Assembly (NCBI RefSeq): GCF_014174215.1
Contig: NZ_JABEQL010000005.1
Span: forward strand, 62,001-126,000
Reading direction: 5' to 3'
From: Gluconacetobacter tumulicola
Lineage (GTDB): Bacteria; Pseudomonadota; Alphaproteobacteria; Acetobacterales; Acetobacteraceae
DNA: 64,000 bases
The position numbers were made by a program, and so were the translations under genes. Of the stretch, positions 1 to 64,000 are shown one piece after another. Each line of letters begins with the position of its first letter. The first letter of the stretch is position 1. The notes below the pieces were generated by a model that was not told the DNA's origin, ran no database searches, and worked only from the letters and a program-made list of their open reading frames with translations.

Positions 1-81
1 CTGCTGGATGATCCAGTCCTCGTGCTGGGCAGCTACGGCGGAAAGCGACTCCACACAGGAGTCATTGATGGCGAAAGACAT
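1..81 (-). CDS. Partial hypothetical protein (N-terminus only)
   Basis: The window edge cuts this gene; only its first 27 codons are present, beginning MSFAINDSC and rich in small and acidic residues. The start is supported by GGAGG six bases before the ATG and by an upstream leader with the same hairpin layout as other genes of this element (about 118-295). It lies downstream of the DsbA-like gene at the end of the type IV secretion cluster. I do not recognise the protein from this fragment. Confidence 0.55.
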   Translation of the reverse strand, partial: MSFAINDSCVESLSAVAAQHEDWIIQQ

Positions 82-117
82 GGCGAACCTCCAGACGGTG
101 AGATCGGAGGGCGCGCG

Positions 118-295
118 CCCCCGAGGGCAAGCCCTCCTGGGGATGAGAATGAAAAGGTGCATCCATCACCGCGATTGCGGTGACCGTTCGCGGCCAGGAT
201 GCAAGGCGAACGAGTCGCGGTCAGCGCAGAGGACTGCGCCGTAGCCTTGAAGACCGGGGCTACCTGGGCATGTCGCCGACGACGTCGGCAGGCAT
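118..295 (-). ncRNA. Structured leader module, copy A
   Basis: Four consecutive hairpins plus a leader hairpin precede the partial gene at 1-81. On the plus strand: stem 1 GTAGCC/GGCTAC (241-246/258-263), stem 2 GCCGAC/GTCGGC (275-280/284-289), stem 3 GCGCAG/CTGCGC around AGGA (224-229/234-239), stem 4 GCATCC/GGATGC (159-164/197-202) enclosing a CACCGC/GCGGTG hairpin, and a leader hairpin at 118-142 (GAGGGC/GCCCTC). The order and loop types match copies B-E while the stem sequences differ, so pairing is conserved. The distal end overlaps the last codons of the DsbA-like gene. The functional strand is inferred from gene direction; the function is unknown. Confidence 0.6.
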
Positions 296-1024
296 TTCGG
301 ATGTGGGTGTGTTGGTCGAACCGTCAGCCGCCAGCATGTCCATGGCTGACAGCAAGGCATCGCCCTCGATCGGCCCCTGCAGCAGGATGGCCTGGCCCGT
401 CTGGCGATCGAGCAGGCGCAGTGATGGCGTGGCGGTTACGCCGCTCTTGGTGGCTTCCGCAGCCTGGGCGCGGATAGCCGCACTGGGTCTTTCGCTTGAC
501 ATGCACTGCTCGATGGCTGGCGTCGATTCGGGGTAGCGCAAGCCATCCGGCAAGCCCTGGCCGTCGCTGCGCGTGTGGGCATAGACCCATTCGACCGCCT
601 GCCAGAACGCGGCATGCCCGCCAGCTTCGGCTGCGCATTCGGCCAGACCTGCCTCGGCCGAGGCGGCCGGCTCGTGCGCGGCCAGCGGCTGGTGGTGCCA
701 TTGCAGCGCCACGTCGGCGTTGGAGCCCACCCACCGCTTGAGCTGCGGGAAATACTCCCGGCAGAACGGGCACTCCAGGTCAGCATAGAGCGTCAGCGTG
801 AAACGGCCTTTGGGGTTGCCCATTAGCCAGGGCGGCCCGGCCACCGGTGCCATGCTGACCGGCGTGGGCGGCTGCGGCGGGGATTCGCCGGGCGACCTCG
901 ACACAAGCCAGATCAGCAGCAGCGCGATCAGCACAGCAGCCAATGCCCAGGGCCAGCGGGGCCGCCCGTTGCGGCGGCGGAACGCCTGGACCTGCATCGG
1001 AATGGAAGGACGTTTCTGTTCCAT
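260..1024 (-). CDS. DsbA-like membrane-anchored thiol oxidoreductase of the ICE secretion cluster
   Basis: A 254-residue protein with one membrane segment (about residues 25-42), a proline-rich linker, and a periplasmic thioredoxin-fold domain with a CPFC active site (85-88) in the context typical of DsbA/DsbG-like proteins. Such genes accompany VirB4-type ATPase genes in PFGI-1-class ICEs and probably help disulfide formation in pilus or secretion components. It follows the ATPase gene by 13 bases. Start chosen at MEQKRP; the longer frame upstream overlaps the ATPase. The last dozen or so residues (reading EMPADVVGDMPR) are encoded by the dispersed hairpin module, and the stop lies inside its first stem, so this tail may be a by-product of module insertion. 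Confidence 0.8.
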   Translation of the reverse strand: MEQKRPSIPMQVQAFRRRNGRPRWPWALAAVLIALLLIWLVSRSPGESPPQPPTPVSMAPVAGPPWLMGNPKGRFTLTLYADLECPFCREYFPQLKRWVGSNADVALQWHHQPLAAHEPAASAEAGLAECAAEAGGHAAFWQAVEWVYAHTRSDGQGLPDGLRYPESTPAIEQCMSSERPSAAIRAQAAEATKSGVTATPSLRLLDRQTGQAILLQGPIEGDALLSAMDMLAADGSTNTPTSEMPADVVGDMPR

Positions 1025-1037
1025 GGCGTTCTCCGTC

Positions 1038-3905
1038 TTACGACAGTTCCAGGGCCGGCGACTCGATGCCGCGCGCCTGGTCGATCTTCTCGGCCACCTT
1101 GAAGGCCGCTTCCAGTTCGGTGCAGCCGTAGTGCTGCATAAGTTGGTAGCGTTCGGCCTTCTCTTCGGGTTCGGTTTGCGCGAGCGCAAGGTAGAGACTT
1201 GGCGGCACGGCGCGGAACAGCACTTCCATGCTCTTGGAGAGGATGACGCCCTCGGTGAATTTCCCCGCCTCCTTGCGAGCAGAAAGCATCAGCGCTTTCT
1301 GCGCGGGTGAGAGTTCGCGGAAGCGTGCGATCTTCTCGACCTCATCGGGCGGCATCGACAGGCAGATCCACCACTCAATCATGTTGAGCATGGGCTCCGC
1401 GGCACGTGGCAGATCGTCGATGTTTTGGGTCGCCAGCCAGAACCAGGCCCCTAGCTTGCGCCACATTTTTGTGATTTTTACGACGTAGGGTGCAAGCAGC
1501 GGGTTCTTGGTGATGATGTGGCCCTCGTCGGTCACATTGATGATCGGACGGCCCAGGTATTGGTCGCGCTCGGCGATGTTGTTCACCGTGCTGATCAGGC
1601 TGATGTACGCGATGGAGAGTTGCGCGTTGTAGCCCTCGCGCGCATAGGTCGCGAGATCCACCAGGGTGATGTCGGCTTCGGGCCACGGCGTGCCGTCGCG
1701 GTCGAACATCTCACCGTCCGTGCCTTGACAGAACATGTCCATGGCGTCCGCCATCTCCAGCAGCCTCACACGCCGCATCTCGGGCAGCGTGGGGTCCTGG
1801 CCGCGCGTGCGCAGCGCGTTGCGCACGTCGCGCGTGAGCACCGTGCGTTTCTCGGCCACGCAGTGCTCGGCGGCATCGAGGATGCACTGGCGGATCAGCG
1901 AGCGATCAGCCCGCGTCATCCGGGCTTCTTCTTTGTCCTCGCCGCCTGTGATCATCAGCCGTGCCGTGATCTCCAGTTCACCCAGCACGTCGCGCTGCTC
2001 GTCCTCCTCCATGATCGAGGAATCGGCTGGCAATTCTTCATCCAGTGCATCGGCGTCAAGCGTCTGCACGTTGCTGGGCGTTTCGATCAGCCGGCGAGCG
2101 TCGGCGAACGGCGCCAGGCTGATGCCTGAGCCAGGAGCCAGCTTGACCCGGTTCACGGTCAGACCCAGGCGCTTTGCGAAGTCGCTGAACAAGCCGAAGC
2201 TGTTGCCGGCTTCCACGATGAACAGCCGCGGCCGGTAGATGGCCGTAACCTGGTTCAGGAGGTTGTTGAGCGTTGCGCTCTTGCCCGAGCCGGTGGGGCC
2301 GAACAGGAACAGATGGGCGTTCATCTGCCTGTCCAAGCGGTTCAGTGGATCAAACGTGATCGGCCCGCCGCCGCGGTTGAAGAACGTGTTGCCCGGATGA
2401 CCCGTACCCTGGCTGCGACCCCACGCCGGCGAGAGATTCGCCACATGCTGGGCGAACATCAGTTGGGTGAACCAGTTCCGTCGATCTTGCGCAGGGTTGT
2501 AGCAGCACGGTAGCCAGCGCAGGTAGCTGTTGAGCGGCGCGACTTCATCGTCCTCGCGCACAGGCTGCAACCCCGCGTTGAGCATCACGTTGGCGAGGTC
2601 CAGGCCGCGCCTGTCAAGTTCGGCTTCATCGCGTCCGCGCAGATAGAAGGCCAGCGTGCCGCGGTAGAGCTTGTGCGCGCTGCCGATGAGCGAGCGCGCC
2701 TCCTGCACATCCTTGAGCGTTTGTTCCGATGCCAGTGTTTCGCCGACAGCCTTCTTCGCCAGGTGGTTCAGGTGCGATTCGAGGATGTCCTGGGGCGTCG
2801 CCACCATGGTCAGACACATCGTGGTGTCTTCGGGCATCTGATCGAAAAGCGTGTTGATAGCGTCCCCCTTGCGGGTTTCGCCGGTCAGGTGCCCCGTACC
2901 GGGCGGCATGCGTAGCCGGTCGGTGACCAGTACGCGATGCGGCATGCCGTCGAAGTACCAGGTGCCGTGCTCGGCATCGGAGCGAGGCTGACCGAAGAAC
3001 AGCCGTTGACTGAAATCCCGACCACTCGCCAGCTCGATCTCACCTTCCTCCACCTCGTCGGGATAGCGGGCCAGCGCATAGAAGCGCTCTCGCTCCTCAG
3101 CGCCGGGCCCGAGCATCGTGGGGCGTGGGTTGAACCAACGAAGCAGCCAGTCGTGAACATCGGCCGCGACCATGCGCCGGGCCTGGATGCCGGCGTTCGC
3201 CAGGCCGCCGCAGAGGCGATCGCAGACGATGTTCAGCATTTGCTCGGGTGTCTGGCCGCGGCGGTTCGCCTGCCCGGTGGCCCGGCGATAGACCACCATG
3301 CGCACGCGCCGCGTCTGGCCGCGCCAGCGCAACCGCGTGACCACCGTGTCCTCGAACAGTCCGCCCGGTTTGGCCACTGCGCGCAGGTGGTGGCCGAAGA
3401 AGCGGAGGTAGAACTCGGTGAAGGCGGTATCGCGGGCACGCGGCTGCACGTAGTCGCGCAGCGTCTGCATGTACTGGTCGAAGCTGGGCTCGTCCTGTGC
3501 ATAGAGCTGGAGCACCCACGGGTTCTCATCCAGCTCATCGAACGAGTCCTGGAGCGCGTTTTCGAGCGCATCGCGGGCATGCGCGAGCCAGCCCGGCTCC
3601 CGACCTTCGGTGCCTAGCGGGACCAGTTCGTAGAAGGCCGCGACCGATTGCCCGTCCTCCAGCAGCATGGACTTCGACGGTGGCAGGAACTCCACCCACG
3701 GCAGCAGCTCCGCGAATGACTGCGCAACGTCGTACAACGCCTGCTCGTCCGCCACGGTCGCCGGCCTGCGGCCCTGGACCGTCGCTCCGGGTTCGGCAAT
3801 GCCGGCCTGGCGCAACGCCTCGACGTGGCGCTGCCAGCCGTCCGGCTGCTCGTCATTGCCACCATCGGATGCAGCCAGCTTCGGCCAGGGAAGTTTCCAG
3901 CGCAT
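1038..3905 (-). CDS. VirB4/TraC-like conjugative transfer ATPase (PFL_4706 family)
   Basis: A 955-residue cytoplasmic ATPase that energises assembly of the type IV secretion channel. A Walker A motif (GPTGSGKS) lies near residue 535 and a VTDEGH Walker B-like stretch follows in the C-terminal half. Length and surrounding genes fit the PFGI-1-class conjugative ATPase family (TIGR03744 as I recall it). The ATG overlaps the stop of the lipoprotein gene (TGATG), which indicates translational coupling in the transfer operon. The reading frame is intact. Confidence 0.92.
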   Translation of the reverse strand: MRWKLPWPKLAASDGGNDEQPDGWQRHVEALRQAGIAEPGATVQGRRPATVADEQALYDVAQSFAELLPWVEFLPPSKSMLLEDGQSVAAFYELVPLGTEGREPGWLAHARDALENALQDSFDELDENPWVLQLYAQDEPSFDQYMQTLRDYVQPRARDTAFTEFYLRFFGHHLRAVAKPGGLFEDTVVTRLRWRGQTRRVRMVVYRRATGQANRRGQTPEQMLNIVCDRLCGGLANAGIQARRMVAADVHDWLLRWFNPRPTMLGPGAEERERFYALARYPDEVEEGEIELASGRDFSQRLFFGQPRSDAEHGTWYFDGMPHRVLVTDRLRMPPGTGHLTGETRKGDAINTLFDQMPEDTTMCLTMVATPQDILESHLNHLAKKAVGETLASEQTLKDVQEARSLIGSAHKLYRGTLAFYLRGRDEAELDRRGLDLANVMLNAGLQPVREDDEVAPLNSYLRWLPCCYNPAQDRRNWFTQLMFAQHVANLSPAWGRSQGTGHPGNTFFNRGGGPITFDPLNRLDRQMNAHLFLFGPTGSGKSATLNNLLNQVTAIYRPRLFIVEAGNSFGLFSDFAKRLGLTVNRVKLAPGSGISLAPFADARRLIETPSNVQTLDADALDEELPADSSIMEEDEQRDVLGELEITARLMITGGEDKEEARMTRADRSLIRQCILDAAEHCVAEKRTVLTRDVRNALRTRGQDPTLPEMRRVRLLEMADAMDMFCQGTDGEMFDRDGTPWPEADITLVDLATYAREGYNAQLSIAYISLISTVNNIAERDQYLGRPIINVTDEGHIITKNPLLAPYVVKITKMWRKLGAWFWLATQNIDDLPRAAEPMLNMIEWWICLSMPPDEVEKIARFRELSPAQKALMLSARKEAGKFTEGVILSKSMEVLFRAVPPSLYLALAQTEPEEKAERYQLMQHYGCTELEAAFKVAEKIDQARGIESPALELS

Positions 3906-4345
3906 CAGTAGTTCTCCACGCGCTCGCCCGGCATGGCGTACTGCACACGCTGGTACAGGGGGAAGACCGTCGTGTAGCCCGGAACCGGCACGGGATCGGT
4001 GCCCGCCAGGTGCGGGTACACATACATGACAAGATCGGGGTTCGGCAGGCGGTGGAACTGGCGATAGACCTCGTTGCGCGCCGTGCGCGTGTAGCGCATC
4101 TGCTCGGTGGGCGCGGCCTCCACGTCGGCCTCGGTCAGCGGCCGGCGCAGGCTCTGGCGTGCATCGAGCAATTGCCTGCGCGCCACCTGGCCGGCGCCAC
4201 CACCCCCGTCACCGGCGTTCTGCTGCCAGATGTCCATCATCGTGCTGTCGCCGTGGGGGAGCAGCTTTTCCTTGCTGGTGGCACAGCCGCCGAGCACCGC
4301 GACGGCGAGGGCCAGCGCCAGGGCCTTATTCAAGTTCGAGAGCAT
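3905..4345 (-). CDS. ICE conjugal transfer lipoprotein (TIGR03751 type)
   Basis: A 146-residue protein with a lipoprotein signal ending in the lipobox-like LGGC (Cys about residue 21), a glycine-rich stretch, and a C-terminal region ending MPGERVENY. Position between the TraB-like gene and the VirB4-like ATPase matches the small transfer lipoprotein of PFGI-1-class elements, likely a VirB7-like outer-membrane channel component. Start chosen at MLSNLNKA because it gives a complete signal peptide; it overlaps the preceding gene by 20 bases. Confidence 0.85.
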   Translation of the reverse strand: MLSNLNKALALALAVAVLGGCATSKEKLLPHGDSTMMDIWQQNAGDGGGGAGQVARRQLLDARQSLRRPLTEADVEAAPTEQMRYTRTARNEVYRQFHRLPNPDLVMYVYPHLAGTDPVPVPGYTTVFPLYQRVQYAMPGERVENY

Positions 4346-5756
4346 GGCTTTCTCCTGCGCGGTGATCGACCTTGCGGCCTTCGGGATCGAAGTCGATGGC
4401 GAGAGGCTTTTCGAGGTGGACGGCGACCTTCGCGCCGGGCTGGACATAGATAGCGGCGAACGCCTGGCCATACAGCTTGTTCACCCAGTCGGCCATGTCG
4501 CGCACGCCACCGGCCAGGATGCGGCCCACGGCTTCATTGCCCGAGATACCGACGCTGCCGATGGAGCCGTCGGCGCCGACGTAGGACATCTGGCCGCTGT
4601 CGCTGTCGATCAGCGAGGCGACGCCGGCACCGGCGGCGGTAATCAGGGCTTGCGAGCCAAGGTACTGCTGGGCGTTGCTGCGCCGCTCCCCGCTGACGCA
4701 GGGAATGCCGTATGGGTCGCTGATCCAGCCCAGGCCTCCACTTTGAGAGTTCTGCTGCTGGTTGTTCTGCTGGTTGCCGTCGCGGTCTTCGGGGATGGTG
4801 CGGATCGTGCCGTCGTGGAAGACGAAGGTGATGCTGCGTACCTGGCCGCGCACGCACGAGAGCGTCCAGTCGCCCGATGCGGTGCCGCTGAACACGGCAC
4901 CGGCCACGTCGGGAATGTCGATGCCATTGGCGGTCAGGTTGTCCGATCCGACCAACACCTTGAAGGGGTACGGATCGTTGACGGTTCCGTCGATCGGCAC
5001 GCGGCCGATCAGCGCCGTCATCGCCACCGACCCCATCAGCGTCGAATTGGTCGGTACGGTATAGACCGCCTTGGCGCTCTTCACGCCTGCGGCGCGTGCG
5101 CCCGCGTTCGCCACGGTTTCCGCCGTGGCTTCCAACGTGCTCTGCGCGGGGCCGAAGCTCGTCGGGAAGCTCATGCCGCTACCCGTGCCACGACTGCTGT
5201 TGCGCCCCTCGACTTTCCTCGCATCGTCGGGTTCGACCCAGCGCACGCCGCCTTCCATGCTGGCCTCGTCGCCGTCACGCAGCCCCAGACCCACCGGCAG
5301 GTCGGCATGGCCGCCGCCACGTCCGCCGATACTGTCCAAGCGCCGTTGCAGGTCGGCAAGCAGCCCTTCGGTCTGCTGGCGCGCGCTGGCTGCCTGCTCT
5401 TGGTCGCGACGCAGGTTGGTGCGCTCGGAGTCGAGGGCCGAATTGATGCGCTGGTCAATGGAGTTCTCGCGCTGGCGCAGTCGCTGGTTTTCTTCGCGCT
5501 GGGATTTGTTGTCCGAGAGCGCGGTCTGAAGCTCGGTGCGCAACTGCTTCACTTGGGCAACGAGCGTCGCCACGGTGTCGCGCGGGGTATCGCCCTCGAT
5601 GCCCAGCGCCTTCATTTCCGCTGGAGTGAGCTTGGCGCCGGCATCCGCGGTCGGTGGTGCCGAAGTGCTGCCACCCGAGAACAGCCGGATGCCGACGAAC
5701 AGCACCAGCACGGCAACCGGGATCATCAGCCACTTCAGGAGTCCATTACTGCGCAT
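4326..5756 (-). CDS. TraB/VirB10-like ICE channel protein (TIGR03752 type)
   Basis: A 476-residue bitopic inner-membrane protein: N-terminal membrane segment (about 8-26), a long heptad-rich coiled coil (about 60-150), then a periplasmic domain with the VPTNSTLMGSV and DWTLSC regions expected of TraB-like proteins spanning to the outer membrane. It belongs to the MPF-G transfer operon and overlaps its upstream neighbour by 11 bases, which supports the start at MRSNGLLK. Role: core channel scaffold linking inner and outer membrane parts. Confidence 0.88.
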   Translation of the reverse strand: MRSNGLLKWLMIPVAVLVLFVGIRLFSGGSTSAPPTADAGAKLTPAEMKALGIEGDTPRDTVATLVAQVKQLRTELQTALSDNKSQREENQRLRQRENSIDQRINSALDSERTNLRRDQEQAASARQQTEGLLADLQRRLDSIGGRGGGHADLPVGLGLRDGDEASMEGGVRWVEPDDARKVEGRNSSRGTGSGMSFPTSFGPAQSTLEATAETVANAGARAAGVKSAKAVYTVPTNSTLMGSVAMTALIGRVPIDGTVNDPYPFKVLVGSDNLTANGIDIPDVAGAVFSGTASGDWTLSCVRGQVRSITFVFHDGTIRTIPEDRDGNQQNNQQQNSQSGGLGWISDPYGIPCVSGERRSNAQQYLGSQALITAAGAGVASLIDSDSGQMSYVGADGSIGSVGISGNEAVGRILAGGVRDMADWVNKLYGQAFAAIYVQPGAKVAVHLEKPLAIDFDPEGRKVDHRAGESHALELE

Positions 5757-6672
5757 GGCGGACCTCCTTGCGGTCGGTGCCATCCTGGGAACTGGCTTCC
5801 GGTTGCGGGAGATGCACGGCCGGGTCGAAGCGGTTGACCGCTGGTAGCAGCGATTGCGCCAGGCCACGCCCGCGCGTCACCAGGTACAGGACGGTCGTGT
5901 CCTCGGGCGTCCCGCGCGGGCCAAGCGCCTCGTGTTGGAAGGTGGCGGTGAGGAAATCGCCTTGCAGCACGCGCGGGTCCAGGGTAATCCAGCCGCTGCT
6001 GCTGTTGGTCAGGCGCACGGCGGTCACCCACTGGTCTTCCAGACGCCACGACGCGAGCGCGACCGCGCGCACGGGCAGCGTCGGCATCAGCGTGCCGAGG
6101 TCGAGGTCACGGCGCAGGTTTACCCGCATGACGCTCGGCAGCGGCTCCACTGTGCGTAGCGGCGCGTAGAGGTTCTGTGCGGCGAAGCGCGTCAGGACAA
6201 CCGGCACCGGGGTCTCGCGTCGCGCCGCTCGCGCGCCGGCCTGGTCCTGGGCGCGCGCCGGAGCTTCGTTGTCATCGCCGGGCTGATCGCCATAGCGCGC
6301 CGGGGTGCTGTTGCCCTCGACGATGCGCACTGGTTCCAGCTCGGCTTCCCCGTCCTTGGCTGGTTCCGCCGCAATGTCCAGCAGGATCAGCGCGCCCGTG
6401 TCGGCGTCCTGCAATTGCAGCCGCGTGGGTTCGATCGGCTCGCTGGCGCGCAGGTACACCGCACCGCCCGCGCTCTGCACCCGCAGGCGCTCGCCGACGC
6501 CCGCGGGCACGCCCACGCGGACGTTGCGGTCGATAAACACGATGCGCTCCTGGCCGACCTTCAGCGGCACCGCCAGCGGCATGCGTTCCCAGCGCAGGAT
6601 CTCCACCGCCTGGACAGCGGGAGCCGCGGCCACTGCCAACAGCCCCAGCAAAGTGAGTACAGGATGCTTCAT
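5746..6672 (-). CDS. TraK/VirB9-like ICE protein (TIGR03749 type)
   Basis: A 308-residue secreted protein with a signal peptide ending near AVQAVE (about residue 23), then beta-rich periplasmic sequence. Position and length match the TIGR03749 family, a TraK/VirB9-like part of the outer-membrane core complex. The start overlaps the stop of the TIGR03746-type gene by four bases (ATGA). Family placement rests on gene order and remembered sequence similarity. Confidence 0.85.
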   Translation of the reverse strand: MKHPVLTLLGLLAVAAAPAVQAVEILRWERMPLAVPLKVGQERIVFIDRNVRVGVPAGVGERLRVQSAGGAVYLRASEPIEPTRLQLQDADTGALILLDIAAEPAKDGEAELEPVRIVEGNSTPARYGDQPGDDNEAPARAQDQAGARAARRETPVPVVLTRFAAQNLYAPLRTVEPLPSVMRVNLRRDLDLGTLMPTLPVRAVALASWRLEDQWVTAVRLTNSSSGWITLDPRVLQGDFLTATFQHEALGPRGTPEDTTVLYLVTRGRGLAQSLLPAVNRFDPAVHLPQPEASSQDGTDRKEVRHAQ

Positions 6673-7358
6673 GGGATTTCTCCTTGAGGCGCTTGCGGAG
6701 ACAGGCCGCCAGACGCCGGGCGCGTCGGCTCCGGCGTGCTGATGCGCTGGGGTGCGCCCTCATAGCAGTCGAGCGCCAGACCGAACGGGTTGCGGGCAGG
6801 ATCGACGTCCACCCGCGTGACCTTCACGGGATAGCGCACCAGAGCGCGCTTGACTTGCTCGGCGCCGTAGTACTCGTCGGCGGTGATGTCCAGCGTCACT
6901 ACCCAGTCGCGGTCGGAAACCACGCGCACGCGGGCCGTGGGGTCGTCGCCGTAGCCGCGGCCGGGGATTTCGTAGATGCCGCGCACGCGTTGGCGCAGCT
7001 CGCCCGTGCTGCGGCGGTAGTCGTAGTCCGCGCGCAGGAAGGCCTGGCAGGACGGGGTGAGGTACGGCGAGAGCGTGTGGAGGTTGCGCGCGTAGTCCTC
7101 TTCGCCATTCGTCGGCCAGCGGTTGAGCGTCTGGAACACGTAGAACGTGAACGCATAGACCGATTCGGGCGGCACTTCCCACCACTTCCTGGTACTGCCG
7201 GAGCGCAGGTCAGGCGGAACGTGGATGGTCAGATCGCGCGGAGCGCTCCACCAGCCGCCACCCATGACCAGGGCGACGATGACCAGGGCACCAGCCCCCA
7301 GGCGAAGCGTCTTGATGTGCGCCTGAAGGTGGGTGATCTCGTTCTTGAAGCGGCTCAT
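6669..7358 (-). CDS. TraE/VirB8-like ICE protein (PFL_4703/TIGR03746 type)
   Basis: A 229-residue protein with a cytoplasmic N-terminus, one membrane helix (about 19-35) and a periplasmic domain containing PESVYAFTFYVFQTLNRWP and a conserved tyrosine-rich mid region. This fits the VirB8/TraE-like inner-membrane scaffold of MPF-G systems. Start chosen at MSRFKNE because the ATG overlaps the preceding stop (ATGA). Confidence 0.87.
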   Translation of the reverse strand: MSRFKNEITHLQAHIKTLRLGAGALVIVALVMGGGWWSAPRDLTIHVPPDLRSGSTRKWWEVPPESVYAFTFYVFQTLNRWPTNGEEDYARNLHTLSPYLTPSCQAFLRADYDYRRSTGELRQRVRGIYEIPGRGYGDDPTARVRVVSDRDWVVTLDITADEYYGAEQVKRALVRYPVKVTRVDVDPARNPFGLALDCYEGAPQRISTPEPTRPASGGLSPQAPQGEIP

Positions 7359-7753
7359 CGCGCGCTCCTTCGGGTGGTCCAGAAGCCGGAACGCGAGATC
7401 AGCACATTTCCGCCCACCCAGCCCGCCATCAGTGGATGACGTGTCGCAATGCGCCATTGCAGTTGCCGATACAGCCAGGTGTCGGGACGCCCGCGCTTTA
7501 GGCGGCGAAGAATGCCGCCGCCGATGAACACGCCCAAGGCCACGCCCAGGACGACGAACGTGGGAGCTAGCGCGATCGTGCGGAACACCCACGACAGCGG
7601 CGCGCCGACCAGCAGGCCGGCGGCGCCGGACAAGCCGCAGCAGATCCACAGCTCGTCGGCGGTGAGGCCGCGCACGACAACGGGATGGCGGTTGAGCCGG
7701 TGCGGAAGGAACGTCACGGTCCCGTCCGCACGGACGTGCTGCTGCTCGGACAT
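7355..7753 (-). CDS. Small membrane transfer protein (TIGR03750 type, TraL-like)
   Basis: A 132-residue protein with two hydrophobic segments (about 38-55 and 60-80) and a basic loop ending RRLKRGRPDTWLYRQ. It resembles VirB3/TraL-like proteins that sit with the ATPase at the inner membrane. Start chosen at MSEQQHV; it lies 11 bases after the upstream stop and is coupled to the next gene by an ATGA overlap. Confidence 0.85.
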   Translation of the reverse strand: MSEQQHVRADGTVTFLPHRLNRHPVVVRGLTADELWICCGLSGAAGLLVGAPLSWVFRTIALAPTFVVLGVALGVFIGGGILRRLKRGRPDTWLYRQLQWRIATRHPLMAGWVGGNVLISRSGFWTTRRSAR

Positions 7754-7764
7754 ACCAGCCTCGC

Positions 7765-8130
7765 TTACAGGATGCCGGTGGCTTCGGTGAGCAGCCAGAT
7801 GCCGATCACGAGCAGGACGGCGCCGATGGCGACCGTGAGGCCGAACTGGCCCCACGTCTTGCGGCCGGTGTGGATTTCCGCGTAGGTCCCGTAGGCGTGG
7901 TAGCAGACGCCGATGAACATCGACGCCACGACCAGGAGGGCAACGAGCATGATGATGTCGTAGCCGTAGTTCCTGATCGTTTCCATGATGCCGTTGCCCG
8001 TGCCGCGGGTCGGGTTCTCCAACTGCGGCAGACCCTGCGCGAACGACAGCGCAGGCAGCGCAGCGGCGCCCAGGGCCACGGCGGCGCGCTGGGCAAGACG
8101 GGAAGTGAGGATGCGGTTTTGCATGGTCAT
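7765..8130 (-). CDS. Pilin-like ICE membrane protein (TIGR03745 type)
   Basis: A 121-residue protein with a long signal peptide ending near ALSFAQG (about residue 32) and two membrane helices (about 58-78 and 95-115). Size, layout and place next to the TIGR03750 and TIGR03758 genes fit a VirB2/TraA-like pilin or pilin-like subunit of the MPF-G system. Confidence 0.85.
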   Translation of the reverse strand: MTMQNRILTSRLAQRAAVALGAAALPALSFAQGLPQLENPTRGTGNGIMETIRNYGYDIIMLVALLVVASMFIGVCYHAYGTYAEIHTGRKTWGQFGLTVAIGAVLLVIGIWLLTEATGIL

Positions 8131-8140
8131 GCCTTTCAGG

Positions 8141-8374
8141 TCAGGAGAGGAGGAAGAAAGTCAGGACGAGGTACATCGCGACGAATCGGATGCAGACGCC
8201 GAGGAACTGGCGTTGGTTGAGGCGGCTCTCGGACCACCCCACGTAGGCCGTTCGCATGGCCCAGACGCCCCAGACGAGCAGGACCGCGAACACGACGCCG
8301 ACCAGGACGGTCGCCATCGCTGAAGGTGCGATGCCGCTGTTGGCTTGAAATGCCGAGACCTGGGCGCCGTTCAT
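8141..8374 (-). CDS. Small ICE membrane protein (TIGR03758 type)
   Basis: A 77-residue protein with two hydrophobic segments (about 21-40 and 58-76). It overlaps the RAQPRD-family gene by four bases (ATGA) and precedes the pilin-like gene, the order expected for TIGR03758 in PFGI-1-class ICEs. Probably an inner-membrane accessory of the pilus apparatus; the exact role is not known. Confidence 0.85.
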   Translation of the reverse strand: MNGAQVSAFQANSGIAPSAMATVLVGVVFAVLLVWGVWAMRTAYVGWSESRLNQRQFLGVCIRFVAMYLVLTFFLLS

Positions 8375-8754
8375 GGCTTGCCCTCCGCGGTCGTCGGCGG
8401 TGATGGCGGGACGACCCGCTCCGTGCGGTAGTCGCCGGTCAATTCGGACGGGTAGCGCGGCTGGGCGCGCGACGGTGTGAGATGGGCCTGGATGCCGGCG
8501 CGCACGCGCGCCAGGTCAGCCAGCAGCCTCGGGTAGTCGAAGTGGTAGCGCTCGCCCGGCTGGATGGGGGCATGCGCGGCGCTGTCGGCGACCGTGCGCT
8601 CCAGCGCGTCGAGTTGGCGCAGCGCTGCGACCAGCTCCTGACGCTGCGCTGGGGACTCGGCCAACGCCATCGAGGACTGGCCCAACACAAGGACCGTCAC
8701 GAGAAAAGTGGGCACGCCGCGATGCGCGGCGCGCAGCCAGATCGGAGCCAACAT
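8371..8754 (-). CDS. RAQPRD-family ICE protein
   Basis: A 127-residue secreted protein with a signal peptide ending near SMALAES. The family signature RAQPR(Y) occurs at about residue 97, followed by SELTGDYR. These proteins sit first in the pilus sub-operon of PFGI-1-class ICEs; their molecular role is unknown. Sixty bases upstream lies a TTGTTTGC motif shared with two other operon starts of this element (finding on promoter motif). Confidence 0.88.
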   Translation of the reverse strand: MLAPIWLRAAHRGVPTFLVTVLVLGQSSMALAESPAQRQELVAALRQLDALERTVADSAAHAPIQPGERYHFDYPRLLADLARVRAGIQAHLTPSRAQPRYPSELTGDYRTERVVPPSPPTTAEGKP

Positions 8755-8807
8755 CGCGCCATTCCTGTGTGATCAGCAATGGCTAGATCGTGGAGATCAG
8801 CGCTGTT

Positions 8808-8835
8808 TCAGGCCGCAAACAATAGGAACCTGCGG
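8808..8835 (-). promoter_or_regulatory. Shared ICE promoter-like motif, copy 1
   Basis: On the minus strand the sequence GGTTCCTATTGTTTGCGGC ends 60 bases before the RAQPRD-family start. Nearly the same motif precedes the PilL-like gene (GGTTCGCATTGTTTGCTGC), and its core TTGTTTGC precedes topB. Spacing and location at transcription-unit starts suggest a shared promoter or activator site. Confidence 0.4.
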
Positions 8836-8852
8836 ATGACCGGATTGATCGG

Positions 8853-9602
8853 CTAGAGGTACTTCTTGAAGCTGCCCGCAGTCAGGCTCACGGCCAGTCC
8901 CAGCAAGGCGGCGCTCGGCAACAGGATCAGCAATGGATGCACCGAGATCGGCAGTGCCAGGTACGTGATCCACGGCAGCACGGCCAGGGGCATAAGGCTG
9001 GCTTTCGCGCGGTGGTAGATGAACCCGGATTCGCGGCCCGCGCCGAACCTGCGCACGTCGCGTCGCACCAGACCATCAATCAGACCGACGAAAGCGGCCG
9101 TGAAGATCAGCGGCAGCGTGAGCACCAGGACCAGCAGGCGCACTAGGAAGGTCAGCGTCGTGAAGGCCGCGGCGATCAGGTAGCTCTCGGCCCAGACATA
9201 GACTTGGCTGATGTAGTAGCGGAAGTTGCGCGCCTGCTCGTGGCTGGGCGCGCGGACGCGCTCGGCGGTCTGGCTCATGCGCGCCAGCAGCCCGGAGCGA
9301 ACAAACACCCATTCGTAGCCTGTATCCACCAACTCGTGCGCTGTGCGCCCCGGCTCCTGCACGACCACGCTGCGCGTGAAGTGGCTGGACAGGTGTCCAA
9401 GCTCGTACTGCAACATCTGCTGGGAATGGCGCCAGCCCTGGTCCTTCCAGAACAGGTGCATGCCGACGCACTCCACCACGATCGAGAACAGCAGCGAGCC
9501 GATCAGCACTCCAAGCAAGCGAAACGGCAAGGTGACGGTGCCGACGATCAGGCCCTGGCGCTGGTTCTGCTCCCGCTGCGCGGTCGATGCGGCGTCCTTC
9601 AT
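8853..9602 (-). CDS. ICE inner-membrane protein (TIGR03747 type)
   Basis: A 249-residue polytopic protein with hydrophobic segments near residues 20-45, 140-185 and 205-240, ending GSFKKYL. The pattern and place directly after traD match TIGR03747 of PFGI-1-class elements. It overlaps the TraD gene by four bases (ATGA), so the two are translationally coupled. Probable partner of the coupling protein at the inner membrane; its biochemical role is unknown. Confidence 0.88.
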   Translation of the reverse strand: MKDAASTAQREQNQRQGLIVGTVTLPFRLLGVLIGSLLFSIVVECVGMHLFWKDQGWRHSQQMLQYELGHLSSHFTRSVVVQEPGRTAHELVDTGYEWVFVRSGLLARMSQTAERVRAPSHEQARNFRYYISQVYVWAESYLIAAAFTTLTFLVRLLVLVLTLPLIFTAAFVGLIDGLVRRDVRRFGAGRESGFIYHRAKASLMPLAVLPWITYLALPISVHPLLILLPSAALLGLAVSLTAGSFKKYL

Positions 9603-11788
9603 GGCGCGGCCTCGTCGGCATTGTGGTCGGTGGCGGTGGCCACCGCAGCAGACTCGGCTGGAGCCGCATCATCCAGCAGGTCATCGGGCAAGGCCGCATT
9701 CTGCAAGGTCGGGGAACTGGTGAACTCCCACCACTGCGTAGCCTCGCTGTAGCTCTGGCGCATGTACCCCGCCAGTTGTTGCAGGTCCGCCGGCATCACT
9801 TCATCCGGGTCTGGTATCGGCAGCGGCATGCGAACCTTCCAAAGCTGGCCGCCCTGCAGCAGCGCGAAGCACTGGCCTTTGGGCAGGCCGACTACGTGCG
9901 ATGGCTCGATCATCGGCACGCTGGACATGCTGATGCGGTCCTGGGTGTTCGACGTGAAATCCGTCGCGCCGCGGATGTCCGAACTGTCGGTTGCCCCTGA
10001 GACGATGGTAGTGGTATAGACCTCGACCTTCGGCAACTGCCGCGTCAGCAGTTCGGCGGTGGCCGTCTCGCGCACGCGCAGCATGAACAGGTTGTTGAAG
10101 TTGCCGATCACCTGGCCAGCTTTCGCGCGGTTGCCGATGCGGGCCTCGATGTCCGAGAGGGTCTGCGTGTACGCGGTGACTTGCAGCCCGGCGCCGCCGC
10201 CTTTGTTGATAAGCGGCACGAATTCGTCACCCATGAGTTCATTGAATTCGTCCGCATGGACGTTGATCGGCACGCGCGCGCCAGCAGAGGCGTCCGGCAG
10301 GCCATCGTCGATCCCGTGCTTGTAGATATGGCCCGCCACCGAAACCAGGTCGGAGAACATGGAGTTCCCGACCGCTGCGGCAACCTCGGCGTCGGACAGC
10401 GCGTCCAGTCCCACATAGACGATGGCGCGCTTCCTGATGACTTGCATCCAATCGAAGATCGGGCGCGGGTCGGCCAGGTCGGAATAGTTCGGTGCCAGGA
10501 GCTGCGCGATCTTGCCGCTGGTGAGCTTTTCCAACAACGGCAGCAATGACGCGACGATCTTGTCGAAGTAGGTCTTGTCGTACCGAACTGCCGAGCGCAG
10601 TCCGTCGAGCACCGGGTCGTAGTTGCGCGCCTGGGAGAGATACTGCTCCAGCGCAACCACGCGCTTCTCGCGCCCGATCATGTTGCGCGGAATGTTCTTC
10701 TCGTTGAGCTTGGCCTCGATCTGGACGATCACCTCCCAGGCCTTGGGCTCGGTCTTGGCGAAGTAGTGCTGGGCGTACTCGATAAACAGCGCGTCGATGT
10801 TGATGACGTGCCGCTGGATCAGCATGTAGTCCGGGCGCTGTCCCAGTTCCACTAGGGCACGGGCAATGATGTTGACGAAGCGCCACGCGAACTCCCTGAA
10901 GGCCGCGCTATTGCCTTCACCGGAGAGTTGCCCTGCGATGCGGGTGGCGACTTCCGAGATGCGACCGAATCGGCCCACCGCGTTGTAGCGGGCGCTGATC
11001 TCCGGCCAGCCCAAGTGGAAGATGTAAAACTCGCCTTCACGGCCCGCGCGCTTGGCCTCGACATACATGCGCTTCAAGAGGTCCGCATCCCCTTTGGGGT
11101 CGATGACGATCACGACTTCGTGCTCGCCGGCAGCGCTCTTGCGGCGGATGTCCTGGGTCACGAACAACTCGGCCAGTCGCGTCTTGCCCACGCGCGTGGT
11201 GCCCAGCACCAGCGAGTGCCCGACACGCTCGCCGAGCGGTAGGCTGACGTCCACCTCGTCCGGTTCGATGCCGTGCAGGCGTGGCAGGCCGCCCACAGGC
11301 GGAAGCGGACGCACCGGGTTGAAAGGCACATCCCAGCCCGTGAGCGCGGACAGCCGGGATAGCGGGAACGGCGCGAACTCCAGCCGCTCCTCCAGTCGCC
11401 GTGCCAGCCGGTAGGCAGGCGTCGGCTCGACGTATCGGCGGAACTCCGGCCGGTACGTCTGCATCAGCCTATGGGTGTGTTTTTGTTCCCACAGGAACCC
11501 GCGCCCGATGAAAAGCCGCTGCTGGCTGACGGGCACGTCCTTGCTCGTCATCACGTAGCGCGACAGGCGGCGGATGTTGCGTCGGTAGCGAAGGATCACG
11601 CGGGCATCGCGGTAGCGGATCGCGCCATAGGCGCCGAACGCCAAGGCGCTGCCGACGCCCATGGCCGGGCTCAGCGCGAGCGACCATGGGGCCACTAGGG
11701 ACAGAAACGCGGCGCCTGCACACGCTGCGACGGTGTATAGCTCCACCGCTGGGCGTAGCAGAACCTCGACCGGCTGTTTCCCCGACAT
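9599..11788 (-). CDS. traD: TraD type IV coupling protein, SXT/PFGI class
   Basis: A 729-residue VirD4/TraD-like ATPase that brings the relaxase-DNA complex to the secretion channel. Two N-terminal membrane segments (about 18-55) precede a nucleotide-binding domain with Walker A GTTRVGKT near residue 195 and a Walker B-like HADEFNEL region later. Length and gene order fit the TraD subfamily of ICEs. It starts five bases after the upstream gene and overlaps the TIGR03747 gene. Confidence 0.93.
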   Translation of the reverse strand: MSGKQPVEVLLRPAVELYTVAACAGAAFLSLVAPWSLALSPAMGVGSALAFGAYGAIRYRDARVILRYRRNIRRLSRYVMTSKDVPVSQQRLFIGRGFLWEQKHTHRLMQTYRPEFRRYVEPTPAYRLARRLEERLEFAPFPLSRLSALTGWDVPFNPVRPLPPVGGLPRLHGIEPDEVDVSLPLGERVGHSLVLGTTRVGKTRLAELFVTQDIRRKSAAGEHEVVIVIDPKGDADLLKRMYVEAKRAGREGEFYIFHLGWPEISARYNAVGRFGRISEVATRIAGQLSGEGNSAAFREFAWRFVNIIARALVELGQRPDYMLIQRHVINIDALFIEYAQHYFAKTEPKAWEVIVQIEAKLNEKNIPRNMIGREKRVVALEQYLSQARNYDPVLDGLRSAVRYDKTYFDKIVASLLPLLEKLTSGKIAQLLAPNYSDLADPRPIFDWMQVIRKRAIVYVGLDALSDAEVAAAVGNSMFSDLVSVAGHIYKHGIDDGLPDASAGARVPINVHADEFNELMGDEFVPLINKGGGAGLQVTAYTQTLSDIEARIGNRAKAGQVIGNFNNLFMLRVRETATAELLTRQLPKVEVYTTTIVSGATDSSDIRGATDFTSNTQDRISMSSVPMIEPSHVVGLPKGQCFALLQGGQLWKVRMPLPIPDPDEVMPADLQQLAGYMRQSYSEATQWWEFTSSPTLQNAALPDDLLDDAAPAESAAVATATDHNADEAAP

Positions 11789-11792
11789 GGCT

Positions 11793-12332
11793 TCATTGCT
11801 CGATGCCGGTGGCCGTGATCAGCGCCGGGTAGTGCCGCAGGCCCAGGCGATCGGCCAGGTCGTCTCCGGCTACGGGCGCGAGTGGCACGCCCGGCACCAG
11901 GGCACGCAGCCGTGCCAGGCCCTGCGCGGTCTCGACGTTGACCACCAAGCCGACCGCGCCGCGTTCGCGCAAAGCAACGCTTCGGCGCTGCAACCAGGCC
12001 CGGGAGGCGTCGTCGTCGCCGATGACCACGAACGGCCGCAGGCCGGGCGCTTCGATCACGCGCCGCGCGACGGTGCCGGGCGTGAGCTTGGCGCTGCGCA
12101 CCGGCAGCATCGCTGCCTCGTCCGCGGGTGTGGCGGGAACCTGTGGTGTCGGAATGGGCGGCCGGGCCGGGACATCGGCGCGCGGCTGGAGGTTGAGGGC
12201 CTCGTAGTACGGCAGCGCCGACGTGCCACCGCGATCTTCGACCACGATCAGCGGACCGCCGGCACGCGATGCCAGCGGCAGACCTGCCAGCAGCACAAGC
12301 AGGCCCCGCAGGGCCAGATGGGATTTCGTCAT
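11793..12332 (-). CDS. ICE periplasmic protein (PFL_4695/TIGR03765 type)
   Basis: A 179-residue secreted protein with a signal peptide (about 1-24). The C-terminal half, VVIGDDDASRAWLQ through LRHYPALIT, resembles TrbC/thioredoxin-like ICE proteins that usually lie between the lytic transglycosylase and TraD. The start overlaps the transglycosylase stop by four bases. Its role in pilus biogenesis is inferred from context. Confidence 0.82.
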   Translation of the reverse strand: MTKSHLALRGLLVLLAGLPLASRAGGPLIVVEDRGGTSALPYYEALNLQPRADVPARPPIPTPQVPATPADEAAMLPVRSAKLTPGTVARRVIEAPGLRPFVVIGDDDASRAWLQRRSVALRERGAVGLVVNVETAQGLARLRALVPGVPLAPVAGDDLADRLGLRHYPALITATGIEQ

Positions 12333-12934
12333 GGGGAAGTCTCCTGGCGCGCGGCGAACACCGCGGCGTTTGGACGTGCGCCCTGCACACGCGCGAGATG
12401 GCGCGACACGCTGCGCCGGTAGCGGGCGGCGGGCTCGCCGCCCGCAGGACGGTGGTAGCGGCCGATCGCGAGCAGCCAGTCTTCGCCGGACGTGTGCTGC
12501 TCGTTCAGGATTTCAGCGGCGATGGCGAGGTTGCGATACGGGTCCAGCAGGTCACATGCGCTGGTGAAGCGGTGCTTGTGGTAGCCGAGGTTGATCTGGC
12601 CCAGGCCTGCATCGATGCGCGTGTGGGGCGTGGCGCGCATTGCCTGTTGCAAGCCCGAGCAGGCATCGGCGCGCGTGGCGAAGCGGCGCGACTGGCCGGC
12701 GACATTGAGGGACCACGGCCACGGGACGATGCGCCCGTTGCGTCGAACTCCGCTCTCCTGCAAGGCCACGGCGTAGAGCACGGTCGAGGGGATGCCCGCC
12801 CGCTGGGCGGCGAGCTGGTAGGCAGGTGGCGGAATCTCCTGGGCATGGACGGCGCAGGCGCACAGGCCGGTAGCGAGCACCAGTGCGCGCAAGAGCTGCG
12901 AGACGGAGGTGGCCGCTACGGCTGGCGCTGCCAT
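12329..12934 (-). CDS. Lytic transglycosylase (VirB1-like) of the ICE
   Basis: A 201-residue exported protein with an SLT domain. The probable catalytic glutamate is in ALQESG (E60) and the GLGQINLGY motif follows. It should open peptidoglycan locally for assembly of the secretion channel. It overlaps the upstream TIGR03759-type gene by 19 bases and the downstream gene by four. Confidence 0.87.
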   Translation of the reverse strand: MAAPAVAATSVSQLLRALVLATGLCACAVHAQEIPPPAYQLAAQRAGIPSTVLYAVALQESGVRRNGRIVPWPWSLNVAGQSRRFATRADACSGLQQAMRATPHTRIDAGLGQINLGYHKHRFTSACDLLDPYRNLAIAAEILNEQHTSGEDWLLAIGRYHRPAGGEPAARYRRSVSRHLARVQGARPNAAVFAARQETSP

Positions 12935-13641
12935 TGGCCGTTCACCTCGCGCACAGCCGCGGGCAAGTCACCGGGCAGGCCCAGCGACAGCCAGCGGCCG
13001 CCGTCGTGGTTGAGGGTAATGCTGCCGCTGCGCACGCGCGCCGGGTCGATCTGCGCGCGCTTGGCCCAGTCGCGGATGCGTGCGTCGTCCTGGCGGCTGC
13101 CCACCATATACAGGTCGAACTCGGCACCCGAGGATTGCAGCCGCTGCACGAGCTGCCCACAGGCCGCGCAGCCGTCCTTGACGAACACCGCCACGCGACC
13201 GCTGCCGCGCGCGGTGCCGGTGCCCGGCCCGTCGTCGGGCAGGTTTACGCGCTGCATACCAGGGTTCAGGCGCTGCCAGGCTTCGTCGTAGGCACGTTGG
13301 TAGGCGAGCAGCTTCTCGACGCGGCGTGCCTCGACTTGCACCTGCAGCTCTGCATAGCGCCGCCGTTCTTCGTCGGTGCGTGCCTCGATGCCTAGGGCAG
13401 ACAGCGGGTCCAGGTTGGGCGAGTAGATGCCCAGCGGCCCATCCATCAGCTCGCGGTAGCGCGCCCATTCCTGGGGTTGGAGGCCCCAGTTGCTTGCTAC
13501 TCGGTCGTCCAGGACGCGGGCGGCCGTCGGGCGCTCCTGGCTCTGCGCATTGCGGGCGGGAGCTGTGGCTGGCTGCTGCGCCCACGCGGGCCACTGGACT
13601 GAAGCCAGCAGGAGTGCGGAAAGGATGATCGACGGCTTCAT
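12916..13641 (-). CDS. ICE protein with thioredoxin-like CxxC (TIGR03759 type)
   Basis: A 241-residue exported protein with a signal peptide cleaved near AWAQQ (about residue 21), a charged helical middle, and a C-terminal thioredoxin-like segment with CAAC (158-161) followed by QLVQRLQ. This matches the TIGR03759 family, which lies beside the PilL-like gene in PFGI-1-class ICEs. A periplasmic redox or chaperone role is inferred from the CxxC. Start chosen at MKPSII for the signal peptide. Confidence 0.83.
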   Translation of the reverse strand: MKPSIILSALLLASVQWPAWAQQPATAPARNAQSQERPTAARVLDDRVASNWGLQPQEWARYRELMDGPLGIYSPNLDPLSALGIEARTDEERRRYAELQVQVEARRVEKLLAYQRAYDEAWQRLNPGMQRVNLPDDGPGTGTARGSGRVAVFVKDGCAACGQLVQRLQSSGAEFDLYMVGSRQDDARIRDWAKRAQIDPARVRSGSITLNHDGGRWLSLGLPGDLPAAVREVNGQWQRQP

Positions 13642-13655
13642 GTCGTGTGCTCCGA

Positions 13656-14297
13656 TCAGGGAATCGCCACGCGACGGGTCTGGTCGCCGGCTTGGAACAC
13701 CGCGGCGCTGCCATCGATTGCCTGCAAGCGCCATGGACCGACCGCATCACCGGGCAGCAGCACCTGAAGCTGGTCGGGCGTAAAGTTCCCACTGCTCGGC
13801 ACGACGGACACGCTGAGCTGGCCGGCGCGCAGTTCGGCGCCGACGATGCGGAACGGCAGTGGCGGCGGTTCAGGCTTGGCGGCGGGCTTGCTCGATGTGC
13901 GCGGCTGGGTGGGTGTTGCTGCACGCGCAGCGGTCTGGCGCGTCTTGATCTGCTCGATCTCCGCGCGCAGCGCCTGAAGGTCGTCGGCGGCTGCGTAGCT
14001 GCTCAATGTTTTCTCAACCAGGGAAGCGCGTGCTTCCAGGATTTGGCGGATGTCTTTGAGGTCCGCCGCCGTTGCGACAGGCGGACGCTGCTGGATGGTT
14101 CCGATGGTCTCAGCCAGGGCCACCGTCTGCGCTTCGAGGCGTTGCAAACGGGAGTCGAGCCGTTTCTCGTCGGCCTGGTCGCTCATCGCCTGGTAGCCGA
14201 GGGCCACGATGACGCTGAGACCGAGCAGCCAGAGCCAGAGCAGGCTTTGCACCACCACGGCGACAGCCGGGCGCCGCGAAGATTGGGGAGTGTTCAT
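13656..14297 (-). CDS. Inner-membrane coiled-coil protein of the ICE transfer cluster
   Basis: A 213-residue bitopic protein: one membrane helix (about 13-35), a coiled-coil region (about 40-125), a Pro/Ala linker and a small beta-rich C-terminal domain. The ATG overlaps the PilL-like stop (ATGA), which fixes the start. I do not recognise a named family; layout suggests a periplasmic structural or bridging component analogous to PilO/PilP-type proteins. Confidence 0.75.
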   Translation of the reverse strand: MNTPQSSRRPAVAVVVQSLLWLWLLGLSVIVALGYQAMSDQADEKRLDSRLQRLEAQTVALAETIGTIQQRPPVATAADLKDIRQILEARASLVEKTLSSYAAADDLQALRAEIEQIKTRQTAARAATPTQPRTSSKPAAKPEPPPLPFRIVGAELRAGQLSVSVVPSSGNFTPDQLQVLLPGDAVGPWRLQAIDGSAAVFQAGDQTRRVAIP

Positions 14298-14893
14298 GGC
14301 TGACCGCCTGGAATGGAGGGCATCAGTGGGAAGGTCTGCACCGCATCGGCGGCGGCCGGTTCGGGCATTGGTTCGATGGCCATGCTGTCGCCGGGCCGCT
14401 CGAAGCAAATCTGTCGTGCGCGGTCATCCGCGTGCAGTTCCCAGGCCGGACCAGCCAGGGTGAGCAGCGCGTCGCGCAGAGTCATGGGACCGAGATGCAG
14501 GTGCGCCGCCGGCAGCGGCAGCGCATACAACTCGATCACGGCATGTGCCGTTTGACACAGGCTGTAGCCGCTGCGTTTGAGCACATGCCGCAGCCCATCG
14601 CCGACCGTGACGCGGGCATCCGCCGGCATCGAAACATCGATGGTCTGCAACAGCAGGTCGCGCTGCGCCGCCGTGGGGGCCAGCTCGACCAACGTGTAGC
14701 GCCCGTAGCGCACAACGGGGATGTACTCGGGCGCTTCGGGTTCGGGCGCGGTCGAGACTTCCTCGAAGGCATCGGGTGCGTGCGGCGCAGTCGTTGTCGC
14801 GCAGCCGCCAGCCAGTACCGACCAAAGCAGGCCGAGAAATCCCGTCAGCAGGCGGCGTTCGGGATGGTGAAACCAGGGTGGAGAGGGGCACAT
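14294..14893 (-). CDS. pilL: PilL-like N-terminal-domain lipoprotein of the ICE
   Basis: A 199-residue lipoprotein with lipobox LAGGC near residue 31, then a domain (YGRYTLVELAPTAAQRDLL onwards) matching the PilL N-terminal domain family of PFGI-1-class ICEs (TIGR03748 as I recall it). It heads the transfer gene series; the TTGTTTGC motif lies 57 bases upstream. Confidence 0.87.
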   Translation of the reverse strand: MCPSPPWFHHPERRLLTGFLGLLWSVLAGGCATTTAPHAPDAFEEVSTAPEPEAPEYIPVVRYGRYTLVELAPTAAQRDLLLQTIDVSMPADARVTVGDGLRHVLKRSGYSLCQTAHAVIELYALPLPAAHLHLGPMTLRDALLTLAGPAWELHADDRARQICFERPGDSMAIEPMPEPAAADAVQTFPLMPSIPGGQP

Positions 14894-14945
14894 GGCGCGT
14901 CGTCCTGAAACATCGAGCCCTCACCATCGCCGCTCGGGTCACGAG

Positions 14946-14972
14946 CAGCAGCAAACAATGCGAACCAGGCAG
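14946..14972 (-). promoter_or_regulatory. Shared ICE promoter-like motif, copy 2
   Basis: Minus-strand GGTTCGCATTGTTTGCTGC lies 57 bases before the PilL-like start and just after the terminator of the gene at 15054-15536. It matches copy 1 at 16 of 19 positions. Confidence 0.4.
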
Positions 14973-15002
14973 CGCCCGATTTCCCGACAGCCTCACTCCA
15001 AA

Positions 15003-15024
15003 GAAAAAGGCCCCCGAAGGGGCC
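15003..15024 (-). terminator. Intrinsic terminator after gene 15054-15536
   Basis: On the minus strand GGCCCC-TTC-GGGGGCC is followed by TTTTTC, about 30 bases after the stop codon. Confidence 0.85.
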
Positions 15025-15053
15025 AGTGAAAGCGCAGATCGGACCCTGCCGAA

Positions 15054-15536
15054 TCAATCCAGAGCCAGTTTCAAGCCGGGATCGACCTGTGCCAGTTGGG
15101 CATGCGCCCAGCAGCGCACGAGCTGGCCGTTCTCGCCGAGCGGCCGGTCCGCTACCGTCGCCGAGTACTCGTCGGTGTCGCTGGTGTCGTAGCAGACGAC
15201 CTTGATCTCGCCGGTGTCGCAGCGGATCGAGTGGATCTGGCCGTCGGTCATATCGACCACGACGACCTGCGGGACAAGGCCCAGTTCGCGGGCGGCCGAC
15301 AGGATGGAGCCATATTCGGCAGCATCGAGGCAGACGAACGGCCCTTCGTACCGGGCTTCTTCGGCCAGATCCTTGGCTTTGTAGTAGTGGGCGCCCTGAT
15401 CGTATTCCTCCTGGGTGGTTCTGACCTTGAAGACCGGTATGTCGGGGGTGCCGGAAGCATCGACGCAGGCGACAGCGACTTGCATCTCGATCTCGCCGCC
15501 GTCGGCGGGTTCGATCGAAGGGGTGTTGGTGTTCAT
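15054..15536 (-). CDS. Hypothetical ICE accessory protein
   Basis: A 160-residue acidic soluble protein beginning MNTNTPSIEPADGGE with several cysteines (VACVDAS, VCLDAAEY, IRCDTGE, VRCWAHA). AAGGAGAT lies seven bases before the ATG, which decides the start over longer in-frame alternatives. It has its own leader hairpin (15561-15597) and terminator (15003-15024), so it is probably transcribed as a single-gene unit. I do not recognise the family. Confidence 0.75.
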   Translation of the reverse strand: MNTNTPSIEPADGGEIEMQVAVACVDASGTPDIPVFKVRTTQEEYDQGAHYYKAKDLAEEARYEGPFVCLDAAEYGSILSAARELGLVPQVVVVDMTDGQIHSIRCDTGEIKVVCYDTSDTDEYSATVADRPLGENGQLVRCWAHAQLAQVDPGLKLALD

Positions 15537-15560
15537 GGAAATCTCCTTGAAATGAAAATG

Positions 15561-15597
15561 CGTAGCCATGCCCGCGAAGAACACGGGCATGGCTACG
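15561..15597 (-). promoter_or_regulatory. Leader hairpin upstream of gene 15054-15536
   Basis: Perfect 14-base arms CGTAGCCATGCCCG / CGGGCATGGCTACG enclose a nine-base loop, 24 bases before the start codon and next to a T-rich stretch. Confidence 0.7.
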
Positions 15598-15610
15598 AGG
15601 TAGGAACAAC

Positions 15611-15635
15611 AAAAAGCCGGCGGCACTAGGCCGGC
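15611..15635 (-). terminator. Intrinsic terminator after the SNF2-like helicase
   Basis: Minus-strand GCCGGC / GCCGGC stem followed by TTTTTGTT, 14 bases past the helicase stop. Confidence 0.8.
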
Positions 15636-15648
15636 GATGGCGTGGGGA

Positions 15649-17928
15649 TCAGGCGGCGACCAGTTGCCGGGCCAGTGCGACCTCGACGGAATCACCGTCC
15701 TGGTTGAGCACATCCAGCCCCGATTCGGGCACGTCGCCCGAGGTGGACTGCGAGACCATGATCTTCTTGGCCATCAGCTCTAGGCAGGTCATCTGCGAGG
15801 AACCGGCGTAGCCGAGGTAGATCACGCGCACGGACAGCTTCTGCCCGATGCGCCAGGAGCGGCGTGCCGCCTGCTGCAGCGAGTACACGTTGTAGCCCGA
15901 CTGCATGAACACGATCGTCGGAAACTCCAACAGGTCCAGTCCCGTTTTAACCAGCTCGGGGTTGGTGATGAGCACATCGATGCCACGGTCCAGTTGCTCG
16001 GCGATCCAGTCCTCGCGGCGGCTGGCATCCACGCTTGCGCGCAGCACCGCCACTTTGAAGCCTTCCTGCTCCAACAACACCTTCAGGCGCGACGTGGTGT
16101 CGCGCGTGCCGGTATAGACCGTATAGGCCAGGACCTTGCGGCCCTGCGCCTTCTCCTCTTTGCAGATGTCGATAAGCTCGCGCTCCTTGGGACTGATCTC
16201 GAACTCGTTGAACTGAGCCGGGACGAACGCCAAGGTGTTGCGCGTGCGCGGATGCACCACGGTCTCCGACCGGAAGCAGCAATCTGGCCAGGCCAGCAGC
16301 ACGTTGAGCACCACACCCAGCAAAGTCGTATCGCGTCGTGCAAGAGCCTGTTTCAGCTCCGCGGTCAGCCGACCCGCCAGATCGCGGTAGGCCGCGGCTT
16401 GCGCCGTGTCCATCGCGACTTCTCGGAACTCCTCGTCATACGGCGGCAGGACGTTGCCGCCGATGTCCTTGAGCTTGAGGAAGATCGTGAACGGCAGGAT
16501 GCAGCGCAAGACGCCCTTGGGGCCGAAGCCCGGGGCCTTGACCGTGCGCACCGATACCTTGGTGCCCTTGGCCGTCTTGTGCGCCGTGCCGGTGCTCTCG
16601 GAGTAGATGTCCTTCAAGACTCCGTGATCGCGCATGAACGCCATCGCGGCCGAGGTCATGCTGCCGCTCGTGGTCGGGCGGTAGCCGTCTTCGATCATCC
16701 GCCCCGGAAGGGCTCGGAACAGCAGGTAGAACAGGTCGTCCCCGTAGCCGCCCATCAGCGTGCCAGTCAGCAGCAAGGTCTTGCGAGACTTCGCCGCCAG
16801 CACGCCCATGGCCTGGCCTTGGGCACTCCCGCCGTTCTTGTACTCGTGCGCCTCGTCGGCGATGAGCAGGTCGAACGTGCCTTGCGGCAGGTAGCGTTTG
16901 ATGAACTCGGACGGCTGGTAGCCGCCTTCGCCAAAGCCGAACTCCATGTTGGCCATCGCCCGTTCCATGCGGGTGGCCTGACGGTCGGAAAACACCAGCT
17001 CGCCGTTGCCGTCCATGAGATTGATGAACTCATGGATGTTGTCGCCGAGCATCGAGGCCAGGAAGCCGTCTCCGAACTTCTGCATCAGCTTCTGCGCGGT
17101 GACTGCCCCGATGGTCGGGATGCGCTTCAAGGCTTTCAGCACGGCCGAGGACTGGTCGTTGCCGGACAGGCTGCGTGGGCGGATCAGCGTCCACAGGGGC
17201 GCTGCGCAATGGCTGCACTTCCTGCGGTACTCCTCGGCTTCGAGCGCGACCGGGTTGACCGGCTCGCCGTCGAGGTCGGTGATGACCGTGCCGCAGTCCG
17301 GGCAGGCCGCCACGTCGCCGTGGCGGGTGCGCCGCTGGGTGAAGACAGGCTTCCAGTGGAACCCCATCCGCATCCTGACGCGCCCCAGGACAAAGAACTC
17401 CTGGCCGGTCGGCTGCACACCCAACTGCTCGCGCAGCTTGATGAGCTTGACCAAGGTATCGGGGCCGTTGAGCACCCAGACCTTCGCGCCCGCTACTGTC
17501 TCCTGGATCTCGCGCCGCCACTTGTAAACAAGGTGCGGGGGCGAGAGAACCAAGGTCCGGCGGTAGCCTTCGGCGTTGAGCACAGCGGCCGTGGCGATGC
17601 CGACGGTCGTCTTGCCGCAGCCCATCTCGCCATTGACGATCGCGGCGCGCTCGCCACGGTCAATCAGCAGCTCGGCGGCGGCGTGGACGACTTCGGCCTG
17701 GGCCTGGAACAGCTTGCGCTTGAGGCTGGCGACGATGAGCTGGCGATGTGCTTGCGGTTGGCCGGTATAGACCGGCGGGTTGGCGCTGTTGAGGGCGTCG
17801 AGCAGTTCGTCGCCGAACTCGCCGACGAAATCCTGAAGGCTCAGGGTCAGAGGGGAAGATTCCGCGTCTAGCAGTTCGCCCTGTACGGGCGCGGCTTCAG
17901 CGGCATTGGTTTCGAGATCGAGGGACAT
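15649..17928 (-). CDS. SNF2-like DEAH-box helicase/translocase
   Basis: A 759-residue superfamily 2 ATPase with Walker A GEMGCGKTT (100-108), Walker B DEAH in IADEAHEYKN (about 355), and a SNF2-type motif VI QQAARRSWRIGQ (about 684). An insert between motifs contains two CxxC pairs (CPDC about 207, CSHC about 237), a likely zinc site. It probably translocates on double-stranded DNA; substrate and partners are unknown, but it is a conserved accessory gene in PFGI-1-class ICEs. Start chosen at MSLDLETN, behind TTTGGAG. Its leader contains a terminator-like hairpin (17949-17987), suggesting attenuation. Confidence 0.85.
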   Translation of the reverse strand: MSLDLETNAAEAAPVQGELLDAESSPLTLSLQDFVGEFGDELLDALNSANPPVYTGQPQAHRQLIVASLKRKLFQAQAEVVHAAAELLIDRGERAAIVNGEMGCGKTTVGIATAAVLNAEGYRRTLVLSPPHLVYKWRREIQETVAGAKVWVLNGPDTLVKLIKLREQLGVQPTGQEFFVLGRVRMRMGFHWKPVFTQRRTRHGDVAACPDCGTVITDLDGEPVNPVALEAEEYRRKCSHCAAPLWTLIRPRSLSGNDQSSAVLKALKRIPTIGAVTAQKLMQKFGDGFLASMLGDNIHEFINLMDGNGELVFSDRQATRMERAMANMEFGFGEGGYQPSEFIKRYLPQGTFDLLIADEAHEYKNGGSAQGQAMGVLAAKSRKTLLLTGTLMGGYGDDLFYLLFRALPGRMIEDGYRPTTSGSMTSAAMAFMRDHGVLKDIYSESTGTAHKTAKGTKVSVRTVKAPGFGPKGVLRCILPFTIFLKLKDIGGNVLPPYDEEFREVAMDTAQAAAYRDLAGRLTAELKQALARRDTTLLGVVLNVLLAWPDCCFRSETVVHPRTRNTLAFVPAQFNEFEISPKERELIDICKEEKAQGRKVLAYTVYTGTRDTTSRLKVLLEQEGFKVAVLRASVDASRREDWIAEQLDRGIDVLITNPELVKTGLDLLEFPTIVFMQSGYNVYSLQQAARRSWRIGQKLSVRVIYLGYAGSSQMTCLELMAKKIMVSQSTSGDVPESGLDVLNQDGDSVEVALARQLVAA

Positions 17929-17943
17929 GGTGATGCTCCAAAG

Positions 17944-17987
17944 AAAAAGGGGCATGCACCACCCCCAGCGGGGCAGTGGCATGCCCC
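17944..17987 (-). promoter_or_regulatory. Terminator-like leader hairpin before the SNF2-like helicase
   Basis: Minus-strand arms GGGGCATGC / GCATGCCCC with an inner CCAC/GTGG extension are followed by TTTTTCTTT and then the helicase Shine-Dalgarno GGAG. A full intrinsic terminator therefore sits between the preceding gene (stop at 18064) and the helicase start. It may end upstream transcription, attenuate the helicase, or both. Confidence 0.7.
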
Positions 17988-18063
17988 GTGGTGGGAAGTA
18001 AATCGACGCGTGGCCGACGGTGGTTGAAGGTGCTGGCCTGGGTGGCCAGCGGCTGAACCGTGA

Positions 18064-18369
18064 TCAGTCCTCGGACGGCAGAACGATGACGGTGGCGTGG
18101 CGCTCCGCGTCGGTAACGATGCGAATGGCCAGCCCCGGATGGATCACGTAGTGCGATGCCAGCGATGCGCCTGATTGAAGCGCGGTGCTGTTGGCCTGCC
18201 ATTGCTGGACGTTGACGTCGCCCCAGTCGCCACGGGTGTGGCGCCTGAAGTACGGGATCGGGTCGAGGCGACCCGAGCGGACCAGGCGGTCAATGCCTTT
18301 GCTGAAGATAAGCGCCCCGATGGGGAACGCCAGGCTCTGACAGTAGGTTTCGATGCGATGTGATGCCAT
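18064..18369 (-). CDS. Small ICE protein, paralogue A
   Basis: A 101-residue protein. The segment with RRHTRGDWGDV, then QANSTALQSG, YVIHPGLAIRI and ATVIVLPSED aligns with the neighbouring gene at 18460-18780 (RHVRGDWGEI, QANDVAIQQD, FRITPDLALIV, TTVIQLPEE). The two are tandem paralogues of a family I know only from ICE annotations; function unknown. A leader hairpin (18393-18426) precedes AAGGAGGAG and the ATG. Confidence 0.75.
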   Translation of the reverse strand: MASHRIETYCQSLAFPIGALIFSKGIDRLVRSGRLDPIPYFRRHTRGDWGDVNVQQWQANSTALQSGASLASHYVIHPGLAIRIVTDAERHATVIVLPSED

Positions 18370-18392
18370 GGGCTCCTCCTTGATGAGTCATT

Positions 18393-18426
18393 GAGCCACG
18401 ACACCCCTGCCGGAGTGAAGTGGCTC
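18393..18426 (-). promoter_or_regulatory. Leader hairpin before paralogue A
   Basis: Arms GAGCCAC / GTGGCTC about 24 bases before the start codon. Confidence 0.5.
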
Positions 18427-18459
18427 CGTCAGGAGAATGAGGATGACGATGTGGGGACG

Positions 18460-18780
18460 TCAGATCAGGTCCCGCTCTTCGGGAAGCTGGATCACCGTGG
18501 TCTCGTGGTCCTCGCTGGTCTTGACGATCAGCGCCAGGTCCGGCGTGATCCTGAACTGCGAGATCATCAGGTTGTCCTGTTGGATCGCCACGTCGTTGGC
18601 TTGGCGTGTGGCCTCATCGATCTCGCCCCAGTCCCCGCGCACATGGCGCTGGACATAGGCTAAGGGGTCGATCAGGCCTCTTCGGGCCAGCCAATGCACC
18701 TTCTCGCTCAACTTCAACGTACTCGGTGCGAACAACGGTTGCTTGCGCGGCGCCGGCCGCTTGAACGGATTGGGGAACAT
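18460..18780 (-). CDS. Small ICE protein, paralogue B
   Basis: A 106-residue protein with a basic N-terminus (MFPNPFKRPAPRKQP) followed by the same fold region as paralogue A (RGDWGEI ... TTVIQLPEE). Start set at MFPNPF, nine bases after AAGGAG. No function can be assigned. A small GGACG/CGTCC hairpin precedes it. Confidence 0.72.
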   Translation of the reverse strand: MFPNPFKRPAPRKQPLFAPSTLKLSEKVHWLARRGLIDPLAYVQRHVRGDWGEIDEATRQANDVAIQQDNLMISQFRITPDLALIVKTSEDHETTVIQLPEERDLI

Positions 18781-18830
18781 GGTGTTTCTCCTTCGATGTG
18801 GTACAGCAGGACGGCAGCGCGTCCGGTGGA

Positions 18831-19940
18831 TCAGCGGATGGTCAGCACCTCGCCCCGTGTCGCGGAGCCAGGCGTCATGTCCCATGCGCGGATGACGGGC
18901 ACAAACTTGTCGGTGAGGATGCGGGTCTCGGCGATGGAGCCGTCTTCGCGTTCGGTGAATTCCCGCTGGAGCGTCTTGTCCTTGTGGGTGTCACCTTTGA
19001 CGACGAGCACGCGGCCCGTCTGGGAGCGCACAACGCCGGAGATCGCGCCCGCGGCCAAGGCCAGGGCGAGATGCCAGTGGGACAAGGCCCGCGCCGGTGG
19101 ACGCAGCGACTGCTGCGCGGCCCCCAGGTGCGTGTCCAGCGACGGCCAGAGGCCTTGCAGCCTGCCAACCTCGTCGGCGAACTGCTCGGGCTCCATCGTC
19201 ACGCGGAAGAAATGCTCCGGCTCGGCCGGACTGGCGGGGACGATGTACGGCAGGAACGGCCAATCGCTCGGCAGCTCCTCGGCTTCGACTTCGCCAAGCC
19301 CAACCTGCAGCAGCAGATTGCGCACGGCCTTGACGCCATCGGGGGCCTGCTCGCGCTGGCGCACCCTTCGGCCAAAGATCACCACCTGCTTGAACTGCGT
19401 TTCCACCGCTCGGTAGATCCGCAGATCGGTGTAGTGGCGTGTCAGCCAACCAACCAGCTCCGCGTCGAGCACGTAGCCGGGGACGATGAAGACCAGCACG
19501 CCGCCGTACTGCAGCAGCGACAGCGAACGCTGATAGAACAGCTTTTCGAGGCGGGCACGTCCCTGACCTTGATAGCCGATGTTGCCGTTGACGTCCTTGG
19601 ACAGGTCGCCATACGGCGGGTTGAGCCAGAGCAGCCCGAAGGACTGTTTGGAGACCATCGTGTCCATCAGATCCGCGTGCAGGCAGTGATCGACCAGACC
19701 TCGGGCATGGCGTGCCCGCTCCGCGTCGAACTCGACGGCGAACGCCTTGGCCTGCTCGCGCCCGAGGGCATGGGCGGCTTCGGCGATTGCCACGCCTTCG
19801 CCGGCGCAGGGATCGAGGATGCACATCGGCCCGTCGCTGGGCATTAGTGCGTTGAGGGCTCTTTCGAGCGTGGGTTCGTCGGTCGGGTAGTACCCGTTCT
19901 TGGCGAAATTGCGGGCGAGCCGCGGGAACATGAGGGCCAT
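18831..19940 (-). CDS. SAM-dependent DNA methyltransferase-like protein
   Basis: A 369-residue protein. DPCAGEG (43-49) is the SAM-binding motif and NPPYG (107-111) the catalytic motif of adenine or N4-cytosine DNA methylases. The long C-terminal part is family-specific (annotated in related ICEs as DUF6094, from memory). It may methylate element DNA to evade restriction; target unknown. No endonuclease gene is adjacent. Start at MALMFP with AAGGAG upstream; a strong leader hairpin lies at 19969-19998. Confidence 0.78.
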   Translation of the reverse strand: MALMFPRLARNFAKNGYYPTDEPTLERALNALMPSDGPMCILDPCAGEGVAIAEAAHALGREQAKAFAVEFDAERARHARGLVDHCLHADLMDTMVSKQSFGLLWLNPPYGDLSKDVNGNIGYQGQGRARLEKLFYQRSLSLLQYGGVLVFIVPGYVLDAELVGWLTRHYTDLRIYRAVETQFKQVVIFGRRVRQREQAPDGVKAVRNLLLQVGLGEVEAEELPSDWPFLPYIVPASPAEPEHFFRVTMEPEQFADEVGRLQGLWPSLDTHLGAAQQSLRPPARALSHWHLALALAAGAISGVVRSQTGRVLVVKGDTHKDKTLQREFTEREDGSIAETRILTDKFVPVIRAWDMTPGSATRGEVLTIR

Positions 19941-19968
19941 GGAAGTCTCCTTGTTGGCGGGGATGAAA

Positions 19969-19998
19969 CACGGAAGCACGCCAAGGCGTGCCTCCGTG
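19969..19998 (-). promoter_or_regulatory. Leader hairpin before the methyltransferase-like gene
   Basis: Arms CACGGAAGCACGCC / GGCGTGCCTCCGTG with a two-base loop and one mismatch, about 28 bases before the start codon, followed by AAGGAG. Confidence 0.65.
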
Positions 19999-20004
19999 GG
20001 TGGG

Positions 20005-20652
20005 TCAGGCCGCTACCACTTCCGGCGTCCAGATCTTGGCCGGGTATGGATAGGCGGTGAGCACGTCACTGCGGATCAGGGAACCCAGCGCCAAGGTCAG
20101 CGCCGGCACGTCGATGGCGAGCCGATGGCCTTCCAGCGGCCCGAGGGCGAACGGAAGGCGGGCCAGCATCTCGCGGCTTTGCAGCAGTTCCAGCACGGTC
20201 TCGCGCCAGTGGTCGAGCAGCGGCAACGGGCAGGTGTCCCGCACCAGCATCCACAGGCGGTCAAGCCGGTGGGCACTGTCGCGTGGCAGCAATGCCAATG
20301 CGCTGGCGTTGGCCTTGTCGGGCTTGACGCAGCGCCGGTCGAACAGCCACACGTTGGACAGCGAACCGAACAGCGTTCGCCGGTAAGCGCGGGTCATGCG
20401 CTTTTCCAGGCGATCGACGTTGCCGACGAACACCGGGACGCTGCCGCCCTGGTCGGTGATGATGTGGAACTGGTCCAGTCCCTGCTCGTCGCGCCCGAGG
20501 GTCAGGCGAGCAAGGAACTGCTGGACGGCGGTGTCGCGCGCCCAGATGGACAGGAAGATCAGGTTGCCCTGGTCATCGCCGACACAGGCGTCGGCCATCA
20601 CGTCCGGGCATTCGTCGATGCGGTACAGCGTGGAAGAAGTGTTTGCGGGCAT
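20005..20652 (-). CDS. Hypothetical ICE accessory protein
   Basis: A 215-residue soluble protein beginning MPANTSSTLYRIDEC, with no recognisable catalytic motif. The N-terminal half is beta-rich (GNLIFLSIWARDT) and the C-terminal half is helical and leucine-rich. It has its own leader hairpin (20690-20710) and ends seven bases before the next leader region. Conserved in ICE accessory blocks as far as I recall; function unknown. Confidence 0.72.
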   Translation of the reverse strand: MPANTSSTLYRIDECPDVMADACVGDDQGNLIFLSIWARDTAVQQFLARLTLGRDEQGLDQFHIITDQGGSVPVFVGNVDRLEKRMTRAYRRTLFGSLSNVWLFDRRCVKPDKANASALALLPRDSAHRLDRLWMLVRDTCPLPLLDHWRETVLELLQSREMLARLPFALGPLEGHRLAIDVPALTLALGSLIRSDVLTAYPYPAKIWTPEVVAA

Positions 20653-20680
20653 GGTGGTGTCCTCGGATGAACGGGAACAG

Positions 20681-20712
20681 CACCGCCCCCTGGGGCAAGT
20701 ACTGCCCCAGTG
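20681..20712 (-). promoter_or_regulatory. Leader hairpin before gene 20005-20652
   Basis: Arms CTGGGGCA / TGCCCCAG (20690-20697/20703-20710) with outer CAC/GTG pairs; leader pattern CCCACxGGGG shared with other genes in the block. Confidence 0.6.
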
Positions 20713-20725
20713 GGAAGAAAATCGC

Positions 20726-20986
20726 TCAGTCCGGCTCGAACTGCCGGGTGTGCGGGTTGAAGTGAAGCGCCTCGTCCACCGCCGTGATCGGCGTGAAGCC
20801 GTCCAGGTAGATGTTGTTGAGGTACTGGTCGCGGTAGGTCAGTGCCTGCCGTGCCTGTTCCTCGGTGAGGCCGTTGCTGATGAAGTACTCCAGCATCTCC
20901 TCGTCGGAGGACACTTCGTCGTTGGACAAACTTCCTTCAACGAGTGCCAGCAGCGAGGGTGAGAGCGCAGCCAGGATCGGGTCCAT
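20726..20986 (-). CDS. Small acidic hypothetical protein
   Basis: An 86-residue, strongly acidic protein (MDPILAALSPSLLALVE ... FNPHTRQFEPD). It lies 16 bases after the preceding gene with AGGAGG before the ATG and no leader hairpin, so it is co-transcribed with the gene at 21003-21410. The acidity would suit a DNA-mimic or regulatory partner, but that is speculation. Confidence 0.7.
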   Translation of the reverse strand: MDPILAALSPSLLALVEGSLSNDEVSSDEEMLEYFISNGLTEEQARQALTYRDQYLNNIYLDGFTPITAVDEALHFNPHTRQFEPD

Positions 20987-21002
20987 GTTGGTTCCTCCTG
21001 GC

Positions 21003-21410
21003 TCAGGCCATCAGCGTCGCGGCGGGAGCAGTGACAGCCGTGGGTGTGCGTCGCCGTGCGTGGTAGGCGCGAACGCCTGCACGCCAGTCGGCGGACTGCT
21101 CCGGTGCGAGGTTCAGATAGGACAGCGGGCACGAGTAGTAGTACGGGTGCATGGACTCTTCCAGCGGCTTGTAGCCCCACTGGTTGCCGCTGCGTTCCAG
21201 CAGATCGCAGCGGATGTAGCGCAGGGACTGGCCCGGCGCGAGATCACGATGCACACCCTCGACCTTGGCGGTCGTTTCGACCACGGACCACAGCACGTTG
21301 CCGCGCAGTGCGTGAGCGATGACCTTCGCGCTGACGCGCTCGGTCTGCTGCGGTGCGATCAGTTCCGCGATCAGTTCAGACCGCGATTGGGGAGAGAAAT
21401 ACCAGCCCAT
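21003..21410 (-). CDS. Hypothetical ICE accessory protein
   Basis: A 135-residue protein beginning MGWYFSPQSRSELIAELI, with conserved-looking aromatic stretches (MHPYYYSCPLSYL). Family unknown to me. Its leader can fold GGCCTCC (21415-21421) onto GGAGGCC (21438-21444), covering the Shine-Dalgarno. Confidence 0.75.
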   Translation of the reverse strand: MGWYFSPQSRSELIAELIAPQQTERVSAKVIAHALRGNVLWSVVETTAKVEGVHRDLAPGQSLRYIRCDLLERSGNQWGYKPLEESMHPYYYSCPLSYLNLAPEQSADWRAGVRAYHARRRTPTAVTAPAATLMA

Positions 21411-21414
21411 GAGA

Positions 21415-21471
21415 GGCCTCCTGGAAAAAGTAGAGTCGGAGGCCGCCCGCAGGGGGAGAACCCCCGACGGG
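21415..21471 (-). promoter_or_regulatory. Leader with SD-sequestering stem before gene 21003-21410
   Basis: Proximal stem GGAGGCC/GGCCTCC includes the Shine-Dalgarno. A second hairpin GGGGG-AGAA-CCCCC flanked by CCCG/CGGG lies just upstream (21446-21471). Confidence 0.6.
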
Positions 21472-21512
21472 TGGTGAAAAGCCGATCAAGCGGCGATTAC
21501 GTGTGCCGGACC

Positions 21513-21839
21513 TCAGTAGTCCGAATCGCAACCGGCCGGGCAATAACCCAGTTCGATTCCGTGCGAGCAATAGCCGTGTTCAGCGTTCCAGTCCTGGGCT
21601 TCCTGCCTTTCGGCCGGTGTCGCGTAGTCCCATTCCTGTGCGATCTGCAGCGCTTGTGCGCGTTGGTCTTCGGGCAGTCGAGCAACTTGCTCGTCGATCG
21701 CCGAACTGAAGCGTTCGACGTAGTAGTCGTGAGACAGTCCGCACCCCTTGGTGGCTTGTGCGGCTTCCGTCTCGCAGAGAGCCCGCCAAGCGGGTTCATC
21801 CAGAGCGGAGCGAGGGGAATCGCAAGCGATGGTGGACAT
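21513..21839 (-). CDS. Small hypothetical protein, Cys-rich tail
   Basis: A 108-residue protein starting MSTIACDSP. The C-terminal end EHGYCSHGIELGYCPAGC has three cysteines and a histidine that could bind metal. Start at MSTIAC with GGAGG before it, although an upstream in-frame ATG adds five residues. Function unknown. Confidence 0.72.
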   Translation of the reverse strand: MSTIACDSPRSALDEPAWRALCETEAAQATKGCGLSHDYYVERFSSAIDEQVARLPEDQRAQALQIAQEWDYATPAERQEAQDWNAEHGYCSHGIELGYCPAGCDSDY

Positions 21840-21840
21840 G

Positions 21841-21899
21841 ATGGAGACCTCCAAAAAGGAGCCGAGGCCTCCCCCGCATGGGGAAGGAACCCCGGCGGG
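21841..21899 (-). promoter_or_regulatory. Leader hairpins before gene 21513-21839
   Basis: Distal hairpin CCCGC ... GGGG-aaggaa-CCCC ... GCGGG (21872-21899) and a short CTCC/GGAG pair over the Shine-Dalgarno (21849-21861). Confidence 0.5.
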
Positions 21900-21933
21900 T
21901 GGATGAAGGACACCGCGGATGCGGCGCCCATGG

Positions 21934-22626
21934 TCACGCAGGTTGCAGTTCGGCCTGGCGGCTCCACTCCTGCGTCTTGAAGTCCAGCGCGTAGCCCAGT
22001 TCGCCCAGGCGGGCGATCTGCGCGCGCAGGGCGCGGCGGTCGATGGTCGAATCCAGCTTCACGGACTCGCCCAGCGGCCACAACAGGCCGAACAGTGCGG
22101 CGTCGCCATCCTCGGTGCTGCCGGGGGCAGCAGCCGTAGCAGGCGGCGGCGCGTCCACGCCGAAGGGCGTGGTATCGATCAGCGGGTCCGCGGAGGCCTG
22201 CACGGGTGCAGATTTGGCGAACCTGGATGCCTTGGCGGCCTTGACCGGCGTTGCCGCAGGCGGCGGCCCTTGCTCTTCATCGAGCGGATCGACTTCCTGC
22301 GGGGCGAAGCTATGTGCTTCGGCCTTGCTCAGCTTGTCGATGCCGAAAAGTGTCATGCCGTCCAGGTTGGCGCGCATCTCGAAACGCATGCTGCCGTCGC
22401 TGATCGGATAGCCTTTGAGGAAGATGTAGCGGAGGACGAATTCCCCTTGGTACTTGCCCTCGGGGTACTGCTCCAGTTCGGCATCTTTTATCGTGAACTT
22501 GCCGAGTTGGCATTCGAGCTTGCCAACGTTGAACTTTCCGTTGCGGCCGTGAATGGTGCGCAGCGCGAGCTGGCCCGGGACGATGATGGGCGTGGCCGAT
22601 TTCTCGGGTGCCGATGTGACTGCCAT
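21934..22626 (-). CDS. DUF3275-family ICE protein
   Basis: A 230-residue protein whose N-terminal half (IIVPGQLALRTIHGRNGKF ... FVLRYIFLKGYP) matches the DUF3275 family of ICEs; the middle is low-complexity Ala/Pro and the C-terminus (LGYALDFKTQEWSRQAELQ) is helical. The domain is small and possibly OB-like, but its role is not known. It follows the DUF3577 gene and carries its own leader hairpin, which also serves as that gene's terminator. Confidence 0.82.
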   Translation of the reverse strand: MAVTSAPEKSATPIIVPGQLALRTIHGRNGKFNVGKLECQLGKFTIKDAELEQYPEGKYQGEFVLRYIFLKGYPISDGSMRFEMRANLDGMTLFGIDKLSKAEAHSFAPQEVDPLDEEQGPPPAATPVKAAKASRFAKSAPVQASADPLIDTTPFGVDAPPPATAAAPGSTEDGDAALFGLLWPLGESVKLDSTIDRRALRAQIARLGELGYALDFKTQEWSRQAELQPA

Positions 22627-22648
22627 GATGCTTCTCCTTGAGAAATAG

Positions 22649-22680
22649 GAAAAAGGCAAGGCCCCGTGAGGGGCCATGCC
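22649..22680 (-). terminator. Terminator after DUF3577 gene, doubling as DUF3275 leader
   Basis: Minus-strand arms GGCATGGCCCC / GGGGCCTTGCC around TCAC, then TTTTTCC. It begins three bases after the DUF3577 stop and ends about 23 bases before the DUF3275 ATG. Confidence 0.85.
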
Positions 22681-22683
22681 GGA

Positions 22684-23601
22684 TCAGAACGAAGCAGCCA
22701 ATGCTGGCTCCTGCTCCTCGACTTCACCTGCGGGCTCGCGCTCGGCGGACTCGGCAGGCTGCTCGGCAGCGGTGTCGGCAGCGTCCTCGGCTTCGGGCGC
22801 GGATGCGTCCTGGGCCTGCGGTGCCTCGGCTTGCGCCTGGCTCGTGGGATAGACCTGGGTGCCATCGATCTTGATCAGACCGATGTGGACCAGCGTCGAT
22901 TCCAGACTCGCGGCCGGTTCCCCGGCGTGCTCCCCCTTGGTGCGGATGTACGGATCGATCTTCATGTCGTTCAGACGGAAGGCGACCAGCACTTTGCGAT
23001 CCGCTTCGATGGCCTGCACGCACCGGCGAACCAGGTGCTCGGCTTCAGGGGTGGCGACGATCGTGTCGAAATACCGATACTCCGGTTCATCGACAGGGCC
23101 GGTCAGCGCTGCGATGCAGCACGACAGGAAGGGATCACCGTCTTTGGGAGTGACGTCCTTCGGGCGGCTGAGGTAGCCGATGCCGCGGGTGATCAGCTCG
23201 TGCTGCTTGATCGAGGCCAGTTCGGCCCGGTCAATCAGTTCGGTCTTGAGCAGCCGGGCCTTGAGAGACCCGCCTACTTCGCCCTTGCGTTCACCCTTGT
23301 CGCGGATGAAGGGATCGGCGCGCAGATCGCCAGTGCGGAAGCGCACCAGTGGGCGCTGCTTGGGATCGTCAACGCCGATGTAGCGCTGGACGAGCTTCTT
23401 GGCCTCGGCACCCGAGACTTTGACGTCGAAGTAGCGGTAGCTGGGGTCCCTGGCAGGGCCGACCAGCGCGGCGATGGTGCATGCCAGGAAAGGCTGCGCT
23501 CGGCGGCCGCCCCTGACGGGCACTTCACGGACACGCTGGATGTAGCCGATGCCCGAAGTGTGGAGGTCGAAATACGATTTCTCGTTTGAAGTGGTGTTCA
23601 T
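22684..23601 (-). CDS. STY4534-type (DUF3577) ICE replication protein with a tandem domain
   Basis: A 305-residue protein with two copies of one domain. GIGYIQRVREVPV ... FLACTIAALVGP ... YRYFDVKVS ... DPFIRDKGER (about 17-110) repeats as GIGYLSRPKDVTP ... FLSCCIAALTGP ... YRYFDTIVA ... DPYIRTKGEH (about 138-230), followed by an acidic Ala/Glu-rich tail. The family is annotated as an ICE replication protein (STY4534-like); biochemical function unproven. Start at MNTTSNEK, seven bases after GGAGA. Copy B of the structured module lies directly upstream. Confidence 0.83.
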   Translation of the reverse strand: MNTTSNEKSYFDLHTSGIGYIQRVREVPVRGGRRAQPFLACTIAALVGPARDPSYRYFDVKVSGAEAKKLVQRYIGVDDPKQRPLVRFRTGDLRADPFIRDKGERKGEVGGSLKARLLKTELIDRAELASIKQHELITRGIGYLSRPKDVTPKDGDPFLSCCIAALTGPVDEPEYRYFDTIVATPEAEHLVRRCVQAIEADRKVLVAFRLNDMKIDPYIRTKGEHAGEPAASLESTLVHIGLIKIDGTQVYPTSQAQAEAPQAQDASAPEAEDAADTAAEQPAESAEREPAGEVEEQEPALAASF

Positions 23602-23638
23602 GGTGAATCTCCATAGGGATGAAGCGGAGACACACCAG

Positions 23639-23820
23639 CCCACGCATGCGGGGAGAGGTGCGTAACCCCGCGGTGGGTTGATAAGGCGAAAGCATCCGCC
23701 ACCAGAGACTGGTGGCCGCTCGCGGAGGGATGCTGTGCGAGCTGGCACGGTCACGCAGTGGGAACTGCGCTGCAACCTCGAAGACCGATGGTTGCCTGGC
23801 ATGTCGCTGACGACGTCAGC
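23639..23820 (-). ncRNA. Structured leader module, copy B
   Basis: Upstream of the DUF3577 gene. On the plus strand: stem 1 GCAACC/GGTTGC (23772-23777/23790-23795), stem 2 GCTGACG-A-CGTCAGC (23806-23820), stem 3 CGCAGT-GGGA-ACTGCG (23754-23769), stem 4 GCATCC/GGATGC (23692-23697/23728-23733) around CCACCA/TGGTGG, then a leader hairpin CCCAC ... GTGGG with inner GCGGGG/CCCCGC (23639-23677). Each stem occupies the same place as in copy A with compensating base changes. Confidence 0.62.
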
Positions 23821-23916
23821 AGGCATGGGGTCAGCATGGCCGGGCCTCGCGCGTGCGACAGCAATCAATCGGCATCCGGGCGCTTCCCATTTTTTCCAGG
23901 CTGCCCAGTACCGCCC

Positions 23917-23944
23917 AAAAAGAAGCCCCCAAAATGGGGGCTTC
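23917..23944 (-). terminator. Intrinsic terminator after the DUF3085 gene
   Basis: Minus-strand GAAGCCCCC-ATTTT-GGGGGCTTC followed by TTTTT, 24 bases past the stop. Confidence 0.9.
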
Positions 23945-23967
23945 AAAGGGTATGCGGACATTTTTGA

Positions 23968-24321
23968 CTACGCCGATTCCACCGCCGCCAGTGACAGATG
24001 CGTAGCGGTGGCGGACAGCTCCAGATCATCTGAGCTTTGCAGAATGCGAGTGAAAACGCTGTCTTTCGGGTCGAAGAACTCGCCGAAGTCGTCGCCTCCA
24101 AGTTCGGCGCGTGCCAGTTCCCACCAGTCATCGAACGGGTCGGTATCCGGGTTGCAGCCGACGGCATAGGCCAGCAGCTTCACGCGGCCATCGGGGCGGC
24201 GCTCTCCGCGCTCGGCGAGGAAGTACACGCCCTGGTCTTTGGCCAGGACGACGCGGCATTGGTTGGCGATGGCCTCGGCAAGCACGGGGCGCAGGTCGGA
24301 GCCTCTGAATCGCAGTGACAT
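23968..24321 (-). CDS. DUF3085-family protein
   Basis: A 117-residue protein beginning MSLRFRGSDLRPVLAEAIA; GVYFLAERGERRPDGRVKLLAYAVGCNP and DPFDDWW match the DUF3085 family found in ICE and plasmid accessory regions. No enzymatic motif. It is a single-gene unit: a leader hairpin/terminator upstream and a strong terminator downstream. Confidence 0.82.
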   Translation of the reverse strand: MSLRFRGSDLRPVLAEAIANQCRVVLAKDQGVYFLAERGERRPDGRVKLLAYAVGCNPDTDPFDDWWELARAELGGDDFGEFFDPKDSVFTRILQSSDDLELSATATHLSLAAVESA

Positions 24322-24346
24322 GGTTGAAATCTCCTGTATGGATGAA

Positions 24347-24379
24347 GAAAAAGCCCTCCACCCAAACGGATGGAAGGCT
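24347..24379 (-). promoter_or_regulatory. Terminator-like leader hairpin before DUF3085 gene
   Basis: Minus-strand AGCCTTCCATCC / GGGTGGAGGGCT (imperfect) with TTTTTC after it, about 25 bases before the start codon. Confidence 0.6.
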
Positions 24380-24444
24380 TGTGGGGCAGTCGCCGGTAGG
24401 CTATGGACTGGTCAGTCGTGCCGCTGGGCTTCCTGTCTGGCATG

Positions 24445-25257
24445 TCAGGCTGGAACCGCCTGACGTCGCCGAGGAGCTTTGGCGTCGATCACGCTGACGT
24501 CGATCAGGCGCCAGCTCCCGTCGTCGATGAGCCGCTCTAGCACGTCACCGAGCATGTCGAAATACACCTCGTCGTGCCGATCGATCAATTCACCGTCGCG
24601 ATGCAGCTCCACCACGTAGGTGTCGCCGCCACGGTCGTAGAGGATCGTCACCTGACCCTCGAACTTGGTGGTTGAAACCGTGAAGCTGATCGCCGGCGGG
24701 GTCTCGATGATCTTGGAGGGCTTGGGATCGACCCAGACGAAGTCGCGGGCACCTGCATCGACCAGCATGTGGGTGATGCACCGGAACCCGTCGGGCGCGG
24801 GCATCTCCTCCAACTGCTCGATGAGTTGGCCCAGTTCCATGCACTGCGGCTCGGGAATGGGCAGCTTGGCGGGCGCTTTGCCGAGGATATGCCTCGTGAT
24901 GGTGTAAGGCGTGCCATCCGAAGTCTTCTCGGTGACGACTTCCGGGGTGTCCGCGCGCAGGCCGTCGAAACGGCGCCGTGCGTAGGGCTGGACATGCACC
25001 TTGGCGCCCTCGCTGGGAACGGTGGTGACCAGGCTGGGGTCGAGCACCGCGAACTCGCTGGGCTTGAGCTTGACGACGATGGCATCGTCATTCGCCGCGA
25101 CCACCTTGCCGTCGAAGGGTTGGGGATCGATGGCGAAGCCCAGCGTCGAGGATTGCGGCTGATCATCGAACACGCGGTACTTGAACGACCGCACGTTGCG
25201 GGGCACATGGCCTGCGACAAGCGAAGGCATCAGGGTCTTGATGAGAGAGCGATCCAT
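24445..25257 (-). CDS. Hypothetical ICE accessory protein
   Basis: A 270-residue soluble protein beginning MDRSLIKTLMPSLVAGHVP, with a beta-rich N-terminal half (AIVVKLKPSEFAVLDPSL) and a C-terminal segment ending in basic APRRRQAVPA. I do not recognise the family. Start at MDRSLI is fixed by AAGGAG. The leader can pair GGGAATC-CCTTG with CAAGG-GATTCCC across the Shine-Dalgarno, and module copy D lies upstream. Confidence 0.72.
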   Translation of the reverse strand: MDRSLIKTLMPSLVAGHVPRNVRSFKYRVFDDQPQSSTLGFAIDPQPFDGKVVAANDDAIVVKLKPSEFAVLDPSLVTTVPSEGAKVHVQPYARRRFDGLRADTPEVVTEKTSDGTPYTITRHILGKAPAKLPIPEPQCMELGQLIEQLEEMPAPDGFRCITHMLVDAGARDFVWVDPKPSKIIETPPAISFTVSTTKFEGQVTILYDRGGDTYVVELHRDGELIDRHDEVYFDMLGDVLERLIDDGSWRLIDVSVIDAKAPRRRQAVPA

Positions 25258-25428
25258 GGGAATCTCCTTGAGAAAGAACAAGGGATTCCCCGTCCACAAG
25301 GGAGAGGTCCCTTGTGGGTGGATGGACGCTGTACGTCCGTAGGAAGAATCGACCAGCACGGTGTCCCGCACTTGCAGCCTTGAAGGCCTCGGCTGCCAGG
25401 GCATGTGTCGGCAACGCCGACGAACATG
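25258..25428 (-). ncRNA. Structured leader module, copy D, with SD-sequestering stem
   Basis: On the plus strand: stem 1 GCAGCC/GGCTGC (25374-25379/25391-25396); stem 2 GTCGGC-AAC-GCCGAC (25407-25421) extended by CATGT/ACATG; hairpin GGACG/CGTCC (25324-25338) in the place of stem 4; leader hairpin CCACAAGGGA/TCCCTTGTGG (25294-25317); and a proximal helix (25258-25270 with 25279-25290) burying the Shine-Dalgarno AAGGAG. Stem 3 is weak here. Confidence 0.6.
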
Positions 25429-25510
25429 GAGCAAGGATGGCTCTGAAATGGGCGGCCTGCCCGCAAGAAATCGCACAGCGTCGCACCCGCTTTCCAGTGC
25501 TTCGGACAAG

Positions 25511-25533
25511 AAAAAGCCCCTCGAAAGGGGCTT
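25511..25533 (-). terminator. Intrinsic terminator after gene 25541-25819
   Basis: Minus-strand AAGCCCC-TTTCGA-GGGGCTT followed by TTTCTTG, eight bases past the stop. Confidence 0.85.
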
Positions 25534-25540
25534 GGTTGGG

Positions 25541-25819
25541 TCAGGCTTCGTACACGAAGTAGTGTTCTCGCTGACGTGGGAAGAAGACATGTTTCCATGT
25601 ATCGCCGCTGGTGTTGCCACCGTCGAAGACGACCATTTCGTAGTCGTCAATGTCGGTGTCCACCAGTTCGGCGCTGGCGACATGGCGCATGTGCAGCGTG
25701 CCGCTCATGCGCTTGAATACCAGGATCTGGCCGATGGCGTCGTCCTGGCCCATGGCATTGACGCAGGAACCGAGCTGGTACTCGAAGTCGGACGTGCTAG
25801 GGATGAGGTCGGGTAACAT
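25541..25819 (-). CDS. Small acidic hypothetical protein
   Basis: A 92-residue acidic protein (MLPDLIPSTSDFEYQ ... FFPRQREHYFVYEA). A short predicted-beta protein with no motif I know. It has its own leader hairpin (25843-25873) and terminator (25511-25533). Start supported by AGGAG nine bases upstream. Confidence 0.7.
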   Translation of the reverse strand: MLPDLIPSTSDFEYQLGSCVNAMGQDDAIGQILVFKRMSGTLHMRHVASAELVDTDIDDYEMVVFDGGNTSGDTWKHVFFPRQREHYFVYEA

Positions 25820-25842
25820 GAGGTTGCTCCTATGAAAATGAA

Positions 25843-25873
25843 CCAGCCCGGCTCCGGGAGGGAGACGGGCTGG
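25843..25873 (-). promoter_or_regulatory. Leader hairpin before gene 25541-25819
   Basis: Arms CCAGCCCG / CGGGCTGG followed on the minus strand by TTCATTTTC and AGGAG. Confidence 0.6.
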
Positions 25874-25915
25874 TATGGGGAGAACAAAGAGGAAGGATGT
25901 TGTGTCGCGTGGCTG

Positions 25916-26653
25916 CTAGGACTCGGCCAACGGCAGGCCCAACAGCACGGGTGCGTCGGCGTCGAGAATCAGGATGCGCACATCGGCTTGGCCAGCCAGT
26001 TCAATGACGTTCGCCAGGTCATCCGGCATACCCTTGCTTCGGTGCTCCTGGCGAAGCTGCTCCGCACTGATCCCCTCGACGTGCTCCAGGTTCTTGTCCG
26101 TCCAGGGGGTGGAGATCAGCTTGATGCCGATCGCCGGGCTGTAAGGAACCCGAAACGCGATGAACAGGAATGCCTCCGGCGTGGCGAGGTCTGCCAGGTT
26201 GGCGAGGTATTGGCCGGTTTCCTCGCTTATGTGTGCACTGCTGATTTCCCAGCACCGGCTGTAGTAGCCGGTCTCGAAACTCAGGCGCTGCACGACTTCC
26301 CGTGCAGCTTCAGCCGAATAGGTGTCGCCGACGTGGACGGGGCGGCCGTCGAAGTCATCGCCATGGATGGCATAGACCACGGCGCCGATTACGCCTTCGC
26401 CGCTGACACCTTCACCGGCATCGCATTCGGCCAGCACCTCGGCACTCACGGGTTCGGGACCATTCCTGACCACGGCGAAATCGCTTGTGACGATGCACGA
26501 GGATGAAATCAGCTCCTCGTCGGAAAAGTGCTGTTGGCTGGCGTGGATGATTCGCCAGACATGCGGGCTTCCGTCGTCGTAGCCGATGCACAGCGTGCGG
26601 ACGATTTTCAGATTCCAGTAGCCGCGGAGAAAGGGATTGGGTTTCAGGGACAT
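25916..26653 (-). CDS. DUF5983-like ICE accessory protein
   Basis: A 245-residue acidic soluble protein beginning MSLKPNPFLRGYWNLKIVRTL. The N-terminal part (CIGYDDGSPHVWRIIHASQQHF) resembles the DUF5983 family recorded in ICE accessory regions (from memory). No catalytic motif seen. Start at MSLKPN behind GGAG; a leader hairpin at 26692-26714 and a TGGAG/CTCCA pair over the Shine-Dalgarno precede it. Confidence 0.7.
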   Translation of the reverse strand: MSLKPNPFLRGYWNLKIVRTLCIGYDDGSPHVWRIIHASQQHFSDEELISSSCIVTSDFAVVRNGPEPVSAEVLAECDAGEGVSGEGVIGAVVYAIHGDDFDGRPVHVGDTYSAEAAREVVQRLSFETGYYSRCWEISSAHISEETGQYLANLADLATPEAFLFIAFRVPYSPAIGIKLISTPWTDKNLEHVEGISAEQLRQEHRSKGMPDDLANVIELAGQADVRILILDADAPVLLGLPLAES

Positions 26654-26660
26654 GGGAACT

Positions 26661-26714
26661 CTCCAGAATTGAATAATGGAGCCAATCCCCGCCACCGGGA
26701 ATTGGACCCGGTGG
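26661..26714 (-). promoter_or_regulatory. Leader hairpins before gene 25916-26653
   Basis: CCACCGGG/CCCGGTGG hairpin (26692-26714) and CTCCA/TGGAG (26661-26665/26677-26681) covering the Shine-Dalgarno. Confidence 0.55.
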
Positions 26715-26733
26715 GTTGAAAGTGGAAAATGCG

Positions 26734-27420
26734 TCAGTCGGCGCTGATCGTTGGCGTCTGGGCCAGCCGTTCGGCGATGCGATGGCGCACATTCAGGCGG
26801 AAATGCTCGTCGGTGATGCCGGCAAGCAGGTTGGCGGCCTCCAGCGCGATCAATGCCGAGGCCTCTTCGATGTCGGTGGCCACGATGGTCTTGCGCAGTT
26901 GGTCGCCGAGTTGGAGTGCCTGCGAGGACGTTCTGAAGACCTGGGCCTCGCGGCTCAGGTAGCAGCCGTTGCCGCCGAACTCGAACAGCCTCGGTTTGCT
27001 GCAATGCCAGCAACCCTCGAACTGGATGGCGGTCAGGTGATGACCGTCATCGAGGCAGGAGGCGATCAGAAACAAGGCTTCCAGGTCGGCGCTGTCCTCG
27101 AACTGGTGGTGCTCGATGAGGTTCTCCAGCTCTCCGTCCTGGTCAGCACCGAAGTGCGCGGCCAGCCGTTCAAGCAGAGGTGGAATCGACAGTTCTTCGT
27201 CGTCGGGCATGGGGATGCCGAGTTGTGTGGCCAGGTCTTCCAGGCCATCCAGCACATCCGTCCAGCGCGGGTCATTGGTCTCGGCGATCTGGGCGATGTA
27301 AGCCTGCCCATTGCCGGGATGGTTTTCATCCAGCGCAAAGGCGCCGAACAGCGCCTTGATGACGGGAGTAACGCGGTCGAGCACGAGAACGCCCGTGCCT
27401 TCGTAGTAGTTGTTTGCCAT
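26734..27420 (-). CDS. Hypothetical ICE accessory protein
   Basis: A 228-residue acidic protein beginning MANNYYEGTGVLVLDRVTP, helical through the middle (WTDVLDGLEDLATQLG) with a CWHC pair (about residue 138). I do not recognise its family. Start at MANNYY with AAGGAG upstream. Its leader (about 27435-27485) has a GCGGA/TCCGC hairpin. Confidence 0.72.
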   Translation of the reverse strand: MANNYYEGTGVLVLDRVTPVIKALFGAFALDENHPGNGQAYIAQIAETNDPRWTDVLDGLEDLATQLGIPMPDDEELSIPPLLERLAAHFGADQDGELENLIEHHQFEDSADLEALFLIASCLDDGHHLTAIQFEGCWHCSKPRLFEFGGNGCYLSREAQVFRTSSQALQLGDQLRKTIVATDIEEASALIALEAANLLAGITDEHFRLNVRHRIAERLAQTPTISAD

Positions 27421-27515
27421 GGTGGCTCCTTTCGGGGAAGTGAGCGGAGCCAGCCCGTGCGGACGATGGCATCCGCGGGAATAGCCCAAGGCCGTTGGCG
27501 CCGGGCGATGGGTAA

Positions 27516-27555
27516 GAAAAATTGAGGGACATGGCCTCATGGGCGCATGTCCCTC
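27516..27555 (-). terminator. Intrinsic terminator after gene 27595-27987
   Basis: Minus-strand GAGGGACATG / CATGTCCCTC around a 12-base loop, followed by AATTTTTC, about 40 bases past the stop. Confidence 0.85.
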
Positions 27556-27594
27556 ACGTGGGATCGAGAGGACAGTGGCGTGCCGGAGACCGGC

Positions 27595-27987
27595 TCACCA
27601 ACCGCTGTAGTTCACCAGCAGGTCGGCGATGACCTTGCGGCGTTCCAGGTCGAGACCGTCGAAGTCCGACAGCCCGTCGAAGTGGCAGCGCTTGAGCATG
27701 GCGCCGCCCTCGCGCGCGTTGTAGAAGCTGACCATGGCGGACAGGAACATGCGTTCGCCGCTGCTCAGGACGCCGAGGGCATCGTTGAGCCGCAGCATGT
27801 CGGGACGCAGATCCCACTTGGTGTTGGCCTGGTTCAGACCTTCACGGGTGCCGTCGCCGAACCATTCGGGGCCAGCGATCTCGACACCGCGCTTCCAGGC
27901 CTCGAAGAAGGCTTGGGGCGCGGCAGCGAAATGCTGCTCTTCCCGCATGATCTGATCGACGACTTCCTGTGGCAGAAGTTGATTCAT
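27595..27987 (-). CDS. Hypothetical ICE accessory protein
   Basis: A 130-residue helical protein starting MNQLLPQEVVDQIMREEQHF. It lies 21 bases after the gene at 28009-28221 with GGAGG before its ATG, so the two form a bicistronic unit sharing the copy C leader. Similar proteins occur in ICE accessory blocks; function unknown. Confidence 0.72.
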   Translation of the reverse strand: MNQLLPQEVVDQIMREEQHFAAAPQAFFEAWKRGVEIAGPEWFGDGTREGLNQANTKWDLRPDMLRLNDALGVLSSGERMFLSAMVSFYNAREGGAMLKRCHFDGLSDFDGLDLERRKVIADLLVNYSGW

Positions 27988-28008
27988 GACGTGATTCCTC
28001 CAGTTGGA

Positions 28009-28221
28009 TCAGGGAATGGCGAGCTGGGACCAGCCGCCTCTTTCGAGGGCGCGTTGAGCCGCGGCATAGCTGCGGAAGTACTCGCGGGATTCCCGCGAAA
28101 CAGGACCTTCGGTATCGCGCGTGCCGATGTAGTGGCCGGCGGCGCTTTGCAGGACTTCGAGCGGCAGGAACTTGCCGCAGTAGGTCGAGGCCAATTGGCC
28201 GAAATAGGCTTGCTGGGACAT
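28009..28221 (-). CDS. Small hypothetical protein
   Basis: A 70-residue protein, MSQQAYFGQLASTY ... ERGGWSQLAIP. The longer frame is not used: AAGGAGC lies just before this ATG and the extension runs through the structured leader. Upstream is module copy C. Probably co-transcribed with the following gene. Function unknown. Confidence 0.65.
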   Translation of the reverse strand: MSQQAYFGQLASTYCGKFLPLEVLQSAAGHYIGTRDTEGPVSRESREYFRSYAAAQRALERGGWSQLAIP

Positions 28222-28240
28222 GGACGGGCTCCTTGGAAAA

Positions 28241-28420
28241 GCGGGGCCTTGTCCCTCACGGGATGGAAGCTCCCGCACGCGGTTGATAAAAAGCATCAGC
28301 GTCACAAGGACGCTCATCCGCAGAATTGATGCGATGCGGACTGGTGGGTGACGCGGGAGAGACCCGCGGCAGCCTGGAACCCTGGCTGCTGGCATGTGCT
28401 GACGAATCAGCGAACATGCC
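28241..28420 (-). ncRNA. Structured leader module, copy C
   Basis: On the plus strand: stem 1 GCAGCC/GGCTGC (28369-28374/28384-28389); stem 2 GGCATGT-GCTGA-CGAA-TCAGC-GA-ACATGCC (28391-28420), the longest version; stem 3 CGCGGG/CCCGCG (28352-28357/28363-28368); stem 4 region with AGCGTC/GACGCT inside GCATC/GATGC (28293-28337); leader hairpin with GCGGG/CCCGC arms (28241-28276). Confidence 0.62.
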
Positions 28421-28493
28421 GGCAGCTTCCTGCGAGGGCCATGCAGCGTCAGTTGGAAAACGGCATCCGACCCAGCCCCGATTGATGTGCGCA

Positions 28494-28525
28494 GAAAAGA
28501 AAAGCCCCGCATCGAGTGCGGGGCT
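28494..28525 (-). terminator. Intrinsic terminator after gene 28551-29108
   Basis: Minus-strand AGCCCCGCA-CTCGA-TGCGGGGCT followed by TTTCTTTTC. Confidence 0.88.
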
Positions 28526-28550
28526 GTCAGGAGGGTGCGTTGACGCTGGC

Positions 28551-29108
28551 TCAGTTGGGCTTGTCGCCCAGGACATGCTGCTTCCACAGGACGAATGCCT
28601 CGTCCGGTTCCAGCTCGGCGAGGATGACGATGGGCTGGTCCTGCCGGGCGCGCAACGCAGCGAAATACGTCTTGCGGTCGGCGATGGCTTTGAGCTTGAT
28701 GCCCTTGAGAAACTTCAGCTTGCCGTCCTTCACGAACAGCACCCTGTTGCCGACATCTCGATTGAACGCGGTTCGCACCTTACGCTCCGCGCGCATAACG
28801 GCGGCCAGCTCATCGACCAGGAAGTCGAGCGTCATGTCGATGTAATGGGGGTCTTCACCCTCTTGGCCGAGATCGAGAGGCGCAGGCGGCAGTTCCTTGG
28901 CGAAGGCTTCGGCCTGAGCCAGCAGCGTCGTCTTGCCGTTGAGCGCGCGGAGGAATGTCGAGCCGCCATGCCCGTCGTTGCGGGCCTCGGCGATGGGAGT
29001 GCCGTCGAACACGACGGTCGCGGTGAAGCACAGCGTTTCCTCGCTGGCGAAGTCGGCGACCTTGAGGTTCTTCAGCATGATGCGGTCTTGCTTGGTGATG
29101 GTGTCCAT
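28551..29108 (-). CDS. Hypothetical ICE accessory protein
   Basis: A 185-residue protein beginning MDTITKQDRIMLKNLKVADF. The sequence ATVVFDGTPIAEARNDGHGG and the charged C-terminus match a family often seen next to methylase and ssb/topB genes in ICEs (recalled without a name). Start at MDTITK lies downstream of module copy E; a spaced AGGAC is the only Shine-Dalgarno candidate. It ends with a strong terminator. Confidence 0.7.
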   Translation of the reverse strand: MDTITKQDRIMLKNLKVADFASEETLCFTATVVFDGTPIAEARNDGHGGSTFLRALNGKTTLLAQAEAFAKELPPAPLDLGQEGEDPHYIDMTLDFLVDELAAVMRAERKVRTAFNRDVGNRVLFVKDGKLKFLKGIKLKAIADRKTYFAALRARQDQPIVILAELEPDEAFVLWKQHVLGDKPN

Positions 29109-29147
29109 GGAAAGTCCTGAAATCGACCGGGTGGCGACATGCCCCTG

Positions 29148-29310
29148 ACGGGACGTGGCGACCATCCCGTGGGTTGGAGAAAGGAGGCATCGATGCCCCG
29201 GTGGGCAGCGTTCGCCGGTGAGATGCCGAAGCGAACTGACGGGTGGCGTGGGCGGAACCCACGGCAGCCTTGACACCCTGGCTGCGGGCTGCTGCCGATA
29301 CATCGGCAAT
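29148..29310 (-). ncRNA. Structured leader module, copy E
   Basis: On the plus strand: stem 1 GCAGCC/GGCTGC (29264-29269/29280-29285), stem 2 TGCCGAT-AC-ATCGGCA (29293-29308), stem 3 CGTGGG-CGGAA-CCCACG (29247-29263), stem 4 GGCATC/GATGCC (29186-29191/29222-29227) and leader hairpin ACGGGA/TCCCGT (29148-29170). It sits between the C5 methyltransferase and the gene at 28551-29108. Confidence 0.6.
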
Positions 29311-29351
29311 GCAGAGACGAGAATGGCGCGGCGCGCAGGCTGCGTCGTCGA

Positions 29352-30959
29352 TCAATCCGAAGCGGTCGAGCCCGTCTTGTGCAGGCACTGCACCAGCCGG
29401 TTGCCCAGCCAAGCCATGCATGGGACGGCCATGGAGTTGCCAATCGCCTTGTAGCGCGGAGCGTCAGCGGCAGGCTTGCCGCGATACGGGATCAGCGTGT
29501 AGTCGTCGGGCATGCCCTGCAGCCGCTCGCACTCCATCGGCATCAGCCGCCGCACCCGCCATTGCGACCAGTCCGCTGCACCGGGTTCATTCCAGTCGTA
29601 GCGGTAGTGCGCCTCGAAGTCGGGGGCCAGCACATGGGGCTTGTCAGCACCGCCGCCGCTGGTACGCAGCGCGGCCGCTACGCTGCCGCCCAGCTCGGCG
29701 GCAAGACCCTGCGGCCGTCCCCGGAGGGCAACGCAGGCCACCATCGGCACGCCGTAGCCAGGCTTGCCGTTGGACAGGACGGTGCAAGCTACCTGTCCAT
29801 GGCCTGACTCGAAGCGTACTTCGCCGCGGTTGTTCTGCGCGAAGGCGATGGCGGGTACGACGCCGGCGTTTGCATGACTGTTGCGATGCCCGCCGGCACG
29901 CAGCGTTGGCGTCAGGTCGATCGTGGCATCCGCGCCGCTGCCCTGGGCGGTGAAGGCGATGATCGGCACGCCCTTGCCGGTGCCGTCCTCGCTGCTGCCC
30001 TTGCCGTTGTTGGCGGTGTCGAGGGTATGGGCGATGCTGCCGGCGATGGACTGCACCATGAACGTCTCGGTGCGGATGTCGTGCTTGGGACCCGCGGCCA
30101 TCAGGCATGCAGCAACATCGACGGGGCCGGTGCCGCCGCTGAATCCGAACATCGTCGTGACCTTGCCGTAGGGCTGTGTCAGCCCGGCGAATCCTGCGTA
30201 TCCGCCTGCTGCTGCAGCACTTGGTTCAGCAGCGCGGGCAGTTTCTTGCCACGGCGCGCGGCCCGCAGAAGAATCCCCGAGCAGGCCTGCGCGCTCAAAA
30301 AGTACTTCGGTGGGATCGAGACCATCTCCACCACTTGCCACAAGAAACACGCGCTTGCGGCGTTGGGCGACACCGAAATATTGAGCGTCGAGCACGCGCC
30401 AGGCGATGCGGCGGCGGGGTCCAGACACACAACCAGCGTGCGCCCATTTTTCCCCTGGTGGCTGGAGCGCACGGCCTTCTCCGGCCAGTGCCCCCAGGAA
30501 ATGTCCGAATGCATTGCTGCGGTCGTTGAGGACGCCGGGGACGTTTTCCCAGACGAGCGTTGCCGGCGGGCGGCGGTCTTGGTGGCGGGTTTGGTCGATG
30601 GCATTTGCAAGCTCCACATAGGCAAGGGTCAAGGCGCCGCGCGGGTCATCCAGTCCCTGGCGGGCGCCGGCAACGCTGAACGACTGGCATGGCGTGCCGC
30701 CGACCAGGATGTCGGGCGCTGGCACGGTGCCGGCGCGCACCTGGCGGGCGATCGCGGTCATGTCGCCCAGGTTGGGCACGTGGGGGTAACGGTGAGCGAG
30801 CACGGCGCTCGGGAACGGGTCGATCTCGGCGAACCACGCGGCTTCAAGGCCGAGGGGTTGCCAGGCGAGGCTCGCGGCCTCGATGCCGCTGCACACGCTG
30901 CCATACAGCAGTGGCGCGGCCTGGGGCGCACCGCGAAGGGTGCAAGGTTGCGGGTTCAT
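29352..30959 (-). CDS. C5-cytosine DNA methyltransferase
   Basis: A 535-residue Dcm/HhaI-class enzyme: SVCSGIEAAS (motif I variant, about 21-30), GGTPCQSFSVAG with catalytic C91 (motif IV), WENVPG (motif VI, about 137-142), QRRKRVFLVAS (motif VIII), RRLMPMECERLQG (motif IX region) and AIGNSMAVP (motif X). Roughly 280 residues separate motifs VIII and IX, a longer than usual target-recognition region. No cognate endonuclease is adjacent, so it probably protects the element from host restriction. Start at MNPQPC, eight bases after AGGAG; about 520 bases of hairpin-rich non-coding DNA precede it. Confidence 0.88.
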   Translation of the reverse strand: MNPQPCTLRGAPQAAPLLYGSVCSGIEAASLAWQPLGLEAAWFAEIDPFPSAVLAHRYPHVPNLGDMTAIARQVRAGTVPAPDILVGGTPCQSFSVAGARQGLDDPRGALTLAYVELANAIDQTRHQDRRPPATLVWENVPGVLNDRSNAFGHFLGALAGEGRALQPPGEKWAHAGCVSGPRRRIAWRVLDAQYFGVAQRRKRVFLVASGGDGLDPTEVLFERAGLLGDSSAGRAPWQETARAAEPSAAAAGGYAGFAGLTQPYGKVTTMFGFSGGTGPVDVAACLMAAGPKHDIRTETFMVQSIAGSIAHTLDTANNGKGSSEDGTGKGVPIIAFTAQGSGADATIDLTPTLRAGGHRNSHANAGVVPAIAFAQNNRGEVRFESGHGQVACTVLSNGKPGYGVPMVACVALRGRPQGLAAELGGSVAAALRTSGGGADKPHVLAPDFEAHYRYDWNEPGAADWSQWRVRRLMPMECERLQGMPDDYTLIPYRGKPAADAPRYKAIGNSMAVPCMAWLGNRLVQCLHKTGSTASD

Positions 30960-31478
30960 GTCGGGTCTCCTGTTCGAGTGGCCCGGGGCGGGCCGGGACG
31001 TTGATAGGCAGGAGAAAGGCGCCGAAGGCCTTGCGGCCTTCGGCTCGGGAGGACAGAACCACCCGTGGGCTGGTACAGGCCCGGTCGTCGCTAGAACCGT
31101 CTGCTCATCAGCAATCACACCCGGCGCATGTCGTGGTTCGCGCCGGCATCTTCTGGCGCACATCCGCGCACAAAGGGAGCCCGTTTTTGCGCCGGCGGGC
31201 ACCGGCACCGAATACCGCTGACCACGAAGGGTCTCCGGGTGGCTCGCGCAGCTTGGCAAGCCATCGGGGGACCCTTCGCAGAGGCGGGAGAAATACAGAT
31301 CAGCAGAACGCGCGGGAGGCGGTTCGCGGAAAAGCTACCTTCAGGTCCCGCGGCCGGGGACGACCGGGCGGGACGCGCACACGGACAAGAAGGCGTTGCG
31401 CGCTGGGCGTCCCGCAGGGCGTGCGGGACACAGGCCGTGCCGCCAATGGCGGGCACGGTTCACGGGGAACGGGGGCGG
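30960..31478 (-). other. 520-base structured non-coding interval between topB and the methyltransferase
   Basis: No open frame here looks protein-coding. It contains perfect inverted repeats: GCCGAAGGCC/GGCCTTCGGC (31021-31044), GTCCCGCA/TGCGGGAC (31409-31429), and GTGCCCGCC/GGCGG near 31435-31460. The first is a leader hairpin for the methyltransferase; the latter two lie just after the topB stop and may end its transcript, though no T-run follows. Confidence 0.5.
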
Positions 31479-33491
31479 TCAGGAGCCTTTGCGGCCGCCA
31501 CTGCGCGGACGCGAGGCACTACGCTTGGACGTGCCGGATTCGACCGGCAGCGTGCCTTTGCAGTCGGGGTAGCGGCTGCACGACCAGAACGGGCCGCTCT
31601 TGCCGGTGCGCTGGCGCGTGGGCGCACCGCACTGCGGGCAAGCCGGCCCTTGGGGAATCTTGATGGACAGGGACGTGTTGCCGTACTGCGCGATCAACTG
31701 TGAGATCCATGCAGCCTGCTTGCTGATGAATACGTCCAGCGTGAGCTGCCCAGCTTCGATCATGTCCAGCGCCTGTTCCCAGACGGCGGTTGTCCCTGGG
31801 TCGGCAATCGCTGTGGGTACCGCGTCGATCAGGGTGAAGGCCGCATCCGAGGCACGGATGGCGCGGCCCTTCTTCACGAGGTAGCCCCGCGTCAGCAGGC
31901 CACTGATGATGTTGGCCCGCGTCGCTTCGGTGCCGATGCCGACCGTATCCTTGAGCTTCTGTTTCAGGCGCGGGTCCGAGACCAGTTTGGCGACGCCCTT
32001 CATGGACTTGACCAACTCGCCTTGCGTATAGGGCCGAGGGGGCAGCGTCTTGAGCGCCTTCAGATCGACGTCGGCCACCTGACATGCCAGCCCCTCGCGC
32101 AGCGCGGGCAGTACCTGGCTGCGCGCCGCAGGGTCGCCATCCTCCTCGGATTGCGGTTCGGCCAGCACCAGGCGCCAACCCTTGATGACGACCTGCTTGC
32201 CGGTGGCCGCCAGCGTCTGCTGGCCGCAGGAGAGGTTCGCCACGGTGCGGTCGAACTCGTGGTGAGGAAGGAATTGCGCCAGGTAGTGCGCTCGGATCAG
32301 CCGATACACTGCCAGTTCCTTCTCATTCATGGTCGAGAGGTTCGCCGGTTCGAGCGTCGGGATGATGCCGTGGTGCGCGGACACCTTTGCGTCGTTCCAG
32401 GCGCGTGAGCGTTGAGTGCGGTCGAGTTGGTCCATGATCGGTCGCAGCGAGGGATCGGTCTTGACCAGGCTGTCGAGAACCGTTGGTACCTCGGCGAACA
32501 TGCTTTCTGGCAGGTATCCCGAATCGGAGCGCGGGTACGTCGTGGCCTTGTGCGTCTCGTACAGGGCCTGAGCAATGTCCAAGGTCTCCTGCACATCCAG
32601 CCCAAGCTGCTTGGAACACACCTCCTGCAAGGTCCCCAGGTCGAACGGCAGCGGCGGGCCTTCCCGCATGCGCTCAGTTTCGACCGACACCACCTGGGCG
32701 CTGTCCGCCGCGCGGATCTGCTGCGCGGCGTGCTGTGCGATGGGCTGCTGCAGGCAGCGGCCGGCGTCGTCGGTGCATGCTTTCGGGGGAACCCATTGCG
32801 CGGTGAAAGTCTGGCCACCAGCGGATAGGGACACGTCGATGGCCCAGTACGGCACGGACACGAAGGCGGCGATCTCGCGGTCGCGGTCCACGACCAGTTT
32901 GAGCGTGGGGGTCTGGACGCGGCCGACCGACAGCACGCCGTCATAGCCGGCCTGTCGTCCTAGCACCGTGAACAAGCGGCTGAGGTTCATGCCGACGAGC
33001 CAGTCCGCCCGAGAGCGTGCCAGCGCCGAGTAGTACATCGGCAGGGTCTCGGCTGATGGCCGGAGCTTGCCGAGTGCCGCGCGGATGGACGCATCGTTGA
33101 GCGCCGACAGCCACAGCCGCTCGATGGGACCGCGGTAGCCGCACAGATCGATGATCTCGCGGGCGATCAACTCGCCTTCGCGGTCGGCATCAGTGGCGAT
33201 GACAAGCTGGGTCGCCTTCGCCAGAAGCGCCTTGACGACCTTGAACTGCGTGGCGGTTTTCGGTTTGACCTCGACCCGCCAGTGCTGAGGAATGATGGGC
33301 AACTGCTCCAGCGACCAGCGCTTGAGCGCCGCGTCATAGACCTCGGGGGCTGCCGCTTCGACGAGATGGCCGATGCACCAGGTGACGGTGACACCGGAAC
33401 CGTTGAGGCAGCCTTCATCGCGCTGCGTGGCACCGAGAATCCGGCCAATGTCTTTGCCCTGGGAGGGCTTCTCGCACAAGAACAGCCGCAT
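31479..33491 (-). CDS. topB: DNA topoisomerase III (ICE type)
   Basis: A 670-residue type IA topoisomerase. The TOPRIM domain starts at MRLFLCEKPSQGKD (E7) with DADRE at 101-105; the active-site tyrosine is in TTYPRSDSGYL (about 317); a C-terminal zinc ribbon (CPQCGAPT ... CSRYPDC) follows. Such enzymes accompany ssb in ICEs and help replicate or resolve transferred DNA. Start at MRLFLC: upstream in-frame ATGs would add about 90 residues of non-homologous sequence running through a palindrome. Confidence 0.93.
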   Translation of the reverse strand: MRLFLCEKPSQGKDIGRILGATQRDEGCLNGSGVTVTWCIGHLVEAAAPEVYDAALKRWSLEQLPIIPQHWRVEVKPKTATQFKVVKALLAKATQLVIATDADREGELIAREIIDLCGYRGPIERLWLSALNDASIRAALGKLRPSAETLPMYYSALARSRADWLVGMNLSRLFTVLGRQAGYDGVLSVGRVQTPTLKLVVDRDREIAAFVSVPYWAIDVSLSAGGQTFTAQWVPPKACTDDAGRCLQQPIAQHAAQQIRAADSAQVVSVETERMREGPPLPFDLGTLQEVCSKQLGLDVQETLDIAQALYETHKATTYPRSDSGYLPESMFAEVPTVLDSLVKTDPSLRPIMDQLDRTQRSRAWNDAKVSAHHGIIPTLEPANLSTMNEKELAVYRLIRAHYLAQFLPHHEFDRTVANLSCGQQTLAATGKQVVIKGWRLVLAEPQSEEDGDPAARSQVLPALREGLACQVADVDLKALKTLPPRPYTQGELVKSMKGVAKLVSDPRLKQKLKDTVGIGTEATRANIISGLLTRGYLVKKGRAIRASDAAFTLIDAVPTAIADPGTTAVWEQALDMIEAGQLTLDVFISKQAAWISQLIAQYGNTSLSIKIPQGPACPQCGAPTRQRTGKSGPFWSCSRYPDCKGTLPVESGTSKRSASRPRSGGRKGS

Positions 33492-33557
33492 GTCCGTCCA
33501 TCCCGATTCCCGTTGTTTATGGAGTTGCTGGAATCGAGGATGCCGAGCGCCGTCTGG

Positions 33558-33585
33558 GGCAGCAGCAAACAAGCCGCATGCGGCG
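33558..33585 (-). promoter_or_regulatory. Shared ICE promoter-like motif, copy 3
   Basis: The TTGTTTGCTGC core lies 73 bases before the topB start, matching copies 1 and 2 upstream of the RAQPRD and PilL-like genes over the core only. Confidence 0.35.
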
Positions 33586-33689
33586 GCGACCGCTTTCACG
33601 GGATGGAATGGCTTGTGCGGGAGGCGCGCGTGGCCGCGGGTGTGCGGATCGGGAGCCGCGATTTGCGGGAGTGCGTGGAAGTCAGTGGA

Positions 33690-33728
33690 CGCTGGTGGAG
33701 CTATCCCCTGCGGATAGCTCCACCAGCG
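33690..33728. repeat. Palindrome 1, 17-base arms, between ssb and topB
   Basis: Arms CGCTGGTGGAGCTATCC / GGATAGCTCCACCAGCG around CCTGC. The core CTATCCCCTGxGGATAG recurs at 35705-35727 and 35837-35859. It lies about 45 bases after the ssb stop; no T-run follows on the minus strand, so a factor-binding site or bidirectional transcription stop is possible. Confidence 0.7.
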
Positions 33729-33770
33729 CATGGAGGGCGGCGAAGACGTGCCACCGCCCTCCAAGCTGGT

Positions 33771-34211
33771 TCACTTCCTGCGTTTGGATTCTTTCGGCGC
33801 AGCCGGTTCCTGCGCGGCCTGGGGCTTGGACTCTGCCTCCTGCGGCTTTGGGCTGAGGGTCACGGATTCGATGCGGAACGGCAGGATGCCGACGCTGCGC
33901 GCATTGATCTGCCAGGTCTCGCGCGGTTGATCCTCGTTGTCCGTCCAGGGTTCGCGCTCCATGCGGCCGACGACCAGCACGCGCATGCCTTTCTGGTACA
34001 GGTCCTTCCAGTGCTCGGCGTCGCGGTGCCAGACTTCCACCGGCGCCCAGAAGCCGCCCCGATCCTCGAAGGTGCCATCCTTCTTGGGTACGGGGTTGTC
34101 GAAATAGACGTTCAGGCGCAGCAGGCGGCTGGGTTCGTCGTTGCCGTTGGGGAATTCGCGGTACTCCGGTGGCGAGCCGATGTTGCCTTCGCCGGAAAAA
34201 TGCGTGCTCAT
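33771..34211 (-). CDS. ssb: ICE single-stranded DNA-binding protein
   Basis: A 146-residue OB-fold protein: MSTHFSGEGNIGSPPEYREF, RLLRLNVYFDNP, GFWAPVEVWHRDAEHW and VGRMEREPW fit ICE-type SSB proteins, with a Lys/Ala-rich tail ending KESKRRK in place of the canonical SSB acidic tip. It should coat single-stranded DNA during transfer. Start at MSTHFS; an in-frame extension upstream has no similar sequence. Confidence 0.85.
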   Translation of the reverse strand: MSTHFSGEGNIGSPPEYREFPNGNDEPSRLLRLNVYFDNPVPKKDGTFEDRGGFWAPVEVWHRDAEHWKDLYQKGMRVLVVGRMEREPWTDNEDQPRETWQINARSVGILPFRIESVTLSPKPQEAESKPQAAQEPAAPKESKRRK

Positions 34212-34282
34212 GGTGTGATCTCCGTGGTGGTTGAATACCCGTGCCTCGTCGGCGTCGGGAGCGTGCTGGATGCCCGGCGCAA

Positions 34283-34810
34283 TCACCGATCGCGCATTGC
34301 GGCGGGAATGGGCGTGAGTCGGCGCAGGTAGGCGTCGTCCGCCTGGGCCGCCTTGCTGGCGCATTCCTGCGCCTGCCTGCCCAGGGTGTGCAGCAGGCTG
34401 ATCTGCATGTTCAACGTGATGCGCTGCAACTCGATCGCGTGCAGGTCGGCCAGCAGGTTGACGGGCGTGCTGGTGCTGGCGATCAGCTCCCGCCACAGCG
34501 CCACGCCCATGGCCGACCTGTCGTGCCTGCGCCAGCGCAAGAAGACGGTTCCTGCGCCGGTGGTCTGTTGGGCCAGTTCGATGGACAGCAGGTGGAAGGG
34601 GTGCCCGCATGCCTGCTCCAGCACCTGTCGCTGTGCCAGGGCAATCAACTCGTCGCGCATGGCGAAGCACTGGCTGGCCCAGGCCTCGAAGTCCCCTTTA
34701 CCCTTAAAAGGCTTTAAAAGGCCTTTTAGAGAGGCTGCGTGTTCCAGCCGCATGAAGGCACCCTGTTGCAGGCCTCGGAAGTAGCGGGTCGGTTGGTTCG
34801 GATCGCTCAT
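34283..34810 (-). CDS. DUF3158-family ICE protein (possible InrR-like regulator)
   Basis: A 175-residue helical protein, MSDPNQPTRYFRGLQQGAFMR through DDAYLRRLTPIPAAM. It fits the DUF3158 family; the InrR integrase regulator of ICEclc has the same length and a similar place upstream of ssb, so it may be an InrR homologue. It overlaps the TIGR03761-type gene by four bases. Confidence 0.72.
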   Translation of the reverse strand: MSDPNQPTRYFRGLQQGAFMRLEHAASLKGLLKPFKGKGDFEAWASQCFAMRDELIALAQRQVLEQACGHPFHLLSIELAQQTTGAGTVFLRWRRHDRSAMGVALWRELIASTSTPVNLLADLHAIELQRITLNMQISLLHTLGRQAQECASKAAQADDAYLRRLTPIPAAMRDR

Positions 34811-35586
34811 GCCGGCTCGTCCTCGCCGGCTGACGCTTCGGGCGGCTCTGCGGTGGTGGCTTCATCTCCGGGCGGAGGTGCTTCGGCAGGACCGTCGCTG
34901 CGCTGCTGCAGGCCACGGCGCACGATGGGCGGCGCAAACTTCGAGCGGCGAGTGCCTTCCAGCACGTCCTGCGGCAGTTCGCCGTACTTCTCCAGCGCGG
35001 CTCGCGCGGCGGCATTCTTCGACGCGAAATCATCGCGGGTGCAGCCCGAATAGCGGTACTGCTGGGCCAGCGAGAACAGGCTGCGCAGTGAATGTGCGCC
35101 CTCGTTGAGCCAGCGTTCCAAGGTGCTGCGGTCAATGAGCGCGGTGTGATGGGCGAGGATCAGCTTGCGGGCGATGTCGTCGTAGTCGGCCAGAAGATAG
35201 ACCGCGGCAAAGCCGAGCTGCGCGTTGACGAAGAGCGGCAGCTTGACCGGCTGCACGTTGAGGTTTTCGCCCAGGCTAAGCGCTGGCGGCACGCTCGCCA
35301 GCGCCTGGTCCACCTGCTCGCGCAGCGATTGCAGCGTGGCCTTGGTCTGGTCGAGCTTGTCCTCGATGCGCAGCATCCAGAAGTCGCTGTACGGGTCGTC
35401 CTGCTCCGAGCCCCGCCGCATCTTGTTCATCTGGGCGATGTAGCCGTTCAGGCCGACGATGCCCGGTCGCCCCTCGGCGGCGGCGCGGCCGTGCCAGATG
35501 CGGGAAGCGTGGTGGGTGTGCAGGGTCAGCGACATCGCACTGCGCAGGGAGCCGAGATTCAGTTGCAGAGGTTCATTGGTTGCCAT
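34807..35586 (-). CDS. TIGR03761-type ICE protein
   Basis: A 259-residue protein with HTHHASRIWHGRAAAEGRPGI near its start and FVNAQLGFAAVYLLADYDDI mid-length, features of the TIGR03761 ICE family. The C-terminus is an acidic Pro/Ala tail. It lies between the STY4528-type replication gene and the DUF3158 gene; a role in element replication is inferred from context. Confidence 0.85.
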   Translation of the reverse strand: MATNEPLQLNLGSLRSAMSLTLHTHHASRIWHGRAAAEGRPGIVGLNGYIAQMNKMRRGSEQDDPYSDFWMLRIEDKLDQTKATLQSLREQVDQALASVPPALSLGENLNVQPVKLPLFVNAQLGFAAVYLLADYDDIARKLILAHHTALIDRSTLERWLNEGAHSLRSLFSLAQQYRYSGCTRDDFASKNAAARAALEKYGELPQDVLEGTRRSKFAPPIVRRGLQQRSDGPAEAPPPGDEATTAEPPEASAGEDEPA

Positions 35587-35704
35587 GGTGTCCGCTCGTT
35601 GTTGGAAAAGGAGCGGCCAGCTTCGGCAGGAAGCGGAAGGCAGTCAGTCAAGAATCCGAATCCCGGCCGGCCCCGGTTTAGGGCGTGGCGGTTGCATGCG
35701 GCAT

Positions 35705-35727
35705 GAGCTATCCCCTGGGGATAGCTC
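35705..35727. repeat. Palindrome 2
   Basis: Arms GAGCTATCCCC / GGGGATAGCTC with a one-base centre; same core as palindromes 1 and 3. Confidence 0.75.
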
Positions 35728-35836
35728 CATGGAGCGCCAACGAACGCTGCACGCCGGGATCAGGGGGGACAACACCGATGCTGCGGCAGAGGGTCGATCC
35801 CAGGCCTGCGACAGCCTGGCGTTGTGCCCAGCAGCG

Positions 35837-35859
35837 GAACTATCCCCAGGGGATAGCTC
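35837..35859. repeat. Palindrome 3
   Basis: Core CTATCCCC / GGGGATAG with flanking GA/TC pairs and one mismatch, 46 bases after the STY4528-type stop. Confidence 0.7.
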
Positions 35860-35904
35860 TACTGGCGGCCATGGACATCTACTTTCACCGCCTTGCATGA
35901 CGAC

Positions 35905-37137
35905 TCACTTGCTGGCGAGCAGATTGCGTAGCCGCTCGATGTGCTGCTTGGCGACTTCCGGCGGCACTGGCTTACCCTGCGGCTGAGGTGGCGGTGCTGG
36001 TGGTGGCCGCTCGTTTGGCGGGACGGATGCCGATGGCGCGTCTTTCTTGGCCCAGGCATTGAACTCGCCATGGATGGCGCGCTGGATGATGCCGAACAGA
36101 TACCCCGCAGGATTGCGGATGCCATGATTGCTGCATCGCGTGGCCCATTCGTCCAGCACGGCCTGTCTCAGCGCGGCATCGACCTGCTGCAATGCCACCC
36201 TGGCACCTGTCTGCTGCTCTGCCTTCAGTTCCGTGAAGCGCTTGGGCCATTGCAGATCGCCCAGCGCGCGCGCCTGCGCGGTAGTACGTACTTCATTAAT
36301 ACGACTACTACGTACTGTACGGGCCTGCTTCGGATTCCGAAGAGAGGCGTCTGGCGCAGGTTTCGCCCCTGCTTCGGATTCCGAAGACGGGTCATCCGCA
36401 TTCCGAAGAAGGCTCGATGCTCCTTCTTCGGATTCGTGGGCGGCATCCTCCTGTGGATAACTCTCGGCGGCCGTGATGCCTTGGCTGGCGAGGCGTTCTG
36501 CCAGGACCTGCAGCCGCGACGGCAGTGTGCGCCCGGAGAGCAGCGGATCTTCCGCGATCTCCTTGAGGGTGTTCAGGCCGACCATCTGGACGGCCTTGGC
36601 CGAATGGCCAAGGGACTGGCTGACCAGTGCCAGGTAGTCGGCGTCGAGCTGCATGGCCTCGAAGGGCGTCAGCGGTTCGTCGTGCAGAACATAGAGGTTG
36701 CCGAGGATGCGGCCGGTCTTGGGGTCACGCCGTCGCCGCACCAGGCTCAACCATCTGGTGAGGCGCAACAGCGTCAACGCTCGGGCCACGGTTTCATGCG
36801 AGGCCTGCCCGGCGCAGGGCATCGACGCCAGCCATGGTCGAAGCTGCTCATACGTCGGGAAGGCGGTCACGCCATCGTCGTTGAGCATCAGCCGGAACAC
36901 CTGCCAGGCGTTGCGCTCCAGCGGCGTCAGGCGACGGTCGAGGAACAGCCGCCGCGGCACGGTCTCATGCCGGTTGCCGCTGAAGAGGAAGGCATCGCCG
37001 GACGTGGCGGGCGTCGGCGCAGGCATGGGTGCTGGCGCACTGGGGTTGGGCTTGGGCACGAGGTCTTTCAAGGCGGCGTCGAACAGGTCAGCAAGTGCGA
37101 CGGGGCCACGGCGTGGTGCGGTGTCGTCCACGGCCAT
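35905..37137 (-). CDS. STY4528-type ICE replication protein
   Basis: A 410-residue protein. The stretches FLFSGNRHETVPRRLFLDRR, TPLERNAWQVFRLMLNDDG, and the HTH-like RALTLLRLTRWLSLVRRRRD match the STY4528 family of island replication proteins. The middle third is Ser/Glu/Ala rich and encoded by DNA with repeated CTTCGGATTCCGAAG motifs and TACGTA palindromes (36286-36440). Probably a DNA-binding initiator for ICE replication; not experimentally established to my knowledge. Confidence 0.82.
   Translation of the reverse strand: MAVDDTAPRRGPVALADLFDAALKDLVPKPNPSAPAPMPAPTPATSGDAFLFSGNRHETVPRRLFLDRRLTPLERNAWQVFRLMLNDDGVTAFPTYEQLRPWLASMPCAGQASHETVARALTLLRLTRWLSLVRRRRDPKTGRILGNLYVLHDEPLTPFEAMQLDADYLALVSQSLGHSAKAVQMVGLNTLKEIAEDPLLSGRTLPSRLQVLAERLASQGITAAESYPQEDAAHESEEGASSLLRNADDPSSESEAGAKPAPDASLRNPKQARTVRSSRINEVRTTAQARALGDLQWPKRFTELKAEQQTGARVALQQVDAALRQAVLDEWATRCSNHGIRNPAGYLFGIIQRAIHGEFNAWAKKDAPSASVPPNERPPPAPPPQPQGKPVPPEVAKQHIERLRNLLASK
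36288..36434. repeat. Repeat cluster inside the replication gene
   Basis: Two exact CTTCGGATTCCGAAG palindromes (36327-36341 and 36371-36385), two partial copies (36399-36407, 36425-36434), and an AGTACGTACT palindrome with a second TACGTACT nearby (about 36288-36315). All are within coding sequence, so they may reflect codon constraints or a binding or origin region. Confidence 0.5.
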
Positions 37138-37140
37138 GGC

Positions 37141-37701
37141 TCAACCCAATCCCTGATCGACCCAGCTTTTGATCGAGGCCCAGACCACCGACAGAGGCAG
37201 CGACATGCCTTCGGCCAAGTCCATGGTGGCGTCGAGGATGGAGGTTTCGTCTTCGAGATCGACATTCCTGCTGCCGGTCACGGCCTTCCATTGCCGCCAC
37301 AGCTCCGTGTCCTGTTTCTCGTCCAGCACAGGGTGGCGGCCCTTGCGCTTCGGCAGGCCGAGGATTTCGCGGCGAAGGGCCACCTCCTGGTGGGTCAGGC
37401 CATAGAACCGGCTGACCATCTCGGTGCTCGCGCCCAGCCTGAGCATGCGATCGACCGTGGCGATTTCCTTCTCCACATCCTGCGCCTGCTTGAGCAGTCG
37501 CCGGAGCACTTCGCGGTTGACCGTCACCGAGCACCAGGAGACGTTAGCGTTGGCGAGCACGCTGATCAGCGCGGGATGCTTGAGGGCGTCCAGTTCTTCC
37601 TCGCCAAACCCCATCAGTTTGCACCGGCGCAGTTGCCCATTGCGCAGGTCATAGAGGGCCTGGGCGATGACGGCCTGGTTGAGTGGGTGTGGTGCGGACA
37701 T
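37141..37701 (-). CDS. DUF2857-family ICE protein
   Basis: A 186-residue protein with a probable helix-turn-helix (STEMVSRFYGLTHQEVALRR, about 87-106) and a basic segment GLPKRKGRHPVLDEKQ. It matches the DUF2857 family located between parB and the STY4528-type gene. Likely a DNA-binding regulator; it is four bases from the downstream gene. Confidence 0.82.
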   Translation of the reverse strand: MSAPHPLNQAVIAQALYDLRNGQLRRCKLMGFGEEELDALKHPALISVLANANVSWCSVTVNREVLRRLLKQAQDVEKEIATVDRMLRLGASTEMVSRFYGLTHQEVALRREILGLPKRKGRHPVLDEKQDTELWRQWKAVTGSRNVDLEDETSILDATMDLAEGMSLPLSVVWASIKSWVDQGLG

Positions 37702-37716
37702 GCTGGCCTCCCTCGC

Positions 37717-39375
37717 TCACATTCCAAGGCCCGCAGCGCCGGCTTCAAGGTCGAGCAGGCGCCGGGCCAGCCGCAGCAGCCGGAACAGCTTGACCAGCGA
37801 GGTATCGCTCAATCGCTGGGCCGCATCACCCTGGCCGTGCAGCAGCGCCGGCAGTTCGATGACGATTTGCCCGTCGTGCAGGCCGACGTCGGCGGGCCGC
37901 TGACCGGCCAGGCACGCCAACAACGCGAGGACGGCACGGCCCAGTGGCGCTGGGTTCTGGGTGCCGGCCCGGCAGGCGAAACCGATACCCTCTGCACGGT
38001 CATCAATGCACTCGTCCAAATCTGCCTCGCCCGCGATTTCGCGGGCGAACTGTGCGATGTGGATGCGCAAGCGCTCGGCTGTGTCCAGGCCGGGATCGAT
38101 GTACCAGACATCGGAGATCGGATAGAGCCCGCCAGCCTGTACGGGGATGGACTGCAAGACGCTCGCCGAGAAGTCGGGCGGCAGCGCATCACCCAACTGG
38201 TCGGCGACCATGCGCTGAATGGACTGGAGCCGTTCGGTCGTCGATGCCGGCGAGACGATGTGCTCCCGAAGCAGATCGCCACCCGCCGCAGGGTTGGCCG
38301 GACTTGCCTGGCTGGCATCCGTGCCGCTCTCGCGCGTCGAGGGCGTTGCCGCAGGTCGGCCTGCAGGCGGCGCTGCGGATGCAGCGCCTGCGATGGGTGG
38401 CGCAGTGTTTGCAGGTGGGCGCGCGCTGGTTCCCGGCTCCGGCAACGCGGGCGGCGTCGAGGGCGGCGTTGGGTCGCTGACCAAGGCGCGCTGCCGGCTC
38501 TCGGATTCGGTCATGTCCAGGGCGAGCACGTCGTAATCGACACCCAGCATCTCGGCCATGTGGCCGATCAGCTCGTCCTGTACACGCTGCGCGGAGAACT
38601 CGTCGGCCTGGACGTCGAATTGCGACAGCACTTCCTGGAAAAATTCGTCGAAGTCCTGAACCAGTGGGCGGCCCTTGGCGTAGCGCTCCCACGCGAGCAT
38701 GCAGGCTTTGCGCATGACCGACAGGCGTTCGACCTGATGGCGACCGAGACCGCCATAGAGCACGGTGGGGATCGCGGGCAGGAGATACTGCACCGCGTCG
38801 TTCATGCGGCTGATATGCGACTGTTGTACCGGGAAGCCATCGGCGGCGAGGCGGCGGGCTAGCTCGGACTGGCTCAAGGCAGTGCCGCTTTCTTGCTCGT
38901 AGAACTCGCGTGCCTTCTCGACGCCGAGGGCGCGCTCGATGAACGTGAGGCCCCCGCGCAATTCGTTCTCGGCCAGGTGGCCGGTCAGCATGACGACTTC
39001 GCCGCGGCTGGGCCACGGCCGGAACAGGCACGATATACGGAAGAACTGCTCGTCCTTGGTCTCCGACCATAGTTCGCGCAGGATCGCCAGCCGCGTATTG
39101 CCGCCGTTGCGGATGATGTAGTGGTCCTCACCTGGTCGGCGAGTGATGGCCGGCGCCGCGTCCAGACCGCGCTCGCGAATGGATGCCATGATTTCCTCGT
39201 AGGCAGGGTTGCGTTTTTTCCTGGGATCGTGGTCGTAAGGGCGCAACTGATCTAGGGTCACGACCATGGGTGTGTCGGCGATCGGGTCGCTCAAGGTCGA
39301 GGCTGACGGGCCGCTGCGCTCGAACCCGGCCGCGAGCAGCTTGCCAGCCATCTGCTGGGAGGTGATCTCAGCCAT
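37717..39375 (-). CDS. parB: ParB-family partition protein (PFGI-1 type)
   Basis: A 552-residue ParB: the N-terminal ParB/Srx domain (YDHDPRKKRNPAYEEI ... IRNGGNTRLAILREL) is followed by a DNA-binding helix-turn-helix (LSQSELARRLAADGFPVQQS) and a long C-terminal extension with an Ala/Pro linker. It works with the adjacent ParA. Start at MAEITSQQ overlaps the shi stop by eight bases. Confidence 0.88.
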   Translation of the reverse strand: MAEITSQQMAGKLLAAGFERSGPSASTLSDPIADTPMVVTLDQLRPYDHDPRKKRNPAYEEIMASIRERGLDAAPAITRRPGEDHYIIRNGGNTRLAILRELWSETKDEQFFRISCLFRPWPSRGEVVMLTGHLAENELRGGLTFIERALGVEKAREFYEQESGTALSQSELARRLAADGFPVQQSHISRMNDAVQYLLPAIPTVLYGGLGRHQVERLSVMRKACMLAWERYAKGRPLVQDFDEFFQEVLSQFDVQADEFSAQRVQDELIGHMAEMLGVDYDVLALDMTESESRQRALVSDPTPPSTPPALPEPGTSARPPANTAPPIAGAASAAPPAGRPAATPSTRESGTDASQASPANPAAGGDLLREHIVSPASTTERLQSIQRMVADQLGDALPPDFSASVLQSIPVQAGGLYPISDVWYIDPGLDTAERLRIHIAQFAREIAGEADLDECIDDRAEGIGFACRAGTQNPAPLGRAVLALLACLAGQRPADVGLHDGQIVIELPALLHGQGDAAQRLSDTSLVKLFRLLRLARRLLDLEAGAAGLGM

Positions 39376-39616
39376 GGCCGCCTCCCTGCGCTTGGTATCG
39401 GGCCTCGCGCTCGGCGCGGCGGATTTGCGCACGGGCATTCAGGGTCGCCCGATGGTCGCTGGCCGTCGAGCTGGTGTAGATCGCGGCGCAGCCAGGCTTG
39501 GTGAACTTGAGGTGGCCGCCAGGCGTGCGTTTGACGTGCCAACCTTCGCCAACCGCGAACTCGATCAGGGCGCGAAGCCGCTTGTGGCCTCGGGCAAGCT
39601 CATGTGCGTTCGCCAT
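39368..39616 (-). CDS. shi: Shi-like small protein between parA and parB
   Basis: An 82-residue basic protein, MANAHELARGHKRLRALIEF ... GWHVKRTPGGHLKFTKPG. The GGHLKFTKPG turn resembles HicA-type dsRBD-fold proteins. In ICEclc the gene in this place (shi) acts with parA to arrest division of donor cells; homology is inferred from position and size. It overlaps parA by 17 bases and parB by eight. Confidence 0.7.
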   Translation of the reverse strand: MANAHELARGHKRLRALIEFAVGEGWHVKRTPGGHLKFTKPGCAAIYTSSTASDHRATLNARAQIRRAEREARYQAQGGGHG

Positions 39617-40475
39617 GGGACCTCCCGGCATCAAGAGGGTGTGGCGGACGGCCGGACACCATGGCAAATCGGTGCCGCCATTGCGGAAATAGTTCGTCTG
39701 CGAGGCCGCGCATGGTGTCGAGCGCGGCGGGGGCGACTCTGCCCGGCGGCTGGCGGTATTCGACCCGATGCACCGGCAGTCCGCGCGTAGCTGCACGCGG
39801 ATACGCCTCGATGGCCGGCACGTCGGTGGCCAGCACGCGGATGCCGGCGTGATTCTGGAAAAGATCGCGCAGGGCCTGCTGGATCAGCCGTGCATTGGCG
39901 GACACAGGATGGACGCGATTGATGAGCAGATGCAGAGGTGGAGGCTCGATGCCCAGGTGCCGATATGGCGCAATGTCTTCGAGCAACTGCATGGTGCCGC
40001 GCCGCAGCTCGCGCGCCGCAAGGATTTCCGGGGTCACGGGCGACAGCGCGAGGTTGGAGGCGAGCACCGCCATCTCCAGCAGCACCGAGCGCGCACCTTG
40101 GGTGTCGATCAGCACCAGGTCATAGAGGGGCGCCAGGACCGGCAAGAGATGGCGCAACCGCAAGCGCCCATCCGGCGCGTGCAGCAGCAAGGTGTTCAGC
40201 TCGCCTCGGTGGTCGTTGGAGAGCACCAAGTCCAGGCCCGCGATGATCGTGCGGGACACAAGCAGCCCGAGGTCGCGCTCGTTGAAGGCCAGCAACTCGT
40301 AGATGCCACCAGGTGCGCGGTGGCCTAGCTCGTAGTACGAGGACAGGGTGGGCTGCACGTCGAGGTCGAGCAGCAGCACACGCAGCCCCGCGTCCGCGGC
40401 AAGTCCGCCGAGGTTCGCGGCCGTGGTGGTCTTGCCGACGCCACCTTTAGTTGAAATGATGGATACGACCTGCAT
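39600..40475 (-). CDS. parA: ParA-family ATPase
   Basis: A 291-residue deviant-Walker ATPase with KGGVGKTTT (10-18), LLDLDVQPTLS and VLIDTQGARS. The C-terminal tail (residues about 270-291) is encoded by DNA overlapping shi. Together with ParB it should stabilise the excised element; with Shi it may affect host division as described for ICEclc. Confidence 0.92.
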   Translation of the reverse strand: MQVVSIISTKGGVGKTTTAANLGGLAADAGLRVLLLDLDVQPTLSSYYELGHRAPGGIYELLAFNERDLGLLVSRTIIAGLDLVLSNDHRGELNTLLLHAPDGRLRLRHLLPVLAPLYDLVLIDTQGARSVLLEMAVLASNLALSPVTPEILAARELRRGTMQLLEDIAPYRHLGIEPPPLHLLINRVHPVSANARLIQQALRDLFQNHAGIRVLATDVPAIEAYPRAATRGLPVHRVEYRQPPGRVAPAALDTMRGLADELFPQWRHRFAMVSGRPPHPLDAGRSHGERT

Positions 40476-40517
40476 GGCGTTCTCCGTGTGAGGATGGGAA
40501 GTCCGCTGGAGAACGGG

Positions 40518-40730
40518 TCAGACCCGGTTGTTGACGCGCTCGGCGATCCACTGATCGATCTCGATGGAGTCCCAGCCGACCGCGCGCACGCCCAGGCGCA
40601 GCGCCTTCGGGAACAGGCCTTTGCGCATCAGGTTGTAGATGTGGGCGCGTTTGAAACCCGACTTGGTTTCGACTTCATCAAGCCGCAGGATGCGGCGCTC
40701 GCTTGCGGGCAGTGCAGGTGTTTGCGACAT
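40518..40730 (-). CDS. alpA: AlpA-family HTH regulator
   Basis: A 70-residue winged-helix protein: RILRLDEVETKSGFKRAHIY, then LMRKGLFPKALRLG and WDSIEIDQWIAERV match AlpA. AlpA-like proteins regulate ICE excision and core genes, and alpA heads this operon in ICEclc-class elements. Start at MSQTPAL behind AGGAG; the longer frame lacks a Shine-Dalgarno. A TGCAATC/GATTGCA inverted repeat is about 80 bases upstream. Confidence 0.85.
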   Translation of the reverse strand: MSQTPALPASERRILRLDEVETKSGFKRAHIYNLMRKGLFPKALRLGVRAVGWDSIEIDQWIAERVNNRV

Positions 40731-40802
40731 GGCGGTCACTCCTGAACGCTCAGTGGCGTTTGTTGGCGTGCCCTCCATTCAATAGACATGGATGCGAAAA
40801 GA

Positions 40803-40832
40803 CATTGCAAATGCAATCTCCGCGATTGCACA
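40803..40832. promoter_or_regulatory. Inverted repeat upstream of alpA
   Basis: TGCAATC-TCCGC-GATTGCA (40812-40830), with a further TGCAAATGCA just before. Located between alpA and the preceding gene, it could be an operator for AlpA or another ICE regulator. Confidence 0.45.
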
Positions 40833-40848
40833 TACAAGGTGGAAAACC

Positions 40849-41601
40849 TCAGACTGCTGCGCTACGCAGCCGGCGTCTGGCCGTGGCGAACTTGCCGTTT
40901 AGCGTCCGCTCCGCGATCCCCATGGCGCCGCTGTGATGTGCGACCAACGCGCTGACCACCGCCTCCTGCGTCTTGAAGCTGGAGTACGGAACGCCGGAAG
41001 GCGACTGGCCGAGCATCAGGTCCAGCATGCTGCCGATGATGTTCAAGTAGGTGGCTTCGGCGCGATCACTGATCAGGCACTGTGCGCCAGCAGAGGGCGC
41101 CATCTGCTTGAGAAGCGCTCCGTGCTTTTCCTGCAACTCATGCAGTTGGCGTTTGTACTGGTCCAAGGTGGACTTCAGGGCCAGGCGCTCGACTAGCATC
41201 GCCTGCCCAGTTTCCATCGAGATGAAGGGATGGGCGATGCGCTCGCTCCGGGAGAAGAGGAAGCACGGTCGTTGCTCGGGATAGTGCTGGCGCATCCAGC
41301 GCTTCAGATCGACGTGGCGCACCGTCAGATCAGGGGAGTCGATCAGCGCGGAATCGCGCGTCGTGATGCCGTTCCGTCCAAAGGGCAGTTCTCCATTGAG
41401 GATGCCGTCGAAGATACGTTCGGTGCAAAGCCGCAGCTCGTCACAACGTGGACAGTCCAACGACTGCGGCAGGCGCCTTGGCGACGAAATCGAAGCCAGG
41501 ATCACCTGCTCGTATCGCAGCAGCCCGGCCCAGCGGATGGACGCTTCGATCGGGCGATAGAACACCTTTGATGTTGGTGCATCATTCTTGTTCTCGTGCA
41601 T
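40849..41601 (-). CDS. Hypothetical ICE-end protein
   Basis: A 250-residue protein, last minus-strand gene of element 1. It has cysteine pairs (LDCPRCDELRLCTERIF, about 49-65) that could bind metal, a helical middle (LALKSTLDQYKRQLHELQEK) and a basic C-terminus (LNGKFATARRRLRS). Similar proteins occur beside alpA in ICEclc-class elements; function unknown. GGAG precedes the ATG. Confidence 0.78.
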   Translation of the reverse strand: MHENKNDAPTSKVFYRPIEASIRWAGLLRYEQVILASISSPRRLPQSLDCPRCDELRLCTERIFDGILNGELPFGRNGITTRDSALIDSPDLTVRHVDLKRWMRQHYPEQRPCFLFSRSERIAHPFISMETGQAMLVERLALKSTLDQYKRQLHELQEKHGALLKQMAPSAGAQCLISDRAEATYLNIIGSMLDLMLGQSPSGVPYSSFKTQEAVVSALVAHHSGAMGIAERTLNGKFATARRRLRSAAV

Positions 41602-42765
41602 GCTCCGTCTCCTTCCAGGAGAAGAACTACATGACCGACTCCTTTGTCGCCGACCTCATGGTCGGCCGGTCGCTTGTGTAGGAAGTGGGTCCCGAAGGCC
41701 GCTTCGTCATGTGGTTTGAATACTTCTCACCAGTTCGCGCAACTGGTAGTCGTCGTGTGTTCGATGTGCAAAAATCATCGATTAGAAGGTCGAGCATCGG
41801 GACGTAGGCTCGACAACGACGCTCACGCTATCAGGGTCGTGAGAAGTTACGGTTTCTGCAAAACCGTCTAGGTATGACCTGATATGCCAGCGGTCTCAGG
41901 AAGCGTGAGGGGGCCGCAATCGCCCTCGAATGTCCAGCCGGACGCAGCAAATCCGCACCTGTCATGCTTGCCCCGTCATCCTGATATATCGACAAAGAAT
42001 CGTGTGCGGAAACGCGGTGACCAGCGTGCGCGTTCTTCCAAAGGAGCTTGGACAGAAGGTCGCCTGTGAGTTGTGGTGCTGGCGCTTCCAGGTGGCATCC
42101 GACTTGTGCCATCACCAGAACCATCTACCTGGGTTGTCTTCGCGATGATGGATGCGGGCAGACAACCGGGCGTGGGTGATGAGTTCGAGGCAGTCGCCTA
42201 CGACGATGTACCGATCGTGGGTGTGGTGTGCTGAGTGCAGCTCTATGGACGTCCGTGGAACTCTTTGGACGAATTTGTTGCCGAGGACGAAAAACAAGGC
42301 TACAATTGAGGTCTTCGCTGGCCAGCCCAACGAAGAAAGTGTTTGGGAAACAACGACTTACTGTCCTAGTACACGTCTCTTTTCCGCCTCCGCACGGGAC
42401 GTGAAACTGGCGCCGGTGAACGCCATCCGTCCAGGGCGACATCACCGCCGCACCCACCGGTCGCACCGTCCCCTTCGTCTTGTCGGCCGCAAGGATCGAC
42501 ATCAGCACCAGCGTCGGGCCGCCGCTGGCCAAGTCTCCGATGATCACGACCCGTTCGTCGCCTTCGGCGACGAGGCCGCGATCCCCTTCGTCCCACCGGC
42601 CGGAGCGAGGGCCGGATTGTTGCGAAAGCCAACTTCCGCTCGTCAAGGACCGATCTCATGTGCCTGCGAGATCGGTCCTAGTTCTGGAAGACCCCGCTCC
42701 GCCACGCTGATCCCTGCTGGCCGCATTTGTCCCGCGGCCCCAGACAGCGATCACGGAGCTACCTC
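41602..42765. other. Junction interval between the two elements
   Basis: About 1.16 kb with no gene I can support. Composition is less GC-rich up to about 42,370 and GC-rich after. Short frames here (for example 41,831-42,124 minus and 42,112-42,330 minus) lack ribosome-binding sites and family features. No tRNA 3' end or integrase is visible. Both the right end of element 1 and the left end of element 2 should fall here. Confidence 0.6.
42646..42679. promoter_or_regulatory. Inverted repeat upstream of element 2 HTH gene
   Basis: Perfect 12-base arms AGGACCGATCTC / GAGATCGGTCCT with a 10-base spacer, 87 bases before the HTH gene start. No T-run follows on either strand, so an operator for the HTH protein is more likely than a terminator. 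Confidence 0.5.
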
Positions 42766-43059
42766 ATGTCCGCCAATTACAGCGACCTGCCGCCACGCTA
42801 TCTGCGCACGCCCGACGCTTCGCGCTTCGTCGGGCTTTCCATTCGCACCCTGGAAAAACACCGGATTTACGGCACCGGTCCGCGCTATTCGAAGCTCGGC
42901 GGCCGCGTCGTCTATCGGGTCGATGAGTTGCAGGCCTGGGTCGAGAGCGGAGCACGCGCCCACACCTCGGACACCACCGCCGGCACCGTGTCGGCCGCCG
43001 CGCGGCAAAGCCCGCTGATCCCGCCGACACCGGCGACCTCACGCGGGAACCGACGCTGA
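42766..43059 (+). CDS. MerR/AlpA-like helix-turn-helix protein
   Basis: A 97-residue protein with a winged HTH (RYLRTPDASRFVGLSIRTLE ... RVVYRVDELQAWVESG, about 8-57). In related trb-type elements this protein precedes the replication initiator and acts as regulator or excisionase-like factor. Start at MSANYSD with GGAG nine bases upstream. It overlaps repA by one base (TGATG). Confidence 0.85.
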   Translation: MSANYSDLPPRYLRTPDASRFVGLSIRTLEKHRIYGTGPRYSKLGGRVVYRVDELQAWVESGARAHTSDTTAGTVSAAARQSPLIPPTPATSRGNRR

Positions 43060-44123
43060 TGCGCACGCCCGACCGGAAACAGTCCGAGCGCGCGAAGCTC
43101 GCGGTGTTCCGCGCCATCCCCGGCAAACTCGCTCCACGCGACGCCCAGGATCTGATGGCATTTCCGTTCTTCAGCCTGTCCAAGACATCGCGGACCGTGC
43201 CGATTGATTTCCGGACGCCGGACGTCACCATCCGCGTGGAAGCGACCGGCGAATACGGCATGGCGACGATCTGGGATGCCGACGTGCTGATCTGGGCGGC
43301 GAGCCAGATCGTGGAAGCACGGGACGCGGGTCGTTGCACCTCGCGTCTGATGGTGGCGACGCCGCATGAAATCCTGGCCTTCATCGGCCGGGGCGACAGC
43401 GCGCGGGACTACGAACGGCTGGAAGCAGCCTTCGACCGGCTGCAATCCACCACGATCAAGACCTCGTTGCGCCACGCTGGTGCGGGACAGTTGCACCGGT
43501 TTTCCTGGATCAACGAATGGAAGCGGCATACCACGCAGGAGGGTCGCGCCCGCGTGGTTGAACTGATCCTGCCGGACTGGTTTTACCAGGCGGTGCTCGA
43601 TGACGCGCTGGTGCTGACCATCGACCCTGCCTATTTCCGGCTGACCGGCGGAATGGAGCGCTGGCTCTATCGGCTTGTCCGCAAGCATGGCGGCCGCCAG
43701 CGTTCAGGCTGGAAATTCGATTTCCACGTCCTGCATCTCAAATCCGCCAGCCTGTCGCCCTATCGTCGCTTCGCGTTCGAACTCCGCGCCATCGTCCAGC
43801 GGCAGCCATTGCCCGGCTATCGCCTGGCCGTCGAGCGGACCACGGATGGCCGCGAAATCCTGACCTTTTCTCGCGACAAGTTATCCACAGCCTCATGTGG
43901 ACAAGATGTGAGTCCGTCCGTGCTATCGGGAACGCCCGAACCGACGGAAGCCGTGACTTCGGGAACCGCGAAGCCGTGCTTATGTGAACAAAAATCGCCG
44001 AATCGCGTCATTGAATCAGAGGGTTATGACGCCCTTAACTTAGAATCTAACTTAAAAGAGTCTAACTTTAAGGATGTTGGCACCCCCGCCGATCCGTGGA
44101 AAACCCCCGGAGACGGGCGGTGA
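43059..44123 (+). CDS. repA: Replication initiator protein A (RPA family)
   Basis: A 354-residue initiator: AFPFFSLSKTSRTVPIDF, ADVLIWAASQI, and the winged-helix region YRLVRKHGGRQRSGWKFDFH fit the RPA (pfam10134) family of plasmid and ICE initiators. The C-terminal part beyond about residue 270 is encoded by sequence with a perfect DnaA box and AT-rich repeats, so the origin may lie within the gene. Its stop overlaps the parA GTG. Confidence 0.86.
   Translation: MRTPDRKQSERAKLAVFRAIPGKLAPRDAQDLMAFPFFSLSKTSRTVPIDFRTPDVTIRVEATGEYGMATIWDADVLIWAASQIVEARDAGRCTSRLMVATPHEILAFIGRGDSARDYERLEAAFDRLQSTTIKTSLRHAGAGQLHRFSWINEWKRHTTQEGRARVVELILPDWFYQAVLDDALVLTIDPAYFRLTGGMERWLYRLVRKHGGRQRSGWKFDFHVLHLKSASLSPYRRFAFELRAIVQRQPLPGYRLAVERTTDGREILTFSRDKLSTASCGQDVSPSVLSGTPEPTEAVTSGTAKPCLCEQKSPNRVIESEGYDALNLESNLKESNFKDVGTPADPWKTPGDGR
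43881..44073 (+). other. Candidate origin of replication of element 2
   Basis: Perfect DnaA box TTATCCACA (43881-43889), a one-mismatch box on the opposite strand (TGTGGACAA, 43896-43904), a third similar site (TGTGAACAA, 43983-43991), then an AT-rich stretch with repeats CTTAACTT, TCTAACTT, TCTAACTT (44034-44041, 44046-44053, 44061-44068). The layout resembles a plasmid-type origin. All of it is inside repA. Confidence 0.5.
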
Positions 44124-44758
44124 TCGTGGCCTTCCTCAACCAGAAGGGCGGCGTCGGCAAGACGACGCTGGCGCTGCATCTCGCGGGTCAATGGGCTCGG
44201 GAAGGCCGGCGCGTGACGGTCATCGATGCCGACCCGCAGGGCTCGGCGCTGGACTGGTCGGCGCAGCGGGCGCGGGAGGGACTACCCCGGCTGTTCGGCG
44301 TGATCGGGCTGGCGCGCGATACGCTGCACCACGAGGCGCCGGCACTGGCTCAGGGGGTGGATCACGTCGTCATCGACGGTCCGCCGCGGGTGGCGGCGCT
44401 GCTGCGCTCCGCCCTACTGGCCGCCGACCTGGTGCTGATTCCCGCGCAGCCTTCGCCGTTCGACGGCTGGGCCTCGGCCGAGATGTTGCGGCTGCTGGCG
44501 GAGGCACGGCTCTTCCGTCCCGGCCTGTTGGCCCGTTTCGTGCTCAACCGCTGCGCCGCGCGCACGGTCATCGCCCGCGAAACCCGGCTGGCGCTCGCTG
44601 GGCACGAGCCGGCGGCACTGGCGGCGCGGATCGGTCAGCGGGTCGCGTTCGCCGACGCTGCGCGCACTGGCCGTCTGGTGTGTGATTTTCGCCCCCAAGG
44701 GATCGCCGCTCGCGAAATCGCCGCCCTGGTGGCCGAGATCGGGGGGCTGGTGTCATGA
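44120..44758 (+). CDS. parA: ParA-family ATPase of element 2
   Basis: A 212-residue ParA/MinD-type ATPase with NQKGGVGKTTLALHLAG, VIDADPQGSALDWS and VVIDGPPR. GTG at 44120 forms a GTGA overlap with the repA stop and is preferred; an earlier in-frame GTG at 44096 would add eight residues. It should partition the excised or replicating form; no ParB is adjacent, but the RHH protein at 45495 could act as partner. Confidence 0.87.
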   Translation: MIVAFLNQKGGVGKTTLALHLAGQWAREGRRVTVIDADPQGSALDWSAQRAREGLPRLFGVIGLARDTLHHEAPALAQGVDHVVIDGPPRVAALLRSALLAADLVLIPAQPSPFDGWASAEMLRLLAEARLFRPGLLARFVLNRCAARTVIARETRLALAGHEPAALAARIGQRVAFADAARTGRLVCDFRPQGIAAREIAALVAEIGGLVS

Positions 44759-45498
44759 CCCTGCTGACCGGCGACAGCGCGCTCCTGATGCCTCGGTGCG
44801 GCCCCTACGACATGATCCTGGCCGACCCGCCCTATGGCGACACCGCGCTCGCCTGGGACCGCCGCGTTTCGGGCTGGCCGGCAAAGGCGCGTGCCGCCCT
44901 GAAACCCGGTGGCTCGCTCTGGGTGTTCGGCTCGCTGCGGAGCTTCCTCGCGACCGGTGCGGAATTTCGTGACGCGGGCTGGAAATATGCCCAGGAATTG
45001 GTCTGGGAGAAGCAGAACGGCTCCAGCTTCCACGCCGACCGTTTTCGGCGCGTGCATGAGTTGATCGTCCAGTTCTATCGCGACGATGCGCCCTGGAGCT
45101 GCGTCTACAACGACGTCCCGACGACGCCGGACGCACGGGGGCGTACCGTGCGGCGAAAGCACCGGCCGCCGCACATGGGGCTGATCGACGCTGGCCAATA
45201 CGTCAGCGAGGATGGCGGCCCGCGCCTGATGCGCTCTGTGATCGCCGTGCGCAACGCCCATGGCCGGGCCATCCACCCGACCGAGAAGCCGGTGGCGTTG
45301 CTGGAGATCCTGATCCGCACGAGCTGCCCGCCGGGTGGCCTGGTGGGCGACTGGTTCGCCGGCTCGGGCGCCGCGGGCGTCGCCTGCCGGCTTGCCGGCC
45401 GTCGCTATCTCGGCTGCGAGATCGATCCTGTCATGGCGCAGAGGGCGCGCGACCGCATCGCCTCCGTGCTGCCGCTCGGCGGGGACGCTGCGTCATGA
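44755..45498 (+). CDS. Site-specific DNA methyltransferase (N6/N4 type)
   Basis: A 247-residue beta-class amino methylase: catalytic DPPYGD (24-29), HPTEKP (174-179) and SAM-binding DWFAGSGAAG (199-208). Likely adenine-N6 or cytosine-N4 specific, modifying element DNA against restriction or regulating replication. Overlaps parA and the next gene by four bases each; no endonuclease partner. Confidence 0.87.
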   Translation: MTLLTGDSALLMPRCGPYDMILADPPYGDTALAWDRRVSGWPAKARAALKPGGSLWVFGSLRSFLATGAEFRDAGWKYAQELVWEKQNGSSFHADRFRRVHELIVQFYRDDAPWSCVYNDVPTTPDARGRTVRRKHRPPHMGLIDAGQYVSEDGGPRLMRSVIAVRNAHGRAIHPTEKPVALLEILIRTSCPPGGLVGDWFAGSGAAGVACRLAGRRYLGCEIDPVMAQRARDRIASVLPLGGDAAS

Positions 45499-45737
45499 CG
45501 GTGCGTCGTAATCCGCCTGACTTCGTGTCACGCCCCGCCGACCCGGAACGCTGGGTCAAGGCGCCGGACAAGTCCGCGATCACCAACCGTTTCACCGCCC
45601 GGCTGACCATCGACGTCACGCCGGCGCTGCGCGCGCGGCTCAAAGTCGCGGCGTTTCAGCGCGGCATCACGGTCGCCGACATGCTGCGCGTGCTGCTGGC
45701 CCGCGAGTTCCCCGATAGCCCAGGAGACACGCCATGA
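45495..45737 (+). CDS. Small ribbon-helix-helix-like protein
   Basis: An 80-residue protein; FTARLTIDVTPALRARLKVA followed by FQRGITVADMLRVLLAREF resembles a ribbon-helix-helix DNA-binding domain, as in CopG/ParG-type partition partners. Four-base overlaps on both sides place it in the repA-parA operon. A ParB-like partner role is inferred. Confidence 0.75.
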   Translation: MTVRRNPPDFVSRPADPERWVKAPDKSAITNRFTARLTIDVTPALRARLKVAAFQRGITVADMLRVLLAREFPDSPGDTP

Positions 45738-46198
45738 ACGATACGTTTGCCCACGTCGAACTGACTTGGATCGAGAAGCGCACCGAGCACTGGATTCGTT
45801 TTGGTCGTGCCACGCATGAGCAGATTCTCGATAGGCGGCGGCGGATACTGAGCTTTCCGCCGGACAGCGTGTTCGCGTTCCTGCGCTGGGCGGCGAACGA
45901 TTACGGCACGGTGGTGTCCTGCATCGATATCGTGCGCGTCATCCCTCCCGGCGAGCCCTATCAGACGGTGCCGTTCGTGCGGCCCGGTGGTGAGAGCCTG
46001 CTGCGCCAGAGCGGCTGGCCGAAGGTCCGCTTGGTGCTGGAAGCAATCGATCGCATCGAGGCGACCGGCATCGACCCCGTCGATGTTGCGCCAGAGCATT
46101 GGCGGCACCTGCACAATCGGATGCTCTGCGGGCAGGCGTCACGCCCCTACACACGCGACCGCCATCATGCCTGGCTGCGCCGGAGGGCGGTGTCATGA
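45734..46198 (+). CDS. DUF2840-family protein
   Basis: A 154-residue protein matching DUF2840: THVELTWIEKR-type start (AHVELTWIEKRTEHWIRFG), FPPDSVFAFLRWAANDYGT, and a C-terminal VAPEHWRHLHNRM. The family is regularly found before the TraF-like peptidase in this class of elements; function unknown. Four-base overlaps with both neighbours. Confidence 0.88.
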   Translation: MNDTFAHVELTWIEKRTEHWIRFGRATHEQILDRRRRILSFPPDSVFAFLRWAANDYGTVVSCIDIVRVIPPGEPYQTVPFVRPGGESLLRQSGWPKVRLVLEAIDRIEATGIDPVDVAPEHWRHLHNRMLCGQASRPYTRDRHHAWLRRRAVS

Positions 46199-46737
46199 GC
46201 CGGCTTGGTTGGTTCCTAACCACCTATGTCGCGGTGATGGCGATCGTGCTGGGTGCGGTCTTCCGTCCGGCACCCCGGCTGATCTGGAATGCCACCGCCA
46301 GCACGCCGGTCGGGCTGTATCACCTGCAATCGGTGCGCGGATTGCATGTCGGCGACCTGATCGCGATCCGACCGCCGGCCGAGATTGCCGGGATGCTGGC
46401 GCGCGGTGGCTATCTGCCACTCGGTGTGCCGCTGCTCAAGCCGGTCGCGGCACTCCCGGGACAACTGATCTGTCGGGTCGGCGCCATCGTGTCGGTTGAC
46501 GGCAAGCCGCTCGGCGATGCGCTGGCCCGCGATCATCGCGGCCGTCCGCTACCGGTCTGGCAAGGCTGTCGGCACGTCCTGCCTGGCCAGATCTTCGTCA
46601 TGAACCCGGCCGTTCCGACCAGTCTCGACGGCCGCTATTTCGGCGTCCTGCCGGTCGCCACCGTGCTCGGCCGCGCGCAGCCGCTGTGGCTCGCGCCGTC
46701 ACCGATTCCTCCCAACCCCAACCAGAAACGAGGCTGA
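46195..46737 (+). CDS. traF: S26-family signal peptidase (TraF-like)
   Basis: A 180-residue membrane protease with one N-terminal helix (about 5-23), catalytic serine in ASTPVGLY (S36) and lysine in LLKPVAALPGQ (K82). TraF-like peptidases mature conjugative pilin; TrbC of the same element is the likely substrate. Start at MSRLGW overlaps the DUF2840 stop by four bases. Confidence 0.9.
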   Translation: MSRLGWFLTTYVAVMAIVLGAVFRPAPRLIWNATASTPVGLYHLQSVRGLHVGDLIAIRPPAEIAGMLARGGYLPLGVPLLKPVAALPGQLICRVGAIVSVDGKPLGDALARDHRGRPLPVWQGCRHVLPGQIFVMNPAVPTSLDGRYFGVLPVATVLGRAQPLWLAPSPIPPNPNQKRG

Positions 46738-46738
46738 C

Positions 46739-47077
46739 ATGGCCCAGATCGGTACTTTCACGCGCACGGCTGACGGCTTCGCCGGTCGCCTGCGCACGCT
46801 CGCCCTCGACGTCGAACTGACGATCGTGCCGGCGACATCGTCGGACGTCGAGCATGCTCCCGACTATCGCGTCCATCTCGGCGAGGCTGACGCCGGACCG
46901 GAGATTGGTGCCGGCTGGAAACGCACCGGCGAGAAGGCGGGTACTTACCTCTCGCTGGTTCTCGACGATCCGATGCTGGCACAGCCAATCCGCGCCAATC
47001 TGTTCCAGTCCGACCGGCAGGGCCGAGCCTTCCATCTGGTCTGGAGCCGCCCGGTGAAGCGCGATGACCGGCGGTAA
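46739..47077 (+). CDS. DUF736-family protein
   Basis: A 112-residue protein beginning MAQIGTFTRTADGFAGRLRT; DYRVHLG and GAGWKRTGEKAGTYLSL are DUF736 features. Found beside relaxase genes in alphaproteobacterial mobile elements; probable but unproven accessory of transfer. The start is one base after the traF stop. Confidence 0.9.
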   Translation: MAQIGTFTRTADGFAGRLRTLALDVELTIVPATSSDVEHAPDYRVHLGEADAGPEIGAGWKRTGEKAGTYLSLVLDDPMLAQPIRANLFQSDRQGRAFHLVWSRPVKRDDRR

Positions 47078-47765
47078 ATCGGCGCTCCGGCTGTTCAGTG
47101 TCGTGCTTCCGGTCGTCGTTTCCATGACGATATCTGGGCATGTCGCGGTCGCCGATCCATACGCTGACATGATCGCGGAAGCGGCCACGCGCGCGCAGAT
47201 TCCGGCCTCATGGATCGCTGCCGTGCTGCACGCGGAGAGCAGAGGCGATGCGCATGCCGTGTCGTCGGCGGGCGCGATGGGGCTCATGCAGGTGATGCCC
47301 GGCACATGGTCCAGCCTGCGCACGTCGCTGGGTCTCGGCGACGATCCGTTCGACCCGCAGGACAACATTCTGGCGGGGGCGACCTATCTGCGCTGGATGC
47401 GGGACCGATACGGCGAGGCCGGGTTTCTCGCCGCCTATAATGCCGGTCCCGCGCGCTATGACGAGCATCTGGCGACCGGCCGACCGTTGCCTGCCGAGAC
47501 GCGGAATTACGTCGCATCCCTCAGCGCGCGGCTGGCTCTTCCGCTTGCCGATAACATCGCGATCGGCGCTCCATTGGCACGATCCTGGCAGGATTCTTCC
47601 CTCTTTCCGGCGTCATTCCTGCACACGGGCGATGCGTCCCGGCATGTCGAGAGCCTGCACAATCCGGGGCATGCCGACGGCGCCCGTCCAACCGACTGGA
47701 CGGCGCTCGCTCCGCAATCGGCCGGGCTGTTCATCGCGTCATGGGATGGGGAGGCGCGCCGATGA
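47064..47765 (+). CDS. Lytic transglycosylase (VirB1/TrbN-like)
   Basis: A 233-residue exported SLT-domain enzyme with signal peptide (about 1-30), catalytic glutamate in LHAESRGD (E58), and motifs GAMGLMQVMPGT and AAYNAGPARY. Cleaves peptidoglycan to let the conjugation channel through. Overlaps the DUF736 gene by 14 bases. Confidence 0.9.
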   Translation: MTGGKSALRLFSVVLPVVVSMTISGHVAVADPYADMIAEAATRAQIPASWIAAVLHAESRGDAHAVSSAGAMGLMQVMPGTWSSLRTSLGLGDDPFDPQDNILAGATYLRWMRDRYGEAGFLAAYNAGPARYDEHLATGRPLPAETRNYVASLSARLALPLADNIAIGAPLARSWQDSSLFPASFLHTGDASRHVESLHNPGHADGARPTDWTALAPQSAGLFIASWDGEARR

Positions 47766-48011
47766 TTCCCGTTCCGGTCCATCGGGCGCTGGCGGGCTAT
47801 GGGTGCCTTGGGGATGGGGTGCTGGAGGGAGACAGGCAACGGAGGGAAGGACGGCAAGGTAAAAGCAGCGCCCATTCGGGGCTGCATGTGGTTGGTTTGA
47901 TTGGGGAATTTGTCCTCTCACCACGCACCGTCTGCGGCTGTCCGGGCATTTTCCATAATGTTTTCAACGATCCGAGCGCCGTCAGGGGTGAAACGGAGCG
48001 GAGAGCGGGCC
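47766..48011 (+). other. Relaxase upstream interval, candidate oriT
   Basis: 246 bases without a supported gene, with purine-rich stretches (GGAGGGAGACAGG, GGAGGGAAGGACGG) and an imperfect inverted repeat GCAGC(G)CCC ... GGGGCTGC at 47865-47885. An origin of transfer normally lies next to this relaxase class, so this is the best candidate; no nic site can be identified by eye. Confidence 0.35.
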
Positions 48012-49766
48012 ATGCCGACGCGCGATGACAGTCTGAACGTCCGGCCCGGACGCATCCGGCATGGCAATCAGGGGGCACGACCGAAATCCTTCGTCGGCGA
48101 GGTCATGCGTGCCGCGAAGAAGGCCGGTCATACCGGCACCCGGTTCGGCGCGAAGGGCACGGGAGGCGGCGGTGGTTCCCGCTTCGGGCGCGGCCGACGC
48201 GCAGCACTCTCCATGCGGCTGCGCAGCAATGCCCGGCGTGTCGTGGTCAAGGCGCGGGTGGTCCGCCAGCAGGGCACGCGGTTCCGGTCCGCGCCTCTTG
48301 CCCGGCACATCGCCTATCTCAGGCGCGAGGGCGTGACCCGCGACGGTGCCAAAGCCCATTTGTTCGGTGCGGGCTCCGACGAAGCGGACAGCAAGGCCTT
48401 CGCGGAGCGCTGCGCCGACGACCGTCACCATTTCCGCTTCATCGTCTCGCCCGAGGATGCGGCGCGGATGGAGGATCTGCGGGGCTTCGCGCGGGAGCTG
48501 ATGCAGGACATGGAACGCGACCTCGGCACAAAACTGGACTGGGTCGGGGTGGATCACTGGAACACGGACAATCCGCACGTCCACATTCTGGTGCGCGGTG
48601 TCGCCGATGACGGCAAGGATCTGGTGATCAGCCGCGCCTATATCAGTCAGGGCCTGCGCGACCGCGCCGCCGAACGGGTGACGCTGGAGCTTGGCCCGCG
48701 CAGCGAGCAGGAAATCCGCACCGCCCTGGAGAGCGAGATCGGTGCCGACCGCTGGACCAGCCTCGATCGCGCATTGCAGGACATTAGCGACGAGGGCGGC
48801 GGCATTGTCGATCTCCGTCCCGGCGCCGGTGCCGAAGACCCGCAACTGCGGCGCCTGCTGGTCGGCCGGGCGACCAAGCTGGAGGGGCTTGGTCTCGCCG
48901 AACCGGTCGGGGTGGCACGCTGGACCCTCAAACCGGGGCTGGAGGCGACCCTGCGCGATCTCTCCATCCGGGGCGACATCATCAAGACCATGCACCGCGC
49001 CATGTCCGGCGGCGGGACGGAACCCGATGTCGCGGGTTTTGCGATCCATGGCGAGACGCTGGCCGATCCCGCCATTGGCCGGCTGGTCGAGCGCGGGCTG
49101 GATGACGAGTTGAAAGGCTCGGGCTACGTGGTGATCGCGGGGGCCGACGGGCGGACGCATCATGTCCGCTTCCCCGATCTGGATCTGACCGGTGACGCGA
49201 AGACGGGCGCGATCGTCGAGACCCGGAACTGGGAGGACGCCAAAGGCATACAGCGCCTGTTACTGGCGACGCGCTCGGATTTCACGCTGGCCGAGCAGGT
49301 GACGGCACCCGGCGCGACCTGGCTCGACCGCCAGTTGCTCGCCAAGGATCCGGCGCTGGCCAATGCGGGCTTCGGCTCGGAGGTTCGCGAGGCGATGGCG
49401 CAACGGATTGATCATCTGGCGTCCGAGGGGCTGACCCGGCGGCAGGGCGAGCGCGTAGTGTTCGCTCCCGGTCTGATTGGCACCCTGCGCCAGCGCGATC
49501 TCGATCAGGCGGCGGCCAGATTGGCGGCGCAGACCGGGTTGGAACACCGGCCCGCGAAGGAAGGCGAGATCGTCTCAGGGGTTTATCGCCAGCGGGTAGC
49601 CCTGTCCTCGGGGCGGTTCGCGATGGTCGATGACGGGCTGGGCTTCCAGCTTGTGCCGTGGCGCCCGGCGCTGGAGCACAAGCTCGGACGGCAGGTTTCC
49701 GGCACCATGTCGCCGGGCGGCGGCGTCGACTGGAGTTTCGGGCGCAAGCGCGGGCTCGGGATCTGA
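48012..49766 (+). CDS. VirD2-like relaxase with DUF3363 domain
   Basis: A 584-residue relaxase. A basic glycine-rich N-terminus precedes ARHIAYLRREG with the probable catalytic tyrosine (Y102), HHFRFIVSPEDA (139-150) and the metal-binding motif DNPHVHILVRG (186-196). The C-terminal half is the DUF3363 domain. It nicks oriT and pilots the strand through the TraG/Trb system. Start at MPTRDDS behind GGAGCGGAGAG; the longer frame enters non-coding DNA. Confidence 0.93.
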   Translation: MPTRDDSLNVRPGRIRHGNQGARPKSFVGEVMRAAKKAGHTGTRFGAKGTGGGGGSRFGRGRRAALSMRLRSNARRVVVKARVVRQQGTRFRSAPLARHIAYLRREGVTRDGAKAHLFGAGSDEADSKAFAERCADDRHHFRFIVSPEDAARMEDLRGFARELMQDMERDLGTKLDWVGVDHWNTDNPHVHILVRGVADDGKDLVISRAYISQGLRDRAAERVTLELGPRSEQEIRTALESEIGADRWTSLDRALQDISDEGGGIVDLRPGAGAEDPQLRRLLVGRATKLEGLGLAEPVGVARWTLKPGLEATLRDLSIRGDIIKTMHRAMSGGGTEPDVAGFAIHGETLADPAIGRLVERGLDDELKGSGYVVIAGADGRTHHVRFPDLDLTGDAKTGAIVETRNWEDAKGIQRLLLATRSDFTLAEQVTAPGATWLDRQLLAKDPALANAGFGSEVREAMAQRIDHLASEGLTRRQGERVVFAPGLIGTLRQRDLDQAAARLAAQTGLEHRPAKEGEIVSGVYRQRVALSSGRFAMVDDGLGFQLVPWRPALEHKLGRQVSGTMSPGGGVDWSFGRKRGLGI

Positions 49767-49786
49767 TGGCGGGTGTGCCTGTATCG

Positions 49787-50389
49787 TCAGCTCGTGAGGC
49801 CCACACCGTAGAGATCCATCAGTTCATAGAACCAGTCGGCGTCAAGGCTGTTCTCCTGGACGGCGTTCTGGATGGCACTCTCCGTTCGATCGAAGAGCGC
49901 GAAGCAGATCTGATCATTATCGTGGCGGGCGCGGTAGCTGATCCCATCGGCATCGGGCCAGGCATCATGCACCGCCCTGGACCAGGCTTGTGGGAGATCG
50001 TAGGGGAGTCCGGATGACGTGACCTCTGCTGTGGCGCCAAGGACGGCGAGACCGGGACCGTGCAATTCCACCAGCCGCAGGTCGCGATTGGCGCTCAGGA
50101 TGGCGTAGGCTTTGGCGGCGATGAGATCCATCGGCAGCAGGGTCCGGCCCGGTGCGCGCAGGAAAGTCTCTGCAAAGGCGCCCGTCGGCTGCTCTGCCGT
50201 ATAGATTACGCCATACCCGCCGTCCGGTGCGTTGAGACGCCCCGAGCGCGACCGGTCGAAATAGACCGGCCCGTAGCCACTTGAGTGAAAGCGGTGCAGA
50301 GGACTGCCAGCCAGTAGAGTGCGCCAGCGCGGCTGTCGGGACGCGAGATCTGCCGGTGGCCAGGGCTGGTGTCGCGTGCGATCAGCCAC
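49787..50389 (-). CDS. RES-domain toxin
   Basis: A 200-residue protein with the RES-domain pattern LHRFHS ... GPVYFDRS ... GRLNAPDGGYGVIYTAE ... FAETF. RES toxins degrade NAD+ and are paired with Xre/MbcA/ParS-type antitoxins, here the gene immediately upstream. The GTG start at 50389 overlaps the antitoxin stop by eight bases; an ATG at 50428 is an alternative. The pair lies against the flow of transfer genes. Confidence 0.88.
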   Translation of the reverse strand: MADRTRHQPWPPADLASRQPRWRTLLAGSPLHRFHSSGYGPVYFDRSRSGRLNAPDGGYGVIYTAEQPTGAFAETFLRAPGRTLLPMDLIAAKAYAILSANRDLRLVELHGPGLAVLGATAEVTSSGLPYDLPQAWSRAVHDAWPDADGISYRARHDNDQICFALFDRTESAIQNAVQENSLDADWFYELMDLYGVGLTS

Positions 50390-51029
50390 CCTGCACGCCG
50401 ACCGTCCTCGCCGTTTCCACGACCGCATCGACCGGACCGGTAGTCAGTGCCTCCACGGGCGTCCGGCCATCGAGCTGCGCCAGTGGCGTCACCAGGAAAT
50501 TCAGGCGAAACCAGGCGCTCTCGCCCGGCAGGGCGGTGAGTACCGCCTTCAAGCCGGGAAGCACGCCGTCGGCGGTGAATTGCGTCACCGGGTAGCGACG
50601 CTCGCCGCTCGGTCCGGGTACGGCCAGCAGGCTCTGCTCGCGCACCCGTTTCTCGATGGCCTGACGGGTGATCCTGAGCAGTTCCCTGACCTGATCGAGC
50701 GTGTAGGCGCCGCCCGCGCGCCGGAGATCGTCGTCCTTGATCTGTTGGCCGCGCAGCAGGGCGCGCCCGCGCGGGCCGACCGCATAGGCATCGGTTGCGG
50801 TCTTGCGGCTGGCTGCGGGGCTGCCTTTGCGGCGGACCTCGTATTCGAGCAGCGGCAACCGGGCGGCGCGCGCCCGTGACGCAGGTTTTTCGCGGACGGC
50901 CAGTTCCAGTCCGGCGGGGATCGTCACGACGCTGCCGACGTTCAGGATGTGGCTGCCCTGCGTGCGTCGGGCTCTGGGCTGCGCACCCGTGGCACGGGCG
51001 CGGGTTTCTGAAACCGGTGTCGTGGGCAT
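50382..51029 (-). CDS. Xre/MbcA/ParS-type antitoxin of the RES toxin
   Basis: A 215-residue protein with an HTH-like segment (YTLDQVRELLRITRQAIEKR) and a C-terminal toxin-binding region (WFRLNFLVTPLAQLDGRTPV), typical of RES partners. The C-terminal domain caps the toxin and the N-terminal region probably autoregulates. Start at MPTTPVS; the upstream in-frame extension would run through the divergent promoter region. Confidence 0.85.
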   Translation of the reverse strand: MPTTPVSETRARATGAQPRARRTQGSHILNVGSVVTIPAGLELAVREKPASRARAARLPLLEYEVRRKGSPAASRKTATDAYAVGPRGRALLRGQQIKDDDLRRAGGAYTLDQVRELLRITRQAIEKRVREQSLLAVPGPSGERRYPVTQFTADGVLPGLKAVLTALPGESAWFRLNFLVTPLAQLDGRTPVEALTTGPVDAVVETARTVGVQGG

Positions 51030-51141
51030 TCTGTTATCTCCCCCGATGAGTCCGCATAGCGATGGGAATATAGGAAACCTCGACAACCAAAGCAACCAAG
51101 CTCTGTCAATCCTCAACCGGTCCGTGACGAAGGAGACCGCC

Positions 51142-51582
51142 ATGACCTGTATCCGTTCGCATAAATCCGTCTTGTCGATCCTGCTGACGACCGTCGTGCT
51201 TGCCATCGCTGGTGCGTTTCAGGCTGCAGCGCAGACCACGCTTGCGGCTCCGCCGCCGGGCCATGCGGTGGCGACACCGGATAACGCCATCCTGCTGACC
51301 ATCTTCCTCAAGCACGATGAAAGCCGGCCTTTGGGCGAACTGAACGCTCAGCTCGAACGTCAGGGTTTCTACAAGGCGTTTCCGCCCAGGGGCATCGAAG
51401 TCGTGAACTGGTATGTCATGATGGGAATCGGCCAGGTTGTAACCCTGCGTCTGTCGGCGTTCCGGCTGCGCGAAGTGAACCGCGTGATCGAGGATACCGC
51501 CTGGGGCGTCTATCATACCGAGTTTCATCCGACCTACGATTACAAGGCGATCGGGATTGCCCAGCATGAACACGCACAATGA
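51142..51582 (+). CDS. Small exported hypothetical protein
   Basis: A 146-residue protein with a signal peptide (about 1-31, ending AAAQTT) and a compact domain ILLTIFLKHDESRPL ... RQGFYKAFPPRGIEVVNWY, ending HEHAQ. The fold might be ferredoxin-like, but I cannot name a family. AAGGAG precedes the ATG; it is divergent from the antitoxin and directly upstream of a small gene and traG. A periplasmic role in transfer or exclusion is possible. Confidence 0.75.
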   Translation: MTCIRSHKSVLSILLTTVVLAIAGAFQAAAQTTLAAPPPGHAVATPDNAILLTIFLKHDESRPLGELNAQLERQGFYKAFPPRGIEVVNWYVMMGIGQVVTLRLSAFRLREVNRVIEDTAWGVYHTEFHPTYDYKAIGIAQHEHAQ

Positions 51583-51748
51583 TCTCCGCCAGATCGCCGA
51601 TCTCACCTCCCAGGACAAGACCGAGAGCGAGAACAGGCAGGCGTTGAATGCGATGCTGGCGCAAGGCGAACAAAGTGGCGTCAGCGCGTGGACGGTTCCG
51701 GAGATATTCGCTGCGGTGAAAGGAGCCGCAGGCGTCCAGAACCGGTAA
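51566..51748 (+). CDS. Small hypothetical protein, ParD-like
   Basis: A 60-residue protein beginning MNTHNDLRQIADLT; the C-terminal NAMLAQGEQSGVSAWTVPEI resembles the end of ParD-type antitoxins. No ParE follows, so it may be an orphan or an unrelated small protein. Overlaps the previous gene by 17 bases. Confidence 0.5.
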   Translation: MNTHNDLRQIADLTSQDKTESENRQALNAMLAQGEQSGVSAWTVPEIFAAVKGAAGVQNR

Positions 51749-51921
51749 GGGTCAGGCCGGTATCGTTGCGTCCGGCTGTGTGGGGGCGCAGGTGCCATCG
51801 GTCTTGGTCGGTGCCCCGATCGGCGCAACGACCTTTGTCTATCCTGTCCTGGCCCATGACCCCACGCCAGTGATTCCCATGTTGCGGCGTGTTCGATCGC
51901 CCGTCTTGACTGCTGGTTGCC

Positions 51922-53904
51922 ATGAACCAGACCAAGATCCTCTGGGGTTCGGTGTGTGCCGTCGGCACCGTGATCCTCGCCTTCACCTGGGCCGCAACGC
52001 AGTGTACTGCCTGGCGGCTCGGCTTCCAGTCTCAGCTCGACGCTCCGTGGGTCACGCTGCTCGGCTGGCCGGTCTATTACCCGCCGGAATTCTTCTGGTG
52101 GTGGTTCGCCTACGACGCCTACGCTCCGGATATTTTCACCACTGGCGGTTACATCGCGGGGTCGGGCGGGATTGCCGCTGTCGTCGTCGCGATCACAATG
52201 TCCGTCTGGCGTGCCCGCGAGAAGAAGCGCGCCACCACTTATGGTTCGGCGCATTGGGCCGACCCGCGCGAAATCCGCCGCGCCGGACTGCTTTCGCCCG
52301 ATGGCGTGGTGCTGGGCCGTTCGGCTGATACCTATCTCCGTCATGACGGGCCGGAGCATGTGCTGTGCTTCGCGCCCACCCGCTCCGGCAAGGGCGTCGG
52401 TCTGGTGGTGCCGACACTGCTGACCTGGCCGGGCTCGGCCATCGTCCATGACATCAAGGGCGAGAACTGGACGCTGACCGCCGGCTGGCGCTCCCGCTTC
52501 GGCCGGGTGCTGCTGTTCGATCCGACCAATCTGGCCAGTGCCGCCTACAATCCGCTGCTGGAAGTGCGGCGTGGCGAGCGCGAAGTCCGCGATGTGCAGA
52601 ACATCGCCGACGTGCTGGTCGATCCCGAGGGAGCCCTTGAGAAACGGAACCATTGGGAGAAGACCAGCCACGCCCTGCTGGTTGGGACCATCCTGCATGT
52701 CCTCTACGCCGAGGAGGACAAGACCCTGGCCGGGGTCGCCAATTTCCTCTCCGACCCGAAACGCGCGATTGAGACCACCCTGCGCGCGATGATGACCACG
52801 CCCCATCTCGGGGCGAAAGGCGTGCATCCGGTGGTCGCCAGCTCAGCGCGGGAGTTGCTCAACAAGAGCGACAATGAGCGCTCGGGCGTGCTGTCCACCG
52901 CGATGTCGTTTCTGGGCCTGTATCGCGATCCGGTGGTGGCGCATGTGACACGGCGTTGCGACTGGCGGATCCGCGATCTCGTGGCCGACAGCCATCCGGC
53001 GACGCTGTATCTGGTGGTGCCGCCCTCAGACATCAGCCGCACCAAGCCGCTGGTTCGTCTGGTGCTGAACCAGATCGGCCGCCGGCTGACCGAGGAATTG
53101 GAGGCGAAGCGCCGCCATAGGCTGCTGCTGATGCTCGACGAATTCCCGGCGCTGGGGCGGCTGGATTTCTTCGAGAGTGCGCTGGCTTTCATGGCGGGCT
53201 ATGGGATCAAGAGCTTCCTGATCGGACAAAGCCTGAACCAGATCGAGAAAGCCTATGGCCAGAACAACAGTATCCTCGACAATTGTCATGTCCGGGTCAG
53301 TTTCGCGACCAATGACGAACGGACCGCCAAGCGGGTGTCCGATGCGCTTGGCACTGCGACCGAGATCCGGGACGCCAAGAACTATGCCGGGCACCGGCTG
53401 TCGCCGTGGCTCGGGCATCTGATGGTGACGCGGCACGAAACCGCCCGGCCTTTGCTGACGCCCGGCGAGATCATGCAGCTTCCCCCTGACGAGGAACTGG
53501 TGCTGGTCTCGGGCTGTCCGCCGATCCGGGCGCGCAAGGCGCGGTATTTCGAGGATGCCGAAATGGCCGCGCGCATCGTCCCGCCACCCCGCTTCGAGCC
53601 GCCGCCGTCTCCGGAGGGAACGCCACCCACCGGACCGCAACCGCCGGGAGACTGGGCCGACGTGGTGCAGCCGACCACATCGCCCAGCGCGGATGATGAC
53701 CCGGCCAATACGGGCATCCGCCGGGAGCCGGAATTGCCGGAACAGGAAGAGGTGGTGCAGGCACCGAGAAAGCCGGTCCATGAATTTGACCCACCCGAGG
53801 ATGAGCCCGAGGATGATGCCGCACGAGCACAGCCCCTGCGACGCGGGACGCGGGCTCTCGCGCGGCAGGTGTCGCTCGATCCTGGCGACCGGATGGGGCT
53901 GTGA
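51922..53904 (+). CDS. traG: VirD4/TraG-type coupling protein
   Basis: A 660-residue coupling ATPase with two or three N-terminal membrane helices (about 5-30, 40-65, 75-95), Walker A FAPTRSGKGVG (about 150), and Walker B LLLMLDEFPALGRL. The Pro/Glu-rich C-terminal tail is typical of TraG in this class. Recruits the relaxase complex to the Trb channel. GTGA overlap with the CopG-like gene. Confidence 0.94.
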   Translation: MNQTKILWGSVCAVGTVILAFTWAATQCTAWRLGFQSQLDAPWVTLLGWPVYYPPEFFWWWFAYDAYAPDIFTTGGYIAGSGGIAAVVVAITMSVWRAREKKRATTYGSAHWADPREIRRAGLLSPDGVVLGRSADTYLRHDGPEHVLCFAPTRSGKGVGLVVPTLLTWPGSAIVHDIKGENWTLTAGWRSRFGRVLLFDPTNLASAAYNPLLEVRRGEREVRDVQNIADVLVDPEGALEKRNHWEKTSHALLVGTILHVLYAEEDKTLAGVANFLSDPKRAIETTLRAMMTTPHLGAKGVHPVVASSARELLNKSDNERSGVLSTAMSFLGLYRDPVVAHVTRRCDWRIRDLVADSHPATLYLVVPPSDISRTKPLVRLVLNQIGRRLTEELEAKRRHRLLLMLDEFPALGRLDFFESALAFMAGYGIKSFLIGQSLNQIEKAYGQNNSILDNCHVRVSFATNDERTAKRVSDALGTATEIRDAKNYAGHRLSPWLGHLMVTRHETARPLLTPGEIMQLPPDEELVLVSGCPPIRARKARYFEDAEMAARIVPPPRFEPPPSPEGTPPTGPQPPGDWADVVQPTTSPSADDDPANTGIRREPELPEQEEVVQAPRKPVHEFDPPEDEPEDDAARAQPLRRGTRALARQVSLDPGDRMGL

Positions 53905-54335
53905 CAGCGATGCGGATCAAACACACGATCCGGCTTCCGGCTGATCTCAGTGCCGGGCTTGCCGATTACGCTGCCCGCAAGAAGGTGCCGCAGGCGCTGA
54001 TCGTGGAGACGGCGCTGGCGTCGTTCCTGTCGCCGGATGGGCCGGAACGGCTTGAAGGGGCGCTCGTCCGGCGCCTCGACCGGATGACGCGGCAGTTGGA
54101 GCGCATGGAGCGACGGGTGACGATCGCCAATGAATCGCTGGCCGTGTTCGTGCGGTTCTGGCTGACCAGCACGCCCCCGTTGCCGGACGCGGCCCTTGTT
54201 GCGGCACAGAGCAAGGGGCGGGAGCGGTATGACGGATTCATTGAAGCGGTCGGACGCCGGCTCGCCAGAGGGAAGACATTGGACGACGAGGTCAGGCTGG
54301 ACCTGGGGCCTGTTGCGGAAGGACAGGGTACCTGA
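53901..54335 (+). CDS. CopG-like ribbon-helix-helix protein
   Basis: A 144-residue protein whose N-terminus (MRIKHTIRLPADLSAGLADYAARKKVP) is a ribbon-helix-helix domain, followed by a coiled-coil-like region. It regularly lies between traG and trbB in this element class and probably regulates the trb operon. GTG at 53901 overlaps the traG stop; ATG at 53910 is an alternative start. Confidence 0.82.
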   Translation: MTAMRIKHTIRLPADLSAGLADYAARKKVPQALIVETALASFLSPDGPERLEGALVRRLDRMTRQLERMERRVTIANESLAVFVRFWLTSTPPLPDAALVAAQSKGRERYDGFIEAVGRRLARGKTLDDEVRLDLGPVAEGQGT

Positions 54336-54490
54336 GCGGCTGGAGCATCTCGTAAATTTAGATCTATATTGAGGGCGATGAAGTGTCCGGTTCAAGATCA
54401 AAATTTAAAATGCGATTTTGGTGATAATTCCAGTGGTTTTCGACAGTCTTGTATTATCCTCGTCTTGCATTGTCAGTTCGAATGCCCCGC
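54336..54490. other. AT-rich left junction of the defence insert
   Basis: 155 bases between the CopG-like gene and the convergent helicase gene; AT-rich (for example AAATTTAGATCTATATT at about 54354), no gene, no clear terminator. Marks the composition change into the insert. Confidence 0.5.
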
Positions 54491-56404
54491 TCATGCCACA
54501 CCCATTTCTGTGAGGAACCGCGAGCGAGCTTTGTTCCACCCAAGCATCCGGTCCGAAAACGTCATCGTTAGCGATTCCTCGGTGCGTGTGATTGCTACGA
54601 AGCAATTACGTCGTTCTTCCTGCATTTCCTTGCTCTGCGGTCCTTTTTTAACGGCCGCCCAACTGGGCAGCTGATCTTCGACCATGGCGATGAGATAGAC
54701 GTGCCCAAACTCCATTCCCTTGGAAGCATGGATCGTGAAGCAAGGAACTGCACCCTTTGGCGGCGGCGACGTCTTCGATCTCATGTTCAGTTCTTGCAAA
54801 AGAACATTAAGGGTCGTCGCTGTGGCACCAAACTGCTGTTCGATCTCATCGACGAGCGAATGCCAAGTGGACCGCTCATCTGCATAATCGGCGAAATGGC
54901 CTTCCATGTCTGGAGCTATGTTTTGAACCAAGTCGAACCAGGGGAAAGACCCTTTGCAAAAAGTCCGAAAATCGAGTCTATCGATCAGAGGCGACAGAGA
55001 ATGCTCTATATATGCTCGCGTAGCGTCGCTAAGGTTGTCGTGTTTCAGCGCTAGGTCAACGAAGGCACGCAAAGAGCTACCTTCAAAAGCTTGTGCGTTC
55101 GCGGCCACCGCTGCCGCATCGATCTGCAGGCCTTCCAGGATGTAAAACGCCTTAGTCAAACGCTGAATCTGCTCCCGATCCTGGGGGCTGTTTGCCAGAC
55201 GCAACGCGGCATGAAGCCACCGTAACGGCGCACTTACGAACTCGTCCTTTCGCATCGCGAGGTAGGCTGAAACACCTTTGGCCGCCAGTTTTTCCACGGC
55301 TTTTTCTAATGCTTTGCGAGTGCGCGCCAGTACAACGCAACGAGCCTTTTCCACCTCGGGCTTAGATGCAATATCGGACGCAACCCATGCTAACTCATCA
55401 TCGAAATCGGAAAACCGAAACACACGAATTGCTTGGTCAGTCGCCCCCGTTTTGAGAGCCAGCAGTCGGTCCTTGTTAGTTGAGCGCGATACATTGTGAG
55501 CGATTAAATTATTTGCAAGGTCAATGACGGCCGGAGGGCAGCGATAGTTGGCTGGCAGTTGAACTACGCTCATGCCAAAATCATTACGTAGGCCCAGAAG
55601 ACGTTCGGGACTGGCACCATTCCATTGATAGATGATTTGATCGTCATCGGCGACGACGAAAAGGTTTCTATCATTATCGCCAACTAGTAATTTCATAAAC
55701 GCATATTGCGATAAATTTGTATCTTGGAACTCATCGACACAAACATACTTGTATATTCGTTTTACTTGTTTGCATACCGCAGGATTATCCCTCACAAGTT
55801 TCAGCGCCTCGCCTATAAGCGAAGGAAAATCCAAACTGTTCGTCGCAATTAAGCAACGGCGGTATTGTTGATATATTAGACCGATTGCGTCGCGCCGGTC
55901 GTCCGGCAATGAGGTTAAGACGTTTTGTAGAACGTCGGGGGACACATCGTTCTCGGTAATTCGGCCAATCAGAGGCAATATGCGCTCGCCAGAATATTGT
56001 GATACATCAACATCAGTGACGCGACTGATTGCATCGTCCAACACTGCGATTCGCTCTCCGTCTTGGGCCAGAATGGTGAAGTCGGGCCGTAGACCGATCA
56101 GGTGGCCATGCTGCCGGAGAAGGTCGCCTGCGAATGAATGAAAGGTGGTTAGTAGAACCCGGTTGCCAGAACCAGGGACAAGCGCTTCAATGCGATTCCG
56201 CATTTCAGAAGCGGCCTTATTTGTAAAAGTAAGTGCCAAGATGCGGAAATGATCGCTGCTGGATTGCTCCAGCAAGCATGCGATCCGCTTGGTGAGAACG
56301 GTCGTCTTCCCCGACCCTGGGCCGGCTAGTACGAGAAGGGGACCGCCGTTCCATCGGACAGCTTCTAACTGCCGATCGTTTAATGTAGACAGGTCAACCA
56401 TCAT
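54491..56404 (-). CDS. gajB: UvrD/Rep-like helicase, Gabija GajB-like
   Basis: A 637-residue superfamily 1A helicase: Q-motif LNDRQLEAV, Walker A GPGSGKTT (28-35), TFTNKAASEM, TTFHSFAGDLL, Walker B VDEFQDTN, VADDDQIIYQWNGA, FTIHASKGMEF and VAITRTEESLT, all intact. Paired with the OLD/TOPRIM gene by a four-base overlap, as in Gabija. It is longer than the roughly 500-residue GajB of the type system, nearer to a full UvrD. The insert has lower GC than neighbouring trb genes. Confidence 0.8.
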   Translation of the reverse strand: MMVDLSTLNDRQLEAVRWNGGPLLVLAGPGSGKTTVLTKRIACLLEQSSSDHFRILALTFTNKAASEMRNRIEALVPGSGNRVLLTTFHSFAGDLLRQHGHLIGLRPDFTILAQDGERIAVLDDAISRVTDVDVSQYSGERILPLIGRITENDVSPDVLQNVLTSLPDDRRDAIGLIYQQYRRCLIATNSLDFPSLIGEALKLVRDNPAVCKQVKRIYKYVCVDEFQDTNLSQYAFMKLLVGDNDRNLFVVADDDQIIYQWNGASPERLLGLRNDFGMSVVQLPANYRCPPAVIDLANNLIAHNVSRSTNKDRLLALKTGATDQAIRVFRFSDFDDELAWVASDIASKPEVEKARCVVLARTRKALEKAVEKLAAKGVSAYLAMRKDEFVSAPLRWLHAALRLANSPQDREQIQRLTKAFYILEGLQIDAAAVAANAQAFEGSSLRAFVDLALKHDNLSDATRAYIEHSLSPLIDRLDFRTFCKGSFPWFDLVQNIAPDMEGHFADYADERSTWHSLVDEIEQQFGATATTLNVLLQELNMRSKTSPPPKGAVPCFTIHASKGMEFGHVYLIAMVEDQLPSWAAVKKGPQSKEMQEERRNCFVAITRTEESLTMTFSDRMLGWNKARSRFLTEMGVA

Positions 56405-58113
56405 GCACCTTCCTTGGCTGCAATGAGTGCCTGATCGATCACGTTCTTGATGACCTGGGGCACTGCTGGAGGGCCAGCGTCCTCCAACGCATCGATGACA
56501 GGCAATATTCTTGTCGGCTTGCCTTTATCTGGCTGCAGCTTATTGACAACGTGTTCCCAGTATTGCTCAGTTCCGTGAGTATGAGGGTTGGGGTTGGCCG
56601 CAAGTTTCTGGGGAGACACGGAGGCTGCGTATAAGTGACCATAGCCGTGCAGACATAGTAATGTCTCAATGTCATAAGTCGGAAGTTGAACAATGTGCTC
56701 GTCGACATTTCGACCATTCAAAAGACCTCGTGCGGTCGCGACATATTTGCCTCCTGCTGCATCCCCATCTGCCACAACGATCCAGCTGATACCGAGTTGG
56801 TCTGCAAGCCGGATGAACGGGGCAACACCCAGTTCCACAAACTTAAAGCAGCAGATTCCCTCTCCGAATAAGTCGTGACCTAAGATGCGCGCACATTCTT
56901 GGAAGACGGTTTCGTCAGTTTCACCTTCAACCAGTATCCAAACTTTCGCAAACAAAAAGCCCCCGCGATGGCGGCGGACATGATGGTCCAAGCGCTTTAA
57001 CTCGAGTTCGTCAATTGCTCCGTCCGCTATCTGGAACGCCTTTACATCCCCATCGACACGACGAAGCCGGCGCAGCGCTTTTAATGGCACGGCAGCCAGA
57101 AGATCACCCGAATGGGTTGTGATGATCTTTTGGCCGGAAAATCCCGCGAGCATCCGGCCCACTGACCGCACGGCAGCGGGGTGTAGATGGGCTTCAGGCT
57201 CTTCTAGAGTTAAGATTGGTATCGCGCCCTCGCCATACTCACCAACTAGGCGCGCATCCAAGAAGGCGTCGAAAAGGCAGATGACGGCGAGGCTCTGCGT
57301 TCCTTCTCCATGCTGACCCAACGGCAGCGCTGCACCTGAAACACCGGAAAGCATTACTTGCGTCTTTGCTAAGATATCAAATACCCGACTTGGAAGCGCT
57401 TCAATACTTACAGGCGCACTGCCTCCCCCTAGCGGAACCAGAGTGGCGGATTTCGCCAGTCTTTGTTTGACGGATTCGAAACCCGTATGGGCGTCTAAGA
57501 CCCGCTGGTTTAGGGCAGCAATTTCCTCCTCTATCTCAGCCCGGATTGCCGGATCAATCTTAAGTGCCTTGACAAATGGTCCCCAAAAGGGAGCCCCCGG
57601 CCGGAATTCCTTTGCCGCATCTCTCAGGGCTGCCAAGTAAAAGGCAGGAATAATTTGCTGGAGCCTTCGCCCAGCATTCGGGTTGGAAGGGTAGGGATTT
57701 CCAGCCGGGTCAAGAAATTCGAAGTTAGAAACGAAAATATCCAACGCGTCGTCATATTTCCCTGTAAGACGAACAGTAATAGTCTGGAGCCCGTCCGTTC
57801 CGATGCCTACAACGGGACCAAGTTGCTGGACTTTGGCCTCAGGCCATTCATCCGCGGAGGTCTCGCTGAATGTCAACTTTATTTCGATCGGATCGGCATC
57901 TGTGGGCTCCCTTCCCACTCCGAGATGATAGTCGTATTCGGTGAATACGCCAGACCTACGGCTCAGCGTCCGGCTAAGCACTGCATGAATCGCGTTCAGA
58001 ACCGTCGATTTTCCGGTATTGTTGGATCCGAAGATCACCGTCGTCTCATCTAGATTGAGAGATAGGTGCGTGACGCCACGAAAATTCTTGATTTCCAACT
58101 TACGAATGAACAT
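56401..58113 (-). CDS. gajA: OLD-family ATPase/TOPRIM nuclease, Gabija GajA-like
   Basis: A 570-residue protein: Walker A GSNNTGKST (29-37), signature-like GQHGEGTQS (267-274), Walker B LEEPEAHLHP (303-312), switch TTHSGD (332-337), and a TOPRIM domain with VEGETDE (395-401) and DGDAAG (449-454). Size and architecture fit class 2 OLD/GajA, a nucleotide-gated DNA endonuclease that blocks phage together with the GajB helicase. Expected key residues are present, so the pair looks functional. Inserted between the copG-like gene and trbB. Confidence 0.82.
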   Translation of the reverse strand: MFIRKLEIKNFRGVTHLSLNLDETTVIFGSNNTGKSTVLNAIHAVLSRTLSRRSGVFTEYDYHLGVGREPTDADPIEIKLTFSETSADEWPEAKVQQLGPVVGIGTDGLQTITVRLTGKYDDALDIFVSNFEFLDPAGNPYPSNPNAGRRLQQIIPAFYLAALRDAAKEFRPGAPFWGPFVKALKIDPAIRAEIEEEIAALNQRVLDAHTGFESVKQRLAKSATLVPLGGGSAPVSIEALPSRVFDILAKTQVMLSGVSGAALPLGQHGEGTQSLAVICLFDAFLDARLVGEYGEGAIPILTLEEPEAHLHPAAVRSVGRMLAGFSGQKIITTHSGDLLAAVPLKALRRLRRVDGDVKAFQIADGAIDELELKRLDHHVRRHRGGFLFAKVWILVEGETDETVFQECARILGHDLFGEGICCFKFVELGVAPFIRLADQLGISWIVVADGDAAGGKYVATARGLLNGRNVDEHIVQLPTYDIETLLCLHGYGHLYAASVSPQKLAANPNPHTHGTEQYWEHVVNKLQPDKGKPTRILPVIDALEDAGPPAVPQVIKNVIDQALIAAKEGA

Positions 58114-58171
58114 CGAGCAGCCTTATCTATTCCTTCATTGCCGTCTGGCGTCCACCGGAGGCGGCCCCCAA

Positions 58172-58441
58172 TCAGACCGCCTTCTTTAGCACCGGACTCG
58201 CTTTGAATCGCACGGTCTTGCCGGCCTTGACCTTCACCGGCTCCCCGGTGCGGGGATTGAGCGCCTTGCGGGCCTTGGTCTTGTGAACGGTGAAGGTCCC
58301 GAAGGACGGTAGCGTGAACCCGCCCTCCTGCTTCAGTTCGGCGACAATGGCCCCGACCAGGTCATCGGCGGCCTTGGTGGCGGCAACGCCGGTGCAGTCG
58401 AGGGAGTCCTGAAGAACAGCGGCAATGAAAGCTTTGCTCAT
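58172..58441 (-). CDS. HU-family DNA-binding protein
   Basis: An 89-residue HU/IHF-type protein: LPSFGTFTVHKTKARKALNP and VKVKAGKTVRFKASPVLK carry the DNA-binding arm and C-terminal signature. It is GC-rich like element 2, unlike the adjacent defence genes, so it may be an original part of the trb region. Could assist replication, transfer or recombination. Confidence 0.88.
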   Translation of the reverse strand: MSKAFIAAVLQDSLDCTGVAATKAADDLVGAIVAELKQEGGFTLPSFGTFTVHKTKARKALNPRTGEPVKVKAGKTVRFKASPVLKKAV

Positions 58442-58654
58442 GCGGGCGCGGGTCCGTGTGGTGGCCGATTCCGGAAACGGTAGCAGTGCCCTTTCGTCCC
58501 GTCACCGCCCAAACGGCGACACACCCCTATGCAAGTTCTTCTATCCCAGCCCCCTACACCCATCAGACACTTGTTGCGCTTCCGTGTTCATGGCTCTTTC
58601 TAATCGATCCCGCTGATCCACCGCCTCCCTTGGGAGGCCAATCACGGGTTTCCG
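58442..58654 (+). promoter_or_regulatory. Divergent promoter region between HU and trbB
   Basis: 213 non-coding bases between the divergent HU and trbB genes, with an inverted repeat GCCTCCC-TT-GGGAGGC (about 58623-58638) 17 bases before trbB. No strong -10/-35 pair is evident. Confidence 0.4.
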
Positions 58655-59623
58655 ATGACCGTTGCGCCTTTCCGCTCCGAAGCCGTCGCTCGAGGCACGC
58701 GCATGCTGCGCACCGCCCTGGGGCCGGCGATTGCCGGGCACCTCGACGATCCGTCGATCGCCGAAGTAATGCTCAATCCCGACGGCCGGCTGTGGATCGA
58801 CCGCCTGGCTGGCGGGATGGAGGACACCGGCACCCGGATCGCGCCGGCCGATGCCGAACGGATCGTCCGCCTGGTCGCCCATCACGTCGGAGCCGAGGTG
58901 CATCCGGGCAGCCCGCGCGTCTCTGCCGAACTGCCGGGAAGCGGGGAACGGTTCGAGGGGCTGGTGCCCCCGGTGGTGGCAGCACCCTGCTTTGCCATCC
59001 GGCGTCCCGCCGTCGCGGTGTTCTCGCTCGACGATTATGTGGCCGCCGGGATCATGACCGCCGCGCAGGCCGCGTTTCTGCGCCGCGCCGTCGCCGAGCG
59101 GAAGAACATCCTGGTCGCCGGTGGCACCTCCACCGGCAAGACCACGCTGGTCAACGCCCTGCTGGCCGAGATCGCGCGGACCGGCGACCGGGTGGTGCTG
59201 ATCGAGGACACCCGCGAACTGCAATGCGCGGCCCCCAATTTGGTCGCCCTGCGCACCAGGGACGGCGCGGCGTCACTCTCCGACCTGGTGCGCTCCTCGC
59301 TGCGCCTGCGTCCCGACCGGATTCCGATCGGCGAGGTGCGCGGCGCCGAAGCGCTCGACCTGCTCAAGGCCTGGGGCACCGGCCACCCCGGCGGTGTCGG
59401 CACCCTGCATGCGGGTTCCGCCATCGGTGCCCTGCGTCGGCTGGAGCAGTTGATCCAGGAAGCCGTCGTCACCGTGCCGCGCGCCCTGATCGCCGAGACC
59501 ATCGATGTGATCGCGGTGCTGTCCGGGCGCGGCAGCGCGCGCCGGTTGGCCGAACTCGCCACCGTCCGGGGCCTGACCCCGGACGGGACCTACATCCTTG
59601 CACCCGCCGGAGATCCGTCATGA
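58655..59623 (+). CDS. trbB: TrbB conjugative transfer ATPase
   Basis: A 322-residue VirB11-like hexameric ATPase: Walker [10 protein letters not shown] (156-164), Asp box LIEDTRELQ, and the His-box region [14 protein letters not shown]. Drives pilus assembly and substrate translocation. First gene of the trb operon; stop overlaps trbC. Confidence 0.94.
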
Positions 59624-59946
59624 CAAGCATGATCGCCCTGCGTCGCCGCTTTGCCGTGGCCGGCGCCACACTCTCGCTCGCCCTGCTGTCGGCCCCGGCC
59701 TACGCCTCGGGATCGAGCATGCCGTGGGAAACCCCGCTCAACGAGATCCTGGAATCCGTGCAGGGGCCGGTGGCCAAGATCATCTCGGTGATCATCATCA
59801 CCGTGACCGGTCTGACCCTGGCCTTTGGGGAGACCTCGGGCGGCTTCCGCCGCCTGATCCAGATCGTCTTCGGCCTGTCGATCGCCTTTGCCGCGTCCAG
59901 CTTCTTCCTGTCCTTCTTCTCCTTCTCCGGCGGGGCGCTGATCTGA
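59620..59946 (+). CDS. trbC: TrbC pilin
   Basis: A 108-residue pilin precursor: signal sequence ending APAYASGSS (about 28), then two membrane helices (about 50-70 and 80-105). VirB2-like; likely processed by the TraF-like peptidase at 46195. ATG overlaps the trbB stop. Confidence 0.9.
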   Translation: MTSMIALRRRFAVAGATLSLALLSAPAYASGSSMPWETPLNEILESVQGPVAKIISVIIITVTGLTLAFGETSGGFRRLIQIVFGLSIAFAASSFFLSFFSFSGGALI

Positions 59947-60212
59947 TGGAGCCGGACGCCATCCCCGGCTTCACGGCCCCGGTGCATCGCGCCCTGATCG
60001 AGCCGATCCTGCTCGGCGGGGCGCCGCGCACGGTGGCGATCGTCAATGGCACGCTGTCGGCGGCAATCGGGCTCGGGCTGCGGCTATGGATCGCCGGCGG
60101 CATCTTCTGGCTGGTCGGCCACCTTGCCGCCGTCTGGGCGGCCAAACGCGATCCCGCCTTCGTCGACGTGGTGCGGCGACATCTGCGCTATCCCACCCAT
60201 CTGGTCGGGTGA
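59946..60212 (+). CDS. trbD: TrbD (VirB3-like)
   Basis: An 88-residue inner-membrane protein, IPGFTAPVHRALIEPILLGG start typical of TrbD, with two helices (about 32-68) and a C-terminal RDPAFVDVVRRHL. Overlaps the trbC stop by one base (TGATG). Confidence 0.9.
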   Translation: MEPDAIPGFTAPVHRALIEPILLGGAPRTVAIVNGTLSAAIGLGLRLWIAGGIFWLVGHLAAVWAAKRDPAFVDVVRRHLRYPTHLVG

Positions 60213-60219
60213 GCGCGCC

Positions 60220-62646
60220 ATGCTGAATCTCGCCGAATACCGCCATCGCCGCGATCGGCTGGCCGATTTCCTGCCCTGGGCGGCGCTGGTCGCCAAGGGC
60301 GTGGTGCTGAACAAGGATGGCGCCTTCCAGCGCACCGCGCGCTTTCGCGGTCCCGATCTGGACTCCTCGACTGCCTCGGAACTGGTCGCCATCACGTCAC
60401 GGCTGAACAACGCCCTGCGCCGTCTCGGCTCCGGCTGGGCCATTTTCGTGGAGGCACAGCGCCGTCCGGCACGGGGCTATCCGGCCAGCCCGTTTCCCGA
60501 CCCGGCGTCCGAACTGGTCGACGCCGAACGCCGGGCGCAGTTCGAGGAAGAGGGCGCGCATTACGAGAGCCATTATTTCCTGACCCTGGTCTGGCTACCG
60601 CCGGCGGACGACGCCGCCCGCGCGGAAGCCTGGCTTTACGAGAACCGCGCCTGTGGCGGCTCCGGTTGGCAGGCGGTGGTCGCGGGTTTCATCGATCAGA
60701 CCGATCGAATGCTGGCCCTGCTCGACGGCTTCATGCCGGAGGCCGACTGGCTCGATGACGGCGAGACCCTGACCTATCTCCATTCATGCATCTCTACGCA
60801 CATGCAGCGGGTCCGGGTGCCCGAAATTCCGATGCATCTCGACGCGATCCTGGTCGACGAGGAACTGACGGGCGGCTTGGAACCACGCCTGGGCGACGCC
60901 CATTTGCGCACGCTCACCGTGACCGGTTTCCCGACCCAGACTTGGCCGGGGCTGCTCGACGAGCTGAACCGGCTGGCCTTTCCCTATCGATGGGCGACGC
61001 GTGCGATCTGCCTTGACCGCACTGACGCAACGAAGGTGCTGGGCCGGATCCGGCGGCAATGGTTCGCCAAGCGCAAATCGATCATGGCCATCCTCAAGGA
61101 GGTGATGACCAACGAGGCCTCGGTGCTGCTGGATTCCGATGCCGCCAACAAGGCCGCCGATGCCGATGCTGCCCTGCAGGAACTCGGCACCGACCAGGTC
61201 GGCCAAGCCTATGTCACCGCCACCGTGACCGTATGGGACGAGGATCCGACCGTCGCCGCCGACCGGCTGCGTCTGGTGGAGAAGACCATCCAGGGCCGCG
61301 ACTTCACCTGCATGCGCGAGAGCGTCAATGCCCTCGAAGCGTGGTTCGGCAGCCTGCCGGGCCATGTCTATGCCAATGTCCGCCAGCCCTGTGTCTCGAC
61401 CCTGAATCTCGCGCATATGATTCCGCTCTCCGCGGTATGGGCCGGGCCGGAGCGGGACGGGCATTTTGACGCTCCGCCGCTGTTCTATGCCCGCACCGAA
61501 GGCTCGACCCCATTCCGCTTTGCCCTCCACGTCGGCGATGTCGGCCACACGCTGGTCGCCGGGCCGACCGGTGCCGGCAAGTCCGTGCTGCTGGCCTTCA
61601 TGGCGATGCAGTTCCGCCGCTACGCCGGGGCGCGGATTTTTGCCTTCGATTTCGGTGGCTCGATCCGCGCGGCAACGCTGGCAATGGGTGGCGACTGGCA
61701 TGATCTCGGCGGCGCGTTGGCGCAGGACGGGAACGAACCGGTCGCGTTGCAGCCGCTGGCGCGGATCGACGAGCCGGGCGAACGGGCCTGGGCGGCGGAA
61801 TGGGTGGCGAGCCTGCTGGAGCGCGAGGGCGTCGCGGTTACCCCCGACCTCAAGGAGCATCTGTGGTCGGCGCTGACCTCGCTGGCCTCGGCCCCGGTCG
61901 CGGAACGCACCATCACCGGCCTGTCGGCGCTGCTCCAGTCGCTGGCGTTGAAGCAGGCGTTGCAGCCTTATTGTGTCGGCGGCCCGTGGGGCAGTCTGCT
62001 CGACGCCGAGCATGAGCGGCTGGGCCTGGCCGATATCCAGTCCTTCGAGATCGAGGGGCTGATCGGCTCGGGTGCTGCGTCCGCCGTGCTGTCCTATCTG
62101 TTCCACCGCATCGAGGATCGCTTTGACGGCAGGCCGACGCTGCTGATCATCGACGAGGGCTGGCTGGCACTGGATGATCGCGCCTTCGCCGGACAGCTCC
62201 GGGAATGGCTGAAGACGCTCCGCAAGAAGAACGCCTCCGTCATCTTCGCCACCCAGTCGCTGGCCGATATCGACGCCAGTCCAATCGCGCCGGCGCTGAT
62301 CGAGAGCTGCCCGACGCGGGTGTTCCTGCCCAACGACCGGGCGCTGGAGCCGCAGATCACCGCGATCTATCGCCGGTTCGGCCTGAACGACCGCCAGATC
62401 GAGATCCTCAGCCGGGCCACGCCCAAGCGCGATTATTACTGCCAGTCCCGTAGAGGCAACCGGCTGTTCGATCTCGGCCTGTCCGAGGTGGCGCTGGCCT
62501 TCACTGCCGCGTCGTCGCCCGACGACCAGGCCGCCATCGACCGGATCTTTGCCCGGCACGGGCGCGACGGGTTCGCGGCGGCCTGGCTGGCGCACAGGGG
62601 CGTGGACTGGGCGATCGAAATGCTCAGGCTGGGAGAACCATCATGA
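60220..62646 (+). CDS. trbE: TrbE (VirB4-like ATPase)
   Basis: An 808-residue ATPase beginning MLNLAEYRHRRDRLADF, with Walker A AGPTGAGKSVL (about 447) and Walker B LLIIDEGWLAL. Energises channel assembly of the trb system. Start is seven bases after the trbD stop. Confidence 0.95.
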   Translation: MLNLAEYRHRRDRLADFLPWAALVAKGVVLNKDGAFQRTARFRGPDLDSSTASELVAITSRLNNALRRLGSGWAIFVEAQRRPARGYPASPFPDPASELVDAERRAQFEEEGAHYESHYFLTLVWLPPADDAARAEAWLYENRACGGSGWQAVVAGFIDQTDRMLALLDGFMPEADWLDDGETLTYLHSCISTHMQRVRVPEIPMHLDAILVDEELTGGLEPRLGDAHLRTLTVTGFPTQTWPGLLDELNRLAFPYRWATRAICLDRTDATKVLGRIRRQWFAKRKSIMAILKEVMTNEASVLLDSDAANKAADADAALQELGTDQVGQAYVTATVTVWDEDPTVAADRLRLVEKTIQGRDFTCMRESVNALEAWFGSLPGHVYANVRQPCVSTLNLAHMIPLSAVWAGPERDGHFDAPPLFYARTEGSTPFRFALHVGDVGHTLVAGPTGAGKSVLLAFMAMQFRRYAGARIFAFDFGGSIRAATLAMGGDWHDLGGALAQDGNEPVALQPLARIDEPGERAWAAEWVASLLEREGVAVTPDLKEHLWSALTSLASAPVAERTITGLSALLQSLALKQALQPYCVGGPWGSLLDAEHERLGLADIQSFEIEGLIGSGAASAVLSYLFHRIEDRFDGRPTLLIIDEGWLALDDRAFAGQLREWLKTLRKKNASVIFATQSLADIDASPIAPALIESCPTRVFLPNDRALEPQITAIYRRFGLNDRQIEILSRATPKRDYYCQSRRGNRLFDLGLSEVALAFTAASSPDDQAAIDRIFARHGRDGFAAAWLAHRGVDWAIEMLRLGEPS

Positions 62647-63389
62647 GAAATTCGTTGATCTACAAAGCAGCGTTGGTAGCTGGGTTTGGCGCCCTGTCAT
62701 CCATCGCCGTGAGCGTCCCGGCCCATGCGCAATGGGCCGTCTATGACGGTGCCGCCCATGTCCAGACAGTGCTGATCGCGGCGCGGGAATTGCAGCAGGT
62801 CAACCAGCAGGCGCAGAGCCTGCTCAACGAGGCGACCATGCTGGAGAACCAGGCCCGCAACCTCGCCAATCTGCCGCTCTCGGTACTGGCGCCGCTGGAG
62901 CAATCAATCGAAGCGACCGAGCAGATCGTCGGCCAGGCGCAGGGGCTCTCCTATAACCTGACCAGCATCGATCAGGCCTTCAGCCAGACCTATCCCCAGG
63001 CGCTGGGTAGTCCGACCTCCGCGGCGCAGATGGCCGCCGATGCCCAGACGCGATGGCAGAACGCACGGGGCGCCTATCAGGACGGGCTGCGCGTGCAGAC
63101 CGGCGCGGTGCAGAATCTCGATGCGACGCGCAGCCAGATCGACAGTCTGGTCACGTCGAGCCAGGCGGCGAGCGGCGCCTTGCAGGCCGCGCAATCGGGC
63201 AATCAGCTTACCGCGCTGCAGACGCGCCAGCTTGCCGACCTCACCGCGGTCGTCACGGCGATGGGCCGCGCCCAGGCGCTGGACGGCGCGCGGCAGGTCG
63301 AGAGCGAGGAGCAGGGCCGGGCACAACTGGCGAATTTCCTCAATTACGGGGCCGGCTACACGCCCGGTACCGCGCAGATGTTCCACTGA
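62643..63389 (+). CDS. trbJ: TrbJ (VirB5-like)
   Basis: A 248-residue secreted helical protein with a signal peptide ending AHAQWAV (about 30) and long coiled-coil helices. VirB5/TrbJ family, probably at the pilus tip. Overlaps trbE by four bases. Confidence 0.92.
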   Translation: MRNSLIYKAALVAGFGALSSIAVSVPAHAQWAVYDGAAHVQTVLIAARELQQVNQQAQSLLNEATMLENQARNLANLPLSVLAPLEQSIEATEQIVGQAQGLSYNLTSIDQAFSQTYPQALGSPTSAAQMAADAQTRWQNARGAYQDGLRVQTGAVQNLDATRSQIDSLVTSSQAASGALQAAQSGNQLTALQTRQLADLTAVVTAMGRAQALDGARQVESEEQGRAQLANFLNYGAGYTPGTAQMFH

Positions 63390-63661
63390 TGCGCGGGTTA
63401 CGTCTCTCCCCGCCGATCATCTTCCGGCTCGTTGCCGTCGGGCTGGTCGTTCTGATCCTGGTCGCCGCGAGCCTGCATCTCCGGCACGTGCCCCGTGACG
63501 TCGAGGTGCCCGATCTCGGGCCGCCGGGATTGCGTGACCGCTTGGCTGCCGGTCTGGCGCGCTGCCAGGCGCTCGGCATGAAGGCCGACGGCGATCCGGC
63601 TTGTGCTGCGATCTGGACCGAGAACCGCAAGTGCTTCTTCGAACCCGACGCGGCACGGTGA
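63389..63661 (+). CDS. trbK: TrbK-like entry exclusion protein
   Basis: A 90-residue protein with one N-terminal membrane helix (about 10-30) and a periplasmic part with three cysteines (ARCQALGM, PACAAIW, RKCFFEP), as in alternative TrbK proteins that block redundant transfer. TGATG overlap with trbJ. Confidence 0.85.
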   Translation: MRGLRLSPPIIFRLVAVGLVVLILVAASLHLRHVPRDVEVPDLGPPGLRDRLAAGLARCQALGMKADGDPACAAIWTENRKCFFEPDAAR

Positions 63662-63665
63662 CGCC

Positions 63666-64000
63666 ATGCAGCAGGGCACCGGCGTCATCGACAATTTCCT
63701 TGCCATCTTCACCCAGTATATCGATTCCGGCTTCGGTCTGGTGCAGGGCGACGTCCACTGGTTGGCCGCGACCCTGATCGCACTCGACATCACGCTGGCG
63801 GGGCTGTTCTGGGCGCTGGCACCGGATGAGGATGTGCTGGCGCGGCTGATCCGCAAGACCCTGTTCATCGGCCTGTTCGCCTTCATCATCGGTGACTTCA
63901 ACGGGCTGGCAAAGATCATCTATGAATCCTTCGCCGGCCTTGGCATCGAGGCAGGCGGTGGCCATCTCACCCAGGCGCAACTGCTCCAGCCGGGGCGGCT
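63666..64000 (+). CDS. trbL: TrbL (VirB6-like), partial
   Basis: The first 111 codons of a polytopic membrane protein, MQQGTGVIDNFLAIFTQYID with hydrophobic stretches (about 36-54, 68-82). TrbL follows trbK/trbJ in P-type systems. Cut by the window edge. Confidence 0.88.
   Translation, partial: MQQGTGVIDNFLAIFTQYIDSGFGLVQGDVHWLAATLIALDITLAGLFWALAPDEDVLARLIRKTLFIGLFAFIIGDFNGLAKIIYESFAGLGIEAGGGHLTQAQLLQPGR

What the first reader, a model, noticed from the sequence alone, without database searches (positions are those of the whole stretch)
118..29310. Five dispersed copies of a multi-hairpin module with co-varying stems
Copies A (118-295), D (25258-25428), B (23639-23820), C (28241-28420) and E (29148-29310) share an ordered series of hairpins in intergenic DNA upstream of unrelated genes. 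Stem 1 is GTAGCC/GGCTAC, GCAACC/GGTTGC or GCAGCC/GGCTGC; stem 2 is GCCGAC/GTCGGC, GCTGAC/GTCAGC, GTCGGC/GCCGAC, GCTGA/TCAGC or TGCCGAT/ATCGGCA; stem 3 is GCGCAG/CTGCGC, CGCAGT/ACTGCG, CGCGGG/CCCGCG or CGTGGG/CCCACG around short purine-rich loops. Both strands of each stem change together, which is the mark of selection on structure. It may be an RNA regulator family, a protein-binding RNA, or a DNA-hairpin signal; it may also match an already catalogued motif.
Basis: partly seen in the sequence, partly recalled or inferred. Interest (0 to 1): 0.8.

Follow-up and report, generated by a model that had tools for sequence, protein, structure and literature searches.

The report
Five radC leader RNAs in ICE
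The five repeated hairpin modules are copies of a catalogued but unexplained RNA (radC RNA, Rfam RF01754); comparing many relatives suggests that it starts at the first base of messages of a conjugative element and is often followed by a hairpin that hides the ribosome-binding site, so its function can now be tested directly.

Summary
Observation confirmed. All five copies are radC RNA (RF01754; 137, 120, 99, 83, 69 bits; cut-off 40) on the MINUS strand of an ICEclc/SPI-7-type element, the only copies found in the genome. I found no assigned function in print. A model search gave 205 hits in the window and 128 loci. (1) Covariation: 36 of 40 pairs change on both sides, 0 of 500 shuffles as high; two pseudoknots lie outside the nested Rfam structure. 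(2) G·U exceeds A·C 89 to 23: the transcript strand is functional. (3) Promoter elements at fixed distance put transcription start at the RNA's first base. (4) A hairpin pairing the ribosome-binding site follows: 45 of 54 leaders, 18 of 91 control genes, 21 of 25 later loci. Best explanation: a cis-acting leader that holds translation of transfer genes low until a signal refolds it; signal unknown. Against one mechanism for all: island-type copies lack this hairpin beside the RNA, and window copies C and E do not show it clearly. Known family; new functional anatomy.

The parts
158..309 (-). copy A, radC RNA with both pseudoknots, upstream of RadC gene; overlaps 3' end of DsbA-like reading frame
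   Evidence: RF01754 136.9 bits; R1 136.7 bits
82..157 (-). copy A platform: hairpin P6 (GGAGGGC/GCCCUC) and SD-pairing hairpin P7 up to the ATG at 81-79
   Evidence: fold
1..81 (-). RadC-domain gene, first 27 codons (continues left of the window; L134:6587-7081)
   Evidence: PF04002 E 8e-41
23691..23840 (-). copy B, radC RNA with both pseudoknots
   Evidence: RF01754 120.1 bits; R1 127.6 bits
23602..23690 (-). copy B platform P6 and P7 (UCUCC/GGAGA next to the ATG)
   Evidence: fold
22684..23601 (-). DUF3577 / STY4534-family ICE protein, two matched stretches; a relative is predicted as an SSB-like OB fold
23857..23890 (-). conserved upstream dyad of copy B (site score 21.2)
23922..23944 (-). 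terminator-like hairpin of the preceding unit
25282..25441 (-). copy D, radC RNA (class II: 3' pseudoknot domain replaced by a simple hairpin; the match runs into the platform)
   Evidence: RF01754 99.3 bits; R1 57.5 bits; no P4/pseudoknot beta found
25258..25320 (-). copy D platform: CAAGGGA/UCCCUUG hairpin and SD hairpin UCCCUUG/CAAGGAG
   Evidence: fold
24445..25257 (-). 270-aa protein of unknown family downstream of copy D
   Evidence: no Pfam or NCBIfam match; relatives in cluster 2
25458..25491 (-). conserved upstream dyad of copy D (score 16.9)
25514..25533 (-). terminator-like hairpin of the preceding unit
28292..28431 (-). copy C, radC RNA with both pseudoknots
   Evidence: RF01754 83.0 bits
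28222..28291 (-). copy C leader to the ATG; SD hairpin weak here, strong in relatives
28009..28221 (-). 70-aa protein of unknown family downstream of copy C
28448..28481 (-). conserved upstream dyad of copy C (score 23.7)
28503..28525 (-). terminator-like hairpin of the preceding unit
29186..29328 (-). copy E, radC RNA with both pseudoknots
   Evidence: RF01754 69.0 bits
29109..29185 (-). copy E leader; SD hairpin not clearly predicted
28551..29108 (-). 185-aa protein of unknown family downstream of copy E
29344..29377 (-). possible dyad of copy E; score 13.3 is no higher than other window sites (13.5, 13.3, 13.0)
35643..35676 (-). the same dyad without a radC RNA, before an AcaB-family gene (34807-35586); boxes that follow align with the mapped ICEclc inrR promoter
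   Evidence: score 22.9; PF08900; sequence

Best explanation
The five modules are members of the radC RNA family (shown) and act in cis as leaders of transfer-related genes of an ICE. Transcription of the stand-alone copies starts at the first base of helix P1 (inferred from promoter geometry). The RNA folds into stems P1-P5 with two pseudoknots: alpha, the P2 loop with the stretch after P3; beta, the P4 loop with the 3' end (shown by covariation; copy D lacks beta). In ICE-type copies it is followed by hairpin P6 and by hairpin P7, which pairs the ribosome-binding site just before the AUG, so the default state has translation low (inferred from folding and comparison). The 5' strand of P6 can instead pair with the 5' strand of P7, which would free the ribosome-binding site (supported by complementarity, not shown). 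The pseudoknotted domain most likely senses something present during transfer or recipient entry, a small molecule or a host protein, and sets this balance for several unlinked genes at once (inferred).
For: RF01754 membership of all five. Covariation: 40 pairs, 95.1% of 4164 cells paired, 36 pairs with double changes, 0 of 500 shuffles as high; slid controls 23-44% paired. Pseudoknot alpha alone: 5 of 5 pairs with double changes, 86.2% paired; mean duplex 4.78 against at most 4.22 in 1000 re-pairings. Pseudoknot beta: at least 5 bp in 49 of 49 non-redundant sequences that keep P4, with GCAUC/GAUGC, GCACC/GGUGC, GCAUUC/GAAUGC. In 39 matches of loci fetched later: alpha at least 4 bp in 38, beta at least 6 bp in 35, with new forms such as AGCUUC/GAAGCA. 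Transcript strand: G·U 89, A·C 23 cells, p 2e-10. Start: dyad 48-52 bases before the model start in 54 of 66 non-RadC upstreams, shuffled 7 of 15000; in the later loci the -10 ends 5-7 bases before P1 in 15 of the 19 upstreams (of 37) with a strong sigma-70-like site. Platform: SD hairpin in 45 of 54 leaders, 803 of 2700 shuffles, 18 of 91 other genes (p 3e-14), 21 of 25 later leaders. P6/P7 alternative pairing 6.36, swapped mean 5.44, maximum 5.81 of 500. Terminator-like hairpins lie before copies B, C, D.
Against: No ligand, protein or expression datum. SD pairing alone is only modestly above shuffles in this GC-rich DNA (0.86 against 0.77). The sequences are related, so shuffle counts are not probabilities; the later set was not made non-redundant and includes near-copies of copy A. 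Window copy E lacks a clear P7 and copy C has a weak one. Island-type copies have no P6/P7 next to the RNA, so this platform cannot be the whole family's mechanism. RadC-type copies such as A have no dyad at the fixed place (0 of 9) and A lies inside an operon. Only three of the 39 later matches have the dyad there.
Confidence: 0.62

Rival explanations
1. The motif acts as single-stranded DNA: a Frpo/ssi-like promoter or priming site of the transferred strand that lets early genes be read in the recipient (Frpo/ssi features recalled, not looked up).
For: Targets include genes of DNA handling (RadC, an SSB-like protein), and the copies share one orientation. Weinberg et al. raise ssDNA for the similar STAXI motif.
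Against: G·U exceeds A·C on the transcript strand, while a hairpin of the complementary template strand would predict the reverse. Promoter elements lie upstream of, not within, the structure. Pseudoknots and the SD hairpin have no role in this model.
Confidence: 0.07
2. Autogenous control: the SSB-like DUF3577 protein (gene B) binds the pseudoknotted leaders, including its own, and represses translation until ssDNA titrates it away, as T4 gp32 does on its pseudoknot leader (gp32 analogy recalled, not looked up).
For: DUF3577 is the commonest target (54 of 191 called genes); the predicted fold of a relative is SSB-like, with modest scores. Four of four ICE-type genomes of the genus tested have it.
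Against: 0 of 16 genomes that I took as having only island-type copies have DUF3577 (seven of them were seen to hold island-type copies). Two E. coli stretches of SPI-7-like ICEs have the protein but no radC RNA. It could hold only for ICE-type copies.
Confidence: 0.12
3. Processive antitermination or transcript protection: the RNA at the 5' end modifies RNA polymerase or shields long transcripts from decay.
For: The RNA is predicted to start at +1. ICEclc ORF81655 heads a long transcript (14.5 kb by the authors' reading) and is among the most abundant.
Against: Copies B, C and D are each preceded by a terminator-like hairpin of the unit before, so the units are closed off by terminators rather than read through. 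The SD hairpin next to the AUG is unexplained.
Confidence: 0.12

Closest known systems
radC RNA, Rfam RF01754 (Weinberg et al. 2010, PMC2864571)
   Same: All five copies match over the whole model; placed before RadC and other genes
   Different: Two pseudoknots, the P6/P7 platform and the promoter geometry are not in the nested Rfam structure printed; copy D has a reduced 3' domain. Whether the published drawing shows pseudoknots could not be checked
Translational riboswitches (general class, recalled)
   Same: Pseudoknotted conserved domain followed by mutually exclusive hairpins, one covering the SD
   Different: No ligand known; targets are mobile-element genes, not a metabolic pathway
STAXI motif (Weinberg et al. 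2010, one section read)
   Same: Pseudoknot RNA near SSB, topoisomerase and antirestriction genes
   Different: Tandem repeats of one pseudoknot; no such match in the window at the cut-off
BisDC-dependent transfer-competence promoters of ICEclc (PMC9286271)
   Same: Same element family; my dyad also marks the inrR-type promoter of the window
   Different: The section and passages I read describe transcription; no leader RNA is mentioned in them

Membership tests
radC RNA RF01754 | covariance-model score at or above gathering (40 bits) | tested here: met
   69-137 bits, five of five
radC RNA RF01754 | upstream of RadC / DNA-related genes in Proteobacteria | tested here: met
   RadC for A and DUF3577 (SSB-like model) for B; C, D, E precede genes of unknown family
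radC RNA RF01754 | complete 3' domain | tested here: inconclusive
   copies A, B, C, E keep P4 and both pseudoknots; copy D has a simple hairpin instead
translational riboswitch | expression platform with mutually exclusive pairings that involve the SD | tested here: inconclusive
   P7 45/54 and alternative pairing above swap control; not clear for window copies C and E; no probing
translational riboswitch | direct binding of a ligand | not testable with these tools
   needs in-line probing or binding assays
Frpo/ssi-type single-stranded promoter | functional hairpin in the transferred (template) strand | tested here: not met
   G·U 89 against A·C 23 favours the transcript strand
Frpo/ssi-type single-stranded promoter | -10/-35 inside the hairpin | tested here: not met
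   promoter elements upstream of P1
STAXI RNA | match to its model | tested here: not met
   the gathering-level scan of the window gave only RF01754 and RF02227
gp32-like autogenous control by DUF3577 | protein present wherever the RNA is kept | tested here: not met
   0 of 16 genomes taken as island-type only, 4 of 4 ICE-type, 0 of 6 without radC RNA

The most novel reading that the evidence does not exclude
radC RNA is an unrecognised riboswitch-like sensor, for a small molecule or a host factor, that mobile elements of Proteobacteria use as a common post-transcriptional gate on transfer and integration genes, with several copies per element forming one regulon.
Probability: 0.3. Interest if true: 0.8.

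Novelty: new member of a known kind. Interest (0 to 1): 0.48.

Why it matters
The radC RNA has been listed since 2010, and I found no assigned role. The anatomy here (start at P1, two pseudoknots, SD hairpin with a competing strand) gives exact, cheap tests, and would add a post-transcriptional layer to the transfer-competence programme of ICEclc-type elements, which spread catabolic and resistance genes. The ICEclc authors already suspected extra post-transcriptional control of ORF81655, which by spacing is the DUF3577 gene that carries copy B here.

Tried and rejected
Considered and dropped: ssDNA promoter (G·U/A·C test); DUF3577 as the universal binding protein; antitermination as the main role (terminator layout); CsrA as regulator (a csrA gene lies on one plasmid; I saw no GGA-loop sites, but this was not tested). 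Phage records gave no match to copy A. A paper search on radC, Rfam, genomic island and cis-regulatory gave 31 papers, 15 listed, of which only PMC2864571 was opened. The MOB/oriT layout was not worked out.

Rows dropped before counts: the 10 lowest of the 160 matches were not in alignment A3, so 195 of 205 were parsed; 27 hits in eight gene clusters with unreliable start calls, and any leader without an SD motif or over 80% like another, were left out of the leader tests; one of the 54 leaders gave no P6 and was left out of the alternative-pairing test; four weakly paired columns were left out of the G·U/A·C count; of 134 control genes two failed a start check and 91 had an SD motif. Pseudoknot beta was counted only in sequences that keep P4, 49 of 69. 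In the later set 14 of 39 matches had no usable start call (ATG with SD within 150 bases) or were tagged island type, and the set was not made non-redundant.

Full report
WHAT IS THERE. The window lies on contig C5 of a 4.29 Mb genome. It holds the core of an ICE of the ICEclc/SPI-7/PFGI-1 kind: conjugative ATPase traC_PFL_4706, TraD and PilL homologues, topoisomerase III, an AcaB-family protein, DUF3577 and DUF3275 proteins. All five reported modules match RF01754 'radC RNA' on the minus strand. Whole-genome searches with Rfam's model and with my own found only these five. For A, B, C and E a start codon follows on the minus strand 70-89 bases beyond the match of my model; for D that match already runs into the platform and 24 bases remain.

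HOMOLOGUES. A model built from 26 sequences found 205 matches in the window and 128 loci. RF01754 was present in 5 of 299 genomes drawn from the phylum and 2 of 385 from the class, the window's own genome counted in both, and in 134 of 249 genomes of one unnamed genus (I take it for Pseudomonas, which no call states). By blastn copy A matched 8 plasmid records and no phage record; copy E matched 130 plasmid records.

STRUCTURE. On 112 distinct rows of alignment A3, 40 proposed pairs form in 95.1% of cells, 36 pairs have changes on both sides, and none of 500 shuffles comes near. A3 was fitted to the nested stems, which favours them; pseudoknot alpha was not part of that fit and still pairs in 86.2% of cells with double changes in all 5 pairs. 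Its two strands change together widely: CGAUC with GAUCG, CGGUC with GACCG, GACC with GGUC, GGGUG with CACCC (copy E), CAGACC with GGUCUG. Pseudoknot beta, the P4 loop with the 3' end, was likewise outside the fit. Loci fetched later agree for both, with forms not seen before. The loss of P4 and beta in copy D and its relatives defines a second class. Rfam's printed consensus structure carries neither of the two pseudoknots; such models cannot hold them. I did not see the supplementary drawing of PMC2864571.

STRAND. In 66 non-redundant rows, G·U cells outnumber A·C cells 89 to 23 on the transcript strand. Selection on the complementary DNA strand would show the opposite.

PROMOTER. A blind motif search in 75 non-redundant upstream regions found a dyad, about AA..GG-N11-TGCCGATT, whose best site lies 48-52 bases before the model start in 54 of 66 non-RadC upstreams and in 0 of 9 RadC-type ones; shuffled sequences gave 7 of 15000. 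The motif was learned on these same sequences, so the fixed position is the stronger part. In the window it is clear for B, D and C; the site of E (13.3) is no better than unrelated window sites. Just before P1 there is a -10-like CANNCT with about six bases to P1. Lineages without the dyad have TTGACA-like boxes: in the later set 19 of 37 upstreams had a strong site, and in 15 of these the -10 ends 5-7 bases before P1; only three of the 39 later matches have the dyad at that place. The dyad also occurs at window 35643-35676 before the AcaB-family gene, where TTGACT and TGCCGAAGCT follow. For ICEclc, Gaillard et al. (PMC2892462, section 8 read) mapped the inrR transcript to a T 25 bases before ORF95213 with -35 TTGACT and -10 TGTCGATCCT; these align with the window boxes and put the start about 7 bases after the hexamer. 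Sulser et al. (PMC9286271, section 6 and passages) report a shared motif in eight of nine bimodal promoters; their figure was not available, so identity with my dyad is an inference.

LINK TO ICEclc. ICEclc ORF names are coordinates (recalled). ORF81655 is among the most abundant core transcripts, gave no 5'-RACE product, and gave a weak primer-extension product about 250 bases before its start. The leader predicted for copy B is about 227 bases. The authors also note that reporter and read levels for ORF81655 disagree and suggest post-transcriptional control. They found no depletion of reads upstream of ORF58432 and only weak promoter activity there, which fits a copy inside an operon.

PLATFORM. 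Between the RNA and the AUG there is hairpin P6, then P7, whose 3' strand holds the SD and ends within five bases of the AUG. It meets set criteria in 45 of 54 non-redundant leaders, in 803 of 2700 shuffled versions, and in 18 of 91 SD-bearing genes without radC RNA from stretches of three radC-bearing plasmids, cargo genes included. In loci fetched later it holds in 21 of 25, not made non-redundant. The sequences of P7 differ between gene families (GGUGUGUCUCC/GGAGAUUCACC, GGAGCCUCC/GGAGGUUCC, GGGAAUCCCUUG/CAAGGAGAUUCCC). SD pairing probability itself is 0.86 against 0.77 in shuffles, a small gain; the pairing of the spacer, 0.68 against 0.45, is the clearer signal. The P6 5' strand matches the P7 5' strand better than swapped partners do, 6.36 against a maximum of 5.81 in 500 swaps, 53 leaders. 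In the window P7 is clear for A, B and D, weak for C, and not clear for E.

TARGETS. Of 195 parsed hits 191 have a called downstream gene: DUF3577 54, RadC 38, the 270-aa D family 33, an unnamed family of about 215 aa 20, and smaller groups, some with uncertain starts. An AlphaFold model of a DUF3577 relative (183 residues, mean pLDDT 73, core over 90) has an OB-like strand order, and Foldseek ranks single-strand-binding proteins high with modest scores (best E 5e-4 is an RNA-editing complex chain, next 3e-3 an SSB; TM-scores about 0.3 on the query). The D model was poor (mean pLDDT 62) and was not searched.

EXCEPTIONS. In the unnamed genus many copies sit between a tRNA-linked integrase and a second integrase-like gene, with a conserved stretch of about 550 bases after the RNA and no P6/P7 beside it. 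Sixteen genomes that I picked as carrying only such copies have no DUF3577, against 4 of 4 ICE-type genomes and 0 of 6 without radC RNA; seven of the 16 were seen to hold island-type copies, the other nine were picked by match number and score alone. Two E. coli stretches with the same ICE core show no radC RNA but have a different leader with similar-looking hairpins before the DUF3577 gene. So the radC domain and the SD hairpin are separable modules.

VERDICT. The new part is a coherent, testable mechanism for the ICE-type copies. The input signal is not identified. No printed role was found in searches for 'radC motif' with RNA, 'radC RNA', 'RF01754', and ICE with RadC and riboswitch; most subscription papers, and preprints, are not in the library. 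Papers seen: PMC2864571 (passages and one section), PMC9286271 (outline with abstract, one section, passages), PMC2892462 (outline with abstract, one section, passages), PMC7423338 (one passage), PMC13393423 and PMC13098234 (listing and a term search with no hits).

Noticed in passing
window 29115-29904: A stretch with the 3' part of the cytosine methylase gene and the whole of copy E, ending just before the E gene's start, is about 91% identical to DNA in some 130 enterobacterial plasmid records; in the two looked at (IncC) it lies between a class 1 integron region and an endonuclease III gene next to rmtC. The RNA has travelled without its gene.
   Followed up: partly
L182-L193, L195, L196, L198-L201 (18 stretches of an unnamed genus): Solo radC RNA followed by about 550 conserved bases with a long GCGCCCGUCUCUUU/AAAGAGACGGGCGC hairpin; in several stretches between a tRNA-linked integrase and an Integrase_1-like gene. 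May be a leader or an independent RNA.
   Followed up: partly
L150:14700-14982 and L151:14700-14982: E. coli SPI-7-like ICEs have a structured leader before the STY4534 gene, partly conserved between the two, with hairpins like P6/P7 but no radC RNA; no Rfam match around it in L150.
   Followed up: partly
window 35643-35676 (-): Promoter dyad shared with the radC leaders before an AcaB-family gene; candidate BisDC site.
   Followed up: partly
L163, L166, L167, L179: Three radC RNAs within about 1.5-2.7 kb in each: dense arrays of the leader, several before small genes.
   Followed up: no
window 42313-42394 (+): Rfam sX8 sRNA (RF02227) match, 68.3 bits, above its cut-off of 50.
   Followed up: no
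L148:37766-37963: A csrA gene among the transfer genes of an Enterobacter plasmid stretch that carries four radC RNAs.
   Followed up: no
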